From positions 1 through 64,000 of IMG/VR virus record IMGVR_UViG_3300042474_001151: a DNA stretch of 64,000 nt. One strand, given 5' to 3'. The DNA comes from a virus. Below the pieces are notes generated by a model, which saw only the letters and a list, made by a program, of their open reading frames with translations, ran no database searches and was not told the DNA's origin. Of the stretch, positions 1 through 64,000 are shown piece after piece. The translations under genes were made by a program, and so were the position numbers. Within the stretch, counting starts at the first letter, position 1. Each line of letters begins with the position of its first letter.

Positions 1-2
1 GT

Positions 3-1094
3 AATAATGGAAACTGTTATACAATCATTGGAATAACGTCAATGTCACCGGAAAGTTCAGGAATTATTGTTGAAGAATATTCAACATGTTCAGAATGTAC
101 TGTACCACCATCATCGAACACACCAACGCCAACGCCAACAATTACTATTACCCCAACTATCACATCAAGTGTTACTCCTACCAATACCGTAACTCCAACT
201 ATTACACCAACATCAGGATTGGAATTAAGTCTAACACCAACCCCATCTCCAACACAAACACCAACCCCATTTGAGGGATGTGTTGAACCAACAACAATTG
301 AAGTAACTACTATGTGTTGTGATTATGATCCACAATTAAAAGAATTATATTTTGGATATTACGATGGATGGTCAGATATGATACGATTCTATAACGGACC
401 AACTAATTTCACGTTATATGCGTTCAATGGTTCTACTTTATCTACTCATCTCAATTATGATAATGATGTAAGTTTTGCAACACCTATTGTGGCATCATCG
501 GGGCAATATGGTATTAGTTATACGGGAACTTGTCACGGTGGAAGTAATAATATTATTTGGAGCGGTAATCAACCAATAGGTACTGAAGCAACATCACCAT
601 TCTTATATGCACCAACAGGACAAGAAATTTGTAACCCTAATAATGAACTTATATTTTTACTATATAATATTGGACAAACATCTATTTCTAGCGGAGCACC
701 TTTAGTTGTGGGATCACAGTTATATCAAATAGGGCCAAGAGGTGGTTATATAAATGTTTATAGAGCTGGTAGTTATTTATTACCTAACGGAAACAAATAT
801 AATGTCAATTCAATAGGTATCGTTGAATCTATAGAAGTCGGAGCTTGTGATTCTGCTTTCTTAAAACCAAGTATCGATAATAAATTTAAAACTATCAAAA
901 ACCCTACAGACATTAAATCAACTAGACAATATTTGACAGGAGTACAATTAAGGTCGGTACAAACATTAACTGAGGGTAATTGCTATAAATTCATGGGATT
1001 AGATGGTAAATGGGTTAGTGGTGAATTAATTAGTAAAACATCAACAGGATTCTTAACATATAATTTAGTGATAAATAAAATAACGTGTGGATAA
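3..1094 (+). CDS. Thr-Pro-tract virion protein, 5' end outside window
   Basis: The reading frame is open from the first bases of the window (Asn-Asn-Gly-Asn-Cys-Tyr precedes the first in-window ATG at 42), so this is the C-terminal part of a longer protein and the ATG at 42 is probably internal. A Thr-Pro-rich linker (about nt 118-274) is followed by a mixed beta-type region with scattered Cys and Gly. No catalytic motif is seen. It is followed by three more Thr-Pro-tract proteins on the same strand, so a surface or tail-associated structural protein is the best inference. Function is not recognised. Confidence 0.75.
   Translation, partial: NNGNCYTIIGITSMSPESSGIIVEEYSTCSECTVPPSSNTPTPTPTITITPTITSSVTPTNTVTPTITPTSGLELSLTPTPSPTQTPTPFEGCVEPTTIEVTTMCCDYDPQLKELYFGYYDGWSDMIRFYNGPTNFTLYAFNGSTLSTHLNYDNDVSFATPIVASSGQYGISYTGTCHGGSNNIIWSGNQPIGTEATSPFLYAPTGQEICNPNNELIFLLYNIGQTSISSGAPLVVGSQLYQIGPRGGYINVYRAGSYLLPNGNKYNVNSIGIVESIEVGACDSAFLKPSIDNKFKTIKNPTDIKSTRQYLTGVQLRSVQTLTEGNCYKFMGLDGKWVSGELISKTSTGFLTYNLVINKITCG
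118..274 (+). repeat. Thr-Pro low-complexity tract 1
   Basis: In-frame run of Thr-Pro dipeptides interspersed with Ile/Thr/Asn/Ser, encoded by varied ACN CCN codons. The codon variety argues against recent slippage. Confidence 0.85.
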
Positions 1095-1106
1095 TGTTAA
1101 AAAAAA

Positions 1107-1114
1107 TATTTAAT
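1107..1114 (+). promoter_or_regulatory. TATTTATA-like element (TATTTAAT)
   Basis: A variant of the 8-mer found before most virion genes, here 11 nt before the ATG at 1126. It has two mismatches to TATTTATA, so support is weak. Confidence 0.3.
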
Positions 1115-1125
1115 ATAAACAAATA

Positions 1126-3819
1126 ATGGTAAGGTATATATATGTTAAACTTCAGGGGAACTCCGCAAATGGACCTTACAACATCTACTATGATGATTTG
1201 TCCACATTGGCAACTCTGTACTATGAAAATAGTCCGGCCACTGGTTTAACATTAAACCAATTAACTTTTTATGATGGAGTTTTAGTTTCTGTACCATTAG
1301 AGACAACTAAAATTATTGTTAAAAACATCAATTTTATTTGTGAAAACACTTTAGATGTTCCTTTAGTACCACTAACTCAAACCCCAACACCAACGGTGAC
1401 GGTTACACCTAGTATTACACCTACCAATACAATTACACCAACTATTACTTTAACACCAAGCATCACACCTACAAATACTCTAACACCAACTGTTACACCG
1501 ACAATTAGTTTAACACCAACTAGAACTCTTACACCAACACCAACTAGAACTCTTACACCAACGCCAACACCATGTATTTGTCCTGAAGGTTATACTATGA
1601 AACCAGATCATTCTGGATGTTATAAAGTGGTTACAACTAACCCAACTTTAAACACATATGACACACCTGCGGCTGGTGATGATAACGTAAACTACGGTCA
1701 ATGGGGAGTTAGAATTTATAATTTAAATGATTTTAATGGTACGGGTAACTCAATAAGTGGAACGTATGGTTTTGAGGGTAATACTGCCCTTTACGACGGT
1801 TCATCAACAACTACAGTAGAAACTTTTTGGTCTACAAGAATGAATGATAATAATGTTTGGGTTAGTGGTAATCCAACATATATGGGGATGGTTAGTTTTT
1901 GTACCACAATTACATTAACAGAAACAAAAACTTATTATATCGGTATTGCTGGTGATAATGATGTTACAATAAAAATTAATGGGACAACAATAGTTGACCA
2001 AGCGGATAATTCACCACAATCTAACTTTAAGTTTTGGCACGTATACCCTTACCAATTAAATGCTGGAGATAATATTATTGAATTAGAAAACTGGAATAGA
2101 AGTAGTGTAGGTTCATTTTCTGCGGAAATTTACAACAATACATTATCAGAATTATCAAATGCCACAAGTACTTCCATGATAACAAGAGTATTCTCAACAG
2201 GAGATTACTTATCTGGAGGTTCTAAGGCAGGTCAAGGATTCTGTTCTAATTACTCTTGCCCTACTGGTTACCTATTAGATACGTCCAATCCGAGTAACTA
2301 TCGTTGTGTTAAGACTGAATATCTTGATTGTGGAACAATTATACCAACACCAACTATAACACCAACACCAACTATAACACCAACACCAACTATAACACCA
2401 ACCAAAACTACTACACCAACACCAACTAAAACTCTTACACCCACACCAACAAGTACACCGAGAGATTGTACTGGATGTACGGCATATGATATTGTTATTA
2501 CACAAGGAGATATTAATTTAAGTACTGACGGTAAAGTATATGTTTATTATTACGAATGTGGAACATCCACAGGAGATATGTCATATTTAACATTCTCAAA
2601 TCCAGGTACGTATGTAGATTATATTTGTACGGACAACTGTTCAACAGAACCATATGTTTGTATACAATATGATGGATGTACATCACCACAAAATAATTCA
2701 AGATTAGTGGAAAGAGACGGAGATTGTGCAACATATAATACTTTATTTAAAAATGTTTCATGTGGTACAACTGAATACACATTCACAATTTCAAACCCTG
2801 GATATTCATATATTAACACAAAATTTGATTTAGGTCAAACATATGGTAATGTACCAGTAACAGTATCATACACATCATTGAATTCATTTAATGAAGTGTT
2901 TGTTGGTAATTTCGGTGAAAAAATTGGAGACATTTATACCTCTACTGTAGGTACAGTGTATAAAGAAGAAACAGTTGGTTTTTATAGTTCAAATGAAAAA
3001 ACAACCATGGACGTTGTTGTACATTCAATAGGAACAAACAATATTTTTATACCATATGATATAACTATAAAAATAGAGTGTCCAAGCACATTAGATTGTG
3101 GTAGTAATTTAGTTACTAAAACATATATTACTGGAACTCAAATAAATGTAACAGATCCTGGTTATATAAAATACGATACTAATACTGATACCGTTTATAA
3201 GTTTATATCATCAACGGGAATGCATAGAATTGATGATTGTTATGTTTACGAATCATTGGCTACCGGTACACCATTTGCAGATTTGGCATCATTCACTGAG
3301 TTATATAGTGGTTATTCATGTAATGCCGGAACTGACGATTGTTTAGAAATAACATTTGTTTCTAATGGTGAAATAGAAACCACAATTGGATGGGTTAGTT
3401 GTGTTGGGGCTTGGAGAACAAGAATATTATCCATTGGAGAAACCTTTACAACTTGTGGAATTAAAAATAGTGGATATGGTCAAGGAGTTTCAATTTCACA
3501 AGGTGATTCATGTTCAGGAACAGTAACACCTGCCGACATATATTATAACGATACCTCAGCCGAATATTATATGATTGGATATTTTAGTAATGTTAAAGAT
3601 AATAATAACATGTGTGGAGGATACCCAATTAGTTTCTATTATGTACCGGGTGTTGATTTATTTTCACCACCAAGATATGTTTTCCAAGATGCTGCTGGTA
3701 CGACACCATTCAATTTTAATTATTTTGTACACGGTTTATTCGGATTTAAATCTGGATACGACTATAATAATACAACCGGAGAGGTTGGATTACAAAATTA
3801 TACATGTTTAAATTCATAA
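1126..3819 (+). CDS. Large Thr-Pro-tract virion protein with PA14-like region
   Basis: 897 residues. Order: a short N-terminal beta-type domain (1-84), Thr-Pro tract (about 85-150), a Cys-containing segment with CICPEGY, a region (about 175-345) with features of PA14/lectin-like beta-sandwiches (KTYYIGIAGDNDVTIKINGT followed by NAGDNIIELENWN), a second Cys segment with CPTGYLLD, a second Thr-Pro tract (about 405-446), then a long Cys-bearing C-terminal region. PA14-like folds bind carbohydrate in many surface proteins; that role here is inference. It sits between other Thr-Pro proteins and is probably a tail or decoration component. Confidence 0.75.
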   Translation: MVRYIYVKLQGNSANGPYNIYYDDLSTLATLYYENSPATGLTLNQLTFYDGVLVSVPLETTKIIVKNINFICENTLDVPLVPLTQTPTPTVTVTPSITPTNTITPTITLTPSITPTNTLTPTVTPTISLTPTRTLTPTPTRTLTPTPTPCICPEGYTMKPDHSGCYKVVTTNPTLNTYDTPAAGDDNVNYGQWGVRIYNLNDFNGTGNSISGTYGFEGNTALYDGSSTTTVETFWSTRMNDNNVWVSGNPTYMGMVSFCTTITLTETKTYYIGIAGDNDVTIKINGTTIVDQADNSPQSNFKFWHVYPYQLNAGDNIIELENWNRSSVGSFSAEIYNNTLSELSNATSTSMITRVFSTGDYLSGGSKAGQGFCSNYSCPTGYLLDTSNPSNYRCVKTEYLDCGTIIPTPTITPTPTITPTPTITPTKTTTPTPTKTLTPTPTSTPRDCTGCTAYDIVITQGDINLSTDGKVYVYYYECGTSTGDMSYLTFSNPGTYVDYICTDNCSTEPYVCIQYDGCTSPQNNSRLVERDGDCATYNTLFKNVSCGTTEYTFTISNPGYSYINTKFDLGQTYGNVPVTVSYTSLNSFNEVFVGNFGEKIGDIYTSTVGTVYKEETVGFYSSNEKTTMDVVVHSIGTNNIFIPYDITIKIECPSTLDCGSNLVTKTYITGTQINVTDPGYIKYDTNTDTVYKFISSTGMHRIDDCYVYESLATGTPFADLASFTELYSGYSCNAGTDDCLEITFVSNGEIETTIGWVSCVGAWRTRILSIGETFTTCGIKNSGYGQGVSISQGDSCSGTVTPADIYYNDTSAEYYMIGYFSNVKDNNNMCGGYPISFYYVPGVDLFSPPRYVFQDAAGTTPFNFNYFVHGLFGFKSGYDYNNTTGEVGLQNYTCLNS
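1378..1575 (+). repeat. Thr-Pro low-complexity tract 2
   Basis: In-frame Thr-Pro/Thr-Ile/Thr-Leu run in the 897-residue protein, separating the N-terminal domain from the PA14-like region. Confidence 0.85.
2338..2463 (+). repeat. Thr-Pro low-complexity tract 3
   Basis: Second tract in the same protein. It includes near-perfect tandem DNA copies of a 15-nt unit (ccaacaccaactata, about 2343-2400). Confidence 0.85.
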
Positions 3820-3823
3820 AAAA

Positions 3824-4114
3824 ATGGCAATAACAACATTAAAAGTTCCCGAAATATCAAACAATTTTAATAAGGTAGATAAAATAATTTGGTTTAATGT
3901 ATCTGACATCGAAGGTACTTTTAGTATTAATTTACATATAACACCTAGTCAATCTTTAGATACCACAATTACGGTATTTAATTACACAACAAACAAAGAA
4001 CATTTCAATAAATTATACCCAAAGTCGTCAAATAGTGGTATTATTAATGAGACAATAAAAATAAAACATACTCCCGGACTAAATTCACCAATTTACGGAC
4101 TAAAAACAAGTTAA
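3824..4114 (+). CDS. Small protein of unknown function between virion genes
   Basis: 96 residues, starting 5 nt after the previous stop and ending 15 nt before the next gene, so probably co-transcribed with both large virion genes. The sequence is mixed alpha/beta-like with no Cys pair, membrane segment or recognisable motif. A connector or chaperone for the neighbouring giant protein is possible but is only inference from position. Confidence 0.6.
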   Translation: MAITTLKVPEISNNFNKVDKIIWFNVSDIEGTFSINLHITPSQSLDTTITVFNYTTNKEHFNKLYPKSSNSGIINETIKIKHTPGLNSPIYGLKTS

Positions 4115-4129
4115 AAGTAATTATAGTAG

Positions 4130-7100
4130 ATGAGTTCATTTGAAATAAATTGTACAGTTGAGGGAGCGGCACCAGATAATCTAACACATGATTGTGGTAC
4201 CACAAAAAATCTAACATGGTCCGGAAATGGTACACATAGTGGACTTTCATTTTATTTAATAAACTCACAATTAAATAATCTCACACCAAGATACATTTTT
4301 GCAAAACCAAAATCTACTAAATTATTAAAATTTATATTTAGCTCCGGTTCATCAACATCAGCTAAAGTTAGAATTAAATATAACGTTGATGGAGTTTTAA
4401 CAATAAGGGACGAATATGATTTAACATCGGTAACAACAGGTACTGTGAAATATCACGAATTACTAATTGATAGTGATATTAAATCAAATGTTTTTATTAT
4501 AATAGACGTTATAACAAGTAACGGAAGTTCGGGATCATTAATCACTACTTTAGATTGTGACCCACAAGTTATATCTGCTGATTTTTGTTATGGATTTACA
4601 AATTCAAATCAATATTGTCAAGAATGTCCACAAACAATAACATTTTATAAAGAAAAAAGCCCCAATAGTAATGTTACAGGATTAACAAATACGAATATAG
4701 TTAATTTTTCACCATATAGTGACGGACCTTGGTTCGTTGACCCATATCTACAAAATGAAGTTGCTGAATCAACATTTTACACGTATAAGGTTGGTGATAA
4801 TACTAATAGAACATATTATACCTACAATAGAACAACACATAAATTTAATTTAGAAGGAAGTTGTTTAGGGGGAAAATATACGTGTGGAAATGATTTTATT
4901 ACACAAACAAATATCGTTGCAAATTACACTAACACAAATCCTTATTTACCAAATTTACCTAATGTTAAACTAAATGGATTAGTCTATTCTATTAAGGAAT
5001 TTATTTTTGAATTACCAACAAAAAATAGAATGGTACCAATTACTGTAACGACATCAGGAACAAAAAAAGATTTTGCATATATCGTTACGGATGCCATTAA
5101 TAGTGAAAGAATCGGTGATGTTAGTTATGGAGTGGGATATAATGAACCACATTATAATGCGGTCACAGAATTAAATTTATTTAGAAATAACAATTCTGTT
5201 CAGTATTTTACAACCACCACAGGTTTCGTAAGAGTGAGAGTAGCTATTGGTCAAAATAAAGGATTTAACGGTTCAAATGTTACTTGTTCAGTTAGAGTGG
5301 GTTGCGGACAAGAAATTTATGGTTATGAAATGGGTGTTCATCCATATTCACCATATGATGCTAAAAATAACCCAAAAGTGGTTACAACATTATGGTCAAC
5401 AACACCAATATCAAGTTGGAATGGAACTACAATAAGTGGAACCGCAATAACTAAAGGTACTTATGTGTTTAATGATAGTATTTTGAGTAATATGGCACTA
5501 CCTTGGTTCTACTCAACATATAATACTTCAATCAACCAAAATACTTATCAAATAGGTAATACGGTTAATAGGTCTTATGGTATTAAAATTGATAAAAAAG
5601 TAACAAAACATGGAATTTTTGGAAGTCCAAATGTTAGTGATATAGTTACAGGACCTAAAGATTTTTCAAATGTGGTAATGGGAACTCCACGTGTACCCGC
5701 CTGTATTGAACCTGCAATTGTTGGTGTTGGTGTTATTAATAAAATTTTAACAAATTCCGACATTAAAAAACCATCGGTTTATTCTTATCTTTTAGGTGAT
5801 GGAGTTAAAGGAACACCAGGACCATTTCAAGATTCTGCAAATGATGGGTTTTTTACATATTATGATTTTGCAAAGTCATCTAGAACGCCAATCACTGGAT
5901 TTGAACATCTATCAGATAAATTAGGTATACCATATGGAAGATCAACAAAAAATACAAATTATAATAAAATAATACAAGATGGTTTGGGAAGGGGAATTGC
6001 TCTTGGAGGAGTAGCTGCTGCAACAATCGGTGGTATATCAATATGGGGAACAACCATAACTAGCTATTTTATTTACATTGCGGCAACTATTGCATTTTGG
6101 GCTGTTGCAGTTATAGCAGTTGCTGCATTTATATGGGCACTTTTCTCAACCTCAACAAAAACATTAATAGAAGTTTGTAGACAATTTAATAAAAAATATA
6201 CAGGTGAAAATTCACCATACATATATCCAGGTACAATCATATATAATAACGATACTTTATCATCATATAGGATTGGTACCACGAATAGTTATTGTGACGG
6301 AGCATATTTTTATACAGTACCAACTAACGCAACAGATGGTGTTGTAACAAGTAAAGAACTGGCATATAAAGTTGTTAACAGTGTAAAAACTAATACCTTA
6401 AATATTTTTAGTTCTCTTGATAATTCCCAAGAATATATAACTGATTTTTCAAGATTATTTTTCTTGGCATATACTGCTGGATATCCTGAAAAATATACAA
6501 CAACACCAACGGAATATACAAACCAAGCAACTTCGGTAACGATTTACCAAGACAGTATCATTACAGGTGAATTAAATAATCCCGTTCCAATTACATATGA
6601 AATACCAGCTGGTACATTCACATCAACAAGTTCACTTAATGATGCAAATGATGAAGCATTAAAATATTTAATAACATTAACGGGATCAACAAATGAGGCC
6701 TTATACTCAACCGAACCAAAACCTGGTATTGAAAATGTTAATTTAAGTTTTACACATGATATAAAAATTGAAAATGAACCAAATTTATTTTTAATACATT
6801 ACAATAATGCCGATTCTAACGGTATTACCATAAATAAAAAATTATACTATGATATAAATGGTGATAATTCTGTGTTAAACGGATATTATTCACAATTAGT
6901 AAGTGGTTCATATAGAAAATTTTATAAAACATCCGCAGGTGTAGTTGTTGATGTCATCACATGGCAAAATAGTGGAGACACAACGGCAGTAGGTTCGTTA
7001 GGTAGTTATAATGTTAATACATCAAATCTTGATTATACAAGTGCGTGGTATATAACTGATTATAATTTAAGTGATATTGGTTTAAGTTTGTATAATAATT

Positions 7101-10100
7101 TAGATAATTTAATTAATGATTGGAATACCATAACATTTTATTCAAATAGTAAAATAAGAAGAGGGTTTATAAAAACTAAATCCACCAAAGATTCATTATA
7201 TCTATATGATAGTAATAGTAATTTAAATTCAAATAGTGAGGCTATAGAAAACATATACCGTGAAGTTTATCCCTTTGATTCGGTACCGTTTACGTATTAT
7301 AAATCACAAATGCTTTTTATTAACACCGTCGAGATTTGTGATTTAGATAATGATGATAATGGTTTAAATTTTAACGTTTTCAATTCTAATGGAAATTCAT
7401 CACCATCATATTTTGGAATTACATTTACAGTAAACATCTACACGGGAAGTACTGTTTTGTTTACAACAAAAAGTGTTACAATTGGACCAAATGAAACAAC
7501 TAAATTTGTTCAATTAGATATTCCATATACGGGAGGAACAATTACAAGTGTTAATATTACAAGTTGGGATTCACCAAACCCATATAATAAAACAACATTT
7601 GAACAAGGATCATTTGCACAAAGCGCGGGTGTTACCCCATGTGAATATTATAGTGGAACAACATACATTGTTGATTCATATGGTTTTGTACAATATGATG
7701 AATATAACCCAACTACAAATGAAATTGATAGAATTTATTCTAATGTTACCGAAGGTATATACACAATAAATGAACCAATTGCATATAAATCTTTAAAAGG
7801 TTCACAGGACGAAGTTAATTATTATCCTATTGCAAACATTAGGATTTTAGAAACTGGAGATTGTTATGTAATACCGACCCAAACACCTACACCAACAATC
7901 ACTTTAACACCAACAATTACCCCAACAATCACTTTAACACCAACGTTAACACTTACTCCAACACCTACACCAACAACAATTTGTGAATTCGGATTATCTG
8001 TAGTTGTATTAACACCTACCCCAACTCCAACGTCAACAGTTACGGTTACACCAACTTTAACCCCAACTATTACGCCAACAAATACGGTTACCCCATCATT
8101 AACACCTACTCAAACACCGACACCAACAACAATTTGTGAATTCGGATTATCTGTGGTCGTGCTAACCCCAACACCAACTCCAACATCAACAGTTACGGTC
8201 ACACCAACTTTAACTCCAACCATTACACCAACAAATACCGTTACACCGACGGTTACTCAAACTCAAACGCCAACACCAACAACAGTTTGTGAATTCGGAT
8301 TATCGGTTCAAGTATTAACACCAACTCCTACGCCGACACCAACATCAACACCAAACTATCCACCAACAGATATTTCATTGAGCAATAGTTCAATAAATGA
8401 AAATACCGCAACGGGTACAACTATCGGCACATTTAGCTCAACAAGTCTTGATTCAAATGATACATATACTTATTCATTAGTTGCAGGTACAGGGGACGAT
8501 AACAATGGTAGTTTTACAATAACAGGTTCATCATTAAAAAATGGATTTATACCAAACTACGAATCGAAAACTTCATACTTAATTAGAGTTAGAAGTACGG
8601 ATAGTATTGGACAATATACTGAAAAACAATTTACAATTACTATAAATAATGTTAATGAAACACCATATGCATTATTATTAAGTAATACATCACAAGCTGA
8701 AAATACGGCATCAAATACAACAATAGGCACATTCTCAACATCGGATGTTGATAGTGGAGATACATTTACATATACTTTAGTTGCGGGTACTGGTGATACA
8801 GATAATGCATCATTTAATATTAGTGGTGCTAATTTAAGAAACACATCTGTGTTCAACTATGAATCAAAATCACCATCAACTTATTCAATAAGAGTTAGAA
8901 CAACAGATGCAGGTGGATTATATTACGAAGGAACATTTACAATTACAGTTACAAACGTAAATGAAGCACCAACAGACATTTCATTAAGTTCAGCCTCAAT
9001 ATCTGAGAATGTTGCAACAGGTACAACAATCGGTACGTTTTCAGCAACAGACCCTGAAGGTGGTGCAATGACATTTGAATTAGTTGATACCGTAAATTAT
9101 CCAGATAATAATAGTTTCACAATTACATCTGGTGTATTAAAAAGTGCAGTTGTTTTTAACTACGAAGCTCAGGCAACATATTATATTAGAGTAAAAGTAA
9201 CAGATAGTACAACTTTAACGTATACTAAAACAATAACTATTTCAATTACGGATGTAACAATAACACCAACATTATCAGTAACCAATGCAACATGTCATGG
9301 TGGTACTGGTTCAATTACTGTAAGTAATGTTGTTGGTGGTACCGCAAATTACACGTATTCTAGAAATAATGTGGATTATCAGGTTAGTGCAACATTCGGT
9401 AGTTTAACTGCTGGTGATTATGATATCTATGCAAAAGATAGTTTTGGTGAAACTGGATATACGTCAGCAACAGTAACACAACCGGCACAACTTAGTGTAA
9501 CAACATCTTCAACAACAATACCAACATGTTGGACAGGAGCAACGGGACAAATAATATTATCCGCATCTGGTGGGTCTGGCACATATGATTACTCAATCTC
9601 ATTAAATACCGATACAGCTAACGCTAGTAGAACATGGCAAACAAGTGCAACATTTAATAGTTTATCTAGTGGATATTATTATGCTAAAATAAGAGATAGA
9701 AACACACCAAGTTGTATTTCATCTGTTTTTGGAATTGATTTAGCTAGAAGTCAACCATCAGCATCGACTAGTGTTACTAATGTTGATTGTTATGGTAATT
9801 CATCAGGAACTATTGTTATTTCTTCCATGGGTGGAGGACAAGGAGGACCATATTCGATTAAACTTAGTGATGTTAATACACAATCAGGAGGATCTTATCA
9901 AGTGACCACAACAAGTAGGTCATACGGTAGTAAACCAGCAGGAACCTATTATTACAAAATAAAAGACGGTGAAGGTTGTGAAAGTGATTGGTATTCAGTA
10001 ACGGTGACACAACCAGGACAAATAACGGTATCGTTGGCGGTGGGAAATCACCCAACATGTTGGACAGGTAATACAGGTTCAGTTGTTGCCACAGCATCTG

Positions 10101-11233
10101 GCGGCGTTGCAAGTCTTACATATTATATTAGTACCGATGGTATAAGTTATGGAAGTCCACAGGCAAGTGGTACATTCTCAGATAAACCAACCGGAACATA
10201 TTCGGTAATGGTTTCAGATGGTGGATGCGTTGCATTTTCTAACAGTGTAACATTATCTAAATCCGCACCTACCGCAAATACATTAGCCGCTAATGTAAGT
10301 TGTTATGGTGGATCTAACGGTTCAATTACCGTATCAAGTCCATCAGGCGGAAGTGGTTCTGGATATACCTATTCAAGAGACGGAGAAAATTACCAATCAA
10401 GCGGTTTGTTCAGTAATTTAAGTATCGGGACATATTCAATATACGTTAAAGACGGGTTAGATTGTGTAAATGTTGTTACAACAATAGTAATTACTCAACC
10501 CGCAGAACAGACTGCGAGTATAACTGTCGACACATACGCATCTTGTAATGGTGGTGCGGACGGCGCAATTACATTGTCATCAACTGGAGGAGCATTCCCT
10601 AAAACATATAGATTATATGCTGACACGTCAGCACCTTATAATACCTGCGGAGGAACTTTAGTTGGAACGTACACAGGTGTAACTTCAGGGTCACCATCTG
10701 TTTCTGTTAGTAGTATTGATGAATATGGATACTGTCTTGAAGTTACCGATGCTAATGGTTGTGTTACAACTAGCGGAGTGGTTGGTACTACAGCTTGTAT
10801 AGGAACTTGTTATGATATTTTCATCCCAACAAGTATGTTAACGAACAATGGTCAAGAATTATACATTGAATATAGAAAAACTGATAATACATACGTTAGT
10901 CGACCTTATAGTGCTTTCCCGCAATCTATCGGACCTAGTGAAGGAATATTAATTAACATTTGTAGTACTATATCACCAGCATTTAGATATGGTGTTTCTG
11001 GATTCCAATTTGTTGAAGATGTTGGAATGGTAATCGGAATCGGCGGTAAATGTGATAACAGTGAATGGTGTGGAGGAGGAGATCCTTATGTACCACCAAC
11101 TGGTGGAGGTGGTGGTGGTGGTGGCACTACTTATTCATGTAAAGATTCACCAGGTGGACTTTGTAGTGATTACTCTTCACCGTGTGCATCGTTAGGTTTA
11201 ATGAACTGTAGTGATTTGGAAGAAATTGTATAA
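4130..11233 (+). CDS. Giant multidomain virion adhesin with cadherin-like and SprB-like repeats
   Basis: 2367 residues. N-terminal region (1-620) is unrecognised. A strongly hydrophobic Ala/Ile-rich stretch follows (about 620-672, nt 5990-6148), long enough for one or two membrane passes. After further unrecognised sequence come Thr-Pro tracts (about 1249-1408) holding three copies of a 51-residue unit. Next are three cadherin-like repeats (about 1409-1710), each with a pattern like DISLSxxxxxEN, GTxIGTFS and a closing ITVTNVNE. Then about six SprB-like repeats (1711-2220) with the pattern [15 protein letters not shown], GGTxxYTYS and LTAGDYxIxVKD. The end has a Gly-rich linker (nt 11103-11127) and a Cys-rich tail. 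SprB repeats are known from the Flavobacterium gliding adhesin, so the protein is probably a surface adhesin of the virion; receptor binding is inference. Confidence 0.8.
7870..8355 (+). repeat. Thr-Pro tract containing three 51-residue tandem units
   Basis: The DNA word ttgtgaattc recurs at 7981, 8134 and 8287, exactly 153 nt (51 codons) apart. Each copy encodes [10 protein letters not shown] or a close variant (third copy [10 protein letters not shown]), embedded in Thr-Pro sequence. Copies differ at synonymous positions. Confidence 0.9.
8356..9260 (+). repeat. Three cadherin-like repeats
   Basis: Three consecutive units of about 100 residues share the opening ISLSxxxxxEN, the GTxIGTFS strand, a middle NYE motif and the closing TITxxNVNE. 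This matches the cadherin-like/dystroglycan-type Ig-fold repeats common in large bacterial adhesins. Confidence 0.75.
9262..10800 (+). repeat. Array of SprB-like repeats
   Basis: Roughly six units of about 80 residues, each with a Cys followed by GG and a hydrophobic-Ser strand (such as [37 protein letters not shown]), then GGxxxYTYS and a Gly-Thr-Tyr-x-hydrophobic-x-Lys-Asp strand, ending in VTQPAQ or similar. This is the SprB repeat pattern of Bacteroidota adhesins. Confidence 0.8.
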
Positions 11234-11251
11234 TAAAACAAAATAAACAAA

Positions 11252-11259
11252 TATTTATA
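11252..11259 (+). promoter_or_regulatory. Candidate late promoter box TATTTATA
   Basis: Exact TATTTATA ending 4 nt before the ATG at 11264. No Shine-Dalgarno sequence is present. Confidence 0.55.
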
Positions 11260-11263
11260 GAAT

Positions 11264-11872
11264 ATGGCAGTAGTAACAGTAACAGGAACGGGATTAAATT
11301 TGGCAACGGCAGCAAATAATTTTACAGTGGCAATTATTGATTATTTGGGTGCAAGTACTCAGTACGCAACAAGTGTTTCTAGATCATCATTAATAAGTGG
11401 ATATAATGTTACGGTTAATCCGGGAGATGTTACAATTAGAGTAACAAGTACTGGTGTTTGTAGTAGCTCGGCGGATATTAATATATCAATAGAGGCTTTA
11501 CAATCATATAGACCAAATCCAATCGAAGCCACCACATATGGAGCATCACCTGAATCTTTTATCGCGAGTGGTGGACGTGATGGTGGAGGTGGTAGTTATG
11601 AAGTAATAATTGGGGAGACGGATGTTTATTCTTTTATGAGTGAAACAGATTTTACAGTTACACACGTATCAACATCAGGTGGACTCAGTACAGGAGCTTT
11701 TTTAGCTGATAGTTTAGGAGCTCGTATTGTAGGGTCCACAACTTTACAAATGTTCGGGGAGACAAGAAGTACTTATACCCTAGACCCATCAATTAACACC
11801 TCAACGTATAGATTGACATATACTCCATCAGGATTATCAAGAGATGTTAATTTTTATTGGTTCGTAGAATAA
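11264..11872 (+). CDS. Putative virion structural protein, 202 residues
   Basis: Starts MAVVTVTGTGLN directly after a TATTTATA box. The protein is Ser/Thr/Gly-rich with alternating hydrophobic residues, consistent with a beta-structured virion protein, and ends in an aromatic strand (VNFYWFVE). No recognised family. It lies between the giant adhesin and another 202-residue protein and is expressed in the same direction. Confidence 0.65.
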   Translation: MAVVTVTGTGLNLATAANNFTVAIIDYLGASTQYATSVSRSSLISGYNVTVNPGDVTIRVTSTGVCSSSADINISIEALQSYRPNPIEATTYGASPESFIASGGRDGGGGSYEVIIGETDVYSFMSETDFTVTHVSTSGGLSTGAFLADSLGARIVGSTTLQMFGETRSTYTLDPSINTSTYRLTYTPSGLSRDVNFYWFVE

Positions 11873-11902
11873 TCCATTTATTAAAAGTAATTAAATGTTT
11901 AT

Positions 11903-11944
11903 ATTGTACCAAATACATAGTAAAGATATTTACTAGTGTACAAT
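11903..11944 (+). promoter_or_regulatory. Intergenic inverted repeat ATTGTAC/GTACAAT
   Basis: In the 79-nt gap before 11952, ATTGTAC (11903-11909) is repeated in inverted form (11938-11944) with a 28-nt spacer, and overlaps TATATTGT (11900-11907). A TATTTATA variant (TATTTACT, 11927-11934) lies inside. It may be a regulatory site, but a 7-bp repeat in AT-rich DNA can arise by chance. Confidence 0.25.
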
Positions 11945-11951
11945 TTAAATT

Positions 11952-12560
11952 ATGTCAAATTCCGGTAGTTTTGCAACAATGTCATTCGTTATCCCATCAT
12001 TCCTTTTGGAAGATGGTACGTATTCACCTATCGATTCGGTAACACAAAGTTTTTTAGATTTTAGAGATTCGGGTTATTATGAACATGATAATACTGTTTT
12101 GGGACAATCACCTACATATCCATTTACCGGAAACACAACATTCACTTATTTAGGAGTTGGGGGAAGTAGAATTGATGAATTAAAAAAATACGGATCAACA
12201 GGATTTACACAAACCCTAACATCAGGTTCGAATTCGGAAGGAGTAGGTTGGACAGGATATACATTATCACATGTTGGGTCAACTGTAACAGGTGTTTTAC
12301 AATATAGAGACTATGAGGACGGTTATACTATGATTACAGGTAATACCACTGGATTTACAAAAGAAGAGATATTTGACGGTATATTAACGAGGAATGAACA
12401 CTTCTTAGGATTTGTGGAACAACCAACTGTTTATTCTGATGTTTTTGTTGAAAGAGGTAAACAAGGAGTGATGGAAGTTAACTTAAGATTGGGTGAAGTT
12501 GATAACATGGGAGAACTAAGTGTGTATAGTGGTGGGTATTTTAAAGTGAAAAAACAATAA
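11952..12560 (+). CDS. Putative virion structural protein, 202 residues
   Basis: Starts MSNSGSFATMSF. The soluble, Gly/Thr/Tyr-rich sequence has no signal peptide or membrane segment. The C-terminal part (FVERGKQGVMEVNLRLGEV) resembles short beta-hairpin ends seen in tail and baseplate components, but this is not diagnostic. It is followed 25 nt later by another structural gene. Function inferred only from the virion gene cluster. Confidence 0.6.
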   Translation: MSNSGSFATMSFVIPSFLLEDGTYSPIDSVTQSFLDFRDSGYYEHDNTVLGQSPTYPFTGNTTFTYLGVGGSRIDELKKYGSTGFTQTLTSGSNSEGVGWTGYTLSHVGSTVTGVLQYRDYEDGYTMITGNTTGFTKEEIFDGILTRNEHFLGFVEQPTVYSDVFVERGKQGVMEVNLRLGEVDNMGELSVYSGGYFKVKKQ

Positions 12561-12566
12561 AAATTA

Positions 12567-12574
12567 TATTTATA
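12567..12574 (+). promoter_or_regulatory. Candidate late promoter box TATTTATA
   Basis: Exact TATTTATA overlapping a TATAAATA (12571-12578), so the site reads TATTTATAAATA. It ends 11 nt before the ATG at 12586. Confidence 0.5.
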
Positions 12575-12585
12575 AATAAAAAGAT

Positions 12586-13512
12586 ATGGCAGTAGGAAGT
12601 TATGGTATAGTAAGACCCGCAGATGTATCACCAGAAGATGTTGAGATTTTATATCATTATACTTCTGGTAGAACAACCACAGCACCAATTACCTTGACAA
12701 GATTAAATGCTGAGGACGTTTTAACACCGGTATATCATAATCAGAATACTGTTGACGATTCTAATGTACAAGGAAATGAAATCTTGGGAGGTTTATACAA
12801 TTTGAAGTTAACATCTGAAAAATTCTCAGAACTTGGTGTTTACACATTACATCTTAGACCAAAACAAATTAGAACATCAATTACAGATTGTGGAGTCTTA
12901 GCGTCATTACCATCTGTAAGGGGTTTAGTTATTGATTTAAATAACGTACCTGCTGCATATAGAAATAGATTTACACCACAAGGTTTAGTTGGATATAGAA
13001 TTGAGTATATTAATACAAATGGTACTTTTCAAAAAATACCAAACTTTTATAGAGTTGTTACATCTTCATTTTATTGTCAACCAATAGTGTCAAATTTGTC
13101 TAATTCAACGGATAAAGCAATACGATACCAATATACAGACCAAACATCAAATTTGGTTTTTTTAACAATAACACCATCGTCATCACCATCAAGTAGACCA
13201 AATGTGGTTCCATTTATTGGACAGCCAGGACAAAATATTATTTTAACAAATACATTTTTTAACCCAACTACACTTGAAATAGAAATGGTAGAACATGATG
13301 CAAGTACATTGGCTCATGCTCTTTACGGTAATCAAACGAAGGCGATTACTCCGGGTATCTACACCATCTATGATAATAATAACAATAACGCAATATACAA
13401 ACAATATAACTTGTTTGAAGTTAAAGACGAATTCAATGAAACAATGTATGAGGTTAGAGAAGAGAGAGAAATCATTGATGAAAGTTTAGACTTTGACAAC
13501 ATTACCGAATAA
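12586..13512 (+). CDS. Putative tail/baseplate structural protein
   Basis: 308 residues starting [18 protein letters not shown]. The start is supported by the upstream TATTTATA box and tight spacing. The C-terminal 40 residues are acidic and helix-prone ([16 protein letters not shown]). The stop codon overlaps the next ATG as TAATG, which suggests translational coupling to the 1181-residue tail protein. No enzymatic motif. A baseplate or tail-end role is inferred from that coupling. Confidence 0.65.
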
Positions 13513-16500
13513 TGGCAAAATTTACAAAGGTACCAAGCCAAGCGGCGAATGGATTACAAACGTTTAGTGATAGTTTAGTCGGTGTACAAATTACCGACGG
13601 TAGCAGTCAATTAACCAATACCAATTTTGCGTTAGATAAAATTATCCCACAAAGAGATAGTAAAAATTTTAAAACGTCACCATTTTCGGATTTCTTAACG
13701 TTAGATTCATTAAAAGAAGAGACAACTGCAGTAACTACACAAGACGGTGTTGCAGAGAAAAAAGAAAGTATTAAATTCAAAGGTAGTACTGACGATGCCG
13801 GTAAATCTTTATTCGGTTCATTAAAACAAAGATTAAACGTATCAATATCAAGAATTGTAAAAAAGTTTCCGGCAGCTCTTTATGTTGATGGTACAATACC
13901 TGTTAGAATTTCAGATTATACTGCACAGAACATCACATACGATACAATATCAAAAACAACACAGTTTGAGATAGAAAAATCAAGTTTATATAATCCATTT
14001 GATATTGTTATTAACGAACCACAAAGTTTAACGATTAGTGAGACAAGTAACAATTTTAGAAATTTTTATTCCACATATAAAAAATACGTTGTAGATTATA
14101 GTGGAACAACTTATGATATTTTATCATATTCTGAACCAACAAGTACCACAAATATTATTTTAAAAGTTTCAGGTAATCCATTTGGTGTACTTACAGGAAC
14201 TACAGATAGTTTTTTAATTAGACCCAATAATGGGGTAACTGAAGAGTTCTTTAATAATTTAGATGACTTAGAAGAACTTTTACTTAATAGAGAAACCAAT
14301 CCAAAATACGAGGCAAGTTTTAAAGTACCAAGAGATAGTTCTGATGGAGGAACAACAGATATTATTACTGTTGAAGTTAATTGGCCGTTAGCGTTAGATG
14401 GATGGAACTTACAAACTGTAGGTTTAGATTTTGATGATTATATTTCAAAATTAAGTGATTTAGCTGACGAGATAGATGATTATAAATCTAACTTAGTTGT
14501 TAGATTTTTAGCAGCACCACAGTTATTTGAATTCGACACAAATGACAAAAAGGGAGAAACAATATTTCAATTATATGGACAAAGTTTTGATAGGGTAAAG
14601 AAATATATTGATAACATCGCTAACATGAGAAATGTTACATATGATGGTATTAATAACGTTCCAGATTTACTATTAAAAAACTTATCAGATAATTTAGGGT
14701 TAGATTCACATAATTTATTTAACGAACAAAATATAGAAGATACTTTATACACAAGACAAGATAGTGTATATGGTGGACAGTCAATTGGTAAAAACTTAAT
14801 TGAATCTGAACATGAATTTTATAGAAGATTATTAGTTAATCTATCACACATTTATAAATCAAAAGGTACAAGGAACTCAATCGAATTCTTTTTAAGATTT
14901 TTAGGAGCACCAGAACCAATGATTAAAATAAACGAGTATGTTTATAAAGTAAAATCTAAATTAAATGATAACGTACAAAGTGACGTTTATAATTTAATAC
15001 AAGGTACAAAAACCGAATATGTTATTACTGGTTATACAGGTAGTGAGTTTAATGGAGGTACAATAACAGGTACAACTAATTTAACTAGAGATGAATATCC
15101 GGTTGATACCGATGGACTACCTAGAAAAATAACAAATGTAAAAGATGATATTTTTTTCCAAAAGGGTTCAGGTTGGTATGATTTAACATTAAGTCATAGG
15201 TCTTCAGATGTTTTAGACGAAAGTACATCTAGTGGTACAACCATCAATGGAGTTTTCCAATTAACAGGAAGAACTAAAACTATAAAAACTAAATCTAAAG
15301 ATTATACATACGGTGAGGATTATTTTAATTATTTTAGGACATTACCTGGATTAGAGTATGGTTTTGAATTAGAACCTAAAATTGACAATTTAAAAATAAG
15401 TGTTAGTGATGATGAATACGATTCTAAATTAATTCTTAATAGAAAGAATATTGGAGTTTATTTATCTTCCGCACAATGTATTGAATATGATATCTATAGA
15501 CAATCAAGAAATTTAGAAATATCAATCGGAGGAGTTACACCACAATATACGTCAGGTGTTACATTCGAAGAATTTACTAAAGAAGTTTTAAATGGTTTTA
15601 TTTCTACAAGTGAATCAAAATATAATAAATCATATTTTACATTAGAACAGGTTTATAACGAATATGTGACAAATACAAATTTTGTTCCTTATAATGATGT
15701 TGATTTAAATGCGTTCATAACTAAAATGAGTCCTAATTGGATGAAAATTATTGAACAATTTATTCCAGCAACAACTTTATGGACGGGAGGAAATTTAACC
15801 GAGAACAATTTATTTAATAGATCAAAACACACATACCTTAGACCGAGATATGGTACCCCAAATGATAATAATACCACGGAAGATAGGAACCTTATAGATT
15901 TTCAATGTTATAAATTACCACCATTAACTCCAACTCCAACTCCAACACAAACAAAAACCCAAACACCTACACCAACCCCAACTAAAACAGTGACCCCAAC
16001 ACCAACGGTTACGGTTACGGTTACCCCTACTGTAACACCATCTATAACACCAACTAACACAGTCACGCCAACAAATACTGTTACGCCGACAGAGACTCCT
16101 ACGCAAACGCCAACAAATACCATTACACCAACTGTTACACCAACAAATACTGTTACACCAACAGAGACACCTACCCAAACGCCAACGAATACTGTTACAC
16201 CAACGGCAAGTATTACACCAACGAATACTGTTACACCAACGGCAAGTATTACACCAACGAATACTGTTACAGCGAGTACTACACCTACTAATACGGTAAC
16301 ACCAACAACAACATCAACACCAGCATCAACACCTGAAGCAACCGTATCAGTTACACCAACTAGTACTCCTGCGGCTACTGTAATGGAAACCCCAACTCCA
16401 ACACCAACCCCAACACCTGAAAGTTTTTATTACTATTCTATAAGACAATATAATTGTTCTGATAGTTGTTCCGTTGTTGGGTCTGATTTAGTTGGAAGAT

Positions 16501-17057
16501 CAAGCGTATCCTTATCGGTGATTGATGGGTTATTTTATAAAATAACTGGTCAAAGTAATGTTTTCCAAATTCAAACTCAAATAACACCAGCCCCAATGTC
16601 GTATGACATTAACTTAAGTAATATTATATCATCTGATGTAAATTGTGCTGTGGCTTGTGGATCTACACCTACATCAACACCAACACCAACAATCACTCCA
16701 ACACCAACAGGTAATCCATATTGTTATACAATAGAAAGTGTACAAAGTGCCCCTGGTGAATGTTTCGATTGTTCTGGATTCTTTGCAAGTACAACTGATA
16801 CGTTTATAGAGTTTTTAGATGGTTGTAGTGGAAGTACAATACCAGCTCCATTTGATATTAATGTAATAGCACATTATAGTGATAGTTCAACAGGAACTAC
16901 ATTTATATCTGGTGGAACTGTTGGTAATGTAATTATTGCTACAAGTGATATACAGTGTATATCAGCACCTACATGTGGTGAAAATGCAAGTCCAACATTT
17001 GACTACGCTGATGTGATACCTGTGGTGGGAAGTATTAGTGAATGTTGTACACCTTAA
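13512..17057 (+). CDS. Large tail/baseplate-type protein with Thr-Pro tracts
   Basis: 1181 residues. The first 800 residues resemble large structural proteins of T4-like phages. A helical segment about 447-467 ([20 protein letters not shown]) matches the K-S-K-G-T motif found near tail protein I-like regions of phage baseplate proteins. A long Thr-Pro tract occupies about 806-971 and a second short one about 1051-1066, followed by two Cys-rich C-terminal domains ([17 protein letters not shown]). The N-terminal part is probably baseplate-bound and the C-terminal modules displayed; that orientation is inference. Confidence 0.65.
15925..16425 (+). repeat. Thr-Pro low-complexity tract, longest in the window
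   Basis: About 165 codons of Thr-Pro with Asn-Thr-Val, Glu-Thr and Ala-Ser-Ile inserts. Short near-identical DNA units encoding [12 protein letters not shown] recur at about 16197-16265. Confidence 0.9.
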
Positions 17058-17080
17058 TAATTAAAATAGAAAAAAAATAA

Positions 17081-17088
17081 TATTTATA
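17081..17088 (+). promoter_or_regulatory. Candidate late promoter box TATTTATA
   Basis: Exact TATTTATA, 4 nt before the ATG at 17093, preceded by an A-rich stretch. Confidence 0.55.
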
Positions 17089-17092
17089 AAAT

Positions 17093-18682
17093 ATGAGCTT
17101 CTTAAATACAGGGTTTACACCCACAGTTTCAGCAAGATTAACTAAGGCAGGTAGAAATGCAATTGCAAAAGGTGATTTTTTAATTAGTTACTTTTCTATA
17201 GGTGACTCAGAATACAATTATAACCCAGATATAAGTGGTCTTACAAGTCAACGAGTTTTTGCTCCATTTGATAAAAATACACACGTTAAGTACCCATTTT
17301 TATATTCTGCAACAGGTTCTACAATTTATGGTATTCCCGTTGAAAGTCCCGATGATGAAAACCAACCATGTAGAAATGTGATGGAGGCAAATAGTGGATG
17401 GACATTAAACACAGTTTGGGAAAATAAACCATTAGGTATTAATGATTCAATCGCATTAAAAGACTACCAAAGTAATGTTTATAGTGGTGTTAAAAGTTAT
17501 TTAGGATATACATCATCCTCAGGTCAAACTTTTATTAACTATTCAGGAGGAACAATAACAGGTACAACAATAAGAAACACAATGTTGGAAGAGGTTGAAA
17601 TATTACCTGAAGAACAAAATTCAATTGCAATTTTACATTATTCAGAAAGTGGCACAACTGCGGACCCATATAAGTTTTTTAAATATGATGATTACATTAG
17701 TAACCATAGTGGTACCACAACACCTAATGCTATTACCGATATAGATTATTTTGAAGTTTCAATGTCAAATTTAATGTATCATAGATTGGGTGACGCAACT
17801 ACCGGTACGACATTCCATATGAGTACGGGAAAAACAAAATCAGTAACAAGTGAATATAATTCAGACTTCCAACTTGATTATGTTGATTTATTAGACGTTA
17901 ATGAATATAGTGTCGGTAAAATTTTCTTTAATCAAAAAATTATAGTATTTGATGACCAAGAAATTGTTGCGGTTTTAGATACAGGTTCTACCAGAAATTA
18001 TACACTTACAGCACCAAAAGTTAGTTCATACATAACAAATGCAGACCCAATTGTTGATTTAACAACTGGCAAGACTCTTTGGGTAACATATGTTTTAAGC
18101 GGAGGTACAGTGTCAGGAGATTTACCTTGTAGTTATTTTATGAAAGTAACGGGTACAACTAATGATGAGAATGTTACTGTTAAATTTAATAGTGGTGAAT
18201 TTAAACATTTAAATAGTGGTTATACTGCAACAGAATTTCATATACTACATCAATTTACAGATAATGGAGAACAACCGGACCCTAATCAATGGTATAGTAA
18301 AAATTATACGAGTGAATTATCAAGTATAAATGATTTAAAAAATGGATTTACATTTACATTGAATGAAACTAAAATAAACGATGCTGAAAGTAGACCTCCT
18401 TATGTCTCTTCTTTAACTAATTTTGGAAAAGAAAGAACATATACGGAAGGAACCGTAAGTACTGTAATTGGGACGGATGTTCAAGTAATGAATTTCGTTA
18501 TTAATTTACCCGATGGTAAATTTACAGATTCACAAAACCCAACATATGTTTCAGGTACAAAATATATTACAGAAATTGCTCTATTAAATTCAAATAAAGA
18601 AACAATGGTTGTGGGTAAATTTAGTGCTCCGAGAGCAAGAACAACATCCGTTGATGTCTTTTCTGTAAAACTTGATTTCTAA
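17093..18682 (+). CDS. Putative virion structural protein, 529 residues
   Basis: Starts MSFLNTGFTPTVSARLTKAGR and continues with YFSIGDSEYNYN. This N-terminal pattern resembles large tail-associated proteins in T4-like phages. The rest is Thr/Ser/Gly-rich, mixed beta, with no membrane segment. It is the last gene of the left virion block; the next gene starts the nucleic-acid module after 39 nt. A tail or baseplate role is inferred. Confidence 0.65.
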   Translation: MSFLNTGFTPTVSARLTKAGRNAIAKGDFLISYFSIGDSEYNYNPDISGLTSQRVFAPFDKNTHVKYPFLYSATGSTIYGIPVESPDDENQPCRNVMEANSGWTLNTVWENKPLGINDSIALKDYQSNVYSGVKSYLGYTSSSGQTFINYSGGTITGTTIRNTMLEEVEILPEEQNSIAILHYSESGTTADPYKFFKYDDYISNHSGTTTPNAITDIDYFEVSMSNLMYHRLGDATTGTTFHMSTGKTKSVTSEYNSDFQLDYVDLLDVNEYSVGKIFFNQKIIVFDDQEIVAVLDTGSTRNYTLTAPKVSSYITNADPIVDLTTGKTLWVTYVLSGGTVSGDLPCSYFMKVTGTTNDENVTVKFNSGEFKHLNSGYTATEFHILHQFTDNGEQPDPNQWYSKNYTSELSSINDLKNGFTFTLNETKINDAESRPPYVSSLTNFGKERTYTEGTVSTVIGTDVQVMNFVINLPDGKFTDSQNPTYVSGTKYITEIALLNSNKETMVVGKFSAPRARTTSVDVFSVKLDF

Positions 18683-18710
18683 GGCTTTACATTTCTAAAA
18701 ATATTCATTA

Positions 18711-18718
18711 TATATTGT
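18711..18718 (+). promoter_or_regulatory. Possible host-type promoter -7 box TATATTGT
   Basis: TATATTGT ends 3 nt before the ATG at 18722. It deviates from TAnnTTTG at two positions. A CTTTAC sequence lies about 21 nt upstream. The same TATATTGT precedes the reverse-strand gene starting at 38138. Confidence 0.35.
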
Positions 18719-18721
18719 TAT

Positions 18722-19339
18722 ATGAGTATAGATGTAAAATTAAAAAACAAGCCAAAAATCTTAGGACTCGATATTTCGACCAAGACAATTGGGTGGGCAC
18801 TGTTCGATATGACAGGGTCTAAATTATTAGAATTAACACATTTTTCCCCAAAAATTAAACCTCAACCTGAAGACAAGATTGAAGAATTAATCTTAAAGGC
18901 GGAAGCGTTTAAAAAACATTTATTAGGATATAAAGATGTTGGTATTACCCGTGTCATAATTGAGGAACCATTATTACAATCGAATAATGTGTATACAATT
19001 GGAACCTTATTGAGATATAACACATTGATTCTCAAGTCGTGTTACGATGTTTTGGGAATTTTACCAACATTTATTTCGACATATAATTCAAGAAAATTTG
19101 CGTTCCCCGATTTAGTTGGGGCAAATGACAAAGGTCGTAATGTTTTATTTGGTGGTTACCCAAGAGACATAGATAAGAAACATGTAATTTGGGAACATGT
19201 AAATGCAGTATGTCCTGATGTTAATTGGTTATATGGTAAAACAGGTAATCTTAAAAAAGAAAATTACGATATGGCTGATGCCGCAACTTGTGTGATTGGT
19301 TATGTTAACATGAATAGATTAGAAAAATCCGGCAACTAA
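18722..19339 (+). CDS. RuvC-like Holliday junction resolvase
   Basis: 205 residues with an RNase H-like fold signature. Asp17 lies in the first strand (ILGLDISTKTIGWALFD), Glu81/Glu82 in RVIIEEPLL, and C-terminal acidic residues Asp183/Asp186 in YDMADAATCVIGY. These match the D-E-D-D carboxylate arrangement of RuvC-family endonucleases. The family cuts four-way junctions formed during recombination-dependent phage replication before packaging. It opens the replication/recombination block and is followed by primase, RecB-type nuclease and the gp47/gp46 pair, which fits this role. Confidence 0.8.
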   Translation: MSIDVKLKNKPKILGLDISTKTIGWALFDMTGSKLLELTHFSPKIKPQPEDKIEELILKAEAFKKHLLGYKDVGITRVIIEEPLLQSNNVYTIGTLLRYNTLILKSCYDVLGILPTFISTYNSRKFAFPDLVGANDKGRNVLFGGYPRDIDKKHVIWEHVNAVCPDVNWLYGKTGNLKKENYDMADAATCVIGYVNMNRLEKSGN

Positions 19340-19367
19340 CATTTTACTTTACGGTTTGTTTATCATA

Positions 19368-19375
19368 TATTTATA
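19368..19375 (+). promoter_or_regulatory. TATTTATA box before a structured RNA
   Basis: Exact TATTTATA not followed by a near ATG. A start about 6-7 nt downstream would begin a transcript at the base of the hairpins at 19385-19440. Confidence 0.45.
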
Positions 19376-19381
19376 AAAGAA

Positions 19382-19450
19382 GACGGGAAGTGTAGAAATA
19401 CACTTTTGGTTGGTTTCCCTCGGAGGTGGTGTTCCGGGGGATTTTTTTTT
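19382..19450 (+). ncRNA. Candidate small RNA or attenuator leader upstream of primase
   Basis: About 69 nt between a TATTTATA box and a T run. Hairpin 1 is a 7-bp stem with a GAAA tetraloop (19388-19394 pairs with 19399-19405). Hairpin 2 is an 8-bp GC-rich stem (19417-19424 pairs with 19433-19440) followed by nine T. The CCC at 19417-19419 can alternatively pair with GGG at 19385-19387 (GGGAA with TTCCC), which would compete with the terminator. It could be a stand-alone sRNA or an attenuator for the primase operon. The 5' end is inferred. Confidence 0.5.
19417..19450 (+). terminator. Factor-independent terminator
   Basis: Stem CCCTCGGA/TCCGGGGG (one T-G pair), 8-nt loop, then A and nine T. 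It lies before the primase start and ends transcription from the resolvase side or of the small RNA. Confidence 0.75.
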
Positions 19451-19479
19451 ATCATTTTTTTTACATATATTTCTACAGT

Positions 19480-20424
19480 ATGGTAAATCAAGAAGTTGAC
19501 TATTCTCCTGTTATTGAAATTCTCGAAGATATTTTGGGCGATTGTAACATGCACAACGACTATAAAGGACAGATGTCTTTTGATTGTCCTGTGTGTTCAT
19601 ATGATTTAAAAGGATTAGATCACGGTGATGGAAAAGGAAACTTAGAGGTTAACTACAAATACAATGTTTTTAAATGTTGGGTGTGTGCGGAATCACATGA
19701 AACTCACGGATCAATTTATAAATTGGTTAAAAAATTCGGTAACCCAAAACAACTAAAAAATTATCTTTTATTAAAACCAGATGAAGGTGAAGATTTCAGC
19801 AAACGTGTTTATAAGACAGTAAAACTACCCCAAGACTTTATACCATTCAAAGAAGCAAGTACGGGTCTTAAAATGACACCATATTATAAACAAGCATACA
19901 ATTACATAAAAAGTAGGAACATAACAGACTTAATGGTACAGATGTATAACATTGGTTTTTGTTATAGAGGAATCTACGAAAATAGAATTATTATTCCATC
20001 ATACGATTGTGAAAGAAGAATTAATTATTTTATTGCACGTTCTTATTTGAATAGAACCAAAATGAAATATAAGAATCCTGAAGCGCAAAAAGAACTCATT
20101 ATATTCAATGAGTATTTGGTCAATTGGGATGAAACAATATACATTGTGGAAGGGGCGTTTGATAGTATATTCATACCTAACGCAATTCCATTGTTGGGAA
20201 AATTCATGAGCGACCATTTATTTAACACTCTTTATGAAAGGGCAAAAGGTAAAATTGTAATTGTGTTAGATCCAGATGCTTGGAATGATGCCGAAAGATT
20301 ATATCATAAATTAAATTGTGGTAAATTGATGGGTCGGGTTTTTGCAATTAAATTAGAAGGTGATAAAGATATTGCCGACCTACAAGGAAAATTAGACGAT
20401 TATAAAATAAAACAATTAGATTAA
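19480..20424 (+). CDS. DNA primase, DnaG-type (zinc ribbon plus TOPRIM)
   Basis: 314 residues from the ATG at 19480; the longer frame from 19426 begins inside the terminator T run and is rejected. A four-Cys zinc ribbon is formed by C36-x2-C39 (CPVC) and C66-x2-C69 (CWVC). The TOPRIM domain shows Glu224 in IYIVEGAFDS and Asp264/Asp266 in VIVLDPDAW, which bind the catalytic metals in this family. It makes RNA primers for lagging-strand synthesis. No helicase domain is fused. The stop overlaps the next ATG as TAATG, indicating an operon with the RecB-type nuclease. Confidence 0.85.
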   Translation: MVNQEVDYSPVIEILEDILGDCNMHNDYKGQMSFDCPVCSYDLKGLDHGDGKGNLEVNYKYNVFKCWVCAESHETHGSIYKLVKKFGNPKQLKNYLLLKPDEGEDFSKRVYKTVKLPQDFIPFKEASTGLKMTPYYKQAYNYIKSRNITDLMVQMYNIGFCYRGIYENRIIIPSYDCERRINYFIARSYLNRTKMKYKNPEAQKELIIFNEYLVNWDETIYIVEGAFDSIFIPNAIPLLGKFMSDHLFNTLYERAKGKIVIVLDPDAWNDAERLYHKLNCGKLMGRVFAIKLEGDKDIADLQGKLDDYKIKQLD

Positions 20425-21284
20425 TGAATTTACAAGACATCTCGTTAGAGATTAAAGACTTATTAGAAAAGAAAAGACAAGAATTAGAATTAACATTCAT
20501 AGAAGAACAACACATCTATCACATGAAAGATGTTGATGGTGTTGTTAAAAAGAATTTTCCTTCAGTTTCTAAAATTATAAAGAAGTTTCACAAACCATTT
20601 GATGCAGAAGGAATGGCGTTGAGGATGTCTAAGGGAGACCCTGAAGGGCAAGCACAATTGCTTGCGGAATGGAAACAAGCTGGTGACTTATCAACTAATA
20701 TGGGTAGCCGTGTCCATTTTGAATTGGAATCTGATTTGATTAATAGATTTGATAACTATAAAGAAGTTAGACAACCAATTTTTGAAATTAACGAAGAACA
20801 ACAACGTAAGAGTGATAATATGATTATTGCGGGAAAACAATTTCTTGACTTAATGTTAGAGAGAGGTGGTGTATTATTAGATACTGAAATTATATTAGGT
20901 GACCCTGAAGAACAATATACAGGACAACCAGATAAAGTATGGTTAATGCAAAATAAAGAAAAAGATGGTTTTGGTTTTGTTATTACCGATTGGAAAACAA
21001 ACCAACCTAAGAACTTTGAAGTACATCATTATACGGGTAAATTATACCCACCATTCAACAACTACCACGATAACGCTTTAGGTCATTATTTTTTACAACT
21101 TCCTTTATATGGTAGATTGTTACGTAAAATGTTAAAAGAAACAAAATACAATGATATTAAATTGTTGGGTAACGTGGTTGTTTTATTAAAAGATGATGCA
21201 ACATTTGTAGAATATAAAGTACCTCCCCAAATTAACAACGCAATCCTTACAATGGATTTATCAAACTATATTAAAAGATGGTAA
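20424..21284 (+). CDS. PD-(D/E)XK nuclease, RecB/Cas4-like
   Basis: 286 residues. The RecB-family order of motifs is visible: GSRVHFELE (catalytic-site His), a GQPDKVW motif carrying the first Asp, the VITDWKTN motif carrying the D-x-K pair, and a C-terminal HYFLQLPLYGRLL helix corresponding to the Q-xxx-Y motif. Such nucleases process DNA ends in phage replication and recombination. No Cys cluster for a Cas4-type iron-sulphur centre is seen. It overlaps the gp47-like gene by 7 nt, placing it in the same translational unit as the recombination nuclease pair. Confidence 0.75.
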   Translation: MNLQDISLEIKDLLEKKRQELELTFIEEQHIYHMKDVDGVVKKNFPSVSKIIKKFHKPFDAEGMALRMSKGDPEGQAQLLAEWKQAGDLSTNMGSRVHFELESDLINRFDNYKEVRQPIFEINEEQQRKSDNMIIAGKQFLDLMLERGGVLLDTEIILGDPEEQYTGQPDKVWLMQNKEKDGFGFVITDWKTNQPKNFEVHHYTGKLYPPFNNYHDNALGHYFLQLPLYGRLLRKMLKETKYNDIKLLGNVVVLLKDDATFVEYKVPPQINNAILTMDLSNYIKRW

Positions 21285-22102
21285 AGAAAATCATACACAT
21301 TGCTGATTTACATATTCGTACAATTCAAATGCACGATTTATATAAGAATCAATTTGAAAAACTGTTGGATGAATTAAGTGTAAAATTTTTAGAATGGGCG
21401 GATGAAAATATATCACATAACGAAATTAGAATTGTTATCGCGGGTGATATCGCACATCAAAAAATTAATATCTCAAATGAACAATTATTATTAACGAGTT
21501 GGTTTTTAAAAGAGTTAACTCGTTTTGGTAAGGTTGTAATCATACCGGGTAATCACGATTTCTTGGAGAATAATACACAACGTATGGATAGTATAACACC
21601 AGTCGTTCAATTATTAGACAATCAACACATCACATACCTAAAAGATAGTGGTGATTATGTTGATACCGATGGTAGCGTTCAGTGGGTTGTTTATTCATTA
21701 TATCAACACAACGTAAGACCTGAATTTACAAAACAAGAAGGTTTATTAACGGTTGGACTGTTCCATGGACCGATTATGGGTTTATCAACTGACTTAGGTT
21801 ATGAGTTTGAGGATGCATATGACCAATTAAACTTTGTTGATTTGGATTTATTATTATGTGGAGATATCCACAAGAGACAACAATTTACATTACCAAATGG
21901 CGGTAAAGCAATAATGGTAGGTAGTTTAATTCAACAAAATTTTGGTGAAACGGTTAAACATCACGGATACGGTATATACGATGTTACTACTGATGAGTAC
22001 ACATTTCACGATTTACCAAACGAACAACCATTCCTACATTTCACCATATCAGACATAAAAGACATTGAAAATGGAGAAGAAGCACACGTTAACCTTGGAT
22101 AA
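21278..22102 (+). CDS. SbcD/Mre11-like recombination endonuclease subunit (T4 gp47-like)
   Basis: 274 residues with the calcineurin-like phosphoesterase motifs in order: D10-x-H12 in IIHIADLHIR, Asp57 in IVIAGDIAHQ, N92-H93-D94 in IPGNHDF, a later His in GLFHGP, and CGDIHKR. These coordinate two metal ions. The family forms a complex with an SbcC/Rad50-type ATPase; the probable partner is encoded at 23645. The complex resects DNA ends to feed recombination-dependent replication. Length is short for the family, close to the catalytic core. Confidence 0.85.
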   Translation: MVKKIIHIADLHIRTIQMHDLYKNQFEKLLDELSVKFLEWADENISHNEIRIVIAGDIAHQKINISNEQLLLTSWFLKELTRFGKVVIIPGNHDFLENNTQRMDSITPVVQLLDNQHITYLKDSGDYVDTDGSVQWVVYSLYQHNVRPEFTKQEGLLTVGLFHGPIMGLSTDLGYEFEDAYDQLNFVDLDLLLCGDIHKRQQFTLPNGGKAIMVGSLIQQNFGETVKHHGYGIYDVTTDEYTFHDLPNEQPFLHFTISDIKDIENGEEAHVNLG

Positions 22103-22616
22103 AGAATTTCTTCTTTATTGTGAGTTAAATAATATAAAAGACATTAATAAAATTGCAAATGAAACCTTCAATAAAGGATTTTCCTTGTTGAAGTATGGGG
22201 AAACACCATTTGGAAATTCAACAGAAAAAGAAAAAATAGTTGAAGTTATTAAGGAGGTGATGGTTGAAAAGATAGTTGAAATAATAAAAGAAGTTCCTGT
22301 CGAGAAAATTGTTGAGGTTATTAGAGAAGTACCAATTGAAAAAATAGTAGAGGTTATTAAAGAAGTACCCATAGAAGTAAAGGGGGACACACAAATTATT
22401 ACTAATGAAGTTATAAAAGAAGTCCCTATTGAAATAATCAAAGAAGTTATTGTTGAGGTACCATTAAAAATTGTAGACACAAAAGAGGTTGATAGATTAA
22501 GTGAAGAAAACATAAAATTAAAAGAAGAATTAGAAAAATTAACAAACGCATTAAATAAATTCAATAAGGGTTCTTTTATGAAGAATAGTGATTTGAATAG
22601 TTTATATGATGAATAG
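22071..22616 (+). CDS. Coiled-coil protein with EVIKEVP-type repeats
   Basis: The ATG at 22071 is preferred over a TTG at 22065; both overlap the gp47-like gene end. About 181 residues: an N-terminal globular part (LTLDKEFLLYCELN), then about nine units built on (V/I)(V/I)E-(V/I)(I/V)KE-V-P-(I/V)EK (about 60-140), then a leucine-rich coiled coil to the end. The repeated charged/hydrophobic register suggests a long rod. Function is unknown; its position between gp47-like and gp46-like genes may be accidental. Confidence 0.65.
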   Translation: MEKKHTLTLDKEFLLYCELNNIKDINKIANETFNKGFSLLKYGETPFGNSTEKEKIVEVIKEVMVEKIVEIIKEVPVEKIVEVIREVPIEKIVEVIKEVPIEVKGDTQIITNEVIKEVPIEIIKEVIVEVPLKIVDTKEVDRLSEENIKLKEELEKLTNALNKFNKGSFMKNSDLNSLYDE

Positions 22617-22664
22617 TTTGTTTTTAACAATAATTTTTCTTATATTAACTAAAATATATAAAAC

Positions 22665-22976
22665 ATGGGAACATTATTATTATGGGCATTTATGGCCTAC
22701 GGAATGACGAGTATACTTGTTTGGGGAGCAATTTTTGAAAACCAACGTATATGGATAAAAGCACACTCAAAGTTTTTTGGTGACTTAATAAGTTGTACAT
22801 TGTGTACATCGACTTGGGTTGGATTTTTTATGTCACTAATTTTAGGTAGTATTACCACAAGATTTTTTGATACCTTTTGGATTATCAATTTATTCTTTGA
22901 TGGTATGTTTACCGCGGGAGCTGTTTGGGCAATAAACGCAATCGTTGAATTTTTTGAGGAAAGTAGAATTAAGTAA
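22665..22976 (+). CDS. Small membrane protein, DUF1360-like
   Basis: 103 residues with three hydrophobic segments: N-terminal (LLLWAFMAYGMTSILVWG), a central one after the CTLCTSTWVGFF motif, and a third (FFDGMFTAGAVWAINAIV). The Cys-x2-Cys followed by Trp-Val-Gly matches DUF1360-type membrane proteins of phages and bacteria. Role unknown. The next ATG follows the stop by one base, so the gene is co-translated with the following one. Confidence 0.65.
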   Translation: MGTLLLWAFMAYGMTSILVWGAIFENQRIWIKAHSKFFGDLISCTLCTSTWVGFFMSLILGSITTRFFDTFWIINLFFDGMFTAGAVWAINAIVEFFEESRIK

Positions 22977-22977
22977 T

Positions 22978-23637
22978 ATGTCACAACAAAAAAGAAAATT
23001 TAGATACATAAGGATTAATGGTAAGGTAATTCAAGACCCATTTGATGATGAGGATATGAGAAAACTTTTCATATCATTTGCGGAAAAAGTATTGGGATTT
23101 AAATTCATTAGCGGTACCAAATATGGTATTGATTTAGTATGTGTAGACGACCCATCATGGGGTGCTGAAGGTGAAAATGGTTCATTTCAGGGAGATAGAT
23201 GGGCAGGTAATCAACAAGATATTTTTAATCTCGGATTTGCAGGTCTTAATATGCAAAATTGGAAATGGTTTTATTTTGGGTTGGGTGAATTATCTGAAAG
23301 AAATACTGGCAAATGGTTGACATCACATCCAGGTCATGATAAAAATATATATTTTAGAGTTAATGCACAATTTGACCAAATTTGTATGGTAGATGCTCAA
23401 ACAATAAAAGACTTTAATAAAATCAAATTTGTTTTTAATAGAAAAGTTAGTAATAGTGATGATCCAGAAGATTGGATTGTGATACCAAAAGAGTTTGTAC
23501 GTACATTTAATAAACAACCTAATGGTGAATGGTTAGAAAATGGACCATATTGTGGACCAACACAAAAAGAATTAGAAGATATGGAAAAAGAATATAATCA
23601 ACAAAGAGTAAGAGAAGTTATGTTTGCAAATAAATAA
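22978..23637 (+). CDS. Uncharacterised protein, weak resemblance to nuclease folds
   Basis: 219 residues from the ATG at 22978; the TTG at 22945 would overlap the previous gene. The central segment KYGIDLVCVDD then WGAEGENGSFQGDRW has acidic residues on adjacent strands, as in restriction-endonuclease-like folds, but the D-ExK spacing is not convincing. There is no membrane segment and the C-terminus is charged and helical. It lies directly before the gp46-like gene, so a DNA-metabolism role is plausible but unproven. Confidence 0.6.
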   Translation: MSQQKRKFRYIRINGKVIQDPFDDEDMRKLFISFAEKVLGFKFISGTKYGIDLVCVDDPSWGAEGENGSFQGDRWAGNQQDIFNLGFAGLNMQNWKWFYFGLGELSERNTGKWLTSHPGHDKNIYFRVNAQFDQICMVDAQTIKDFNKIKFVFNRKVSNSDDPEDWIVIPKEFVRTFNKQPNGEWLENGPYCGPTQKELEDMEKEYNQQRVREVMFANK

Positions 23638-23644
23638 TTAATTA

Positions 23645-25978
23645 ATGAATCCATTTATAAAAGTAACATGGCAAGACGTTCCTGAAAATTTCACACCCGA
23701 AAAAATTAGGAGAGTAAAGTCATACTTTCAGGAGAAGTATAGTTCCAAGAATGTACAAGTAATTACAAAGACACTATCAAATGTAAATGAAACTCGTTTA
23801 GAGTCTTTGGAGGCTTCCGATAGTATTTTGGATCATCAGTATCAAAAGAAATTAATGAAAGATTTCATTAAGGATAATTCTATTGATATTAAATGGGAAT
23901 TGGTTGATAGATTAGATAATAAAGTAAACACACAAATAGATAAATTAAATGAAAACAAAGTTAGATACAATAAATGGTTCATTAAGAGAGTCGAGTTTTC
24001 TAATTTTTTATCTTTTGGTGATTCTAATGTCATTGACTTCACAGGTCTCGACGGTATTACGGTAATTGAATCTACACCTAAAAACTTTGGGGGTAAATCA
24101 ACATCATCTGTTGACTTATTAATGTTTCTTTTTTTTAACTCAACAACTAAAACCAAAACCAATGGTGAAATCTTTAATAGATTCACAGATAAGGATGAAG
24201 TTAGTGTTCGAGGTGAAATAACAATTGACGGAGATGATTATGTTATCGAAAGAAAAACATTAAGAAAGAAATCAAAGTCGGGTGAATACACCGTTACCAA
24301 TAAACTTGAGTTCTACAAGAGGAAAGAAGATGGTGAAATTGAAAATCTTTCAGGTGAACAAAGAAGAGAAACAGAATCGTTTATTGCGTCAGCAATTGGA
24401 ACTGAAGAAGACTTCCTATCAACCATTTTAACAACTGGTTATAATTTAGAAGAACTTATTGAATCCAAACCAACTGCTAGAGGTCAAATCCTTACTAAAT
24501 TTTTAGGTTTAGAGAGTTTAAAGGCAAAGGAAGAAATTGCAAAAGAAATTTATAACGATTGGAGTAAGAAGTTAGTATCTAACACATATAACAAAGTAAC
24601 TTTAGAATTAGAAATAACCAATCATAAAGAAAGTCTTGATAATTCTGAAAGTGAAATTGTGAGACTAACAAAAGAGTTAGGTAAATTTCAAAAGGAATTA
24701 GAAAAGTTAGAAGGTAAAAGAGATGAGGTTTTCTTAAAGAGAAATAATGATGTTGATAGAGAACTAATTAACACAAACCCGACGTTACTACAAAGAGAGA
24801 TTAATGATTTAACAACACAACGAAACACAAGTCAAACCAACGTTGATAGTGTTAATGTAATAGAACCTTCTAAATTCTATCATGAGGACCAACACAAAGA
24901 GTTAAGAGGTGAGATGGCTAATCTTCAAGGAATTGATGTTGCATGTAAATATGAAAAAGGTGATAGAGAAAAATTAATAAAGAAATTTGAAGAAGGAACC
25001 GTTTGTCCAACCTGTAATAGAGCTTTAGATGAGGTGGACCACACAGACGAAATTGAAAAGATTAAAAAAGAAATAGAAGATATTATTAAGGATATGGAAT
25101 TAAATCAAATTCAATTTGATTTATTAAAAGAACAAGAGAAAGCATTTGAAACATTAAAAACCGAATTTGAAACTTACGAAAGAAATAAACTTCGTAAAGC
25201 TCGTTATGAGTTGGAGGTTGAACAAAAACAACATGAGATTGATGTTAAACAGGCGAGATTAGATAATTACGAAAGTAATAAAAAGAAACTTGAGGAAAAT
25301 CAAAAGATTGATGCTGAAGTAATTGCACTTAAAACTAAAATTGAAACAGCAAATGGAGATATTAGACAAACGAATACCAATATCGAAAAACATACTAACA
25401 ACATTACTAACATGAATGAGAAGATTGGTATCAATGAGGAGTTAATTAAAAAAATTACATCAGAGGAAGAATTGTCTGCGGTGTTTAAAATTTACTTAAC
25501 TGTTTATGGTAAGAATGGTATTTCTAAAATTATTCTTAAGAATATGATTCCATTAATCAATCAGGAGTTATATCGTTTGTTGGTGGATAGTTGTCATTTC
25601 ATTTTAGAGATGAATATAAACGATAAAAACGAGGTTGAATTTATTATGATAGATACTGAGACACGTATCGTAAAACCTCTTAATGCGGGTTCTGGTTACG
25701 AAAGAACCATATCCTCATTAGCACTTCGTAGTGTATTAACAAAGATATCGTCATTACCTAAACCTAACATCGTAGTTATGGATGAGGTATTCGGTAAAAT
25801 TGCAGACGAGAACTTGGAAATGGTAGGAGAGTTTTTTAAGAAAATTAAAAACTACTTTGACCATATACTTGTTATATCACATAATTCTTTGATACGTAAC
25901 TGGTCAGATAACATTGTTATGATTAAAAAAGAAGAGAACGTCTCCTCAATAGATTTTATTACAACAAAAATTTCTTAA
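23645..25978 (+). CDS. SbcC/Rad50-like recombination ATPase (T4 gp46-like)
   Basis: 777 residues. An N-terminal extension of about 115 residues precedes the ABC ATPase head, which opens with RVEFSNFLSFGDSNVIDF. The Walker A site is unusual (TPKNFGGKST, about 144-153; the usual first Gly is Thr). Long coiled coils flank a zinc hook, CPTC at 454-457. The ABC signature region is SGYERTISSLALRSVL and Walker B is IVVMDEVFG with Asp713-Glu714. The ATPase regulates the gp47-like nuclease and bridges DNA ends through the hook. Its stop overlaps the stop of the converging exonuclease gene. Confidence 0.85.
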   Translation: MNPFIKVTWQDVPENFTPEKIRRVKSYFQEKYSSKNVQVITKTLSNVNETRLESLEASDSILDHQYQKKLMKDFIKDNSIDIKWELVDRLDNKVNTQIDKLNENKVRYNKWFIKRVEFSNFLSFGDSNVIDFTGLDGITVIESTPKNFGGKSTSSVDLLMFLFFNSTTKTKTNGEIFNRFTDKDEVSVRGEITIDGDDYVIERKTLRKKSKSGEYTVTNKLEFYKRKEDGEIENLSGEQRRETESFIASAIGTEEDFLSTILTTGYNLEELIESKPTARGQILTKFLGLESLKAKEEIAKEIYNDWSKKLVSNTYNKVTLELEITNHKESLDNSESEIVRLTKELGKFQKELEKLEGKRDEVFLKRNNDVDRELINTNPTLLQREINDLTTQRNTSQTNVDSVNVIEPSKFYHEDQHKELRGEMANLQGIDVACKYEKGDREKLIKKFEEGTVCPTCNRALDEVDHTDEIEKIKKEIEDIIKDMELNQIQFDLLKEQEKAFETLKTEFETYERNKLRKARYELEVEQKQHEIDVKQARLDNYESNKKKLEENQKIDAEVIALKTKIETANGDIRQTNTNIEKHTNNITNMNEKIGINEELIKKITSEEELSAVFKIYLTVYGKNGISKIILKNMIPLINQELYRLLVDSCHFILEMNINDKNEVEFIMIDTETRIVKPLNAGSGYERTISSLALRSVLTKISSLPKPNIVVMDEVFGKIADENLEMVGEFFKKIKNYFDHILVISHNSLIRNWSDNIVMIKKEENVSSIDFITTKIS

Positions 25979-26781
25979 CGAATGTGGCTTGAAACAATTT
26001 TCAGGCCACGTTCAATTACATTTAATGTATTCTCACAATCAACTAATGCATCGTGAGACTTACCTAACAATGTAGCTTTCTCCGCCGGGTCTGAAAAAAA
26101 TCCATTAATAAGACTACCCATTGCACTTGATTTTTTTCCTGTTCTTGCACTCGACGCAAACTTATCATTTATTGATTTAAAATGTTCATTTTCAGTTGAT
26201 AGTGATTCTAATGCTGGAAAGAATACTTTATTGAAAAAACTGATGGTGTCAAATACTTCTCTGTCTTTAGTTTTAAAAATTTCATGAACTTGAATCATAC
26301 TCAAGTCAAATGGTGCGTTATGTGCCATTAAAACTACGTTACTATGTTTGTCTAAAAATGAATCAAATCTCTCTAAGGATTCTCTTTCATCTTCAAAATT
26401 GTCTGAATTGGCTAAATCGTAATGATTGTATTTTAATACAGCCTTTACGTTTGCACCCTTCAATTGTGATTGGAATTCAGGACTATCCTTATCGTCTGGA
26501 ACATCTTCGGATTTATCGAGAATATCTTTGATGTAATCATTAAGTTTTATCTTTTCATGAAATCTATCAATTTCAATAAATTTAAGTTGTCTTAAATCAA
26601 ATTTGGCCGCAATTGCTGCTAACTGAGTAATTTGATCGGTTCTGTCACGATCGTTTAAACCAGTGGTTTCCGTGTCAAACATAACAAATGTGGAATTTTT
26701 ACGTTGTAAAAACCATCTTAATAGATTAGTACTAGGTATTTCCAAATTACCTTCTTTAATAATATTAGTCATTTTAATCAT
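25975..26781 (-). CDS. DnaQ-like 3'-5' exonuclease (DEDD family)
   Basis: 268 residues, reverse strand. Exo I motif is VMFDTETTG (Asp36, Glu38), Exo II is in LMAHNAPFDLSM, and Exo III is SHDALVDCENT, which has His and Asp in DEDDh order. Such enzymes proofread or trim DNA or RNA; there is no fused polymerase. Start codons at 26781 and 26772 are both possible. It is the only gene of the replication block on the reverse strand and diverges from clpP across an 78-nt gap with paired TATATTTG boxes. Its C-terminal codons fold as a long hairpin with the end of the gp46-like gene. Confidence 0.8.
   Translation of the reverse strand: MIKMTNIIKEGNLEIPSTNLLRWFLQRKNSTFVMFDTETTGLNDRDRTDQITQLAAIAAKFDLRQLKFIEIDRFHEKIKLNDYIKDILDKSEDVPDDKDSPEFQSQLKGANVKAVLKYNHYDLANSDNFEDERESLERFDSFLDKHSNVVLMAHNAPFDLSMIQVHEIFKTKDREVFDTISFFNKVFFPALESLSTENEHFKSINDKFASSARTGKKSSAMGSLINGFFSDPAEKATLLGKSHDALVDCENTLNVIERGLKIVSSHIR
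25980..26013. terminator. Long convergent-gene hairpin
   Basis: 15-bp stem (25980-25994 with 25999-26013, including T-G pairs) and a 4-nt CAAT loop, just after the gp46-like stop and inside the last exonuclease codons. On the reverse strand a T-rich stretch follows about 8 nt later; on the forward strand no T run follows. It is best read as a reverse-strand terminator that also protects the forward 3' end. Confidence 0.55.
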
Positions 26782-26797
26782 GTTAATAAATATTTGA

Positions 26798-26805
26798 CAA
26801 ATATA
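26798..26805 (-). promoter_or_regulatory. Host-type promoter -7 box TATATTTG (exonuclease)
   Basis: On the reverse strand TATATTTG fits the Bacteroidota TAnnTTTG consensus, 16 nt before the ATG at 26781. The -33 TTTG is not clear. Confidence 0.55.
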
Positions 26806-26830
26806 GTTTTTTTATTCTGAATAAATTGTC

Positions 26831-26838
26831 TATATTTG
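26831..26838 (+). promoter_or_regulatory. Host-type promoter -7 box TATATTTG (clpP)
   Basis: Perfect TAnnTTTG match, 21 nt before the ATG at 26860, back to back with the reverse-strand copy at 26798-26805. The -33 position is a T run rather than TTTG. Confidence 0.6.
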
Positions 26839-26859
26839 TAGTACTTAAACAAAACATAT

Positions 26860-27534
26860 ATGACACCAAAAGATTATCAAAATTTTGGTCTTTACGCTAA
26901 AGACCGTGGATTAAGTTCACTAGACTTATTTCGTTACAACCAAAGAGTAGAGGACAGTTTAACCCCTTATATTTTAGAGGAGAGACAAATGAATGTAACT
27001 GTTATGGACGTGTTCTCACGTTTAATGATGGAACGTATTATTTGGGTGGCAGGTGAGGTAAATGACCACATGTCAACCATTGTTCAGGCTCAATTGATGT
27101 TCTTGGATAGTATCGATAATACAGATGTAACTATGCATATTGATAGTCCTGGTGGGTCCGTTAAGTCGGGTTTATCCATGGTAGACGTGATGGATTATAT
27201 CAATTCCGACATTCGTACCATTAACACGGGTATGGCCGCTTCAATGGGTTCAGTCCTACTTGGAGCAGGTACAAAGGGTAAACGTGGTTCCTTGAGGTTC
27301 TCACGTACCATGTTACACCAATCATCGGGAGGTGCAGGTGGTAATATCCAAGACGCTCGAATTACAATGGTAGAATGGGAGAAATTGAATGATACCCTAT
27401 TTGAATTATTAGGGGGTTATTGTGGGAAAACCGCAGAACAGGTGAAAACCGACGCATCGAGAGATTTATGGTTATCCTCCGAGGATGCATTATCCTACGG
27501 TATAATAGATGAGATAGTAAAGAAAAAGAAATAA
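26860..27534 (+). CDS. clpP: ClpP-like serine protease
   Basis: 224 residues with the ClpP fold signature HIDSPGGSVKSGL and the catalytic triad Ser128 (GMAASMGS), His153 (RTMLHQ) and Asp202 (SRDLWLS). The Ser-His and His-Asp spacings of 25 and 49 residues equal those of E. coli ClpP, so the enzyme is probably active. An N-terminal extension of about 30 residues is present. Phage ClpP homologues can act as prohead proteases or as regulatory proteases; no capsid gene is adjacent here, and no Clp ATPase is in the window. It is monocistronic between a host-type promoter and a terminator. Confidence 0.85.
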   Translation: MTPKDYQNFGLYAKDRGLSSLDLFRYNQRVEDSLTPYILEERQMNVTVMDVFSRLMMERIIWVAGEVNDHMSTIVQAQLMFLDSIDNTDVTMHIDSPGGSVKSGLSMVDVMDYINSDIRTINTGMAASMGSVLLGAGTKGKRGSLRFSRTMLHQSSGGAGGNIQDARITMVEWEKLNDTLFELLGGYCGKTAEQVKTDASRDLWLSSEDALSYGIIDEIVKKKK

Positions 27535-27537
27535 GGA

Positions 27538-27562
27538 AAAGGGGACGAAAGTCCCCTTTCTT
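27538..27562 (+). terminator. Terminator after clpP
   Basis: 9-bp stem AAAGGGGAC/GTCCCCTTT (27538-27546 with 27551-27559) closed by a GAAA tetraloop, 3 nt after the clpP stop. The T tract is contained mostly in the 3' arm. Confidence 0.75.
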
Positions 27563-27564
27563 CA

Positions 27565-27572
27565 TATTTATA
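27565..27572 (+). promoter_or_regulatory. Candidate late promoter box TATTTATA
   Basis: Exact match directly after the clpP terminator and 14 nt before the ATG at 27587, where a new transcript would be needed. Confidence 0.55.
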
Positions 27573-27586
27573 ATAAAACATATAAT

Positions 27587-27922
27587 ATGAAGATTGATAA
27601 AACAAACATCCTATTAGTTTTGATTGCTTGTTTAGCCGCTTATACCATATTTCAAAATCAAGGTATAAAAACTGACGTTGCGGGATATAATGCTAAAATC
27701 GAATCCTTACAAAAAGAGATAGATTCGGTTTATATTGCAAATAAAGAAATAGACAATCAAATCGAAAAGGTTGATAATCACATTGTTAATGTTGATAAAG
27801 AAATCGACAATGTAACAAAAAACATAACTATTATTAAAAACAACACAGATGAAAAAGTTAATTCTATTACCACTATTGGTAATGTTGAGCTTGAGCAGTT
27901 ATTCGCAAACAGATACAACTAA
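27587..27922 (+). CDS. Membrane-anchored coiled-coil protein (possible spanin-like)
   Basis: 111 residues. One N-terminal membrane segment (NILLVLIACLAAYTIF, about 7-22) is followed by a long, strongly charged coiled coil with repeated D-N-x-I and V-D-K-E-I-D-N heptads, facing the periplasm by the positive-inside rule. This is the architecture of an inner-membrane spanin, but there is no sequence-level proof. The last 74 nt overlap the next gene in another frame, as in nested Rz/Rz1 pairs. It follows a terminator and a TATTTATA box, consistent with late expression. Confidence 0.6.
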   Translation: MKIDKTNILLVLIACLAAYTIFQNQGIKTDVAGYNAKIESLQKEIDSVYIANKEIDNQIEKVDNHIVNVDKEIDNVTKNITIIKNNTDEKVNSITTIGNVELEQLFANRYN

Positions 27923-28274
27923 TGTTATAGTATTAGATACTACTAAAGTCATTTTACCAACAAAAGTTGCAAGATTGGCTTTTCAAGATTTACTTCGTTA
28001 TGACGGAGCAAAATTAGAGATTGTTGAATTAAAAAACGTTATTGGTTTAAAAGACCAACAAATTAATTTATTCAAACAAAAAGACACACTTAAAGACCAA
28101 AAGATTTCTAATCTTGAATTTATTATTACTAAAAAAGATGAACAATTTAGTTTAGAAAGACAAAAATCTGAAAGTTTATTAAAAGAATTGAAAGGACAAA
28201 GAACTAAAACTTTCTTTTATAAAATTGGTTCGTTTGTCGGGGTGATTGCAACATCCATACTTTTATTAAAATAA
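27849..28274 (+). CDS. Exported coiled-coil protein with C-terminal membrane segment
   Basis: 141 residues. An N-terminal signal peptide (MKKLILLPLLVMLSLSSYSQ) ends in the Ser-x-Ser-Gln form common in Bacteroidota; there is no lipobox Cys. A charged coiled coil (about 50-115) is followed by a C-terminal hydrophobic segment (IGSFVGVIATSILLLK). The start lies 74 nt inside the preceding gene in a different frame. The pair may span the periplasm together at lysis; this is inference. Confidence 0.6.
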   Translation: MKKLILLPLLVMLSLSSYSQTDTTNVIVLDTTKVILPTKVARLAFQDLLRYDGAKLEIVELKNVIGLKDQQINLFKQKDTLKDQKISNLEFIITKKDEQFSLERQKSESLLKELKGQRTKTFFYKIGSFVGVIATSILLLK

Positions 28275-28925
28275 ATGAAAAAAATATTCAACATACCAAA
28301 CATAATAATTCTATTACTATTATTAATAGCAATTATTGAATTTATTAACCCAAAAGGTATAATGCCGAACAGAACAACAGTAAAGGTGGATTCAATACCT
28401 TATGCTGTTCACGATACCGTTTTGGTTGATTCGTTGGTTGAGGTTGGAGTGGAGGTTGAAGTTCCCGTACCATATGAGGTAGAAAAAAGAGTTGAGATTC
28501 CTGTTTATCAGACGATAGACACTATGGAAATATTAAAAGTACATTTTGCGAAAGTACAACACAAAGAAGTATTAACGTTACCAAATAATCAAGGAACGGT
28601 TACACTTATAGATACCATATCTAAGAATAGTATTGTTAATAGAAAGTTCATTGCAGATGTTAAACGTATGATTGTTACAGATACCGTCTACACACAAATA
28701 CCAAGAAAAACCGAGGCTTATTTAGGTATTGATGCTAAATTCGATAAACCTAATGTTGTTAATATTATAGGTGTGAGTATGTTATTTAAAAATAAAGATG
28801 ACAATCATATGTATAGATTGGGAGTTGGTGTTACAAATAGAATAGATGACCAAGGAACTACCGGTAGTTTAACACCATTTATCGGTGGAGGAGTTTATTG
28901 GAAATTAAAGTTTAAAAGAAACTAA
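28275..28925 (+). CDS. Envelope protein with N-terminal anchor
   Basis: 216 residues, start immediately following the previous stop. One N-terminal membrane segment (IIILLLLLIAIIEFI) is followed by a beta-rich, Val/Glu-rich region (VEVGVEVEVPVPYEVEKRVEIPV) and a C-terminal part with alternating strands ending in FIGGGVYWKLKFKR, resembling outer-membrane beta-strand endings. It is probably part of one envelope or lysis set with the two genes before it. Function unproven. Confidence 0.6.
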   Translation: MKKIFNIPNIIILLLLLIAIIEFINPKGIMPNRTTVKVDSIPYAVHDTVLVDSLVEVGVEVEVPVPYEVEKRVEIPVYQTIDTMEILKVHFAKVQHKEVLTLPNNQGTVTLIDTISKNSIVNRKFIADVKRMIVTDTVYTQIPRKTEAYLGIDAKFDKPNVVNIIGVSMLFKNKDDNHMYRLGVGVTNRIDDQGTTGSLTPFIGGGVYWKLKFKRN

Positions 28926-28932
28926 ATTTGAT

Positions 28933-29376
28933 ATGAAAACATTCATATTATTTATTTTTGGTATGTTTGAAGACCACGAAGATATTGAATATTTTTGTAA
29001 TGAGGTATTAACTGAGTTACCAACAATTAATTCCATAAGATTTGTTATAGAGAATTCCCAAAATGTAATTGTTATATTTGATTCTGATAAGGATTATAAG
29101 ACCATATCACAAGACCTGTACACAGTGTTAGTAAATGACAATGTTAAATTTTATTTTATATTTGATAGGGATAGTTTGGTTACCGCTCACATACCACAAC
29201 AAGTAAAGGATTTCATCTTTAAACCAAGTGGTACATCTACGATGATTAGGGTAGATTATGACAAGAACTCAAATCCAAGTATGGATTTAGACGAATTATT
29301 AGATAAAATCGAACAAATGGGGATTGAGAGTCTTACCCCCGAGGAAAAAAACTTCCTTGACAATTTTGCCAAGTAA
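28933..29376 (+). CDS. Uncharacterised soluble protein, 147 residues
   Basis: Starts MKTFILFIFGMFEDHEDIEYF; alternating hydrophobic strands suggest a small alpha/beta domain over about 1-105. The C-terminal tail LDELLDKIEQMG then SLTPEEKNFLDNF matches a short helical tail common at the C-termini of Bacteroidota proteins, including some rhomboid proteases, and supports the host assignment. No catalytic motif. It lies 7 nt after the envelope gene and before the sigma-factor promoter. Confidence 0.6.
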   Translation: MKTFILFIFGMFEDHEDIEYFCNEVLTELPTINSIRFVIENSQNVIVIFDSDKDYKTISQDLYTVLVNDNVKFYFIFDRDSLVTAHIPQQVKDFIFKPSGTSTMIRVDYDKNSNPSMDLDELLDKIEQMGIESLTPEEKNFLDNFAK

Positions 29377-29395
29377 AAAAAATTACTTATCTTTA
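29365..29395 (+). promoter_or_regulatory. Bacteroidota-type promoter of the sigma-factor gene
   Basis: TTTG at 29365-29368, a 19-nt spacer, and TATCTTTA at 29388-29395. This fits the TTTG-N19-21-TAnnTTTG consensus with one mismatch. It overlaps the end of the preceding gene and leaves a leader of about 29 nt before the ATG at 29431. Confidence 0.6.
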
Positions 29396-29430
29396 TCCTA
29401 CTATCACATCACTATTAAATTATTCATTTT

Positions 29431-30246
29431 ATGAAGAAATCTATTATCACTAATACTGAGGAAATCCAACAGTACATCAAAGACATTCGCAAAATTTCTG
29501 TAATTTCTCACGAAAGACAAGAAGAAATTTTTGATTTGTTAAAGGATAAAAAAATTAGCAAGGAAATAAAGTCAAAATTACACGAGGAATTAATTGTCGG
29601 TAATTTAAGATTTGTTATATCTGTTGCAAAAATGTATCAAAACCAAGGAATGGATATTATGGATTTAATATCTGAAGGTAATATTGGTTTAATGAAGGCA
29701 GCTGAAAGATTTGACCCAACAAGTGGATTAAAATTTATATCATATGCTGTGTGGTGGGTTAGACAATCCATTATGGCATCGTTAAATGAAAATGCTAGAA
29801 CAATTCGTTTACCATCAAACTTAATTCAGGAGGCACAAAAGGCAAAGAAACATGAAGTAAGTGATGAAGATAATTTTTTCATTGGAGGTGATGTTGAAGA
29901 AAAACCAATTTCAACTAATCTACCATATTGTGTTGGACTTTATAAAACAATCAATGAAGAGGGAGACCAATTAATTGACATGATTCCAAATAAAGAGGCT
30001 GAAAGTCCTGATGCGATTCTTAATTCTCCTGAAGAAATAAAGAAAAAAGTGGCATTAATGTTAAATGTTTTAGATGAGAGAGAAAAGATAATTATTGAAA
30101 AATATTATGGTTTGACAGGTATTGAATGTAATTTAGATGATTTAGGTGAAGAGTTTGGTTGTACTAAAGAACGTATAAGACAATTACGTGATAAGGCCAT
30201 TAAGAAGTTAAGAAATGAGAGTTTTGGTCTCCTAAACTATTTATAA
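29431..30246 (+). CDS. Sigma-70 family RNA polymerase sigma factor
   Basis: 271 residues. Region 2 is well preserved (about 56-125): LRFVISVAKMYQNQGMD, then DLISEGNIGLMKAAERFD and FISYAVWWVRQSIMASL, the core-binding and -10-recognition helices of primary-type sigma factors. Region 3 is reduced to a short acidic linker. Region 4 (about 211-262) has the helix-turn-helix CTKERIRQLRDKAIKKLR. It resembles the host primary sigma rather than the T4 gp55 type. It probably redirects host RNA polymerase to phage promoters; the TATTTATA boxes are candidate targets. Expressed from its own host-type promoter. Confidence 0.85.
   Translation: MKKSIITNTEEIQQYIKDIRKISVISHERQEEIFDLLKDKKISKEIKSKLHEELIVGNLRFVISVAKMYQNQGMDIMDLISEGNIGLMKAAERFDPTSGLKFISYAVWWVRQSIMASLNENARTIRLPSNLIQEAQKAKKHEVSDEDNFFIGGDVEEKPISTNLPYCVGLYKTINEEGDQLIDMIPNKEAESPDAILNSPEEIKKKVALMLNVLDEREKIIIEKYYGLTGIECNLDDLGEEFGCTKERIRQLRDKAIKKLRNESFGLLNYL
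30238..30245 (+). promoter_or_regulatory. TATTTATA box inside the sigma-factor 3' end
   Basis: Exact TATTTATA overlapping the last codons of the sigma-factor gene and lying 6 nt before the ATG at 30252. Confidence 0.4.
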
Positions 30247-30251
30247 TATAC

Positions 30252-31787
30252 ATGAATAACAATTGGTTAAAATACTTAGTAGGTATATCGGCAATATTAA
30301 TTGCCGGTACTGCCGCATATTTTTCAGTAACGGGATTAGGAGTTTTATTTAGTGGAGCTGCTATTGCAGTTATGGTTATGGCAGGTTCACTCGAATTTGC
30401 AAAACTTGTTACTGCAACTTATTTAAAACAAAAATGGGATGAAATAAAAGGATTTAATAAATGGTATTTATCATTTGCGGTTGCTGTTCTAATGTTAATA
30501 ACCTCAGCCGGAATCTTTGGTTACCTTTCAAACGCATTCCAACAACAAAACCTAAAACTTGACCAAGTAGAAAGAGAAATATCGGTTTATCAAAATCAAA
30601 TTACAAAAAATGATGGTGAAATAGCACGTTACACCACACAACTAACCAATCAACAAAATATTCGTAATTCACAAGAATCAAATTTATCCAAACAAATCGA
30701 TAAGGATAAATCAACCGCTAGAGTTACACAAATGATTCGTACCGCAGATAAAGAAATCAGTTCAATTTCTAACCGAATTGACGAACTAACAAGACAAAAT
30801 AATGTCGCATTAGATTCAATAAACTCGATTAAAAATAATAACATTAGTATTGAAAGAGAAGTTGGTGGATTTAGATTTGTGGCGGAATCGTTCGGTGTTG
30901 AATTAAACTCAGTAGTTAAATTTTTTATAATCTTAATTGTTATTGTATTTGACCCATTAGCAATTGCGTTAGTCATAGCATTTAATCAGTTAATGATGAA
31001 TAAAAGAAAAGAAGAGGATGAAGAAATTATATCTAAACCTGAAGAATTAAAAGATTTTATTGACGAAACGACAAGAGTACATCTATCAGAAAATGATTTA
31101 AAAATATTAGAAGAGGCGTTATTAAAACAAACGGAACCAAACGACGAACTAAAAAGGGCAGCAGAAGAATACAAGAGACGTGGAGAGTTATTGGCGGAGA
31201 TAATGAAGAATGACGAAGAATTGGGTTTATATAACGAACCGTTTGATAATCCAATGATTAAAGAATCTGAAATACTTACAAAAATGGATGAGGATTTAAA
31301 ATTACAAGAAGATGAATATGATGAAGAAATTTCAGATTGGGATGAAACTTTAATGGATGGTTTAGAGGATGAACCACCATTTTTTACCGAAGAAGAAATT
31401 GAGAAAATTTTACAAGAAGAGCCAACAGAAGAAGAAATAAATGAAAATTTTTCCACTATAGAACCAAATCATGAGAATATTTTCCAAGATGACATTTATT
31501 TGACAGAAGCAATTTTGGAATTTAATCAACAATCAATGGAGGAGGAATTAGATGAATTTGTTCCCGAACTACCCGTAACACTCGAAGATGAACAAACCTT
31601 TGGTTTAGATATTAAACAACTAAACGAAACATTGGAAGAAGTCAATAAGGAAATTGATAGTAAAATTGAAGAGACATCACCAACAGAGAGTGATGAAAAA
31701 AAAAATATTGATACCCGAAAATTCGAAATCAATAGAAGTAGTAGAAGAAGAGGAACCTCAGGACTCAAAGTTACTAGAATCTCCTAA
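30252..31787 (+). CDS. Polytopic membrane protein with coiled coil and acidic tail
   Basis: 511 residues. Three N-terminal hydrophobic segments (about 7-27, 29-47, 73-95) are followed by a periplasmic-length coiled coil (about 97-205), a fourth membrane segment (FFIILIVIVFDPLAIALVIAF) and a long acidic C-terminal tail rich in Glu/Asp. At an A10 run (31696-31705) the zero frame turns abruptly basic and stops after about 25 codons, whereas the +1 frame stays acidic and runs to 31908. The natural product may therefore be longer. Function is unknown; scaffolding at the membrane is one possibility. Confidence 0.65.
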   Translation: MNNNWLKYLVGISAILIAGTAAYFSVTGLGVLFSGAAIAVMVMAGSLEFAKLVTATYLKQKWDEIKGFNKWYLSFAVAVLMLITSAGIFGYLSNAFQQQNLKLDQVEREISVYQNQITKNDGEIARYTTQLTNQQNIRNSQESNLSKQIDKDKSTARVTQMIRTADKEISSISNRIDELTRQNNVALDSINSIKNNNISIEREVGGFRFVAESFGVELNSVVKFFIILIVIVFDPLAIALVIAFNQLMMNKRKEEDEEIISKPEELKDFIDETTRVHLSENDLKILEEALLKQTEPNDELKRAAEEYKRRGELLAEIMKNDEELGLYNEPFDNPMIKESEILTKMDEDLKLQEDEYDEEISDWDETLMDGLEDEPPFFTEEEIEKILQEEPTEEEINENFSTIEPNHENIFQDDIYLTEAILEFNQQSMEEELDEFVPELPVTLEDEQTFGLDIKQLNETLEEVNKEIDSKIEETSPTESDEKKNIDTRKFEINRSSRRRGTSGLKVTRIS

Positions 31788-31908
31788 AGATTCAAATGAA
31801 CCCCTTTATTGGGAAAAAGATGACACTAACCCAAATCAAGTGATTTACGATTTGGATAAAGATGTGGTAATAATACCACAATCCGAGGATGAAATAACTA
31901 ATGATTAA
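31693..31908 (+). CDS. Acidic C-terminal extension or small separate gene after the A10 run
   Basis: 71 codons from ATG at 31693, +1 frame relative to the preceding gene. The product is acidic (VVEEEEPQDSK, ending in SEDEITND), like the tail of the upstream protein, and 95 nt overlap it. Either a separate small protein or, more likely by composition, the true C-terminus reached by slippage on the A10 run. Confidence 0.45.
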   Translation: MKKKILIPENSKSIEVVEEEEPQDSKLLESPKDSNEPLYWEKDDTNPNQVIYDLDKDVVIIPQSEDEITND

Positions 31909-31917
31909 TTAATTTAA

Positions 31918-32544
31918 ATGTTGACGATTTATAATATAGAAACGATTGATGAATCGAAATTAAACATCCATAGAAAAAAATCTAAGAAGACACAGATATT
32001 ACTATACGACACCCAAAGGAGGGTAGATGATTTTATCAATAAAATAAAACATAGAAAGAACGGTAAATTCGAAGACATCCCACACTTCATTATAACCAAG
32101 TTAGGTACCGTTTACCAATTATTTGACACCGACTATAGTTCCAATACATTTAATGACAATAGGAACGATAAGAAGATGATAAAAATTGCAATTGAGAACT
32201 TGGGTTGGTTAAATAAAAACACCATCACTGGTATCCTTAATAATTGGATTGGAGACCCATACAGGTCCGAACCACACATTAGAAATTGGAGAAATTACTT
32301 TTTTTGGGACAAATACAACGAAAATCAATTATCAGTACTTTCAGAACTTTGTGAAATGTTATGTGAAAGACATGATATTTTCAAACAAACCGTCCCATCT
32401 AACGGATATCTTGAAAATGTATCAAATTTCAAGGGTATTGTATGTAAATCCAACTTTTCGAGTATTTATACAGATATAAACCCTTCATTTAATTTTAGAA
32501 TATTTTTCAACAATGCAAAAGAAACTAATGACAGAATACGATAG
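31918..32544 (+). CDS. Amidase_2/PGRP-fold-like protein with altered zinc site
   Basis: 208 residues. The core IPHFIITKLGTVYQLFD (His56) matches the YHfvIdrdGtvyqlv strand of type-2 N-acetylmuramoyl-L-alanine amidases, and the C-terminal GIVCKSNFSSIYTDINPSF aligns with the HsdiapgRKtDPGp motif. The expected zinc ligands are altered: the first His is Tyr30, the second is Cys176 (10 residues before Asp186, the spacing known from AmpD), and only Asp186 is kept. It may be an endolysin with a modified metal site or a non-catalytic peptidoglycan binder. No signal peptide. Confidence 0.5.
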   Translation: MLTIYNIETIDESKLNIHRKKSKKTQILLYDTQRRVDDFINKIKHRKNGKFEDIPHFIITKLGTVYQLFDTDYSSNTFNDNRNDKKMIKIAIENLGWLNKNTITGILNNWIGDPYRSEPHIRNWRNYFFWDKYNENQLSVLSELCEMLCERHDIFKQTVPSNGYLENVSNFKGIVCKSNFSSIYTDINPSFNFRIFFNNAKETNDRIR

Positions 32545-33064
32545 TACCAAAAATATGTTAAATACATTAAGAAAACTTAATGAATCTAAACAAACAGGTA
32601 CCCTTAGAGAACAATCACAAGAACAAAGAATTAGTAACGATACGTCCACATTCCCAAAGGGAGAAGAACAACCGTCAACTCAATCAATGAAAAATGATTT
32701 AATGGTCATTAATGACGTTGAGGTAAAAATAATGTCAGGAGACAATTTGGATATGAAATTAATGGATGACCAAAAGAAATCCATCTCAGGAATTATTGAT
32801 AATTTCAAACAACAAGTTTCACAAATCGTGGAATTTGAACCGGGTTTTACAATCTCACCTAGTCAAATTAGATTAGATGGTACACTTACAGACGACGATG
32901 TTAGTTTTGTGTTTATTTCGGGAGATGAAAGTGGTTTATATATAAATGCTGACATGTTGAAGTTGGATTCAGAAGTTATGATTGTAATAGATAAATTGGT
33001 AAAATTTGAACCGACATTTAAAACGGCAATGGAACCATTAATAAGTCAAAGAAACAATAACTAA
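32513..33064 (+). CDS. Uncharacterised protein, possible head/assembly factor
   Basis: 183 residues from ATG at 32513; an ATG at 32528 would shorten the overlap with the amidase-like gene from 32 to 17 nt. The N-terminal 65 residues are polar and Gln/Ser-rich, suggesting disorder. The C-terminal part has an alternating strand pattern (VEVKIMSGDNLDMKLMDD; DVSFVFISGDESGLYINADML). It is in an overlapping string of genes running to 35679. Virion assembly is inferred from this cluster only. Confidence 0.6.
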   Translation: MQKKLMTEYDSTKNMLNTLRKLNESKQTGTLREQSQEQRISNDTSTFPKGEEQPSTQSMKNDLMVINDVEVKIMSGDNLDMKLMDDQKKSISGIIDNFKQQVSQIVEFEPGFTISPSQIRLDGTLTDDDVSFVFISGDESGLYINADMLKLDSEVMIVIDKLVKFEPTFKTAMEPLISQRNNN

Positions 33065-33066
33065 TA

Positions 33067-33306
33067 ATGTCATTTAGTAACGACGATAAGAAGGAAATAG
33101 AGAGAATCACAAGGAAAGAGATTAAAGATTTCATGGATTCGACCCAAGCACATAGAATTGTTGTTAAAATGATTCAAGATGAATTGGGATCTAAAAAGGT
33201 AGATGATAAAATAGTGGATTTATCCACTAAAGTTGTTGTTGAGTTATTTAAAACATTATGGCAAAGAAAGTCATTTTGGGAAACTGCATTAAAGAACGTT
33301 AGATAA
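33067..33306 (+). CDS. Small helical protein, 79 residues
   Basis: Starts MSFSNDDKKEIERITRKEIKDF; almost wholly amphipathic helical with balanced charges and no Cys. The stop overlaps the next ATG (TAATG), so it is co-translated with the ParB-motif protein. No recognised family. Confidence 0.6.
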   Translation: MSFSNDDKKEIERITRKEIKDFMDSTQAHRIVVKMIQDELGSKKVDDKIVDLSTKVVVELFKTLWQRKSFWETALKNVR

Positions 33307-34400
33307 TGGAAAAAGTAATTAAACCTGATATTGAGGGTGAAATGGACGAGTTCCAAAGAATATCGCAAGATTTAAGACGAGATGAAAAAATTGACATCTC
33401 CGTTAAGGAACTTGTACGCTCTTTTGATGGGTTGAAGGAACAAACACTTACAGATGATGTTTGGCCTAAATTAGAGAACACAGAATCAAACGAAATAGAA
33501 AAGGGTGACATTGAGGCGGTTAACGATATTGCAAAAATGTACAATAAGACAAACCCAAAGAAATTAATAAAGGCAATCAAATCAGGTGAGTACGAAAGAC
33601 CTCTAATTTTAAAAATGGGTGACAGATACATTCTTATTGCTGGAAACACAAGATTATGTACCGCGGCAGCAATGGGAGTTAACCCTAAGGTTTTCATAGG
33701 TGAAATTGGAGAGGATGTAAACGAAATAGAAGAGGTAAAAGGGGAAATCAATGAAAAGTGTTGGAAGGGATATACACAAAAGGGAATGAAAACAATGTTT
33801 GGTAAAAGATACCCAAATTGTGTAAAAAAGACAAAAACAAACGAAGCAGCAAATCCAGCTCAACAAGCCGCAATTGCTATTAATATGAAGAAAAAAGGAA
33901 TCGAACCAAAAAAAGAAACTAAAGAATCTATGGGTGCTGGAGGTTCAGGATCATTTGAAGGACCAGTTTTTAGTGATGTAGTATTAAAAAAAGACATTCA
34001 TAAATTCCATAACTCAAACCTTAAAGAACAACAAGAGGAAGTGGGTGAAGCAACCGATGCATCATCTTCAGGTGGTTACGATGTACCTTTGTTTGGTAAA
34101 ACACCCAAAGGACGTAGAAATCCACTAAAGATAGATGGTCCTGATAGTATCTATAAAGGTAGAGCGGTAACAGATAAGAAATTTCCAAAATGGGGAGGTC
34201 CCGGTGGTGTCTTTGTTAAGATTAAGGAGAAGTGTAAAAAGTTCCCTTATTGCAATCAAGGAGACACTGGAGCCTTAGAATTCATTAAAGAAGATAAAGA
34301 AATAGTACAAGCAATAACCGAAACATCAAAAAAATACGGTATTCCATATAAAGAAATGGAAAAAATTGTATTAAATGAGATAAATAAGATATTTATTTAG
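33306..34400 (+). CDS. Multidomain phage protein with ParB-like motif and CWKGY motif
   Basis: 364 residues. About 89-125 contains a ParB/Srx-like core (ERPLILKMGDRYILIAGNTR, then LCTAAAMG), the fold used for nucleotide binding in ParB. About 149-173 contains the CWKGYTQKGMKTMFGK motif with a following NCVKK, which recurs in structural or scaffold-type proteins of T4-like marine phages. Gly-rich segments (GSGSFEGPVF; SSSGGYDVPLFG) suggest a modular assembly protein. The C-terminus is helical. Nuclease, kinase or scaffold functions cannot be assigned from sequence alone. Confidence 0.6.
   Translation: MEKVIKPDIEGEMDEFQRISQDLRRDEKIDISVKELVRSFDGLKEQTLTDDVWPKLENTESNEIEKGDIEAVNDIAKMYNKTNPKKLIKAIKSGEYERPLILKMGDRYILIAGNTRLCTAAAMGVNPKVFIGEIGEDVNEIEEVKGEINEKCWKGYTQKGMKTMFGKRYPNCVKKTKTNEAANPAQQAAIAINMKKKGIEPKKETKESMGAGGSGSFEGPVFSDVVLKKDIHKFHNSNLKEQQEEVGEATDASSSGGYDVPLFGKTPKGRRNPLKIDGPDSIYKGRAVTDKKFPKWGGPGGVFVKIKEKCKKFPYCNQGDTGALEFIKEDKEIVQAITETSKKYGIPYKEMEKIVLNEINKIFI
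34390..34397 (+). promoter_or_regulatory. TATTTATA variant (TATTTATT)
   Basis: One mismatch, 4 nt before the ATG at 34402 and inside the end of the previous gene; may be coincidence. Confidence 0.3.
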
Positions 34401-34401
34401 T

Positions 34402-35679
34402 ATGAAAATAACAGAACTTAACACAATTATTGAAAATGTGATATCTGATGAGGTCAGAAGAATCATTATTTCAGAATCCGAAGAGGGTAAAAAAGAAGTA
34501 TATCATGTAACATGTGAAGGTGAACCTGTTAGTACTCATGACTCTAAAGAAGAGGCGGAGAGTCATTTAGATATATATAAAAAAGACCATCCAGGTAAAC
34601 AATTTATAGTTGAAAAAGGGATTTATGAATCTCATTCAGATATGATTGATAAATTAGATGAAATGGGTCAACAATTAGAAGAAAAAGAAAATACAAATAT
34701 GGAAAATCAAGAACCAAAAGAGGGTAATTTATTCTCAGGTGCGTTATTAAAAGCTAAGGAAAACGGTGATGAAAAATTTACTGTTGGTGGTAAAGAATAT
34801 GATGTTAAGGAATCTTGGCAACAAATGGAAGAAGAGGAAATTCGTGAAGATGAGTACTGTGAGCAATGTGGTGATAATGACATGAAAGAAGAAGAACCAA
34901 AAGAAGGTAAAAAATTCACTCAAATGTTAATGAAATCTATTACTGAGAAGACAGAAGCATGTGAGCAATGTGGTGGTATGTTAAATGAGGAAGGAAGTTG
35001 TGATGAATGTGGTGGTGGAATGTATGAATCTAAAAAGAAAAAATTACGTTTGAAGGAATCTGAATTAGTTAGTCTTATAACTAAAATGGTTAACGAATCT
35101 ATCCCTGGATTAGAGGCTGCTAAAAATTCACATAAAGAAAGTGGTAAAGAAAACAACGCACATTTAGCTGATGTTGATAAAAAAATGAAAGATTATTTAT
35201 CATTCGATGGTAATGATAATCCTGAATTCCCTAAAGCAATTGGTAAAGGAGATAAGGTAGCAAGAAAAAACACTCCAGAACAAGAAGACGAAATTAAAAA
35301 GAATTTTGCCGGTTTGGAAAATTTAGATTATGATATTGAACCATCTGAACAATTTAAGAAAAGATTGAAGATGGCAATTGATGGTGATAAATTAATGGGT
35401 AATTCACCTACAACAGAGAAAACAAATGTAGTACCAAGTAATGGTGCAAAATTAGGTGAAGAACCAAAAGATAAAGACGGTAACAGTATTCCAACACCAG
35501 AAACCGCTAAGAAAATAGAAAAACAAGTTAAGAATAGGGCGGAAGATAAAAAGAAAAGAGTTCTCTACAAAAAAGAGGAAGTTCCAGTTAACGAGTCTAA
35601 AGGAAAATTTTCTAACATTCTTGAAGAAGAAATTAAGAAAATGAAAGATATGGCTAACTACAACAAAAAAACTCAATAA
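34402..35679 (+). CDS. Acidic/Lys-rich structural protein with zinc-ribbon-like Cys pairs
   Basis: 425 residues, strongly charged and probably partly disordered. Four Cys-x2-Cys pairs are visible: CEQCGD, then CEQCGG and CDECGGG (a zinc-ribbon arrangement). The N-terminal helix (ITELNTIIENVISDEVRRII) recurs in weaker form as KLRLKESELVSLITKMVNES and near the C-terminus as VNESKGKFSNILEEEIKKM, suggesting a repeated helical module. Start 2 nt after the previous stop. Likely co-assembled with the preceding protein; a scaffold role is inference. Confidence 0.6.
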   Translation: MKITELNTIIENVISDEVRRIIISESEEGKKEVYHVTCEGEPVSTHDSKEEAESHLDIYKKDHPGKQFIVEKGIYESHSDMIDKLDEMGQQLEEKENTNMENQEPKEGNLFSGALLKAKENGDEKFTVGGKEYDVKESWQQMEEEEIREDEYCEQCGDNDMKEEEPKEGKKFTQMLMKSITEKTEACEQCGGMLNEEGSCDECGGGMYESKKKKLRLKESELVSLITKMVNESIPGLEAAKNSHKESGKENNAHLADVDKKMKDYLSFDGNDNPEFPKAIGKGDKVARKNTPEQEDEIKKNFAGLENLDYDIEPSEQFKKRLKMAIDGDKLMGNSPTTEKTNVVPSNGAKLGEEPKDKDGNSIPTPETAKKIEKQVKNRAEDKKKRVLYKKEEVPVNESKGKFSNILEEEIKKMKDMANYNKKTQ

Positions 35680-35705
35680 TTCTTCTTTTTATTTTCTTTT
35701 ATTCT

Positions 35706-35713
35706 TATATTTG
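35706..35713 (+). promoter_or_regulatory. Host-type promoter -7 box TATATTTG
   Basis: Perfect TAnnTTTG in the 47-nt gap, 13 nt before the ATG at 35727. The -33 region is T-rich without a clear TTTG. Confidence 0.5.
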
Positions 35714-35726
35714 ACATAATAGGAAC

Positions 35727-36182
35727 ATGGAAAATAGAGAAGGTTATTTAGAGTTTATTACATCAGAAAATTACAAGAATCAAATAGATGTTTGGTACAG
35801 GGCTTATAATATAAGTCGAGAAAAAACCGAACTATTTTACGATTTCCTAACTTCATTATATTCTTTGGTTGATGAAACCTATTTAGGTTCAGATGTTGTC
35901 TATCTTGAGGAATCACAAAAGGGTCACTTCACTTGGTGTTGGGATAAAATTGTGGATAACTTTAGTAAAGAAAAAATATTATTTAAAGAAAGGGGAAATT
36001 ACTACGAATATTTTTGGAACTTCTTTTTGGAAGCATTCTATTTCAATAAGTTAGATGAGAAACCAGTAAGAATCAAAGAATATTTTGAAACCTTATTCGA
36101 CTTCAAACACAAAAAAACCAGGTCTGAACTGGACATGTTATCAGAAATTTACAAATTGTTTGAACAAAACTTGAAAAAGTAA
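35727..36182 (+). CDS. Uncharacterised protein, 151 residues
   Basis: Starts MENREGYLEFITSENYKNQID. Aromatic- and Lys/Glu-rich, predicted mostly helical, with no membrane segment or catalytic motif. It has its own host-type promoter box, so it is probably transcribed early together with, or just before, the histone-like gene. Function not recognised. Confidence 0.6.
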   Translation: MENREGYLEFITSENYKNQIDVWYRAYNISREKTELFYDFLTSLYSLVDETYLGSDVVYLEESQKGHFTWCWDKIVDNFSKEKILFKERGNYYEYFWNFFLEAFYFNKLDEKPVRIKEYFETLFDFKHKKTRSELDMLSEIYKLFEQNLKK

Positions 36183-36201
36183 AATTTTTTCCGTATATTC
36201 G
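36171..36201 (+). promoter_or_regulatory. Host-type promoter of the histone H1-like gene
   Basis: TTG at 36171-36173, 20-nt spacer, TATATTCG at 36194-36201 (one mismatch to TAnnTTTG), 19 nt before the ATG at 36221. Confidence 0.45.
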
Positions 36202-36220
36202 TATTAAAAACTGAAATATT

Positions 36221-36409
36221 ATGGAAACCTTAAAAAAAATCAAGGACCTAGTTGAGAAGATGTCAGTTGATACCCAAAAGGTATTTGATAAGGGTAATCG
36301 TAGTGCATCTATCAGAGCAAGGAAATATGCACAAGAAATAAAAATCCTTATTGCGACATATCGTAAGGACGTACTTGAAGAAATGAAAAGACATGATGGA
36401 ACAAATTAA
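36221..36409 (+). CDS. Histone H1/Hc1-like DNA-binding protein
   Basis: 62 residues. The centre, VFDKGNRSASIRARKYAQEIK, closely follows the Hc1-type histone H1-like proteins of Bacteroidota and Chlamydia (KGNkaAgtRARKaslEl), with flanking amphipathic helices LKKIKDLVEKM and ATYRKDVLEEM. These proteins bind and compact DNA. In a phage it may package or protect its own DNA or alter host nucleoid transcription; which one cannot be read from sequence. It has a host-type promoter and overlaps a small membrane-protein gene by 17 nt. Confidence 0.75.
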   Translation: METLKKIKDLVEKMSVDTQKVFDKGNRSASIRARKYAQEIKILIATYRKDVLEEMKRHDGTN

Positions 36410-36572
36410 ATTATACCTATTCGTATTGAGTATTATCTATTCACTACGATTTCTTGTTGCGTTTGTAATTAGACTCACACAGGAAAATCCAGAACAAATG
36501 AAACTATCCAAAGTTGAGGATACTTTACTATTGTTTTCATTATCATACATAATAACCTATTTTTTAATTTAA
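36393..36572 (+). CDS. Small two-segment membrane protein, 59 residues
   Basis: ATG ATG at 36393 inside the end of the histone-like gene, in a different frame. The product has two hydrophobic segments (IKLYLFVLSIIYSLRFLVAFV and LLLFSLSYIITYFLI) separated by a polar loop (TQENPEQMKLSKVED), i.e. a hairpin membrane protein. The reading frame fills an otherwise 167-nt gap and the next gene follows after 4 nt, which supports it being real. Function unknown. Confidence 0.5.
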   Translation: MMEQIKLYLFVLSIIYSLRFLVAFVIRLTQENPEQMKLSKVEDTLLLFSLSYIITYFLI

Positions 36573-36576
36573 TAAC

Positions 36577-37032
36577 GTGTTTGAAAGTATAAAATCATTA
36601 AGACCTCATTTCCACTCATTAAGAGAAATAGAAGGTAACGTAAGTTTAGATATTAAACTGCCATTGAATTGGAGACATGAAGACATATGTAAACCTTATA
36701 GGTCTATAAAAATAAAAGTTCAAGATAAAAATGAAAAATTTACATTATTATCATTAATATCATCAGGAACTCAGGATGGATACGATGTTGTTTTTGCATG
36801 TGCGTTAGAAATTTTGCAGGTTAACAAAGATGAAGAAGAAAAACAAAAACTTTTTCAAGAAAAGGTAAAAGAATTACAAGTACTATTTAAAAAAGAATCG
36901 TTAGATAAATTAAAAGACATAAATCTATTGGAAGATTATGGACAAGAAATTACAGCAGGGGATGGAGTGGTTGAACAAGGAGATGAAGAAGGACAACAAG
37001 GAGATACAGAACCACAAGATTCAGATGATTGA
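36577..37032 (+). CDS. Uncharacterised protein with acidic tail (GTG start)
   Basis: 151 residues from a GTG, 4 nt after the preceding stop. N-terminal soluble domain (about 1-85) with strands such as VSLDIKLPLNW, then a Lys/Glu helix and a very acidic, Gln-rich tail (QGDEEGQQGDTEPQDSDD). The stop overlaps the next gene by 8 nt. No recognised family. Confidence 0.55.
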   Translation: MFESIKSLRPHFHSLREIEGNVSLDIKLPLNWRHEDICKPYRSIKIKVQDKNEKFTLLSLISSGTQDGYDVVFACALEILQVNKDEEEKQKLFQEKVKELQVLFKKESLDKLKDINLLEDYGQEITAGDGVVEQGDEEGQQGDTEPQDSDD

Positions 37033-37141
37033 AGAAATAAAAAAATTGGACAAGAGAAAAATGTTCGAAGAAAAACCAAAAAAGAAAGTATCTATAATAG
37101 ATAAAATATTAAAGATATTAGGTTATGGAAAAAAAGGGTGA
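37025..37141 (+). CDS. Very small basic protein, 38 residues
   Basis: ATG at 37025 overlaps the previous stop by 8 nt; a longer frame from 36938 would overlap it by 95 nt and is less likely. The product is Lys-rich with an amphipathic C-terminal helix (SIIDKILKILGYGKKG), which could lie at a membrane surface. Confidence 0.4.
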   Translation: MIEEIKKLDKRKMFEEKPKKKVSIIDKILKILGYGKKG

Positions 37142-37358
37142 TTTATTAAATCAGTTAGCAATTATATCAGACCTATTAGAAAAGGTCAATGCCGAAATAG
37201 AATCACAAACTATTGTGTTGGAGTTGAGTAAACCAGAATTCAATAAGGTTTTTAAAATCATTGAAAAAAAGTACGGAAAAGTAATGGATACACCAACAGA
37301 CACATTTACAATCAATATGGGAGTTGTAAATATTATTTTTAATACGAATAATGTCTAA
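37125..37358 (+). CDS. Uncharacterised small protein, 77 residues
   Basis: ATG at 37125 overlaps the preceding small gene by 17 nt. An N-terminal helix (LLNQLAIISDLLEKVNAEI) is followed by a small alpha/beta segment. The 3' end converges with the reverse-strand gene and overlaps it by 20 nt. Function unknown. Confidence 0.55.
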   Translation: MEKKGDLLNQLAIISDLLEKVNAEIESQTIVLELSKPEFNKVFKIIEKKYGKVMDTPTDTFTINMGVVNIIFNTNNV

Positions 37359-37983
37359 ATAATTCCGATTTCTTATATCCTTTCGCAATTAACATTGCAT
37401 ATAACATTTTTCTTTGTTGGGTAGACACATCTTTAACAAACATAAAATTTCCCCTCTTTCTGTTAAGTAAATCGTTCTTAACAATCTCAAATAATCTTTC
37501 TGTATCAATTAAATTTTTACAACTAAAGTATCTTACATTATCTTCAATTTGAACAAACAATTTATTGTTCAATGTAAAAATTTGAGCAATATCGTTAATT
37601 GGTAATATTTGTTCCATCATTTCATGATAACGAATTCTTTTACCATTATCATAATCATAAACCTTTTCTTCCACCCAATATGGAATAATTTCTTTTATTC
37701 TTAAATTATCATCCTCTAATATTGCCTTTTGGTTTCTACCTAAACTATCTTTAACCCAAACTTGATCTGACCATCTGTTATTTGGTAATAACAATCCTAA
37801 TTCATAAACAAGTTCTTGTCTCCTTTTACCACCTTGTAATTTAACAAATGGGGGTTTCTTTTCAGTCTTATACTCTCTCCAATATTCATACACAGTTTTT
37901 CTCTGCATACATTTATAAAGAACTTTAATTTTCTTTTGATTTTCAAATAAGACAATCGCATATTTAAAACTATTGTTTTTCAT
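37339..37983 (-). CDS. Uncharacterised phage protein, 214 residues
   Basis: Reverse strand. Starts MKNNSFKYAIVLFENQKKIKV and contains WREYKTEKKPPFVKLQGGKR and WVKDSLGRNQKAIL; a basic and aromatic composition that could suit nucleic-acid binding. No catalytic motif is identified. Its ATG overlaps the stop of the 52-residue reverse-strand gene as ATGA, so the two are translationally coupled. Confidence 0.6.
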   Translation of the reverse strand: MKNNSFKYAIVLFENQKKIKVLYKCMQRKTVYEYWREYKTEKKPPFVKLQGGKRRQELVYELGLLLPNNRWSDQVWVKDSLGRNQKAILEDDNLRIKEIIPYWVEEKVYDYDNGKRIRYHEMMEQILPINDIAQIFTLNNKLFVQIEDNVRYFSCKNLIDTERLFEIVKNDLLNRKRGNFMFVKDVSTQQRKMLYAMLIAKGYKKSELFRHYSY

Positions 37984-38138
37984 ATAAACTTAGATATTAA
38001 AGTAAATAACCCATAAAACCCCAAAAATGTCCATACTATTACAATCCACAAAGCTAATTTTGAGGACCCTTCAAAGGTTTTCATTAATTCCTTTCTAGTT
38101 TCGTTTGGTATTTTTTGTTTACAATTCGAACATGCCAT
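37980..38138 (-). CDS. Small Cys-pair membrane protein, 52 residues
   Basis: Reverse strand, ATG at 38138, TGA at 37982-37980. The product starts MACSNCKQKIPNETRK (a CSNC metal or redox-type pair) and ends in one membrane segment (LALWIVIVWTFLGFYGLFTLI). It fills the otherwise empty gap between 37983 and 38174 and is joined to the next reverse gene by an ATGA overlap. TATATTGT lies just upstream on its strand. A tail-anchored zinc-knuckle protein is a reasonable description; its role is unknown. Confidence 0.55.
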   Translation of the reverse strand: MACSNCKQKIPNETRKELMKTFEGSSKLALWIVIVWTFLGFYGLFTLISKFI

Positions 38139-38162
38139 GGTACAATATATAAAATTTTAGAC

Positions 38163-38170
38163 TATTTATC
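38163..38170 (+). promoter_or_regulatory. TATTTATA variant (TATTTATC)
   Basis: One mismatch, 3 nt before the ATG at 38174, in the divergent gap between the small reverse gene and the papain-fold-like gene. Confidence 0.4.
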
Positions 38171-38173
38171 AAC

Positions 38174-38587
38174 ATGAAGCTAATAAATATATTGAAAGAA
38201 ATGAGTTTAGATACGTCTAACCTACCTGATGGTGGGGATTGTTTCGATTCTGCTTATGAGTATATGATAGAGAACGGACCAACAAACAAAAATCTAAAAT
38301 TGGTTCATGGTATAGTTTCGGGTCAGGGTAAGTTATCAGGTAAAAGATATACACATGCGTGGTGTGAAGACGATAATGACGTGATTGACACCTCCAACGG
38401 AAACAATTTTCAAATAATTAAAATGTTATATTATGGAATTGGTAACGTAAACCCAAACCAAGGGAAATATTACGATTACAACGAAACTCTTCGTATGTCC
38501 AACAAATATGGTAACAAAGGACCTTGGGAAATTGAAAACAAGGTGTATGACGAAAAATTCAACTCTAAGACAGGTTTTTACGATTAA
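38174..38587 (+). CDS. Papain/NlpC-fold-like protein
   Basis: 137 residues. Cys23 in GGDCFDSAYEYM begins a helix, His61 lies in KRYTHAWCEDD, and Asp72 in DVIDTSNG follows on the next strand. This Cys-His-Asp order and context match papain-like cysteine peptidases, transglutaminase-like and NlpC-type folds, for example peptidoglycan or peptide hydrolases. No signal peptide, so it would act in the cytoplasm or from the virion. An acyl-transfer role or loss of activity cannot be excluded. Confidence 0.5.
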   Translation: MKLINILKEMSLDTSNLPDGGDCFDSAYEYMIENGPTNKNLKLVHGIVSGQGKLSGKRYTHAWCEDDNDVIDTSNGNNFQIIKMLYYGIGNVNPNQGKYYDYNETLRMSNKYGNKGPWEIENKVYDEKFNSKTGFYD

Positions 38588-38613
38588 CGTTTTTTTTTCT
38601 CATTTTTTTTAGT

Positions 38614-38621
38614 TATATTTT
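38614..38621 (+). promoter_or_regulatory. Possible host-type promoter box TATATTTT
   Basis: One mismatch to TAnnTTTG, 24 nt before the methylase ATG at 38646, in a 58-nt T-rich gap. Confidence 0.35.
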
Positions 38622-38645
38622 CTTTATAACATATAAAATAAACAA

Positions 38646-39488
38646 ATGATTAGTTACATCGGAGGTAAAGCAAGAATTGGTAAATGGATTGTCCCACAAA
38701 TCCCAACAGACATTGAAACCTATGTGGAGGGATTTTCAGGTATGTTTTGGGTCTTTTTTAATATGGACTTAACAAAGTACCCAAACTTAAAAACTGTGGT
38801 CTATAATGACTTTAATAGACTAAATGCCAATCTTATGAAATGGGCAAAACAATATGATGTTTTGCACGAAGCCCTATCACATTATCCATGTCAACAATTA
38901 GGGGTTGTAGATACACCTCCGGAGTATGCTCAGATGTTTAATCAATACCAACAAGAGGTGTTTAATAGTGAATTGGTAATCACCGATGAAAATAGTTTAG
39001 AAGTTGCATGTAAATACATTTACGTATTATGTCAAGTATTCTCAGGTTCTAAACCTGAAACTGCTACTTACACCGATTATAAAGGAAAATATCGTTGTAA
39101 AGTTCTTATCTTTATGGATAAGTTAAAGAACCCAAAATATCGTGAACATTTTGATAAAATAACATTTGTTGAGAATATGGATTTTCAGTCCGTTGTTGAA
39201 AAATACGATTCACCAACAACCTATTTCTATATGGATCCACCATATTGGAAAACTGAAAACTATTACTCAAATCACGACTTTGATGTAAATGACCACACAA
39301 GACTCGCTGATTGTATTAAAAATATTGAAGGTAAGTTTAGTTTATCATATTATGATTTCCCTAAATTATCTGAATGGTTCCCTAAGGATGAATATAAATG
39401 GGAACAAAAAGATTTCGCCAAAGCTGCGGCGGCTAAAAAAGACGGTAAACAGAATATGGGAACCGAACTTTTAATAATGAATTATTAA
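38646..39488 (+). CDS. dam: DNA adenine-N6 methyltransferase (Dam/D12 class)
   Basis: 280 residues. The D12-class order of motifs is present: YIGGKARIGKWI at the N-terminus, VEGFSGMFWVFF (in place of the usual FxGGGAVFF), VVYNDFNRLNANL, and the catalytic DPPY at 197-200 in FYMDPPYWKTE. It transfers a methyl group from S-adenosylmethionine to adenine in DNA, usually to protect phage DNA from host restriction or to mark it for packaging. The recognition sequence cannot be read. No cognate restriction enzyme is adjacent, so an orphan methylase is likely. Confidence 0.85.
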   Translation: MISYIGGKARIGKWIVPQIPTDIETYVEGFSGMFWVFFNMDLTKYPNLKTVVYNDFNRLNANLMKWAKQYDVLHEALSHYPCQQLGVVDTPPEYAQMFNQYQQEVFNSELVITDENSLEVACKYIYVLCQVFSGSKPETATYTDYKGKYRCKVLIFMDKLKNPKYREHFDKITFVENMDFQSVVEKYDSPTTYFYMDPPYWKTENYYSNHDFDVNDHTRLADCIKNIEGKFSLSYYDFPKLSEWFPKDEYKWEQKDFAKAAAAKKDGKQNMGTELLIMNY

Positions 39489-39497
39489 AATTAGAAC

Positions 39498-40022
39498 ATG
39501 GAAACAAATTGGTACTTGGTAAAAGTTCTACCAGGAAAAGAAAGAACATTGGCTGAAGAGTTTAATAAATATATTTCATTGGGTAGAATGAAACCGGTTA
39601 CAAGGTTTGTTTGTCCAACTGAAAAAAATATGGTTGTTGTAAAAAATAAAAAAGTTATAAGAGAAAAGGTTCTTTATAGTGGATATCTTTATTTTGAAAC
39701 GGGTAAGAAATTAAATGAGGATGAATTAAAAACTCTATCGTTATTACCAAATATCATGGGTATGGGTGGAAGTAGAATCCCAATTGAATTACGAGATAGT
39801 GACATTAAAAGAATTTTAAAAGATGATACATTAGAACAACACGTGGATTCTAAAAAATTAAAATACATAATTGGTGAAGCGGTAACAGTTATTGAGGGTC
39901 CGTTTAATACATTTGAAGGAACAATTGCAGAAATAAATGGAGATAAGGTCTCAATAGAAATAAAAATATTTGGTAGAAATACTGCGGTTGAATTAACACT
40001 AAACCAAATAGCAAAAGTATAA
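39498..40022 (+). CDS. NusG-like transcription factor
   Basis: 174 residues. The N-terminal NGN domain starts WYLVKVLPGKERTLAEEF and includes LYSGYLYFE; the C-terminal KOW domain is seen in GEAVTVIEGPFNTFEGTIAE. This is the two-domain plan of NusG, which binds RNA polymerase at the clamp and affects elongation, pausing and termination. In a phage with its own sigma factor, it could act as an antiterminator or modify late transcription; that is inference. It overlaps the next start as TAATG. Confidence 0.85.
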   Translation: METNWYLVKVLPGKERTLAEEFNKYISLGRMKPVTRFVCPTEKNMVVVKNKKVIREKVLYSGYLYFETGKKLNEDELKTLSLLPNIMGMGGSRIPIELRDSDIKRILKDDTLEQHVDSKKLKYIIGEAVTVIEGPFNTFEGTIAEINGDKVSIEIKIFGRNTAVELTLNQIAKV

Positions 40023-40333
40023 TGGAGTTCCCACCCGAAGTTTTAATTTATTTACAAACGGTAAAAAAATATTTTCAAACTAACCAAGAGGCTAGAGATT
40101 ATTTTATTTCAGATTCAAATGAGGATGTTTTCTTTAAACACCTTTGTGAAATATCTGAAAAAAATTTTAAGCAAAATGGTGAGGTTATGTTAACTAAAGA
40201 ACAATTTGAACTTCTTAGAAGAACAATACTTGCAATTAAAATATCAACTGAGGATTTACCTGAAGAAAGTAACGACGTAGAAGATAATATTTTTATCGAC
40301 ATGAGAGGATATGGAAAAATATGTCTTAACTAA
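40022..40333 (+). CDS. Small acidic protein, 103 residues
   Basis: Starts MEFPPEVLIYLQTVKKYFQ; mostly helical and acidic with one long helix (LTKEQFELLRRTILAIK) and the C-terminal IFIDMRGYGKICLN. Coupled to the NusG-like gene by a one-base stop/start overlap, so it may work with it. No recognised family. Stretches of T follow before the AAA+ gene. Confidence 0.55.
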   Translation: MEFPPEVLIYLQTVKKYFQTNQEARDYFISDSNEDVFFKHLCEISEKNFKQNGEVMLTKEQFELLRRTILAIKISTEDLPEESNDVEDNIFIDMRGYGKICLN

Positions 40334-40369
40334 CTTTATTTTCTAACAATTTTTTTTTATTATTATACT

Positions 40370-41440
40370 ATGTCAAGAATACTACCAGAGAATTATCCTC
40401 TATATGATACAGTTTATGGAAGTGAGGTCCCAACAGAACAATATTATGTTATATTGTTTGATAAACTACCATCGAAATATGTAAATAATTTAAGTTACGA
40501 CCCAACTATAAAAACACACTTTTTAGAAAAGGAAGGATTTTTTGAGGAATGTAATATTTTCTCATCAAATAGAAGATATGATTTATCATCACAATGTTTG
40601 TTTGTTAATAAAGAAAAACAAATAATGATTAGAATAACGGGTAATGTTACTAAAGACAAAGACCCATTGGTTCAATTAGATATTGTATATGACATTAAGA
40701 ATGGTAAATTAGAGGAACAATTAAAATTGGATGAAATCAAAATTTTTGAAAGAAAGAAAAAGAAAGCAAACATCCAATTAGTAAAAAGTGAAATGGGCCA
40801 TTTGGACACAGAGGAATATGATTTATTTATTCAACCAATGGATTTGGAATTAAATTATGGTTCTGAATTTAAAAAGGTACATGATGTCATTGTAAGTAAA
40901 TTAAATGAAACAAATGGTAAAGGAATAATTCTTTTACATGGAGATCCTGGAACAGGAAAAACTTCATATATTAAACATTTAACCTCATTGATAACTGAAA
41001 AGGATATTTTGTTCATTCCACCGTCAATGGCGGAAATGTTATCTGAACCATCTATCATTCCATTCTTAATGGACCATAAGAATTCAATTTTAATTATTGA
41101 AGATGCTGAGAGGGTTATTTCGGATAGAGAAGGAAATGGTTCACCCGCTGGTGTTTCTAATATTTTGAACCTTACAGATGGTATCTTGGGGGATTGTCTA
41201 AGTATTCAGATTGTTGCAACCTTCAACATGAAACGAGAAAAAATTGACCAAGCCTTACTTCGTAAAGGTCGTTTAATTGCTGAACACAAGTTTAATAAGT
41301 TATCGGTTGATGAGTCAAATAATCTTTTAAAACATTTGGAAAAAGACCACGAAGTTTCGGAATCAATGAGTTTGGCTGATATATATAATATAGACGTTGA
41401 ATTAATAAGAACGGCTAATAAAAGTAAAATAGGATTTTAA
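40370..41440 (+). CDS. AAA+ family ATPase
   Basis: 356 residues. An N-terminal domain of about 170 residues precedes a single AAA+ module: Walker A GDPGTGKT (about 191-198), Walker B SILIIEDAE (about 239-247), a sensor-1-type strand IQIVATFN, and the arginine-finger region in LLRKGRLIAEHKF. It resembles stand-alone AAA+ ATPases of the FtsH/Bcs1 branch found in T4-like marine phages. Its substrate is unknown; a link to ClpP has no support because the usual ClpP-binding loop was not found. Confidence 0.75.
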   Translation: MSRILPENYPLYDTVYGSEVPTEQYYVILFDKLPSKYVNNLSYDPTIKTHFLEKEGFFEECNIFSSNRRYDLSSQCLFVNKEKQIMIRITGNVTKDKDPLVQLDIVYDIKNGKLEEQLKLDEIKIFERKKKKANIQLVKSEMGHLDTEEYDLFIQPMDLELNYGSEFKKVHDVIVSKLNETNGKGIILLHGDPGTGKTSYIKHLTSLITEKDILFIPPSMAEMLSEPSIIPFLMDHKNSILIIEDAERVISDREGNGSPAGVSNILNLTDGILGDCLSIQIVATFNMKREKIDQALLRKGRLIAEHKFNKLSVDESNNLLKHLEKDHEVSESMSLADIYNIDVELIRTANKSKIGF

Positions 41441-41444
41441 AAAT

Positions 41445-41750
41445 ATGGAAAACGTAACATCAGATAAAGTAAAAGAATTACAATCACAAGGAAATAAAGT
41501 TTTAGTAGATTATTGGGCAAAATGGTGCGGACCATGTAAATCCCTAATACCTAGATTAGAAATTTTAGAATCACAATACCCAAATGTAACCTTTGTAAAG
41601 GTAGATGTGGATGAAAATATGGACTCGGCTTTAGATATGGGAATTCGTTCAGTACCAACAGTAATCATTTATGACGGGGATAAATTAGTAAATCGTTCAC
41701 AAGGTGTACAACCAGAAGGATTCTATAAAGATATCTTAAATAATTTATAA
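41445..41750 (+). CDS. Thioredoxin
   Basis: 101 residues, standard length. The active site is WCGPCK (Cys28, Cys31) within DYWAKWCGPCKSLIPRL, and the cis-Pro loop is in RSVPTVIIY. It reduces protein disulfides, and in phages commonly supplies electrons to ribonucleotide reductase. It follows the AAA+ gene by 4 nt and precedes glutaredoxin by 3 nt, forming a redox pair. No reductase gene is in the window. Confidence 0.9.
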   Translation: MENVTSDKVKELQSQGNKVLVDYWAKWCGPCKSLIPRLEILESQYPNVTFVKVDVDENMDSALDMGIRSVPTVIIYDGDKLVNRSQGVQPEGFYKDILNNL

Positions 41751-41753
41751 ATT

Positions 41754-42023
41754 ATGAATAATATTGTTGTTTTCACTTTAAAAGGTTGTGGACATTGTGT
41801 AGAACTTAAAAAAGAATTAATTCTACGTGAAATACAATATAATGAAATTGAAATAAGTGAAAACGAGGAGATTTGGAATCAAGTAGTAAAACAAACTGGA
41901 CACAACGCCCTACCGACCGTATTTATAGGTCTTGAGGGGAATGAAAACGGTCCTGTTTTTGTTGCTGGTCGAGATTTTAAAGGTAAAGATGAAATCATTG
42001 AAATAATAAAAAAATACATATAA
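41754..42023 (+). CDS. Glutaredoxin
   Basis: 89 residues. Active site CGHC (Cys12, Cys15) in FTLKGCGHCVELKKEL, with NALPTVFIG providing the cis-Pro loop. The thioredoxin-fold protein reduces disulfides using glutathione or thioredoxin reductase. Last gene of the metabolic block; a strong terminator follows after 3 nt. Confidence 0.85.
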   Translation: MNNIVVFTLKGCGHCVELKKELILREIQYNEIEISENEEIWNQVVKQTGHNALPTVFIGLEGNENGPVFVAGRDFKGKDEIIEIIKKYI

Positions 42024-42026
42024 AAT

Positions 42027-42054
42027 AAAAAAGGGACTAAATGTTCCTTTTTTT
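42027..42054 (+). terminator. Terminator after the thioredoxin/glutaredoxin pair
   Basis: Stem AAAAAAGGGAC/GTTCCTTTTTT (42027-42037 with 42043-42053, one G-T pair) with a 5-nt loop, continuing into T. Ends the AAA+/redox transcript before the fibre block. Confidence 0.8.
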
Positions 42055-42076
42055 ATGCGAAGAAGTAGAATAAAAG

Positions 42077-42084
42077 TATTTATG
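42077..42084 (+). promoter_or_regulatory. TATTTATA variant (TATTTATG) starting the fibre block
   Basis: One mismatch, 19 nt before the ATG at 42104 and just after the terminator at 42027, where a new promoter is needed. Confidence 0.45.
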
Positions 42085-42103
42085 TAAAAGACTTTACTTT
42101 TAC

Positions 42104-43129
42104 ATGGCATTACAACAGATAAATTGGACCCAGATTGATACCTCAAACGTACCTTCGGGGTCAATTATTGATTTAGGGGCGGTTTCAGGTGCACTACATG
42201 CAGTTTATGCTGAAAATTTATATGCCGACGAGATATTGGTTAGTGGTCAAACATTAACTCAAATTATTAGTGATTCAGGTACTGCGGAGATAAACATATA
42301 TACTGCATCATTAAAAGAAGCATTAGAAACCACAGGTTCAAATTTAACAGTCAAAGGTAATCTCTTAGTAAAGGGTACAACAACCTCAATCAATTCAACG
42401 ACAGTTGCTATTGGTGATAATATCATTGAATTAAATGGTACCGCAGCAACGAACGGAGGTTTATTAATAAAAGACCCAACCTCTCCTAATACGATTTCAG
42501 GTTCCTTACTTTGGGATTCTTCTTTGGATTATTGGAAGGCGGGACAATTAGGTAGTGAAGAAAAAATAATATTAATAAGTGAACTTAATAGTGCAACTTC
42601 ATCTTTATCTGCATCAATTAACTCCCTTTCAGGATCATTATCTTCATCAATATCAAACATATCTTCGTCATTTTCGGCATCAATTGCTAATTTACAAGAT
42701 ACGAATATTTGGCAACCTACAGGTTCATTTTTTGCAACGACAAACGATTTACAAATTACGGGTTCATTAAAGATAACATCAGGTTCCGCAGTATTCGGTT
42801 CAAATTTAACTGCAAACAATAGTGATTTATATCTTACAAGTGGTAGTGGTTTATATATTAAAGACAATGCACTTGTTGATATTACAGGTTCTCTTAATAT
42901 GTCAGGTTCGGTTGTAATTAAAGGGGACCTTACAGTAGAAGGAAAAACAACATTAATACAAAAATTAGACCCAAACGTGGAATCTTTAGTGGTTTCTGGT
43001 GCTATGAGTATTGTTCAAAATCAAATAAATTCACAAGTTGTTGCAGCCTCTTTAACGATACAAAATCTTGGAACATGGGCTGATAGGTCAAATAATTCCG
43101 TAATTGATTGTGGAGATGGCTTTTTCTAA
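42104..43129 (+). CDS. Tail fibre protein
   Basis: 341 residues, Ser/Gly/Thr-rich. It carries the display module that recurs in six proteins of this block (about 80-150): TVKGNLLVKGTTTS, then VAIGDNIIELNG and SLLWDSSLDYWKAG. A Ser-rich rod (SLSASINSLSGSLSSSISN) follows, then repeated SGS strands. First gene of the fibre block after a terminator. Probably a short or accessory tail fibre subunit; receptor binding is inference. Confidence 0.75.
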   Translation: MALQQINWTQIDTSNVPSGSIIDLGAVSGALHAVYAENLYADEILVSGQTLTQIISDSGTAEINIYTASLKEALETTGSNLTVKGNLLVKGTTTSINSTTVAIGDNIIELNGTAATNGGLLIKDPTSPNTISGSLLWDSSLDYWKAGQLGSEEKIILISELNSATSSLSASINSLSGSLSSSISNISSSFSASIANLQDTNIWQPTGSFFATTNDLQITGSLKITSGSAVFGSNLTANNSDLYLTSGSGLYIKDNALVDITGSLNMSGSVVIKGDLTVEGKTTLIQKLDPNVESLVVSGAMSIVQNQINSQVVAASLTIQNLGTWADRSNNSVIDCGDGFF

Positions 43130-43141
43130 TTAAAAATAAAG

Positions 43142-43149
43142 TATTTATA
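43142..43149 (+). promoter_or_regulatory. Candidate late promoter box TATTTATA
   Basis: Exact match, 22 nt before the ATG at 43172. Confidence 0.5.
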
Positions 43150-43171
43150 TAAAACAAAGTAAAGACAAAAC

Positions 43172-45658
43172 ATGGCACAAATAATTAAACACAGAAGAGG
43201 TTCGATATCAGCACTAAAAGATGTTTCTGCAAACATTGGTGAATTGGTAATGGGAACAGGTTCTATAGGAGATTTAAACGCTCCTGTACTATTCATTGGT
43301 GACACAGCGGTTGCTGGTGGATACAAACCCGTATCTAAAATTTATCAAGGAACCACAGCACCTACAATTAGTGTTGGGTCTCACGGCTCGACAATGGACG
43401 GGTTACCTTTCTACTCTACAGGTACAAAAACCTTATATATTTTAGATAAAGGTGGTAATAGTGCCATTAACCTAACAGGTAATATTGAAGGAAATACAAT
43501 TTCAGGAGTTACAATTACATCCTTAACAGGAAGTAATGCTAACATAACAAATTTTACTGGTAGTAATGGTAATTTTTCTAATTTAACAGGAACAACATTT
43601 ACAAGTACAAATGGTAATATTACATCTTTAACAGGAAGTAATGCGAATGTTACAAATATCACAGGATCTACAATTTCAGGATCAAATGTTAGAGTAACAA
43701 GTGATATGAGTGTTGGTGGAAAAGTAGTGGTAGATGGAGACATTTCAGGTTCTAATTTAAATTTAACAGGAAACGCAACAATTGATGGTAATATAGTTTT
43801 AAAAGGTAATATTAGTATTGGTGACCAAACAACAGATTTAGTTACATTTGGTGCGGATGTTAGTTCTTCAATCTTACCAGATGTGGACAACGCATTTGAT
43901 TTAGGCTCTTCAGAAAAAAATTGGAGAAATCTTCATGTTAGTGGTACTGCTTATGTTGATACATTAGAAGCAAGACAAGTAAACTTTACAGATTTAGGGG
44001 TTTTAGAAGACTTAACGGTAAGTGGTAGTACATTCTTAGGAAACGGTGGAGACATCACAGTTGTTAGTGGTTCATTATATAACGACCAATTAACAAATAA
44101 TAGAGTTGTAATCGTTGGGTCACAAGGATTATTAGAAGATGATGCTAACTTTACATTTGATGGTTCTAAATTAAATATTGGTGTAGGTTCTTTTGAGGTT
44201 GATACTGATGGGGACGTTAGAACATCAGGTTCATTATTAGTTAAAAATAGTGCAACAGTAACAGGTTCATTAAATGTTAGTGGTTCTACAAATTTGGTAG
44301 GTCCGGTAGATGTTAACGGTGACACAAAAATGACTGGTTCTTTAAATGTAACCAACATCAAGGGTACAGGTTCTCTTTACTTACAACCCGACCAAGCCGA
44401 CGGAAGATATCTTGAAATTTATAATACCGGAGTAAGTGGTGATGTACACGTTAAATCTAATCAGGGATTAAGTTTCTTTGGTGACGATACCAATTATTTA
44501 TTAATTAATGATGGCACACAAACAGCAACAATTGTTGGTGTAAACGGTGTGTTTATTAGTTCTTCATTAAATGTTACTGGTTCATCTATATTAAGTTCAA
44601 CATTAGAAGTTAAGGGTGCAACGGGACTCAACTCAACATTAGATGTTACAGGTTCAGCAACTTTAAAATCAACATTACAGGTTGATTCAACATCACAACT
44701 TAAAGGTGCTGTAGGTATGAACTCAAGTTTGGATGTTACAGGTTCTGCACAATTTAAATCAACAATTAATGTTGATAGTGAAGCAACATTAGCGTCCGCA
44801 ACCGTTGAAGATTTAACACAAGACAGAATTGTAACCGTAGGTGCTGGTGGTTCATTAATTGATAGTTCAGGATTTACTTATAATGGTACTGTTTTCAAAA
44901 TCGGAAACGGTCAATTCGAAGTTGACACAAATGATGGAGACGTTAGAACTTCAGGTTCATTAACCACAAATGGTTTAACAAACAATGGTGATTTAACTGT
45001 AAATGGTGTGTTAACTGTAACAGGAAATACACAATTACAAGCAAATTTATATGTATCGGGTAATTTGGAAGTTTTGGGATCATCAACAAATGTTATTATC
45101 CAATCACAAACGGTTGAAATTGACGACAACATTATTAGAATGAACGCCTATTCTCCTTTCTTGAGATATGCGGGTTTTGAAGTAATGGATTCAGGTTCAT
45201 CAGGTATTTCTTCATCGGTGTTATGGGATTCACAAAACGATTATTGGTTATTAACTGATCAAAATAATTCAGGTAGTAAATTTGTTGGTACAACATTCGG
45301 AGAACAAGGTTCTGAAGTTAGTTTAACAAGTGGAACAATACCAAAAGCAACTTCAGCAAATACAATTGGTGATAGTTTATTAACAGAAAATAGTACAACA
45401 TTAAGTTATAATACCAATAAATTCCAAGTAACAGCATCAGATGGTGCTACTTTAATTGCAGGTAACGTAACGGTTAGTGCTGGTGGAGGTGCAGACGCAG
45501 GAACTAAGACATCTCAGGTTGTATTCAGAAACTCATCTAACGTTTTAGGTTATGTTTCGGCAACGGAATCAACAGATGTCCTTGATGGAATTTTAGGATA
45601 CAAAAACGCAGATGGAGCGCTTAAATTCTCAACCGTAATTGACGGAGGTACATATTAA
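43172..45658 (+). CDS. Tail fibre protein with Mtd_N-like start
   Basis: 828 residues. The N-terminus AQIIKHRRGSISALKD, then IGELVMG, matches the short tail-attachment domain seen at the start of many phage fibres. The body is a long series of beta strands of the form LTGSNANITNFTGSNGN and LNVSGSTNLVG, with the shared display module near the C-terminus (NVIIQSQTVEIDDNIIRMN; VLWDSQNDYWLL). No S74 chaperone. A terminator follows, so it ends a transcription unit. Probably a trimeric fibre. Confidence 0.8.
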   Translation: MAQIIKHRRGSISALKDVSANIGELVMGTGSIGDLNAPVLFIGDTAVAGGYKPVSKIYQGTTAPTISVGSHGSTMDGLPFYSTGTKTLYILDKGGNSAINLTGNIEGNTISGVTITSLTGSNANITNFTGSNGNFSNLTGTTFTSTNGNITSLTGSNANVTNITGSTISGSNVRVTSDMSVGGKVVVDGDISGSNLNLTGNATIDGNIVLKGNISIGDQTTDLVTFGADVSSSILPDVDNAFDLGSSEKNWRNLHVSGTAYVDTLEARQVNFTDLGVLEDLTVSGSTFLGNGGDITVVSGSLYNDQLTNNRVVIVGSQGLLEDDANFTFDGSKLNIGVGSFEVDTDGDVRTSGSLLVKNSATVTGSLNVSGSTNLVGPVDVNGDTKMTGSLNVTNIKGTGSLYLQPDQADGRYLEIYNTGVSGDVHVKSNQGLSFFGDDTNYLLINDGTQTATIVGVNGVFISSSLNVTGSSILSSTLEVKGATGLNSTLDVTGSATLKSTLQVDSTSQLKGAVGMNSSLDVTGSAQFKSTINVDSEATLASATVEDLTQDRIVTVGAGGSLIDSSGFTYNGTVFKIGNGQFEVDTNDGDVRTSGSLTTNGLTNNGDLTVNGVLTVTGNTQLQANLYVSGNLEVLGSSTNVIIQSQTVEIDDNIIRMNAYSPFLRYAGFEVMDSGSSGISSSVLWDSQNDYWLLTDQNNSGSKFVGTTFGEQGSEVSLTSGTIPKATSANTIGDSLLTENSTTLSYNTNKFQVTASDGATLIAGNVTVSAGGGADAGTKTSQVVFRNSSNVLGYVSATESTDVLDGILGYKNADGALKFSTVIDGGTY

Positions 45659-45680
45659 TAGAATTTAAAAACATTAAAAT

Positions 45681-45709
45681 AAAGGGAGGTCTAAAAAACC
45701 TCCTTTTTT
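45681..45709 (+). terminator. Terminator after the 828-residue fibre
   Basis: Stem AAAGGGAGGT/ACCTCCTTTT (45681-45690 with 45698-45707, one G-T pair), 7-nt loop, six or more T. Confidence 0.85.
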
Positions 45710-45733
45710 ATTTATTATATCTGATAATTTACC

Positions 45734-45741
45734 TATTTATA
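45734..45741 (+). promoter_or_regulatory. Candidate late promoter box TATTTATA
   Basis: Exact match, 4 nt before the ATG at 45746, directly downstream of a terminator. Confidence 0.6.
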
Positions 45742-45745
45742 TACA

Positions 45746-46492
45746 ATGGCTATAGAATTTAGAAATGGAATTGATATTGTTGGGGCAACACCAACACCGA
45801 CCTCAACAACAAGTGGATTAGTATCTGGCGGATTAATATTTAATTTACAAACTGCACCATCTACGGGAACAACTTGGACAGACGCAAGTGGAAATGGACG
45901 TAATGCAACATTACAAGGTACACCTACTTATGTGGCAAATAATGGTGGAGGTATAAAATTAAATAACTCAACGGCAAATGGTTCAGGTAATGATTACATT
46001 AGTGTTCCATATAATATTAGTAGTAATACTGTAACTGTTGAAATTGTAGCATCATTTAATCCAAATTCTTTTTGGGCAGCCATTTGGGGTAATGAATCAT
46101 GGATTGATGGTTGGGGTTACGCAGCATATGTTGAACCAGAAACATCTATAAATTTTGGTACACCTGGTAATCAAACCTCAGAAACTATAACAGCAAGTAA
46201 TAATATAAGACATTGGATTTTTGTTATTAATGGTACACAAGCTAGTCTATTTTTAAATGGTTCACAAGTTGGAACAACCAATACTATTGGGAATCAGACT
46301 CTTTTTGCCACATCTGAATTTTATTTTGGGGCAAGACATGTTAATAATGGAATAGGTCCAGCCGATAGATTGAATAGTTCAATTTCCGCAAATCAACCTG
46401 TATTCTATCAAATGAGATTATATAGTAGAGCGTTATCAGGTTCAGAAATAACCGCAAACTTTAATAGTATTCGGGAAACATACGGTTTATAA
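45746..46492 (+). CDS. LamG/concanavalin-like lectin-domain protein
   Basis: 248 residues, mostly one laminin-G-like beta-sandwich: SGLVSGGLIFNLQ opening, WTDASGNGRNATLQG, a mid-domain HWIFVINGTQASLFLNG and ending FYQMRLYSRALSGSEI. This is the concanavalin A-like LamG_3 pattern, a carbohydrate-binding fold. Together with its own promoter box and terminator-separated location, this suggests a stand-alone adhesin carried by the virion. The ligand is unknown. Two relatives follow at 57411 and 58176. Confidence 0.8.
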   Translation: MAIEFRNGIDIVGATPTPTSTTSGLVSGGLIFNLQTAPSTGTTWTDASGNGRNATLQGTPTYVANNGGGIKLNNSTANGSGNDYISVPYNISSNTVTVEIVASFNPNSFWAAIWGNESWIDGWGYAAYVEPETSINFGTPGNQTSETITASNNIRHWIFVINGTQASLFLNGSQVGTTNTIGNQTLFATSEFYFGARHVNNGIGPADRLNSSISANQPVFYQMRLYSRALSGSEITANFNSIRETYGL

Positions 46493-46530
46493 TTTTTTCA
46501 AATTACATTTATTTAATCCTAATTTTTGTG

Positions 46531-46538
46531 TATTTATA
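46531..46538 (+). promoter_or_regulatory. Candidate late promoter box TATTTATA
   Basis: Exact match within GTATTTATAGTTAA, a 14-mer repeated exactly at 58962-58975. It lies 68 nt before the ATG at 46607. Confidence 0.55.
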
Positions 46539-46542
46539 GTTA

Positions 46543-46601
46543 AGACCTAAATAGGTCTAAATTAACCGTGGTATATACCACAAACACATAGGAGAGAACC
46601 A
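46543..46601 (+). promoter_or_regulatory. Structured leader with two hairpins and a Shine-Dalgarno-like site
   Basis: Hairpin AGACCT-AAAT-AGGTCT (46543-46558), then the perfect palindrome GTGGTATATACCAC (46568-46581), then AGGAGAG (46590-46596) about 10 nt before the ATG. Almost no other gene in the window has a GGAG-type site, so this leader appears to be specialised for strong or controlled expression of the long fibre. Confidence 0.5.
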
Positions 46602-46606
46602 TACAT

Positions 46607-49600
46607 ATGGCACAAATAGTAAAACTGCGTAGGAGTAGTGTACCCGGTCAAAAACCAACAAACTCAAACCTACAATTAGGTGAATTAGCATTAAACACTA
46701 CCGACGGTAAGGTTTACATGGCGGTTTCAGGTTCTCTCGGACCATCAGTTGAGGAGTTAATCTCAACGAACACGGTTAATACAGGGTCTTTACAATTAGT
46801 AGGTTCGATTACAGCATCCGCATTTAGTGGTAGTGCAGTTGGTTTAACAAACGTACCATTTAGAATATCTGGTTCAGATGTTGAGGGTAATCAATCAGAT
46901 AAGACATTTACAAAATTACATTTTGATTCTGACACAGGATTAAATGTTAGTGAATCTGCACCCGGTACTGCATTTATATCAATTGGTTCTCACTTTAAAG
47001 ATATTTTTGTTTCGGGTTCACCAATATTAAGTGCAACAGGTTCAGACGCATTTGAAATTATACCAACTGGTGGTGTTGAAATTACAACATCAATTACGGA
47101 CACAAATGGTAATGGTTATGTTAAAGAATTAAACATTAGCACAACAACATTATCATCATCTTTAAATAATAGAATGGATACCATTACAGGTTCCATTACA
47201 ACATTATCAGGTTCGGTTAATTCTCTTAATACATTTACATCAAGTGTTGTGTTAACATCACAAACATCTTCAATGAATGTGTTAAGTGCCTCTTATGCAT
47301 TAACTGCGGCATTTGCATTAAATGCCGGTGCGGGTGGAGGAGGTAGTTCAGTTACAGATGGTGCATATGCGGTATTAAATCAAACAACGCCAGCAACAAC
47401 ATGGACATTTAAACATAGTTTAGGTCAAAGATATCCAATATTTCAAGTTTTTGATTCTAATGGTAGTGTTATATTACCATCACAAATCACAACAATAGAT
47501 ATTGACAATGCAACAATCACATTCCCAAGTAATCAAACAGGTAAAGTAATTGCATCGTTGGGTACAGGACCTGGCGGATTATCTCAATATTTTTCATCAA
47601 ACGCCACTTGGTCACTAGCACATAATTTAGGTTCAGATTATCCAATCGTAACTATTTGGGATACAAATAGAAGTATTATATTTCCACAAAAAATAGAATC
47701 GATAGATAATAATAATATTAAAATATATTTTTCAACACCTGTTGCCGGATATGTTAATGTTGCAAAAGGTGGACATATAATTAGTGGTTCGGTAGGTGCT
47801 GGCAGTATCGATTTTATAGGTTCCAATCTTGTAAGTGGTAGTGGACAAATATTAATTACAGGAACAACAGGATATTCAACATTTAGCGGTTCAATAAGTT
47901 CATCAATAGGTTCTTTAAGTTCATCTGTTGCAACAACAACATTAGTACTAAGTTCTAGTATTTTAAGTTTATCAAGTTCGGTAGCAACAACAACTAGTGG
48001 TTTAAGTTCCAGTATTGGTTCTTTATCTTCGTCAGTTGCCACAACAACAAATACATTAAGTTCTAGTGTTGCAACAACTACAAATAATTTAAGTAGTTCA
48101 ATCGGAAGTTTATCTTCTTCAATTGCCACAACAGACAGTAATCAAAATACAAGGTTAGATAATATTGAGACTAGTACAGGAAGTTTAAATAGTTTCACTA
48201 GTTCTATTAACACAACAATAAAATCTAAATTAGATAGTGATGGTGTTATATCTGGAAGTATCCAAGTTTTATTGACAGGAACAACGGGTTACTCAACATT
48301 TAGTTCTAGTATATCTACAAGTATAGGTTTATTATCTTCCTCAGTTGCAACAACAACAAGTGGATTAACAAGTACAATAACAAGTTTAAGTTCTTCATTA
48401 TCAAGTTCAATTGATTCTTTAAGTTCTAGTGTTGCAACAACTACTAATAATTTAAGTAGTTCAATATCTAGTTCAATCGGAAGTTTAAGTTCAAGTGTTG
48501 CGTCAATTAATAACGCACAAAATGGTAGATTAGATTCACTTGAAACTGCGAGTGGAAGTATACGGACTAATTTTAATACATTTACATCATCTTATACAAC
48601 AGTATCAGGTTCAATAGATTCTAGACTAGATGTATTAGAAGCATATAGTGGATCACAACTTGTACCATCATCTTCAATGTCATTTAGAACATTACAGACT
48701 GATGTGTATTGTAAAAACATGTCAGGTACCCAAATAAATAAGGGTACTGTTGTTAGAATTGTGGGATCGGTCGGTGACAACCCATTAATTGGTGTTGCAT
48801 CATTTTTAACTGAAGGACAATCCGCAAATACGTTAGGTATTGCATCTGAAAATATTCCAAACGATGGTTTTGGTTTAGTAATAACTGAAGGCGTTTTAAC
48901 TGGTGTTAACACAGACGGAATGACCGCAGGTCAGTTATTATTTTTAGGTGCAAACGGGACATTCACAACTAGTTACCCAGTTCCTCCAAATCACGGAGTT
49001 AGATTAGGTGAAGTACTAAGAGTTCAACAAAATCAGGGTTCAATTTACGTTCGTGTAGACAATGGTGCAGAATTAGGTGAAGCTCACGATGTATATGACA
49101 CCACAACCAATTCATCATATGGTGATTTATTGGTAAAAAGTGGTAGTGTATGGGTTAATAGTAGAAGTTTAAATGGTGATTACGTTGTTACTGGTAGTTT
49201 AACTGTTACACAGAACTTAACAGTTCTTGGTTCATCATCACTTGTATATGTTACCTCATCAAATTTAGCTGTAAGTGCTTCATTCATAAGTGTAAACGTA
49301 TTTGAACCTGCAGAAAGATTTGGTGGTTTAAAGGTGTATGATAGTGGTAGTGCGAACGCCACCGCATCTTTAGCGTGGGATAGTTTACATAACCATTGGG
49401 TTTACCAAAATGTAAGTGGTAGTAATTACTCAGGAGGTATGTTACTTTCGGGACCAAGAAATACAGGTTCATTAGGTGATGAACCTAATTTAATTAATGG
49501 TAGAATTGTTAAGTCAGTAGGTGGAGATCATATCGATGTATCAATTATTTCAGAAACAGGAACAACAATAACAGTTGCCGGAGATTTAGTTGCGAATTCG

Positions 49601-51664
49601 ATAACAGGAGCATTCGATTATTTTGGTTTAGTTAATCGACCAACATTGATTTCTGGAAGTTCACAAATCAATATAACAGGAACAACAGGTTATTCAACAT
49701 TTAGTAGTTCAGTAAGTTCAAGTGTGGGTTTACTATCTTCTTCAGTTGCAACTACAACATCAGGATTAAGTTCTAGTATTAATTCATTAAGTTCTAGTAT
49801 TGATTCACTAAGTTCTAGTGTTGCAACAACAACACTTAATTTAAAAAATCGGGTTGATTCTATTGAAGGTATAACCGGTTCGATATCGTCATTGAATACC
49901 TATACAGGTAGTAACAATACAGTAATTGGCACGTTACAAACGGCAACAGGAAGTCTTAATACCTTCACTTCAAGTGCGAGTGGAAGGTTGGATTCTTTAG
50001 AAAGTGCGAGCAGCAGTATCAGAACTACATTGAACTCATATACAAGTTCAAATGATTCAACTAACACCACTCAAAACAGTAGATTAACAAGTATTGAAGG
50101 TATAACTGGATCTATCTCATCATTAAATTCATTTACCGCTTCAATTAATACAACAATTAAAAGTAAGTTAGATAGTGAAAATGTTGTATCTGGTTCTTCA
50201 CAAATTATTTATTCTGGATTAACAGGAATACCTTCAGGTATTGTATCTGGTTCGATTCAAGTAGAGTTAACCGGAACAACAGGTTATTCAACATTTAGTT
50301 CTAGTATATCTACAAGTATTGGGGCGTTAAGTTCATCAATTTCAACAACAACATTAGGCACAAAAAATCGGGTCGATTCAATTGAATCTAAAACAGGAAG
50401 TTATGCAACAACCGGTTCAAATGTATTCATTGGTAATCAAAATATAAATGGTAATTTATCTGTAACAGGTAGTGGTAATATAACGGGAGATTTAACTGTT
50501 CAAGGTAATTTAATCGCACAACAATATATTGTCTCATCTTCAGTAACATATTTAACCACATCATTCTCATCAGGTTCGACAAAATTCGGAGATAGTTTAG
50601 ATGATACACATCAATTTACGGGTTCAGTTCTTATATCGGGTAGTATTGTATCAACAACAACACCTTTAGTTTCGGGAAGTAGTCAAATATCATATAGTGG
50701 ATTAACAGGAATACCTTCAGGTATTGTTAGTGGAAGTTCACAAGTATTAAATGGTAGTGGTGTGTGGTCAGGTTCGGCTCAACTTCCAAGTGGAGTTGTT
50801 TCGGGTTCATCACAAATTATTTATTCTGGATTAACAGGAATACCGTCAGATATAGTTTCAGGTAGCTCACAATTAACAGGTTCATATGACACACGTTATG
50901 TTCTTAGTGGTTCAATCACACAAACAACTTGGGATAATATTGCATCAAAACCACCTGGCATTATTTCGGGGTCTGTACAAATTGTTAATTTAGGATTTGC
51001 AACAACAAGTTCAAATGATTTATATGGAGATAGGTATTTGTTTTCAACCGCACTATCAACAGGTTCATGGGTTATTAACCATAACTTAGGTTTTCAATTC
51101 CCAAATGTTGATATATATGATTCTTCTAATCAAATATTAATACCACAAGCAATTACCGCCACATCAGCAAACAGTATGCAAATTGATTTTGCAACTCCAA
51201 CTATAGGTAAGGCAATATTAACAATTGGTGGAGCAAGAAGTACAGGTTTATTTGTACAAAGTGGTTCATTCTACAATGCAACAACTAACATTGGAATCAC
51301 AGGTTCATTGGTTGTAACAGGTGATGTGGACGCTAATAATTTCAACACAACATCTGATAAGAAATTAAAAACAAATCTCGTTAGAATTGAAAATGCATTA
51401 GATAAGATTGAAAAATTAAATGGTTATACATTTGATTGGTTAGAAGAATATAGTGAAGATAGAACAAGACAAATCGGGATGGTTGCCGATGAGGTATATG
51501 AAGTACAACCAGAATTGATATCACATAGAAATATTGTTTTATCAAACAAAGAAGAAAAAATAAAATTATTAGACTACTCTAAAGTGACAGCAATATTAAT
51601 TGAAGCAATTAAAGAGTTGAACGATAAGGTTACAAAATTAGAAAATAAAAAGAAGAAAAAATGA
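46607..51664 (+). CDS. Long tail fibre with C-terminal peptidase S74 chaperone
   Basis: 1685 residues. N-terminus AQIVKLRRSSVPGQKP, then LQLGELALNT, is an attachment domain. Three copies of a beta module (HNLGxxYPxxxIxDxN, then IxFxxPxxGxAxL) lie near 265, 335 and 1480. Ser/Thr-rich rods of 18-residue units are at about 420-540. A domain near 690-820 begins FRTLQTDVYCKNMSG. The shared display module is at about 870. The last 100 residues form an S74 intramolecular chaperone (Ser1583 in TTSDKKLKTN, then QIGMVADEV), which trimerises the fibre and is then cleaved off. Likely a main host-recognition fibre. Confidence 0.85.
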   Translation: MAQIVKLRRSSVPGQKPTNSNLQLGELALNTTDGKVYMAVSGSLGPSVEELISTNTVNTGSLQLVGSITASAFSGSAVGLTNVPFRISGSDVEGNQSDKTFTKLHFDSDTGLNVSESAPGTAFISIGSHFKDIFVSGSPILSATGSDAFEIIPTGGVEITTSITDTNGNGYVKELNISTTTLSSSLNNRMDTITGSITTLSGSVNSLNTFTSSVVLTSQTSSMNVLSASYALTAAFALNAGAGGGGSSVTDGAYAVLNQTTPATTWTFKHSLGQRYPIFQVFDSNGSVILPSQITTIDIDNATITFPSNQTGKVIASLGTGPGGLSQYFSSNATWSLAHNLGSDYPIVTIWDTNRSIIFPQKIESIDNNNIKIYFSTPVAGYVNVAKGGHIISGSVGAGSIDFIGSNLVSGSGQILITGTTGYSTFSGSISSSIGSLSSSVATTTLVLSSSILSLSSSVATTTSGLSSSIGSLSSSVATTTNTLSSSVATTTNNLSSSIGSLSSSIATTDSNQNTRLDNIETSTGSLNSFTSSINTTIKSKLDSDGVISGSIQVLLTGTTGYSTFSSSISTSIGLLSSSVATTTSGLTSTITSLSSSLSSSIDSLSSSVATTTNNLSSSISSSIGSLSSSVASINNAQNGRLDSLETASGSIRTNFNTFTSSYTTVSGSIDSRLDVLEAYSGSQLVPSSSMSFRTLQTDVYCKNMSGTQINKGTVVRIVGSVGDNPLIGVASFLTEGQSANTLGIASENIPNDGFGLVITEGVLTGVNTDGMTAGQLLFLGANGTFTTSYPVPPNHGVRLGEVLRVQQNQGSIYVRVDNGAELGEAHDVYDTTTNSSYGDLLVKSGSVWVNSRSLNGDYVVTGSLTVTQNLTVLGSSSLVYVTSSNLAVSASFISVNVFEPAERFGGLKVYDSGSANATASLAWDSLHNHWVYQNVSGSNYSGGMLLSGPRNTGSLGDEPNLINGRIVKSVGGDHIDVSIISETGTTITVAGDLVANSITGAFDYFGLVNRPTLISGSSQINITGTTGYSTFSSSVSSSVGLLSSSVATTTSGLSSSINSLSSSIDSLSSSVATTTLNLKNRVDSIEGITGSISSLNTYTGSNNTVIGTLQTATGSLNTFTSSASGRLDSLESASSSIRTTLNSYTSSNDSTNTTQNSRLTSIEGITGSISSLNSFTASINTTIKSKLDSENVVSGSSQIIYSGLTGIPSGIVSGSIQVELTGTTGYSTFSSSISTSIGALSSSISTTTLGTKNRVDSIESKTGSYATTGSNVFIGNQNINGNLSVTGSGNITGDLTVQGNLIAQQYIVSSSVTYLTTSFSSGSTKFGDSLDDTHQFTGSVLISGSIVSTTTPLVSGSSQISYSGLTGIPSGIVSGSSQVLNGSGVWSGSAQLPSGVVSGSSQIIYSGLTGIPSDIVSGSSQLTGSYDTRYVLSGSITQTTWDNIASKPPGIISGSVQIVNLGFATTSSNDLYGDRYLFSTALSTGSWVINHNLGFQFPNVDIYDSSNQILIPQAITATSANSMQIDFATPTIGKAILTIGGARSTGLFVQSGSFYNATTNIGITGSLVVTGDVDANNFNTTSDKKLKTNLVRIENALDKIEKLNGYTFDWLEEYSEDRTRQIGMVADEVYEVQPELISHRNIVLSNKEEKIKLLDYSKVTAILIEAIKELNDKVTKLENKKKKK
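47866..48600 (+). repeat. 18-residue Ser/Thr-rich repeats, array A
   Basis: Tandem units of the form GSLSSSVATTTSGLSSSI encoded with varying codons, interrupted by a SxFTSSINTTIKSKLDS linker. The array resembles a trimeric beta or coiled-coil rod. Confidence 0.8.
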
Positions 51665-54168
51665 GAATAGACGGACCTCAAATTACAGGTAGTTTTAATT
51701 TAAATGGTGATACCGTTGCTGATTTAGATGCTTTAGTAACCACGTCGTCATTTAACATGATGACAGCGTCAATGGCAACAACAGGTAGTAACTTATTTAA
51801 AGGAACTCAGACAACATCTGGGTCAATAGTACCATCAGTTAATAATACATACGACTTAGGTAGTCCAACACATCAGTTTCGTCACGTCTATATCTCAACG
51901 GGTTCATTATATATCGATGGGACAAAAGTTTTAGGCTCAACAAGTTCTGAATTACAAATCACAACAGATGTTGGACAATCATTTAAAGTATTAGAGACAG
52001 GTGCCGACACAATCACATTACAAAGTAATGATGGAAATGTTACATTAACATCAACAGGTGGCGGTGACATTGTTATGGACCCAAGTACGGGTGTTATTGG
52101 TTTAAAAGGTACTGTTACAATTTATACAGGAAATAAAATTACATCAAGTGACGGTAATGCAATTCAATTTGGTAATGGTATTTCTATTACGGGTAGTATT
52201 GTTGCAACAGGAACTAATTTAATATCAGGTTCATCACAAGTGTTAAATGGTAGTGGTATATGGAGTGGAAGTGCTCAGTTACCTTCAGGTATTATTTCAG
52301 GTAGTGCACAATTACCAAGTGGTATTGTATCAAGTTCAGCACAAGTAACGGGATATGGATTTTCGACAACAGGTTCTAATAATTTTCAAGGTACACAAAC
52401 AATTACAGGATCACTTTATATTAGTTCCGATTTAGTTGTACAAGGTTCATCTTCACTTCAAAACATAACTGCATCAGCGGTAAACATTGGAGCAAACATA
52501 GTAAATCTTAATACCGCAAATCCAGCAATTAGATTCGCGGGTATAAGTGTTTTTGATAGTGGATCTATCGGTGGTTCTGGTTCTTTTTTATATGATGCTG
52601 TACAGGACGAATTTATTTTTATACATAGAGGTGATGGTACTAATATAACATCATCCGTAACGTTAATGGGTCCACAGACTTACAATAATGTTGGTAACGA
52701 AAGTTATCCTACGAATAATCGGATATTAAAAGGTACCGGTAACGAACACGTTGGGGATAGTATCATAAGTGAAACTGGCGGTGGTATTGGAATAAGTGGC
52801 AGTTTATCTATTACCGGTAGTATTGTTGCAACAGGAACAAGTTTAGTTTCTGGTAGTTCACAAATATTAAATGGTAGTGGAATTTGGAGTGGTAGCGCAC
52901 AATTACCGTCAGGTGTTGTAAGCGGTAGTGCACAAACAATTGCAAATTTACCAAGCGGAACGGTATCGGGTAGTGTACAAGTTGATGTTATGTCAACAAC
53001 AAACATTGCTCGGTTGGCAACAACTGGTTCAAATACATTTACAAGTAATCAAATTGTTAGTGGTGCATTTACAACAACTGGAGATATTAACGTTAATTCA
53101 AGTGGTATTATAATTAATAGAAACACATCTGGAGAACCATATTTGTTTTTTAGAAAAGATGGTGTTAATAGAGGTTCTATATATGGTATAACAGGAGGTG
53201 GATTAAGATTATTTGACCAAAGTGATAATCAAGTTCTAACTATGACCGGTAGTATGATAGGAATAAATAAATCATCACCTAGTGGTACACTTGATGTTCA
53301 ATCATCGGGAGCAAATGGTATTGTTTTATCTTCTGATTCTGCGGATACTAATAATAGTGGTAGATTATTCTTTATGAGAACCGGCGGTGAAGGTTGGAAT
53401 ATATTCAATAATTCCGGTAACTTAAGTTTTAGAAGTAACGCAATACCTGGAAACACTTCAGGTAGTGAAAGAATGCGTTTGGATAGTTCGTATAATTTAA
53501 CATTAAACAATGGACTAACTGTTGCGGGTGCCACTAACCATACTGGTGCGGTACGGATGAATAATGGTACAGGAGGTTCTTCACCAAGAATAACTTTTGG
53601 AACTGAAGATGAAAGCGTACCTGGTAATAAATCAATTTATCTTGATACCTATTGGATGATTCTTCAACCTCACGTTAATGAGGGTTTAAGAGTTAGATTC
53701 GTTAATGGGTCAGGAACACAAACTGAGACCGTTAGACTCCAATCAACACAAGCAAGTTTTTACACATCCATAAGTTCTTCAAGTAGTATATCCGCTTCAG
53801 GTAATATGGGAGCAAGAAACTTTAATAACTTAGTTAGAAGTTGGTCCTCAAATGGTTCATATGTTTGGCACGAACAATTAGATGCAATCGCAAGTGTTTT
53901 TGATGATGGTGGATTGTATAGAGCATTTATTAGAGAATCAAATGCTGCACATTATTATGGATATATGTTTGACATTAATGTTAGTAGTAAAGGATATGGA
54001 GGAACATCACTTCAATATGTTGTTCGAAATATGACATCGTCTAATGGAGCGTGGCCAGCAGGTTGTGGAGCAACTTCATTTGCATCAATAGATAATAGTG
54101 GATTTACAAAACAAAGTAGTGGTTGTTTTGATACTTTACATTTATATATAACAAAAATAGGAGGTTAA
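51661..54168 (+). CDS. Tail fibre protein
   Basis: 835 residues; its ATG overlaps the previous stop as ATGA, so it is translationally coupled to the S74 fibre. The N-terminal part (about 60-160) is closely similar to the 1574-residue fibre at 58987 (GTKVLGSTSSELQITTDVGQ versus the same frame there). The shared display module (VQGSSSLQNITASAVNIGAN) is at about 255. The C-terminus contains SASGNMGARNFN and a terminal domain ending SGCFDTLHLYITKIGG. No S74 chaperone. Possibly a partner subunit of the long fibre. Confidence 0.75.
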   Translation: MRIDGPQITGSFNLNGDTVADLDALVTTSSFNMMTASMATTGSNLFKGTQTTSGSIVPSVNNTYDLGSPTHQFRHVYISTGSLYIDGTKVLGSTSSELQITTDVGQSFKVLETGADTITLQSNDGNVTLTSTGGGDIVMDPSTGVIGLKGTVTIYTGNKITSSDGNAIQFGNGISITGSIVATGTNLISGSSQVLNGSGIWSGSAQLPSGIISGSAQLPSGIVSSSAQVTGYGFSTTGSNNFQGTQTITGSLYISSDLVVQGSSSLQNITASAVNIGANIVNLNTANPAIRFAGISVFDSGSIGGSGSFLYDAVQDEFIFIHRGDGTNITSSVTLMGPQTYNNVGNESYPTNNRILKGTGNEHVGDSIISETGGGIGISGSLSITGSIVATGTSLVSGSSQILNGSGIWSGSAQLPSGVVSGSAQTIANLPSGTVSGSVQVDVMSTTNIARLATTGSNTFTSNQIVSGAFTTTGDINVNSSGIIINRNTSGEPYLFFRKDGVNRGSIYGITGGGLRLFDQSDNQVLTMTGSMIGINKSSPSGTLDVQSSGANGIVLSSDSADTNNSGRLFFMRTGGEGWNIFNNSGNLSFRSNAIPGNTSGSERMRLDSSYNLTLNNGLTVAGATNHTGAVRMNNGTGGSSPRITFGTEDESVPGNKSIYLDTYWMILQPHVNEGLRVRFVNGSGTQTETVRLQSTQASFYTSISSSSSISASGNMGARNFNNLVRSWSSNGSYVWHEQLDAIASVFDDGGLYRAFIRESNAAHYYGYMFDINVSSKGYGGTSLQYVVRNMTSSNGAWPAGCGATSFASIDNSGFTKQSSGCFDTLHLYITKIGG

Positions 54169-54179
54169 AATTTAAAAAT

Positions 54180-54515
54180 ATGGCAATTAATATTACTATA
54201 GTATCAATTAAAAAAACAGATAATTTAGAGTTACCAAATGTGGTTACAGAAATTACCTATAAAATAACTAAAGAAGAAAATGGTAAAACCGCTTCATTAG
54301 AAGGTTTTGCTAATTTAGATTTTAGTGAGTTAACACAAGAAAATTATATTCCAATTTCAGGATTAACTGAAAATATGATTAAAGATTGGGTATTGAATTC
54401 AATTGGAGATAGAATCACATCAATTGAAAGTTATTTGGATAATGAAATTGAAACTCAAGAAGAGAAATTAAAAATTGTTTCTACTGAAATAAAATTACCT
54501 TGGGAAACTAATTAA
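54180..54515 (+). CDS. Small protein, possible tail-fibre assembly chaperone
   Basis: 111 residues, 11 nt after a fibre gene and 15 nt before another. Sequence reads as a short beta part (VVTEITYKITKEENGKTASL) followed by a helical C-terminus (IESYLDNEIETQEEKL) and a short tail. Small proteins of this form (DUF7936-like) sit beside fibre genes in T4-like marine phages; assembly or binding to fibres is inference from position. Confidence 0.55.
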   Translation: MAINITIVSIKKTDNLELPNVVTEITYKITKEENGKTASLEGFANLDFSELTQENYIPISGLTENMIKDWVLNSIGDRITSIESYLDNEIETQEEKLKIVSTEIKLPWETN

Positions 54516-54518
54516 AAC

Positions 54519-54526
54519 TATTTATA
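54519..54526 (+). promoter_or_regulatory. Candidate late promoter box TATTTATA
   Basis: Exact match, 4 nt before the ATG at 54531. Confidence 0.55.
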
Positions 54527-54530
54527 ACTA

Positions 54531-57110
54531 ATGGCAAACGGAGCATTTAAATTTAAAGACAATTCGGGTAATGTAGTATCATTTATTTCAGGAAGTGGTT
54601 CAAATATATCATTTTCAGGAGGTACGCTTGACCTATCAGGAATGACAGGTTTAACCTTGGGTGGTTTAATAATGAGCGGTTCAATTACAAACGCTCTAAC
54701 AGCATCCTCGGCTCCAAGTTATTTGTTAACATCTTCTTTTAACACATATAGCTCAAGTTTAGCAACTACGGGTTCAAATACTTTTATTGGTAATCAAACA
54801 ATATCAGGTAGTATTGTATCAACAGTTACAACATTAGTATCAGGTTCATCACAAATTACATATTCAGGATTAACAGGAATACCATCAGGTATTGTATCTG
54901 GTTCATCACAATTGACATCATCATATGATGATAGATATGTGTTGAGCGGTTCAATTACCCAAACAACTTGGGATAACATCGCATCAAAACCATCAGGTAT
55001 TGCATCAGGTTCATCACAAATTGATATAACAGGAACAACAGGATATTCAACATTCAGTTCAAGTATATCCACAAGTATTGGAAGTTTGTCTGGTTCTGTG
55101 GCAATCACAACATCAGGATTAAGTTCTTCCATAGGAAGTTTATCCTCAAGTTTTGCAACAACTACAATCGGATTAAAAAATCGGATTGATTCTATTGAAA
55201 CAACAACAGGTTCCTTAAACACATTCACATCAAGTGCGTCAGGAAGATTAACTTCTTTGGAAACTGCAAGTGGTTCAATACGTACAGATTTTAATACTTA
55301 CACAGGTTCTAACGATTCGACAAATACAACTCAAAATAGTAGATTGACAAGTATCGAAGGAATTACGGGGTCAATAAGTTCACTTAACACATACACAGGT
55401 AGTAACAATACCATAATAGGTACATTACAAACTGCAACAAGTAGTTTGAATTCATATACAAGTTCTAATACAACTAATATAAATGCAATTCATACTTCAA
55501 CGGGTTCGTTTAAATCGTTCACATCATCGTTCGATACTGCATTTGGAATGAGTGGTGCTGACGTTACCGTTAAAGGTAATTTAACTGTTTCAGGGACACA
55601 AACAATTGTCAATTCAACAACGGTAGCAATTGGAGATAACATCATTCAATTGAATGGTACAGGTGCAACAAACGCAGGTTTGGTTGTGAGAGATGCAACC
55701 GCACCAAATACGGTGTCAGGTTCATTTCTTTGGGATAGTACCAATGATAAATGGATAGCGGGATCATTGGGTTCAGAAGACGACATCGTATTAAGAACGG
55801 CAACTCAAACATTAACAAATAAAACAATTAATGCATCCCAATTAGTGGATGCGTCTGTAACAAATACTAAATTAGCAAATTCATCTATAACAATAGCTGG
55901 AACATCAACATCGTTAGGTGGTACAATATCTGCGGCGACAATATTATCAGGTACAGGAACGGTATCAGGTTCATCTCAAATTGATTTAACTGCAACAACC
56001 AATTATGCTTCAGGTATATTAACAAGATTAAATGCTGTTGGTGTTTTTAGTGGTTCTGCTCAGGTTACCGGAATTGGTAATGCACAATTAACAAATTCAT
56101 CGTTTTTTGTTGGTACAACATCAATATCATTAGGTCGGGCAAGTGCATCACAAACGTTAACTGGTGTTGCAATTGATGGAAATGCCGGTACAGTTACAAA
56201 TGGTGTTTATACAACTGGAGACCAAACAATTGGTGGAACAAAAACATTTTCATCGACAATTGTTGGGTCTATTAATGGAAGTGCCGCACAACTTGATGGA
56301 CAAGGTCAGGCATACTATTTTAGTAAAGCCAATATGGATGCCGCAAGAAGTATTGTTTCTGGTACTAACTTAGATACTGATTTAGAAAACGGAGGGGCTT
56401 ATAGTTCTTATGGTGCTGGTGGTACAAGTTGGAACGCACCATTTGGTTATGGTGGTGTTATAGCATACGCCTTTACAAGTGGGATTAGAGCTCAGTTTGG
56501 TTTCGATATTAGACACACGGCTTCTGATTATGGTGACCTTTGGTATAGAACTAAAAATAATGTGGGTTATAGTACGTGGAGAAAAATGTGGCACGACGGT
56601 AACTTAACAAACTTAAATCAACTTACTAACGGTCCCGGATATATTACATCAGATTCCACCAAACTTCCTTTAGCGGGTGGTACAATGACAGGCACAATCC
56701 GGTTCTCGAATGTGGTGGGTAACAAAATAGATTTTTATTTTCTTGACACTGATAGATACGGTATACAAGTTCAAAGTAGTGAACTTAGAATTCATTCTGG
56801 AGCTCAAGGGGCTTCAACGGGAGGTGTTACACTTGGTAAAAGTACGGACACCACATTTACTGAATATTTAAGAGTAAGAAACGATGGTCACGTAGTACCT
56901 GGAGGTAACGGTACACAAAATTTAGGTTCATCATCATTAAGATGGGCCACAGTCTTCACTTCCGATTTATCCATGAGTAATGGTATTGGTGATTACACAA
57001 TAGTGGAGGGTGAAGAAAAATTATACTTATATAATAATAAAAATAATAAGGTTTATTCTTTTGTTTTACAAGAAGAAGACCCGGCAACAGCGACACCAAA
57101 AATGTCTTAA
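54531..57110 (+). CDS. Tail fibre with pyocin-knob-type C-terminal region
   Basis: 859 residues. The rod (about 60-300) is built of Ser/Thr repeats shared with the 1685- and 1574-residue fibres (ITGTTGYSTFSSSISTSIG). The display module recurs at about 345-425 (TVAIGDNIIQLNGTGATNAG; SGSFLWDSTNDKWIAGS). The C-terminal part contains LWYRTKNNVGYSTWRKMWHDG, a pyocin-knob-like segment, then NLNQLTNGPGYIT and the conserved fibre ending NLGSSSLRWATVFTSDLSMS. No S74 chaperone. Confidence 0.8.
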   Translation: MANGAFKFKDNSGNVVSFISGSGSNISFSGGTLDLSGMTGLTLGGLIMSGSITNALTASSAPSYLLTSSFNTYSSSLATTGSNTFIGNQTISGSIVSTVTTLVSGSSQITYSGLTGIPSGIVSGSSQLTSSYDDRYVLSGSITQTTWDNIASKPSGIASGSSQIDITGTTGYSTFSSSISTSIGSLSGSVAITTSGLSSSIGSLSSSFATTTIGLKNRIDSIETTTGSLNTFTSSASGRLTSLETASGSIRTDFNTYTGSNDSTNTTQNSRLTSIEGITGSISSLNTYTGSNNTIIGTLQTATSSLNSYTSSNTTNINAIHTSTGSFKSFTSSFDTAFGMSGADVTVKGNLTVSGTQTIVNSTTVAIGDNIIQLNGTGATNAGLVVRDATAPNTVSGSFLWDSTNDKWIAGSLGSEDDIVLRTATQTLTNKTINASQLVDASVTNTKLANSSITIAGTSTSLGGTISAATILSGTGTVSGSSQIDLTATTNYASGILTRLNAVGVFSGSAQVTGIGNAQLTNSSFFVGTTSISLGRASASQTLTGVAIDGNAGTVTNGVYTTGDQTIGGTKTFSSTIVGSINGSAAQLDGQGQAYYFSKANMDAARSIVSGTNLDTDLENGGAYSSYGAGGTSWNAPFGYGGVIAYAFTSGIRAQFGFDIRHTASDYGDLWYRTKNNVGYSTWRKMWHDGNLTNLNQLTNGPGYITSDSTKLPLAGGTMTGTIRFSNVVGNKIDFYFLDTDRYGIQVQSSELRIHSGAQGASTGGVTLGKSTDTTFTEYLRVRNDGHVVPGGNGTQNLGSSSLRWATVFTSDLSMSNGIGDYTIVEGEEKLYLYNNKNNKVYSFVLQEEDPATATPKMS

Positions 57111-57113
57111 TAT

Positions 57114-57398
57114 ATGGAAGAGTTTGATTTCCCAGAAATGGATCCGAATAGAATTATAACAGAAGACAATCCAATGTATTATGTTATTATTAATACATCG
57201 GATTTAGTAAATATAAATTTTGATGATGTGTTTAACAACGTTGATGAGGATTTAAGATACTCTTTTGATGGCACAAAAACGTTTATAAAATTTAGAGGTG
57301 AAATACCATCATGTATACAAAATTTAGAAACAAAATCTGAAACATTAACATCAGAAGAAATAAGCAACATTCTTCATACAGAAGAATGGAATTTTTAA
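57114..57398 (+). CDS. Small acidic protein between fibre and lectin genes
   Basis: 94 residues, starting 3 nt after the fibre stop. Acidic, alpha/beta pattern (MYYVIINTSDLVNINFDDV), no membrane segment. The C-terminus (SEEISNILHTEEWNF) is short and acidic. Position suggests a fibre-associated chaperone or capping protein; no sequence support. Confidence 0.55.
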   Translation: MEEFDFPEMDPNRIITEDNPMYYVIINTSDLVNINFDDVFNNVDEDLRYSFDGTKTFIKFRGEIPSCIQNLETKSETLTSEEISNILHTEEWNF

Positions 57399-57410
57399 TT
57401 ATATTTTAAT

Positions 57411-58166
57411 ATGCCAATAGACGTTAATAGTAATGTGATAAATTCATTAGGTACTAAAATTTTTAATTCCACACAAATTGTTTCGTCTGGATTAGTTTGG
57501 TATTATGATGCGGGAATTGCGGATTCATATGCTGGTAGTGGAACATCTGTTGTGGACCTTACTGGTAATGGAAACAACTCAACATTAAGCGATTTTTCAT
57601 ATGTAAACACATATGGAGGTTCTTTTCAAAATACTACGAGTCGGAATGGGTCTCCAGGTATTCAAGTTCCCTTAACTAATTTTTCAAAATTGGTGGGTAC
57701 TTGTGAATTTTGGGTTAGACCAACAACATATAGTAGTGGAAACGGTATGTTTGTAAATCGTGCCGATGATACAGCTAATGCGAGTGATTGGTGGTGGTTA
57801 GGTATTTGGGATAGTGGTCAGCGTTTATATCTCAGATTAGGTAACAGTGCTGGATGTTGTGGAAATGACAATTCACCTGTTTGGACAGGTGTTCATCCAG
57901 TAAATACATGGGGGCACTATGCCGCTACATGGAATTCAGGTGTTGAATCGAAAATATATTTTAACGGGGTGTTAAATTCAACAGTATCAATTACATCAAT
58001 ACCAAATTCTAACCCATCTTCAACAGGTAGGTGGGGTTTAGGTCATAATACTACCAATTCACAATGGTTAGGACAAATGGGGACATTTAAACATTATAAT
58101 AGAGTATTATCGGCTGCAGAAGTTTTACAAAATTACCAAGCGGATAGACCGAGATTCGGAAAATAA
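57411..58166 (+). CDS. LamG/concanavalin-like lectin-domain protein
   Basis: 251 residues. A short conserved N-terminus (MPIDVNSNVINSLG) shared with the next gene precedes one LamG-like beta-sandwich: VSSGLVWYYDAG, VVDLTGNGNNSTLSD, a WGHYAATWNSGVESKIYFNG core strand and a YNRVLSAAEVLQNY ending. Binding of a glycan is expected for the fold; the ligand is unknown. Presumably displayed on a fibre tip. Confidence 0.8.
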   Translation: MPIDVNSNVINSLGTKIFNSTQIVSSGLVWYYDAGIADSYAGSGTSVVDLTGNGNNSTLSDFSYVNTYGGSFQNTTSRNGSPGIQVPLTNFSKLVGTCEFWVRPTTYSSGNGMFVNRADDTANASDWWWLGIWDSGQRLYLRLGNSAGCCGNDNSPVWTGVHPVNTWGHYAATWNSGVESKIYFNGVLNSTVSITSIPNSNPSSTGRWGLGHNTTNSQWLGQMGTFKHYNRVLSAAEVLQNYQADRPRFGK

Positions 58167-58175
58167 GATAAGACT

Positions 58176-58925
58176 ATGCCATTTGATATAAACGGAAATA
58201 TTTTTAATAGCTTCGATGCTAAATTACACAACTCAACGAGTGTTATTCGTGATGGGTTGGTATGTTACTTAGATGCTGGAAATGCCGAATCATATGGTGG
58301 TAGTGGGTCAACTTGGTACGATTTAAGTGGTAATGGTAATAATGGTAATTTAAATAGTGTCGATTGGTTACCATCAAATGGGGGGATTTTTCAAACAAAC
58401 GGATCTAGTTCAAGTTTTATAGACATACCATCACCCAATTTATCTTCAAGTAATTACACAGTTATTGGTGCTGCAAGATATACAGGATTAGGTGGTAATA
58501 ATAGAGAAAGAATGATTAACGCCAAAAATAATAACTGGTTGATGGGTCATTGGGGTAATAGTGTTTTGAATTATTATGCTGTAGGGTGGGTTAGTAGTGT
58601 TGGTACAGGTGGAACTGATAATAATTGGAGAATATACTCAGCAACAGGAAGAGGAACATATAGTCTATATGAAAATGGGATTTTAAATGTATCAAATACA
58701 AATGGTACCGAAGGTCCAAATGGTCTTACAATTGGTAAAATTGGGTATTCAACGAGTGAAGTTAGTAATGGTCAAGTTGGATTTGTATTAGTTTATAATA
58801 GAATATTAACTAACCAAGAAATTTTACAAATGTATCAAGTTTTTAGACCACGTTATGAAAGATATTTTGATTGTGGTTACGGATGTCAATTGTATAATTA
58901 CGATCCGGGCTGTACCGCCTGTTAA
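58176..58925 (+). CDS. LamG/concanavalin-like lectin-domain protein, paralogue of the previous gene
   Basis: 249 residues, same plan as the preceding gene: MPFDINGNIFNSFD, DGLVCYLDAGNAESYGGSGS, TWYDLSGNGNNGNLNS and a terminal VYNRILTNQEILQMYQ. It adds a Cys-rich C-terminal tail (CGYGCQLYNYDPGCTAC, five Cys) not present in the other copies. The two genes are tandem duplicates that have diverged, so the phage may carry alternative or combined receptor-binding lectins. Confidence 0.8.
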   Translation: MPFDINGNIFNSFDAKLHNSTSVIRDGLVCYLDAGNAESYGGSGSTWYDLSGNGNNGNLNSVDWLPSNGGIFQTNGSSSSFIDIPSPNLSSSNYTVIGAARYTGLGGNNRERMINAKNNNWLMGHWGNSVLNYYAVGWVSSVGTGGTDNNWRIYSATGRGTYSLYENGILNVSNTNGTEGPNGLTIGKIGYSTSEVSNGQVGFVLVYNRILTNQEILQMYQVFRPRYERYFDCGYGCQLYNYDPGCTAC

Positions 58926-58962
58926 AAACTTTCTTTTTTTTCCACATAACCCATTCCCTAAG

Positions 58963-58970
58963 TATTTATA
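58963..58970 (+). promoter_or_regulatory. Candidate late promoter box TATTTATA with palindrome
   Basis: Exact match in GTATTTATAGTTAA, also found at 46530-46543. A TTATAGTT/AACTATAA inverted repeat overlaps it. ATG at 58987 is 16 nt downstream. Confidence 0.55.
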
Positions 58971-58986
58971 GTTAAACTATAAATTA

Positions 58987-61900
58987 ATGGAATTTTACGG
59001 TTCAATTGACTCGGTTTCAGGTTCGATAACAGCTTCCCTATTTACAGGTTCATTTAAGGGAGATGGTGGAGGTTTATATAACCTTGCAGCATCAGGTGTT
59101 ACAGGTCTAAACCTATCACAAATAGCAAGCGGAAACGCCACAGCATCAATTTCATCAACGGGTTTTACCGTTAATAAAAGTACCCAAATTCAGGGTGATT
59201 TATCCGTTACAGGGTCAATTATTGCAACCAACTACATTGTAAGTTCATCAGTAACTTATATGACTACAAGTTTTGCTAGTGGTTCATCCATGTTTGGTAA
59301 CGATGATAATGATGTACATCAATTTACAGGTTCTGTTCAAATTACGGGTTCAATATCATTAAATGGACAAGCGATTGGTACGGGTAAATTAGACGAAACA
59401 ACGTTTCAATCATATACATCATCAATATCAAGTTCAATTGGTTCATTAAGTTCATCAATTGCTTTAACAGATGTTTCACAAAGTAATAGATTAACAACGA
59501 TTGAAGGTAATTATGCAACGACTGGTAGTAACTTATTTAAAGGTAGTCAAACCATATCTGGTTCAATTATACCATCAGTAGATAATTTATATGATTTAGG
59601 TAGTTCAACATATCAATGGAGAGACGTTTATATCTCTTCAGGGTCATTATATATCGATGGTACCAAAGTATTGGGAAGTACCTCACAGGAACTTACAATT
59701 ACAACTGACACAGGTCAATCAATTAAAATATTAGAGGCAGGTTCGGATTCAATTATATTACAATCTGCGGATGGTGATATCGAATTAAAATCATCAGGTG
59801 GTGGAGATATATTATTTGACCCAACAAACGGTATTATATCAATTAAGGGAACAACACAAATACAAGATGGTTTTAAAATAACTTCATCAGGTGGTAATAG
59901 TATTGTGTTTGGTGATGCAGTAATTGTTAGTGGTTCAATAGATTTAACAGGTAATGTTGACGGTATTGATTTACAATCATTCAGTTCATCGGTATCTGCA
60001 AGTATTAGTTCATTATTAGGTGGAAATACATCATTAAGTACTAGTATTGCAACCACAACTAGTGGATTAAGTTCTAGTATTAGTTCGTTGAGTTCTAGTG
60101 TTGCAACAACAACATCAGGATTAACAAGTACCATAACAAGTGTGAGTTCATCTTTGACATCTTCAATTGGTTCTTTGTCAAGTTCATTGGCAACAATAAC
60201 TAGCGGACTTAGTTCTTCTATTGGAAGTTTATCATCATCAGTTGCAACCACTACATCAGGATTAAGTTCTAGTATTGGTTCTCTATCGTCATCTGTAGCG
60301 ACTACAACATTTAGTTTAAGTTCTAGTATTGAAAGTTTATCTAGTTCAGTTGCAATCACAACAAGTGGACTGACAAGTACAATTACAAGTTTAAGTTCTT
60401 CTTTAACAAGTAGTATTGGAAGTATATCAAGTTCAATTAATTCAACAATTAGTTCGTTAAGTTCATCGGTATCTACAAGTATTGGAGGTTTATCTTCATC
60501 TGTTGCAACAACAACAAGTGAATTAAGTTCTTCTATCGGGTCTCTATCAAGTTCAATCGCAACAACAACTATAGGTGCAAAAAATCGGGTAGATTCAATT
60601 GAAACAACAACAGGTAGTTTGAATACATTTAGTAGCTCAATTAATACTACCATTAAATCTAAATTAGATATTGAATCAGTTATATCTGGTTCGGTACAAG
60701 TTGTTATAACAGGAACAACGGGTTATTCAACTTTTAGTTCTTCTGTCTCAACAAGTATTGGTGCGTTAAGTTCTTCAGTATCAACAACAACATCAGATTT
60801 ATCTTCAAGTATTGGAAGTTTAAGTTCTAGTGTAGCAACTACAACAAGTGGATTAAGTTCTTCTGTGGCCACCACCACAAGTGGATTGAGTTCTAGTATT
60901 GGTTCGTTAAGTTCTAGTATTGCAACAACAACATTAGAAACAAAAAATCGGGTCGATTCCATTGAATCAAAAACTGGTAGCTATGCAACAACCGGTTCAA
61001 ATATATTTCAGGGTATTCAAACAATCACAGGTTCGTTGTATATTTCACAAAACTTAATTGTACAAGGTTCATCATCTTTAGAAAATATAACAGCATCAGC
61101 CGTTAGTATTGGTACGAATAAAATTATACTAAATTCGGACACACCTGCAATTAGATATGCGGGTATTTCCGTTTTTGATTCTGGGTCAACAAACGTCACT
61201 GCGTCCTTGTTTTATGACTCACTAACAAACAATTGGAAATTCCAACATTCAGATGTTGGAACCGATGACGCAAGTATTTTATTATATGGGCCGTTAGGTA
61301 CAGGTATCGATAACACACAAACACTAGTTGGAAATTTTTTAACCAAGGTTGAGGACAATGGACACGGACACCATTTAACCACTTCAAGTATCTTTGATAA
61401 TGGAAGTAAAATTAGTCTAAAGAATAATACAGAAATTACAGGTTCATTAATTGTTGCAGGCGGTAATAAAATAACAGTAAATGGTGTTGGTGGTGATGAA
61501 GGTGGTGAAATTTTATTAGGTAAGGCATCAACCAACACAACACTTGCGGGTGAAGGTGTAACAATAGATGTTTGGCAAAATAGATTGAGATTTTTTGAAC
61601 AAGGTGGTAATGCGAGAGGTGCTTATATTGATATCTCATCATTAGCTAATGGTGTTGGGACTAACTTATTAGACACCGCAGCAACCGCATCGTATGTTGA
61701 ATATTCTAACGTCGCAAATAAACCTACATTAGTTTCTGGTTCTTCACAAATTACGTTTAGTGGAATAAGTGGTTTACCAACATTAATATCAGGTTCATCT
61801 CAAATTGATTTAACCGGTACAACAAACTACGCTAGTGGTATATTAACAAGATTAAATGCGGTAGGAGTATTCTCAGGTTCATCACAAGTTACACACGATT

Positions 61901-63711
61901 CAACAACAGGATACGTTGCAAATAGACATATTGACCACACCGCAGTATCGATTAGTGCAGGTAATGGTTTGAGTGGAGGCGGTGATATCTCAACAACACG
62001 GACACTTACATTAGATACTGGTTCTGTACATTTCTTAGATGGGGTTAAAAAAGAATTAAATACCGAAGGGGTTGTGTCGGGTTCTTCACAAGTATTAGCT
62101 GGAACAACAATACATTCAGGTTCATTCTTTAATAACATATCAGTTGTATCGGGATCGGCACAAATATCTTTTAATGGAATTACAGATAAACCAACATTGG
62201 TTTCTGGTTCAAGTCAAATAACATATAGTGGTATATCTAGTATTCCAAGTGGAATAGTATCAGGTTCATCTCAAATTGATTTAACCGGTACAACAAACTA
62301 CGCTAGTGGTATATTAACAAGATTAAATGCTGTTGGTGTATTCTCAGGCTCAGCACAAGTTACATTATCATCCACAACTGGATATGGTTCTGTTTTAAAT
62401 CAAGCGGTTCTAACATCAAGTTCACCTACATTTGCAGGATTAACTAACAACGGAACATATACCCAAGCAACGACATCAACACAACCACTAACAATTAATG
62501 GTGATAGTGGAGATACAAATGGGTTATTTAGAATTCAAATGGATAGTGTTAGTGATTCATTTGCTTCGGGAGCAAGAACATATTTGGGAGATGGTGGTAT
62601 TGATATATTTTTAGGTACTAGCAATAGTTCATATACACCATCAAATACATATATAGCCTTAAATCATAGTGGTGAAATATCTATGGGTGCTGGTTCGGCA
62701 AACAAACACTTCACTTTATCAACTAGTGGAAATTTAACTATTAGTGGTACTATTGGTGCATCAAACTTTAGCGGAAGTTCATCGGGAACAAATACTGGTG
62801 ATCAAACATTAAGTGGTTTAGGAGGATTAAGTAATAATACGGACTCAGAACAAACAATAGGAGGTAGAGCATATTATTTTAATAGTGGTGCGGGAAGAAT
62901 GAACGCAGACCCAAGATGGAACGAAAGTGGATATGACGCGGATTTAGGGTGTCTACACTTATGGTCTTGGACTGCTGCTGGTGTTGCTTATGGTAGGGCA
63001 GGTATTGCATTCTATAACGACAACGCATATCAATATTTAACAACAAAAAGTAACACAACTGGTTTATTTGTTAATAATAGTTTGATAGCAACTGCCGGAA
63101 GTACCCCAACTTTTGCGGGATTATCGTCTAATGGAACAATAACAATAACCAGCGGAACACCAACAGGTGCGGCATCTAACAATGCTAATTCATATTTGAG
63201 GATAGACTCCGCGGCAAATCAATATATTGAATTAAGAACGAATGCAAGTGCAACTGGTGCGATGCAGGGAATGTTATTTACTGATAACGGTGTAAACGGT
63301 TTTATTGGATTTAAAGAATATACTGGAGGGGCTAATTATGGTGAAGCAATACACATTTCAGTTACAGATTATAGCTCAAGTGATGCTGGTAATGGTATTT
63401 ATCTTGGTGCGTCATCAAATAACGCAAACGGAGTAACAACACCTTGGTTTTCAATTAGAGGTGGTACTTCATATTTTTACGGAAATGTTTTACCTGATAC
63501 AAATAATTCAAGAAATTTAGGTTCTGCATCATTTGGATGGGCAAACGTTTATACAAACGACTTACACTTAAGTAACATGAATAAACCTGAAGGTAATGAT
63601 GTTGACGGAACAAATGGTAACTGGACAATTCAAGAAGGTGCCGAACAATTATACATCATAAATAATAATAATGGAAAGAAATACAAAATAGATTTAACAG
63701 AAATTATTTAA
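58987..63711 (+). CDS. Long tail fibre protein
   Basis: 1574 residues. N-terminus MEFYGSIDSVSGSITASLFTG. The rod holds the shared segment with the 835-residue fibre (about 200-330) and long 18-residue Ser/Thr repeats (about 335-550 and 580-650). The display module follows at about 690 (VQGSSSLENITASAVSIGTN). The C-terminal third holds SGSSQIDLTGTTNYASG repeats, including an exact 73-nt direct repeat. It ends with the fibre motif NLGSASFGWANVYTNDLHLS and WTIQEGAEQLYIINNNNGKK. No S74 chaperone. Probably a trimeric fibre or side-tail fibre. Confidence 0.8.
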   Translation: MEFYGSIDSVSGSITASLFTGSFKGDGGGLYNLAASGVTGLNLSQIASGNATASISSTGFTVNKSTQIQGDLSVTGSIIATNYIVSSSVTYMTTSFASGSSMFGNDDNDVHQFTGSVQITGSISLNGQAIGTGKLDETTFQSYTSSISSSIGSLSSSIALTDVSQSNRLTTIEGNYATTGSNLFKGSQTISGSIIPSVDNLYDLGSSTYQWRDVYISSGSLYIDGTKVLGSTSQELTITTDTGQSIKILEAGSDSIILQSADGDIELKSSGGGDILFDPTNGIISIKGTTQIQDGFKITSSGGNSIVFGDAVIVSGSIDLTGNVDGIDLQSFSSSVSASISSLLGGNTSLSTSIATTTSGLSSSISSLSSSVATTTSGLTSTITSVSSSLTSSIGSLSSSLATITSGLSSSIGSLSSSVATTTSGLSSSIGSLSSSVATTTFSLSSSIESLSSSVAITTSGLTSTITSLSSSLTSSIGSISSSINSTISSLSSSVSTSIGGLSSSVATTTSELSSSIGSLSSSIATTTIGAKNRVDSIETTTGSLNTFSSSINTTIKSKLDIESVISGSVQVVITGTTGYSTFSSSVSTSIGALSSSVSTTTSDLSSSIGSLSSSVATTTSGLSSSVATTTSGLSSSIGSLSSSIATTTLETKNRVDSIESKTGSYATTGSNIFQGIQTITGSLYISQNLIVQGSSSLENITASAVSIGTNKIILNSDTPAIRYAGISVFDSGSTNVTASLFYDSLTNNWKFQHSDVGTDDASILLYGPLGTGIDNTQTLVGNFLTKVEDNGHGHHLTTSSIFDNGSKISLKNNTEITGSLIVAGGNKITVNGVGGDEGGEILLGKASTNTTLAGEGVTIDVWQNRLRFFEQGGNARGAYIDISSLANGVGTNLLDTAATASYVEYSNVANKPTLVSGSSQITFSGISGLPTLISGSSQIDLTGTTNYASGILTRLNAVGVFSGSSQVTHDSTTGYVANRHIDHTAVSISAGNGLSGGGDISTTRTLTLDTGSVHFLDGVKKELNTEGVVSGSSQVLAGTTIHSGSFFNNISVVSGSAQISFNGITDKPTLVSGSSQITYSGISSIPSGIVSGSSQIDLTGTTNYASGILTRLNAVGVFSGSAQVTLSSTTGYGSVLNQAVLTSSSPTFAGLTNNGTYTQATTSTQPLTINGDSGDTNGLFRIQMDSVSDSFASGARTYLGDGGIDIFLGTSNSSYTPSNTYIALNHSGEISMGAGSANKHFTLSTSGNLTISGTIGASNFSGSSSGTNTGDQTLSGLGGLSNNTDSEQTIGGRAYYFNSGAGRMNADPRWNESGYDADLGCLHLWSWTAAGVAYGRAGIAFYNDNAYQYLTTKSNTTGLFVNNSLIATAGSTPTFAGLSSNGTITITSGTPTGAASNNANSYLRIDSAANQYIELRTNASATGAMQGMLFTDNGVNGFIGFKEYTGGANYGEAIHISVTDYSSSDAGNGIYLGASSNNANGVTTPWFSIRGGTSYFYGNVLPDTNNSRNLGSASFGWANVYTNDLHLSNMNKPEGNDVDGTNGNWTIQEGAEQLYIINNNNGKKYKIDLTEII
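59992..60640 (+). repeat. 18-residue Ser/Thr-rich repeats, array B
   Basis: Longest array, units GLSSSIGSLSSSVATTTS with drift (ASITSGL, TSTITSLSSSLTSS). Synonymous codon use differs among copies. Confidence 0.85.
60730..60930 (+). repeat. 18-residue Ser/Thr-rich repeats, array C
   Basis: A second short array after an SSINTTIKSKLD linker, same unit as arrays A and B. Confidence 0.8.
61787..61859 (+). repeat. 73-nt exact direct repeat, copy 1
   Basis: Identical to 62258-62330, 471 nt (157 codons) downstream and in frame. Encodes the SGSSQIDLTGTTNYASGIL segment. Confidence 0.95.
62258..62330 (+). repeat. 73-nt exact direct repeat, copy 2
   Basis: Identical in all 73 positions to copy 1; flanking bases differ on both sides. 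Confidence 0.95.
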
Positions 63712-63712
63712 T

Positions 63713-64000
63713 ATGGCAGTATATGGTAACGGTGAATTATTTCGGATATATACACACGATGGAAGCACAAAAGAAAGGGCAGCACCATCTTTAAATCATT
63801 TGGTTGAAATAGGAATTTCAACGAATGGCTTTTATTGGGTCAATCCAAGTTTAGGTTCAACAACACCAATTTATATTTATGTGAATTTCACATATAGAAC
63901 AAAAGAAGCGTGGGCTTTAGTACTCTCAAATAGAATTAATACAACAGGTGTTGCTAATAGTACAACAACCCCTGATGGTGTGAATAGTACATCTTCACAA
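63713..64000 (+). CDS. Fibrinogen-C-like virion protein, 3' end outside window
   Basis: The ATG at 63713 follows the fibre stop by one base; 96 codons stay open to the window end. After MAVYGNGELFRIYTHDG, the segment HLVEIGISTNGFYWVNPS followed by PIYIYVNFTYRTKEAW resembles the start of fibrinogen-like globular domains (GxxxNGxYWIxP, yVyCD), a receptor- and sugar-binding fold. Incomplete, so the domain assignment is tentative. Probably another adhesin of the fibre block. Confidence 0.6.
   Translation, partial: MAVYGNGELFRIYTHDGSTKERAAPSLNHLVEIGISTNGFYWVNPSLGSTTPIYIYVNFTYRTKEAWALVLSNRINTTGVANSTTTPDGVNSTSSQ

Follow-up and report, generated by a model that had tools for sequence, protein, structure and literature searches.

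The window, that is, the whole stretch of 64,000 bases analysed here, is the left 64 kb of a linear virus record (G000) of 176,430 bases in total. It has a G+C content of 32% and carries tailed-phage genes, among them a plus-strand gene for an RpoD-like phage sigma factor of 271 aa with sigma-70 regions 2 and 4 (29431..30246) and a plus-strand gene for a NusG-like protein (39498..40022). A search of the window against Rfam gave no matches. Our subject is an 8-nt box, TATTTATA, present in 13 copies on the plus strand and two on the minus strand (8641 and 12571). The plus-strand copies lie where a sequence-only reading of this DNA had placed them, save that its copy at 41930 is in fact at 41920, and the three one-mismatch forms that it listed, at 34390, 38163 and 42077, are all there.

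Four exact plus-strand copies end 4 nt before an ATG, as had been noticed from the sequence. They are at 11252..11259, before gene 11264-11872, whose mRNA is predicted to be leaderless; at 17081..17088, before gene 17093-18682, which has a box in 5/8 relatives; at 45734..45741, before virion gene 45746-46492 and with a T-rich, terminator-like stretch immediately 5' of it; and at 54519..54526, before gene 54531-57110. Two one-mismatch forms, also on the plus strand, are just as close to a start: TATTTATT (34390..34397) is 4 nt before gene 34402-35679 and has the commonest variant, a T at position 8, while TATTTATC (38163..38170) is 3 nt before ORF 38174-38587. Other plus-strand boxes leave wider gaps. 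The copy at 12567..12574 overlaps the inverted copy at 12571 and stands 11 nt before gene 12586-13512, and a box 11-12 nt upstream was found in all eight phages that have this gene family. The copy at 27565..27572 comes directly after a G+C-rich/T-rich stretch and 14 nt before ORF 27587-27922, and that at 58963..58970 is 16 nt before gene 58987-63711. Two virion genes follow the one-mismatch form TATTTATG (42077..42084; 19 nt before gene 42104-43129, boxed in 3/7 relatives) and an exact copy (43142..43149; 22 nt before gene 43172-45658, boxed in 7/7 phages with gaps of 22-41 nt).

Most of the copies described as start-proximal are indeed so, but two plus-strand ones stand 50-100 nt from the next start. 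One, at 19368..19375, lies upstream of the primase gene, with a gap of 104 nt to the ATG at 19480 or 50 nt to a GTG at 19426, and is found at the same place in the related record G015; the other, at 46531..46538, is 68 nt before the tail-fibre gene 46607-51664. Inside coding sequence the box had been noticed only at 32463 and at the copy now placed at 41920, but a third plus-strand copy (30238..30245) overlaps the 3'-terminal codons of the sigma gene (end at 30246) and stands 6 nt before gene 30252-31787. The plus-strand copy at 32463..32470, though inside an amidase ORF, is probably a real box, because it is conserved in 5/8 relatives before the next gene, whose start at 32528 is 57 nt away.

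In total number, TATTTATA showed no excess in the window (15 copies seen versus 15.0 by shuffling). In contrast, a copy was present at most 30 nt before 8 of the 49 called plus-strand starts, when 2000 dinucleotide shuffles gave a mean of 0.84 and a maximum of 5. This indicated that the signal is positional, not numerical. In the whole record the box stood upstream of 16 genes versus about 3 expected. The observation made from the sequence is borne out. A reversed-pattern control was unfit for this box, since the reversed word, ATATTTAT, overlaps it.

Placement of the box in related phages

Relatives were retrieved using the window's sigma gene, and eight large related records entered the analysis in full or almost in full. 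Genes were called by one simple in-house method, which got some starts wrong, and the motif search was run without a prior motif. Among 8-mers in the 60 nt before starts, TATTTATA had the highest enrichment in 8 of the 9 phages and ranked second in the other one. Pooled over the nine phages, upstream counts were 198 versus 25 expected, and the reverse complement was not enriched (37 versus 30); these phages are kin to one another and their counts are not independent, a concern that a redundancy filter, the varying gaps and the distant cases of the phages immuto and RM378 (see below) lessen but do not remove. Density per 10 kb was 4.6-15 between genes versus 0.1-1.0 within them. The sequence is kept strictly: single changes at positions 1, 2 and 4-7 brought counts to or near background, position 3 weakly allowed C, and only position 8 clearly tolerated change, to T and then to C and G. 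The T4 late box, TATAAATA, was not enriched in these phages, while the same pipeline, applied to 50 kb of T4 as a positive control, recovered it (9 versus 0.6, with gaps mostly of 14-28 nt). Neither was TATTTATA enriched in three Bacteroidota phages of other groups, taken as negative controls (observed/expected counts of 0/0.5 in crAss001, 0/0.8 in FCL-2 and 1/0.9 in phi14:2), and none of the papers in the library searched describes it as a phage promoter.

The box is conserved with particular genes. Orthologue pairs in which both members were boxed numbered 282, versus 86 +/- 8 in permutations. It preceded the tail sheath, tail tube and gp25-type baseplate wedge genes in 6/6 phages each, and the T4-type portal and large terminase genes in 5/5 phages each. 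In the cultured Flavobacterium phage immuto, boxes likewise precede terminase, portal, sheath, tube and tape-measure genes. The statement that the box lies before most virion genes was thus roughly right for the heads of transcription units, but not for every gene.

Several features of its surroundings bear on what the box does. A terminator-like hairpin was present upstream of 65/230 boxed versus 43/415 unboxed genes (p 2e-8). Among 150 nonredundant sites no motif was found near -35, in keeping with the absence of a -35 partner reported from the window. A box at 2-7 nt from the start was found for 1.0% of tightly packed genes versus 4.6-9.9% of the others. Box-to-start gaps ranged from 3 to more than 60 nt, differing both among orthologous families and inside single ones; part of this variation reflects mis-called starts, and by aligned N-termini the portal of G004 and the terminases of G004 and G007 start a few nt after the box, like those of other relatives. 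When 150 nonredundant sites at least 10 nt from the start were aligned, an A stood at the fourth and fifth nt after the box in more than 70% of cases, and still in 65% where the start was at least 22 nt away. Within genes, TATTTATA and its reverse complement were both depleted (51 versus 118 and 37 versus 115), ranking 7 and 4, respectively, among 256 A/T words. Because of this strand specificity, the nearby terminators, the avoidance on both strands of genes, the variable spacing and the A-rich spot 4-5 nt downstream, TATTTATA is very probably the conserved, strand-specific -10 element of a T4-type late promoter whose consensus is new. The late-promoter reading first drawn from the window is therefore strengthened by enrichment upstream of genes, the absence of a -35 motif, the association with terminators and conservation before orthologous virion genes.

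Candidate readers of the box

A second sigma-like protein, of 232 aa, was found in G015, G006, G004 and G007, always encoded between the portal and sheath genes. Of 33 homologues, 29 matched the PHROG annotation "late sigma transcription factor", and the sole PDB match of a profile built from these homologues was T4 gp55 (7d7c/7d7d, E 5e-4). The relationship is distant: the hhalign alignment to T4 gp55 covered 110 columns (E 3e-4, probability 42%), and an AlphaFold model of the protein, of middling confidence, gave weak Foldseek matches, mostly to sigma factors. Phage immuto has both the box and a gp55-like protein. So does RM378, in which the box takes the form TATTTAAA, is enriched (21 versus 1.0) and clusters 5 nt before ATG. 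In crAss001, FCL-2 and phi14:2 no gp55-like match was obtained in the 47-50 kb searched. Taken together, we propose that a T4 gp55-like late sigma is the likely reader of TATTTATA, the recognition itself being a prediction.

No gp55-like gene was found in G000, the record of the window. This is uninformative, since G000 breaks off within a gene on the left and is collinear with G015, where the gp55-like gene is situated about 57 kb past the point corresponding to that end. By this synteny, we infer that the phage of the window would itself have a gp55-like gene beyond the cut. Two other records pair less neatly: G009 has a strong box and no gp55-like protein was found in it, although portal and terminase are present in the record, and in the 100 kb examined of the huge phage LR756508, which has a gp55-like protein, no box of this kind was seen.

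Another possibility was that the late promoter is read by the RpoD-like sigma of the window (29431-30246), which the sequence-only reading had named as a plausible user. This protein is conserved in many relatives at 37-100% identity, keeps regions 2 and 4, and occurs in each of the nine phages, even in G009, in which gp55 was not found. Yet an intact region 4 would be expected to leave a -35 motif and none was seen, similar boxes go together with gp55-like factors in RM378 and T4, and in immuto the box stands before genes of these same kinds, with no RpoD-like sigma in 160 kb. We consider such a role unlikely. The RpoD-like sigma was set aside as reader on the case of immuto, boxed without one, and the sigma of the window was probably the wrong candidate, relatives having a gp55-like late sigma.

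Much less probable still is the idea that the box is a weak form of the -7 box of the host primary sigma, TAnnTTTG. Both are of equal length and begin with TA, and TATTTATA would fit the same place, -12 to -5 (PMC6847099, PMC9723704). However, TATTTATA lacks TTTG and is very strictly kept, and TAnnTTTG has an enrichment of its own in these phages, before other genes, such as ClpP, which has it in 7/8 relatives without TATTTATA; in the window this host-type box, TATATTTG (26831..26838, plus strand), is 21 nt before the ClpP gene 26860-27534. Few genes have both boxes, and two temporal classes of promoter would give such a picture.

Predicted transcript starts and late transcription

Box-to-start gaps peak sharply at 3-4 nt, with a trough at 8-9 nt and a second, broad peak at 12-17 nt. 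With a gap of 3-4 nt the box spans -12 to -5 of the ATG, which agrees with the box position used to recognise TA-led leaderless genes, about 10-12 nt ahead of the start codon; a -10-like signal some 12 nt upstream of that codon is taken as the mark of leaderless genes (PMC3160421). In Flavobacterium, the -7 box is at -12 to -5 and transcription starts 4-5 nt after it (PMC6847099, PMC9723704), so that with TATTTATA in this slot the ATG of gap-4 genes would be exactly +1. Genes with gaps of 3-4 nt would thus give leaderless mRNAs, which few Flavobacterium mRNAs are (about 5.5%; PMC9723704). The trough, in turn, would reflect avoidance of leaders about 4-5 nt long. The suggestion that mRNAs are leaderless or nearly so, made from four genes of the window, is supported by the peak.

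Bacteroidota lack the Shine-Dalgarno sequence, and the phages show A-rich start contexts with none. That the box might replace it, as a translation signal in the mRNA leader, was the alternative raised by the sequence-only reading and is the least credible of those considered here: the gap peak 3-4 nt before ATG and these start contexts would suit it, but gaps differ between and within orthologous families, tightly packed genes rarely have the box, other Bacteroidota phages do not have it, upstream terminators go with it, and the antisense strand of genes avoids it too, for which a translation signal offers no reason.

Coming back to the promoter, we consider it probable that TATTTATA is the late-promoter -10 element of a group of large T4-like Bacteroidota myoviruses, with no -35 element, a gp55-like reader and often leaderless mRNAs. 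According to this model, host RNA polymerase carrying the gp55-like late sigma would open DNA at TATTTATA without a -35 contact, and RNA would begin on an A 4-5 nt after the box. An ATG lying 3-5 nt past the box would itself be the 5' end of the mRNA, which would then be leaderless; other boxed genes would have a leader, mostly of about 8-20 nt. The boxed genes would be transcribed late.

Late transcription of the T4 kind, which the sliding clamp couples to replication, has been regarded as general among T4-related phages (PMC2988020). A broader reading, which is plausible but which we hold at somewhat less than even, is that a widespread T4-like clade of Bacteroidota phages runs a gp55-driven late programme without T4-type clamp activation, using TATTTATA and matching changes in the gp55 pocket, with many virion mRNAs leaderless in hosts where such mRNAs are seldom seen. 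A large and mostly uncultured branch appears to retain gp55 and a -10-only promoter, with the box changed and the clamp not recognisable. How late genes are timed without a clamp is an old question that becomes directly testable in the cultured phage immuto. Moreover, with TATTTATA one can recognise late genes and operon heads directly in metagenomic sequence.

Comparison with known promoters

The reader of the T4 late promoter, TATAAATA, is gp55, acting together with gp33 and the gp45 sliding clamp (PMC2988020, PMC7892883). As in T4, the box described here is an 8-bp A/T element at -10, without a -35 and with an A/T-rich stretch just downstream, it stands before virion genes, and a gp55-family protein is present (in G004, G006, G007, G015 and immuto). 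It had been taken for the T4 late box in reverse. On the coding strand, however, it is a variant of that box, positions 4-5 being AA in T4 and TT here. Many boxes here are also 3-5 nt from the ATG, whereas those of T4 are mostly at 14-28 nt and followed by leaders with a Shine-Dalgarno sequence. In T4 gp55, Y97 is the residue on which A-12 stacks, N13 and H95 are in contact with A-9, and T99 forms a bond with A-8 (PMC7892883). In the hhalign alignment, Y97, R57 and F86 of T4 are kept as Y92, R53 and F81, while H95, N13 and T99 become Y/F90, G12 and G94. If the box is set in the T4 register, it would keep A-12 and A-8 and change A-9 to T, and a changed base would meet a changed pocket. The T99 change fits such a match less neatly. 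The gp45 clamp (PF09116) was found in T4 only, with no match in six of the phages, in immuto or in Mel-JY01, and the gp55-like proteins, unlike T4 gp55, have no SLDFLYE-like clamp-binding tail; these phages may have a divergent clamp or use that of the host. The DNA polymerases of immuto are of family A.

RM378 has a near-identical box, a gp55-like protein and clustering 5 nt before ATG. It differs by a 3' end of AA instead of TA, a hot-spring Rhodothermus host and very distant proteins. The Bacteroidota primary-sigma promoter (TTTG/TAnnTTTG) shares the TA start and the -12 to -5 slot, but TATTTATA has no TTTG and no -33 element and precedes other genes, and both promoters occur in the same phage. 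Finally, in TA-led leaderless genes (PMC3160421) a -10-like box likewise stands about 12 nt ahead of the start codon; in their case the box is the host's, whereas the one described here would belong to a late class of the phage and has a different consensus.

Sigma factor, protease and NusG-like genes of the window

The gene for an RpoD-like sigma factor lies at window positions 29431-30246. Its product has retained region 4, and its region 2.4 is, we presume, similar to that of the Bacteroidota primary sigma factor. This gene and DUF6576 are the neighbours of a ClpP protease gene (26860-27534), which has a host-type promoter, that is, the TAnnTTTG box of the Bacteroidota primary sigma, and which is kept in eight of the nine phages formed by the window's phage and its related records. 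As for the NusG-like protein, its gene was located at 39498-40022 and is present as well in three of the related records (G006, G007, and G015); a search for it in a fourth, G004, and in the cultured Flavobacterium phage immuto did not find it. Incidentally, we noticed that residues 588-652 of the product of the virion gene at 43172-45658 weakly resemble bactofilin, with a score slightly under the Pfam cut-off.

Another upstream motif

Besides the late box, another recurrent motif, TTCGTATATTTAGGTATCAATAA-like, was enriched before genes in immuto. One of its forms, TTTAGGTA, occurred 16 times upstream of genes against 0.8 expected, and TTCGTATAT was enriched too in the window's phage. The TTCGTATATTTAGGTATCAATAA-like motif may be the early promoter of immuto.

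Upstream boxes in Microcystis and Rhodothermus phages

In the Microcystis phage Mel-JY01, a gp55-like gene was found, and ATATTTAT ranked first among upstream 8-mers. Because its portal is 45% identical to those of the Bacteroidota phages studied here, its stated cyanobacterial host deserves a check. In the Rhodothermus phage RM378, TATTTAAA was counted 21 times before genes, versus 1.0 expected, with seven sites at exactly 5 nt from the ATG. RM378 is a thermophile phage available in culture, and TATTTAAA appears to serve it as a late promoter.
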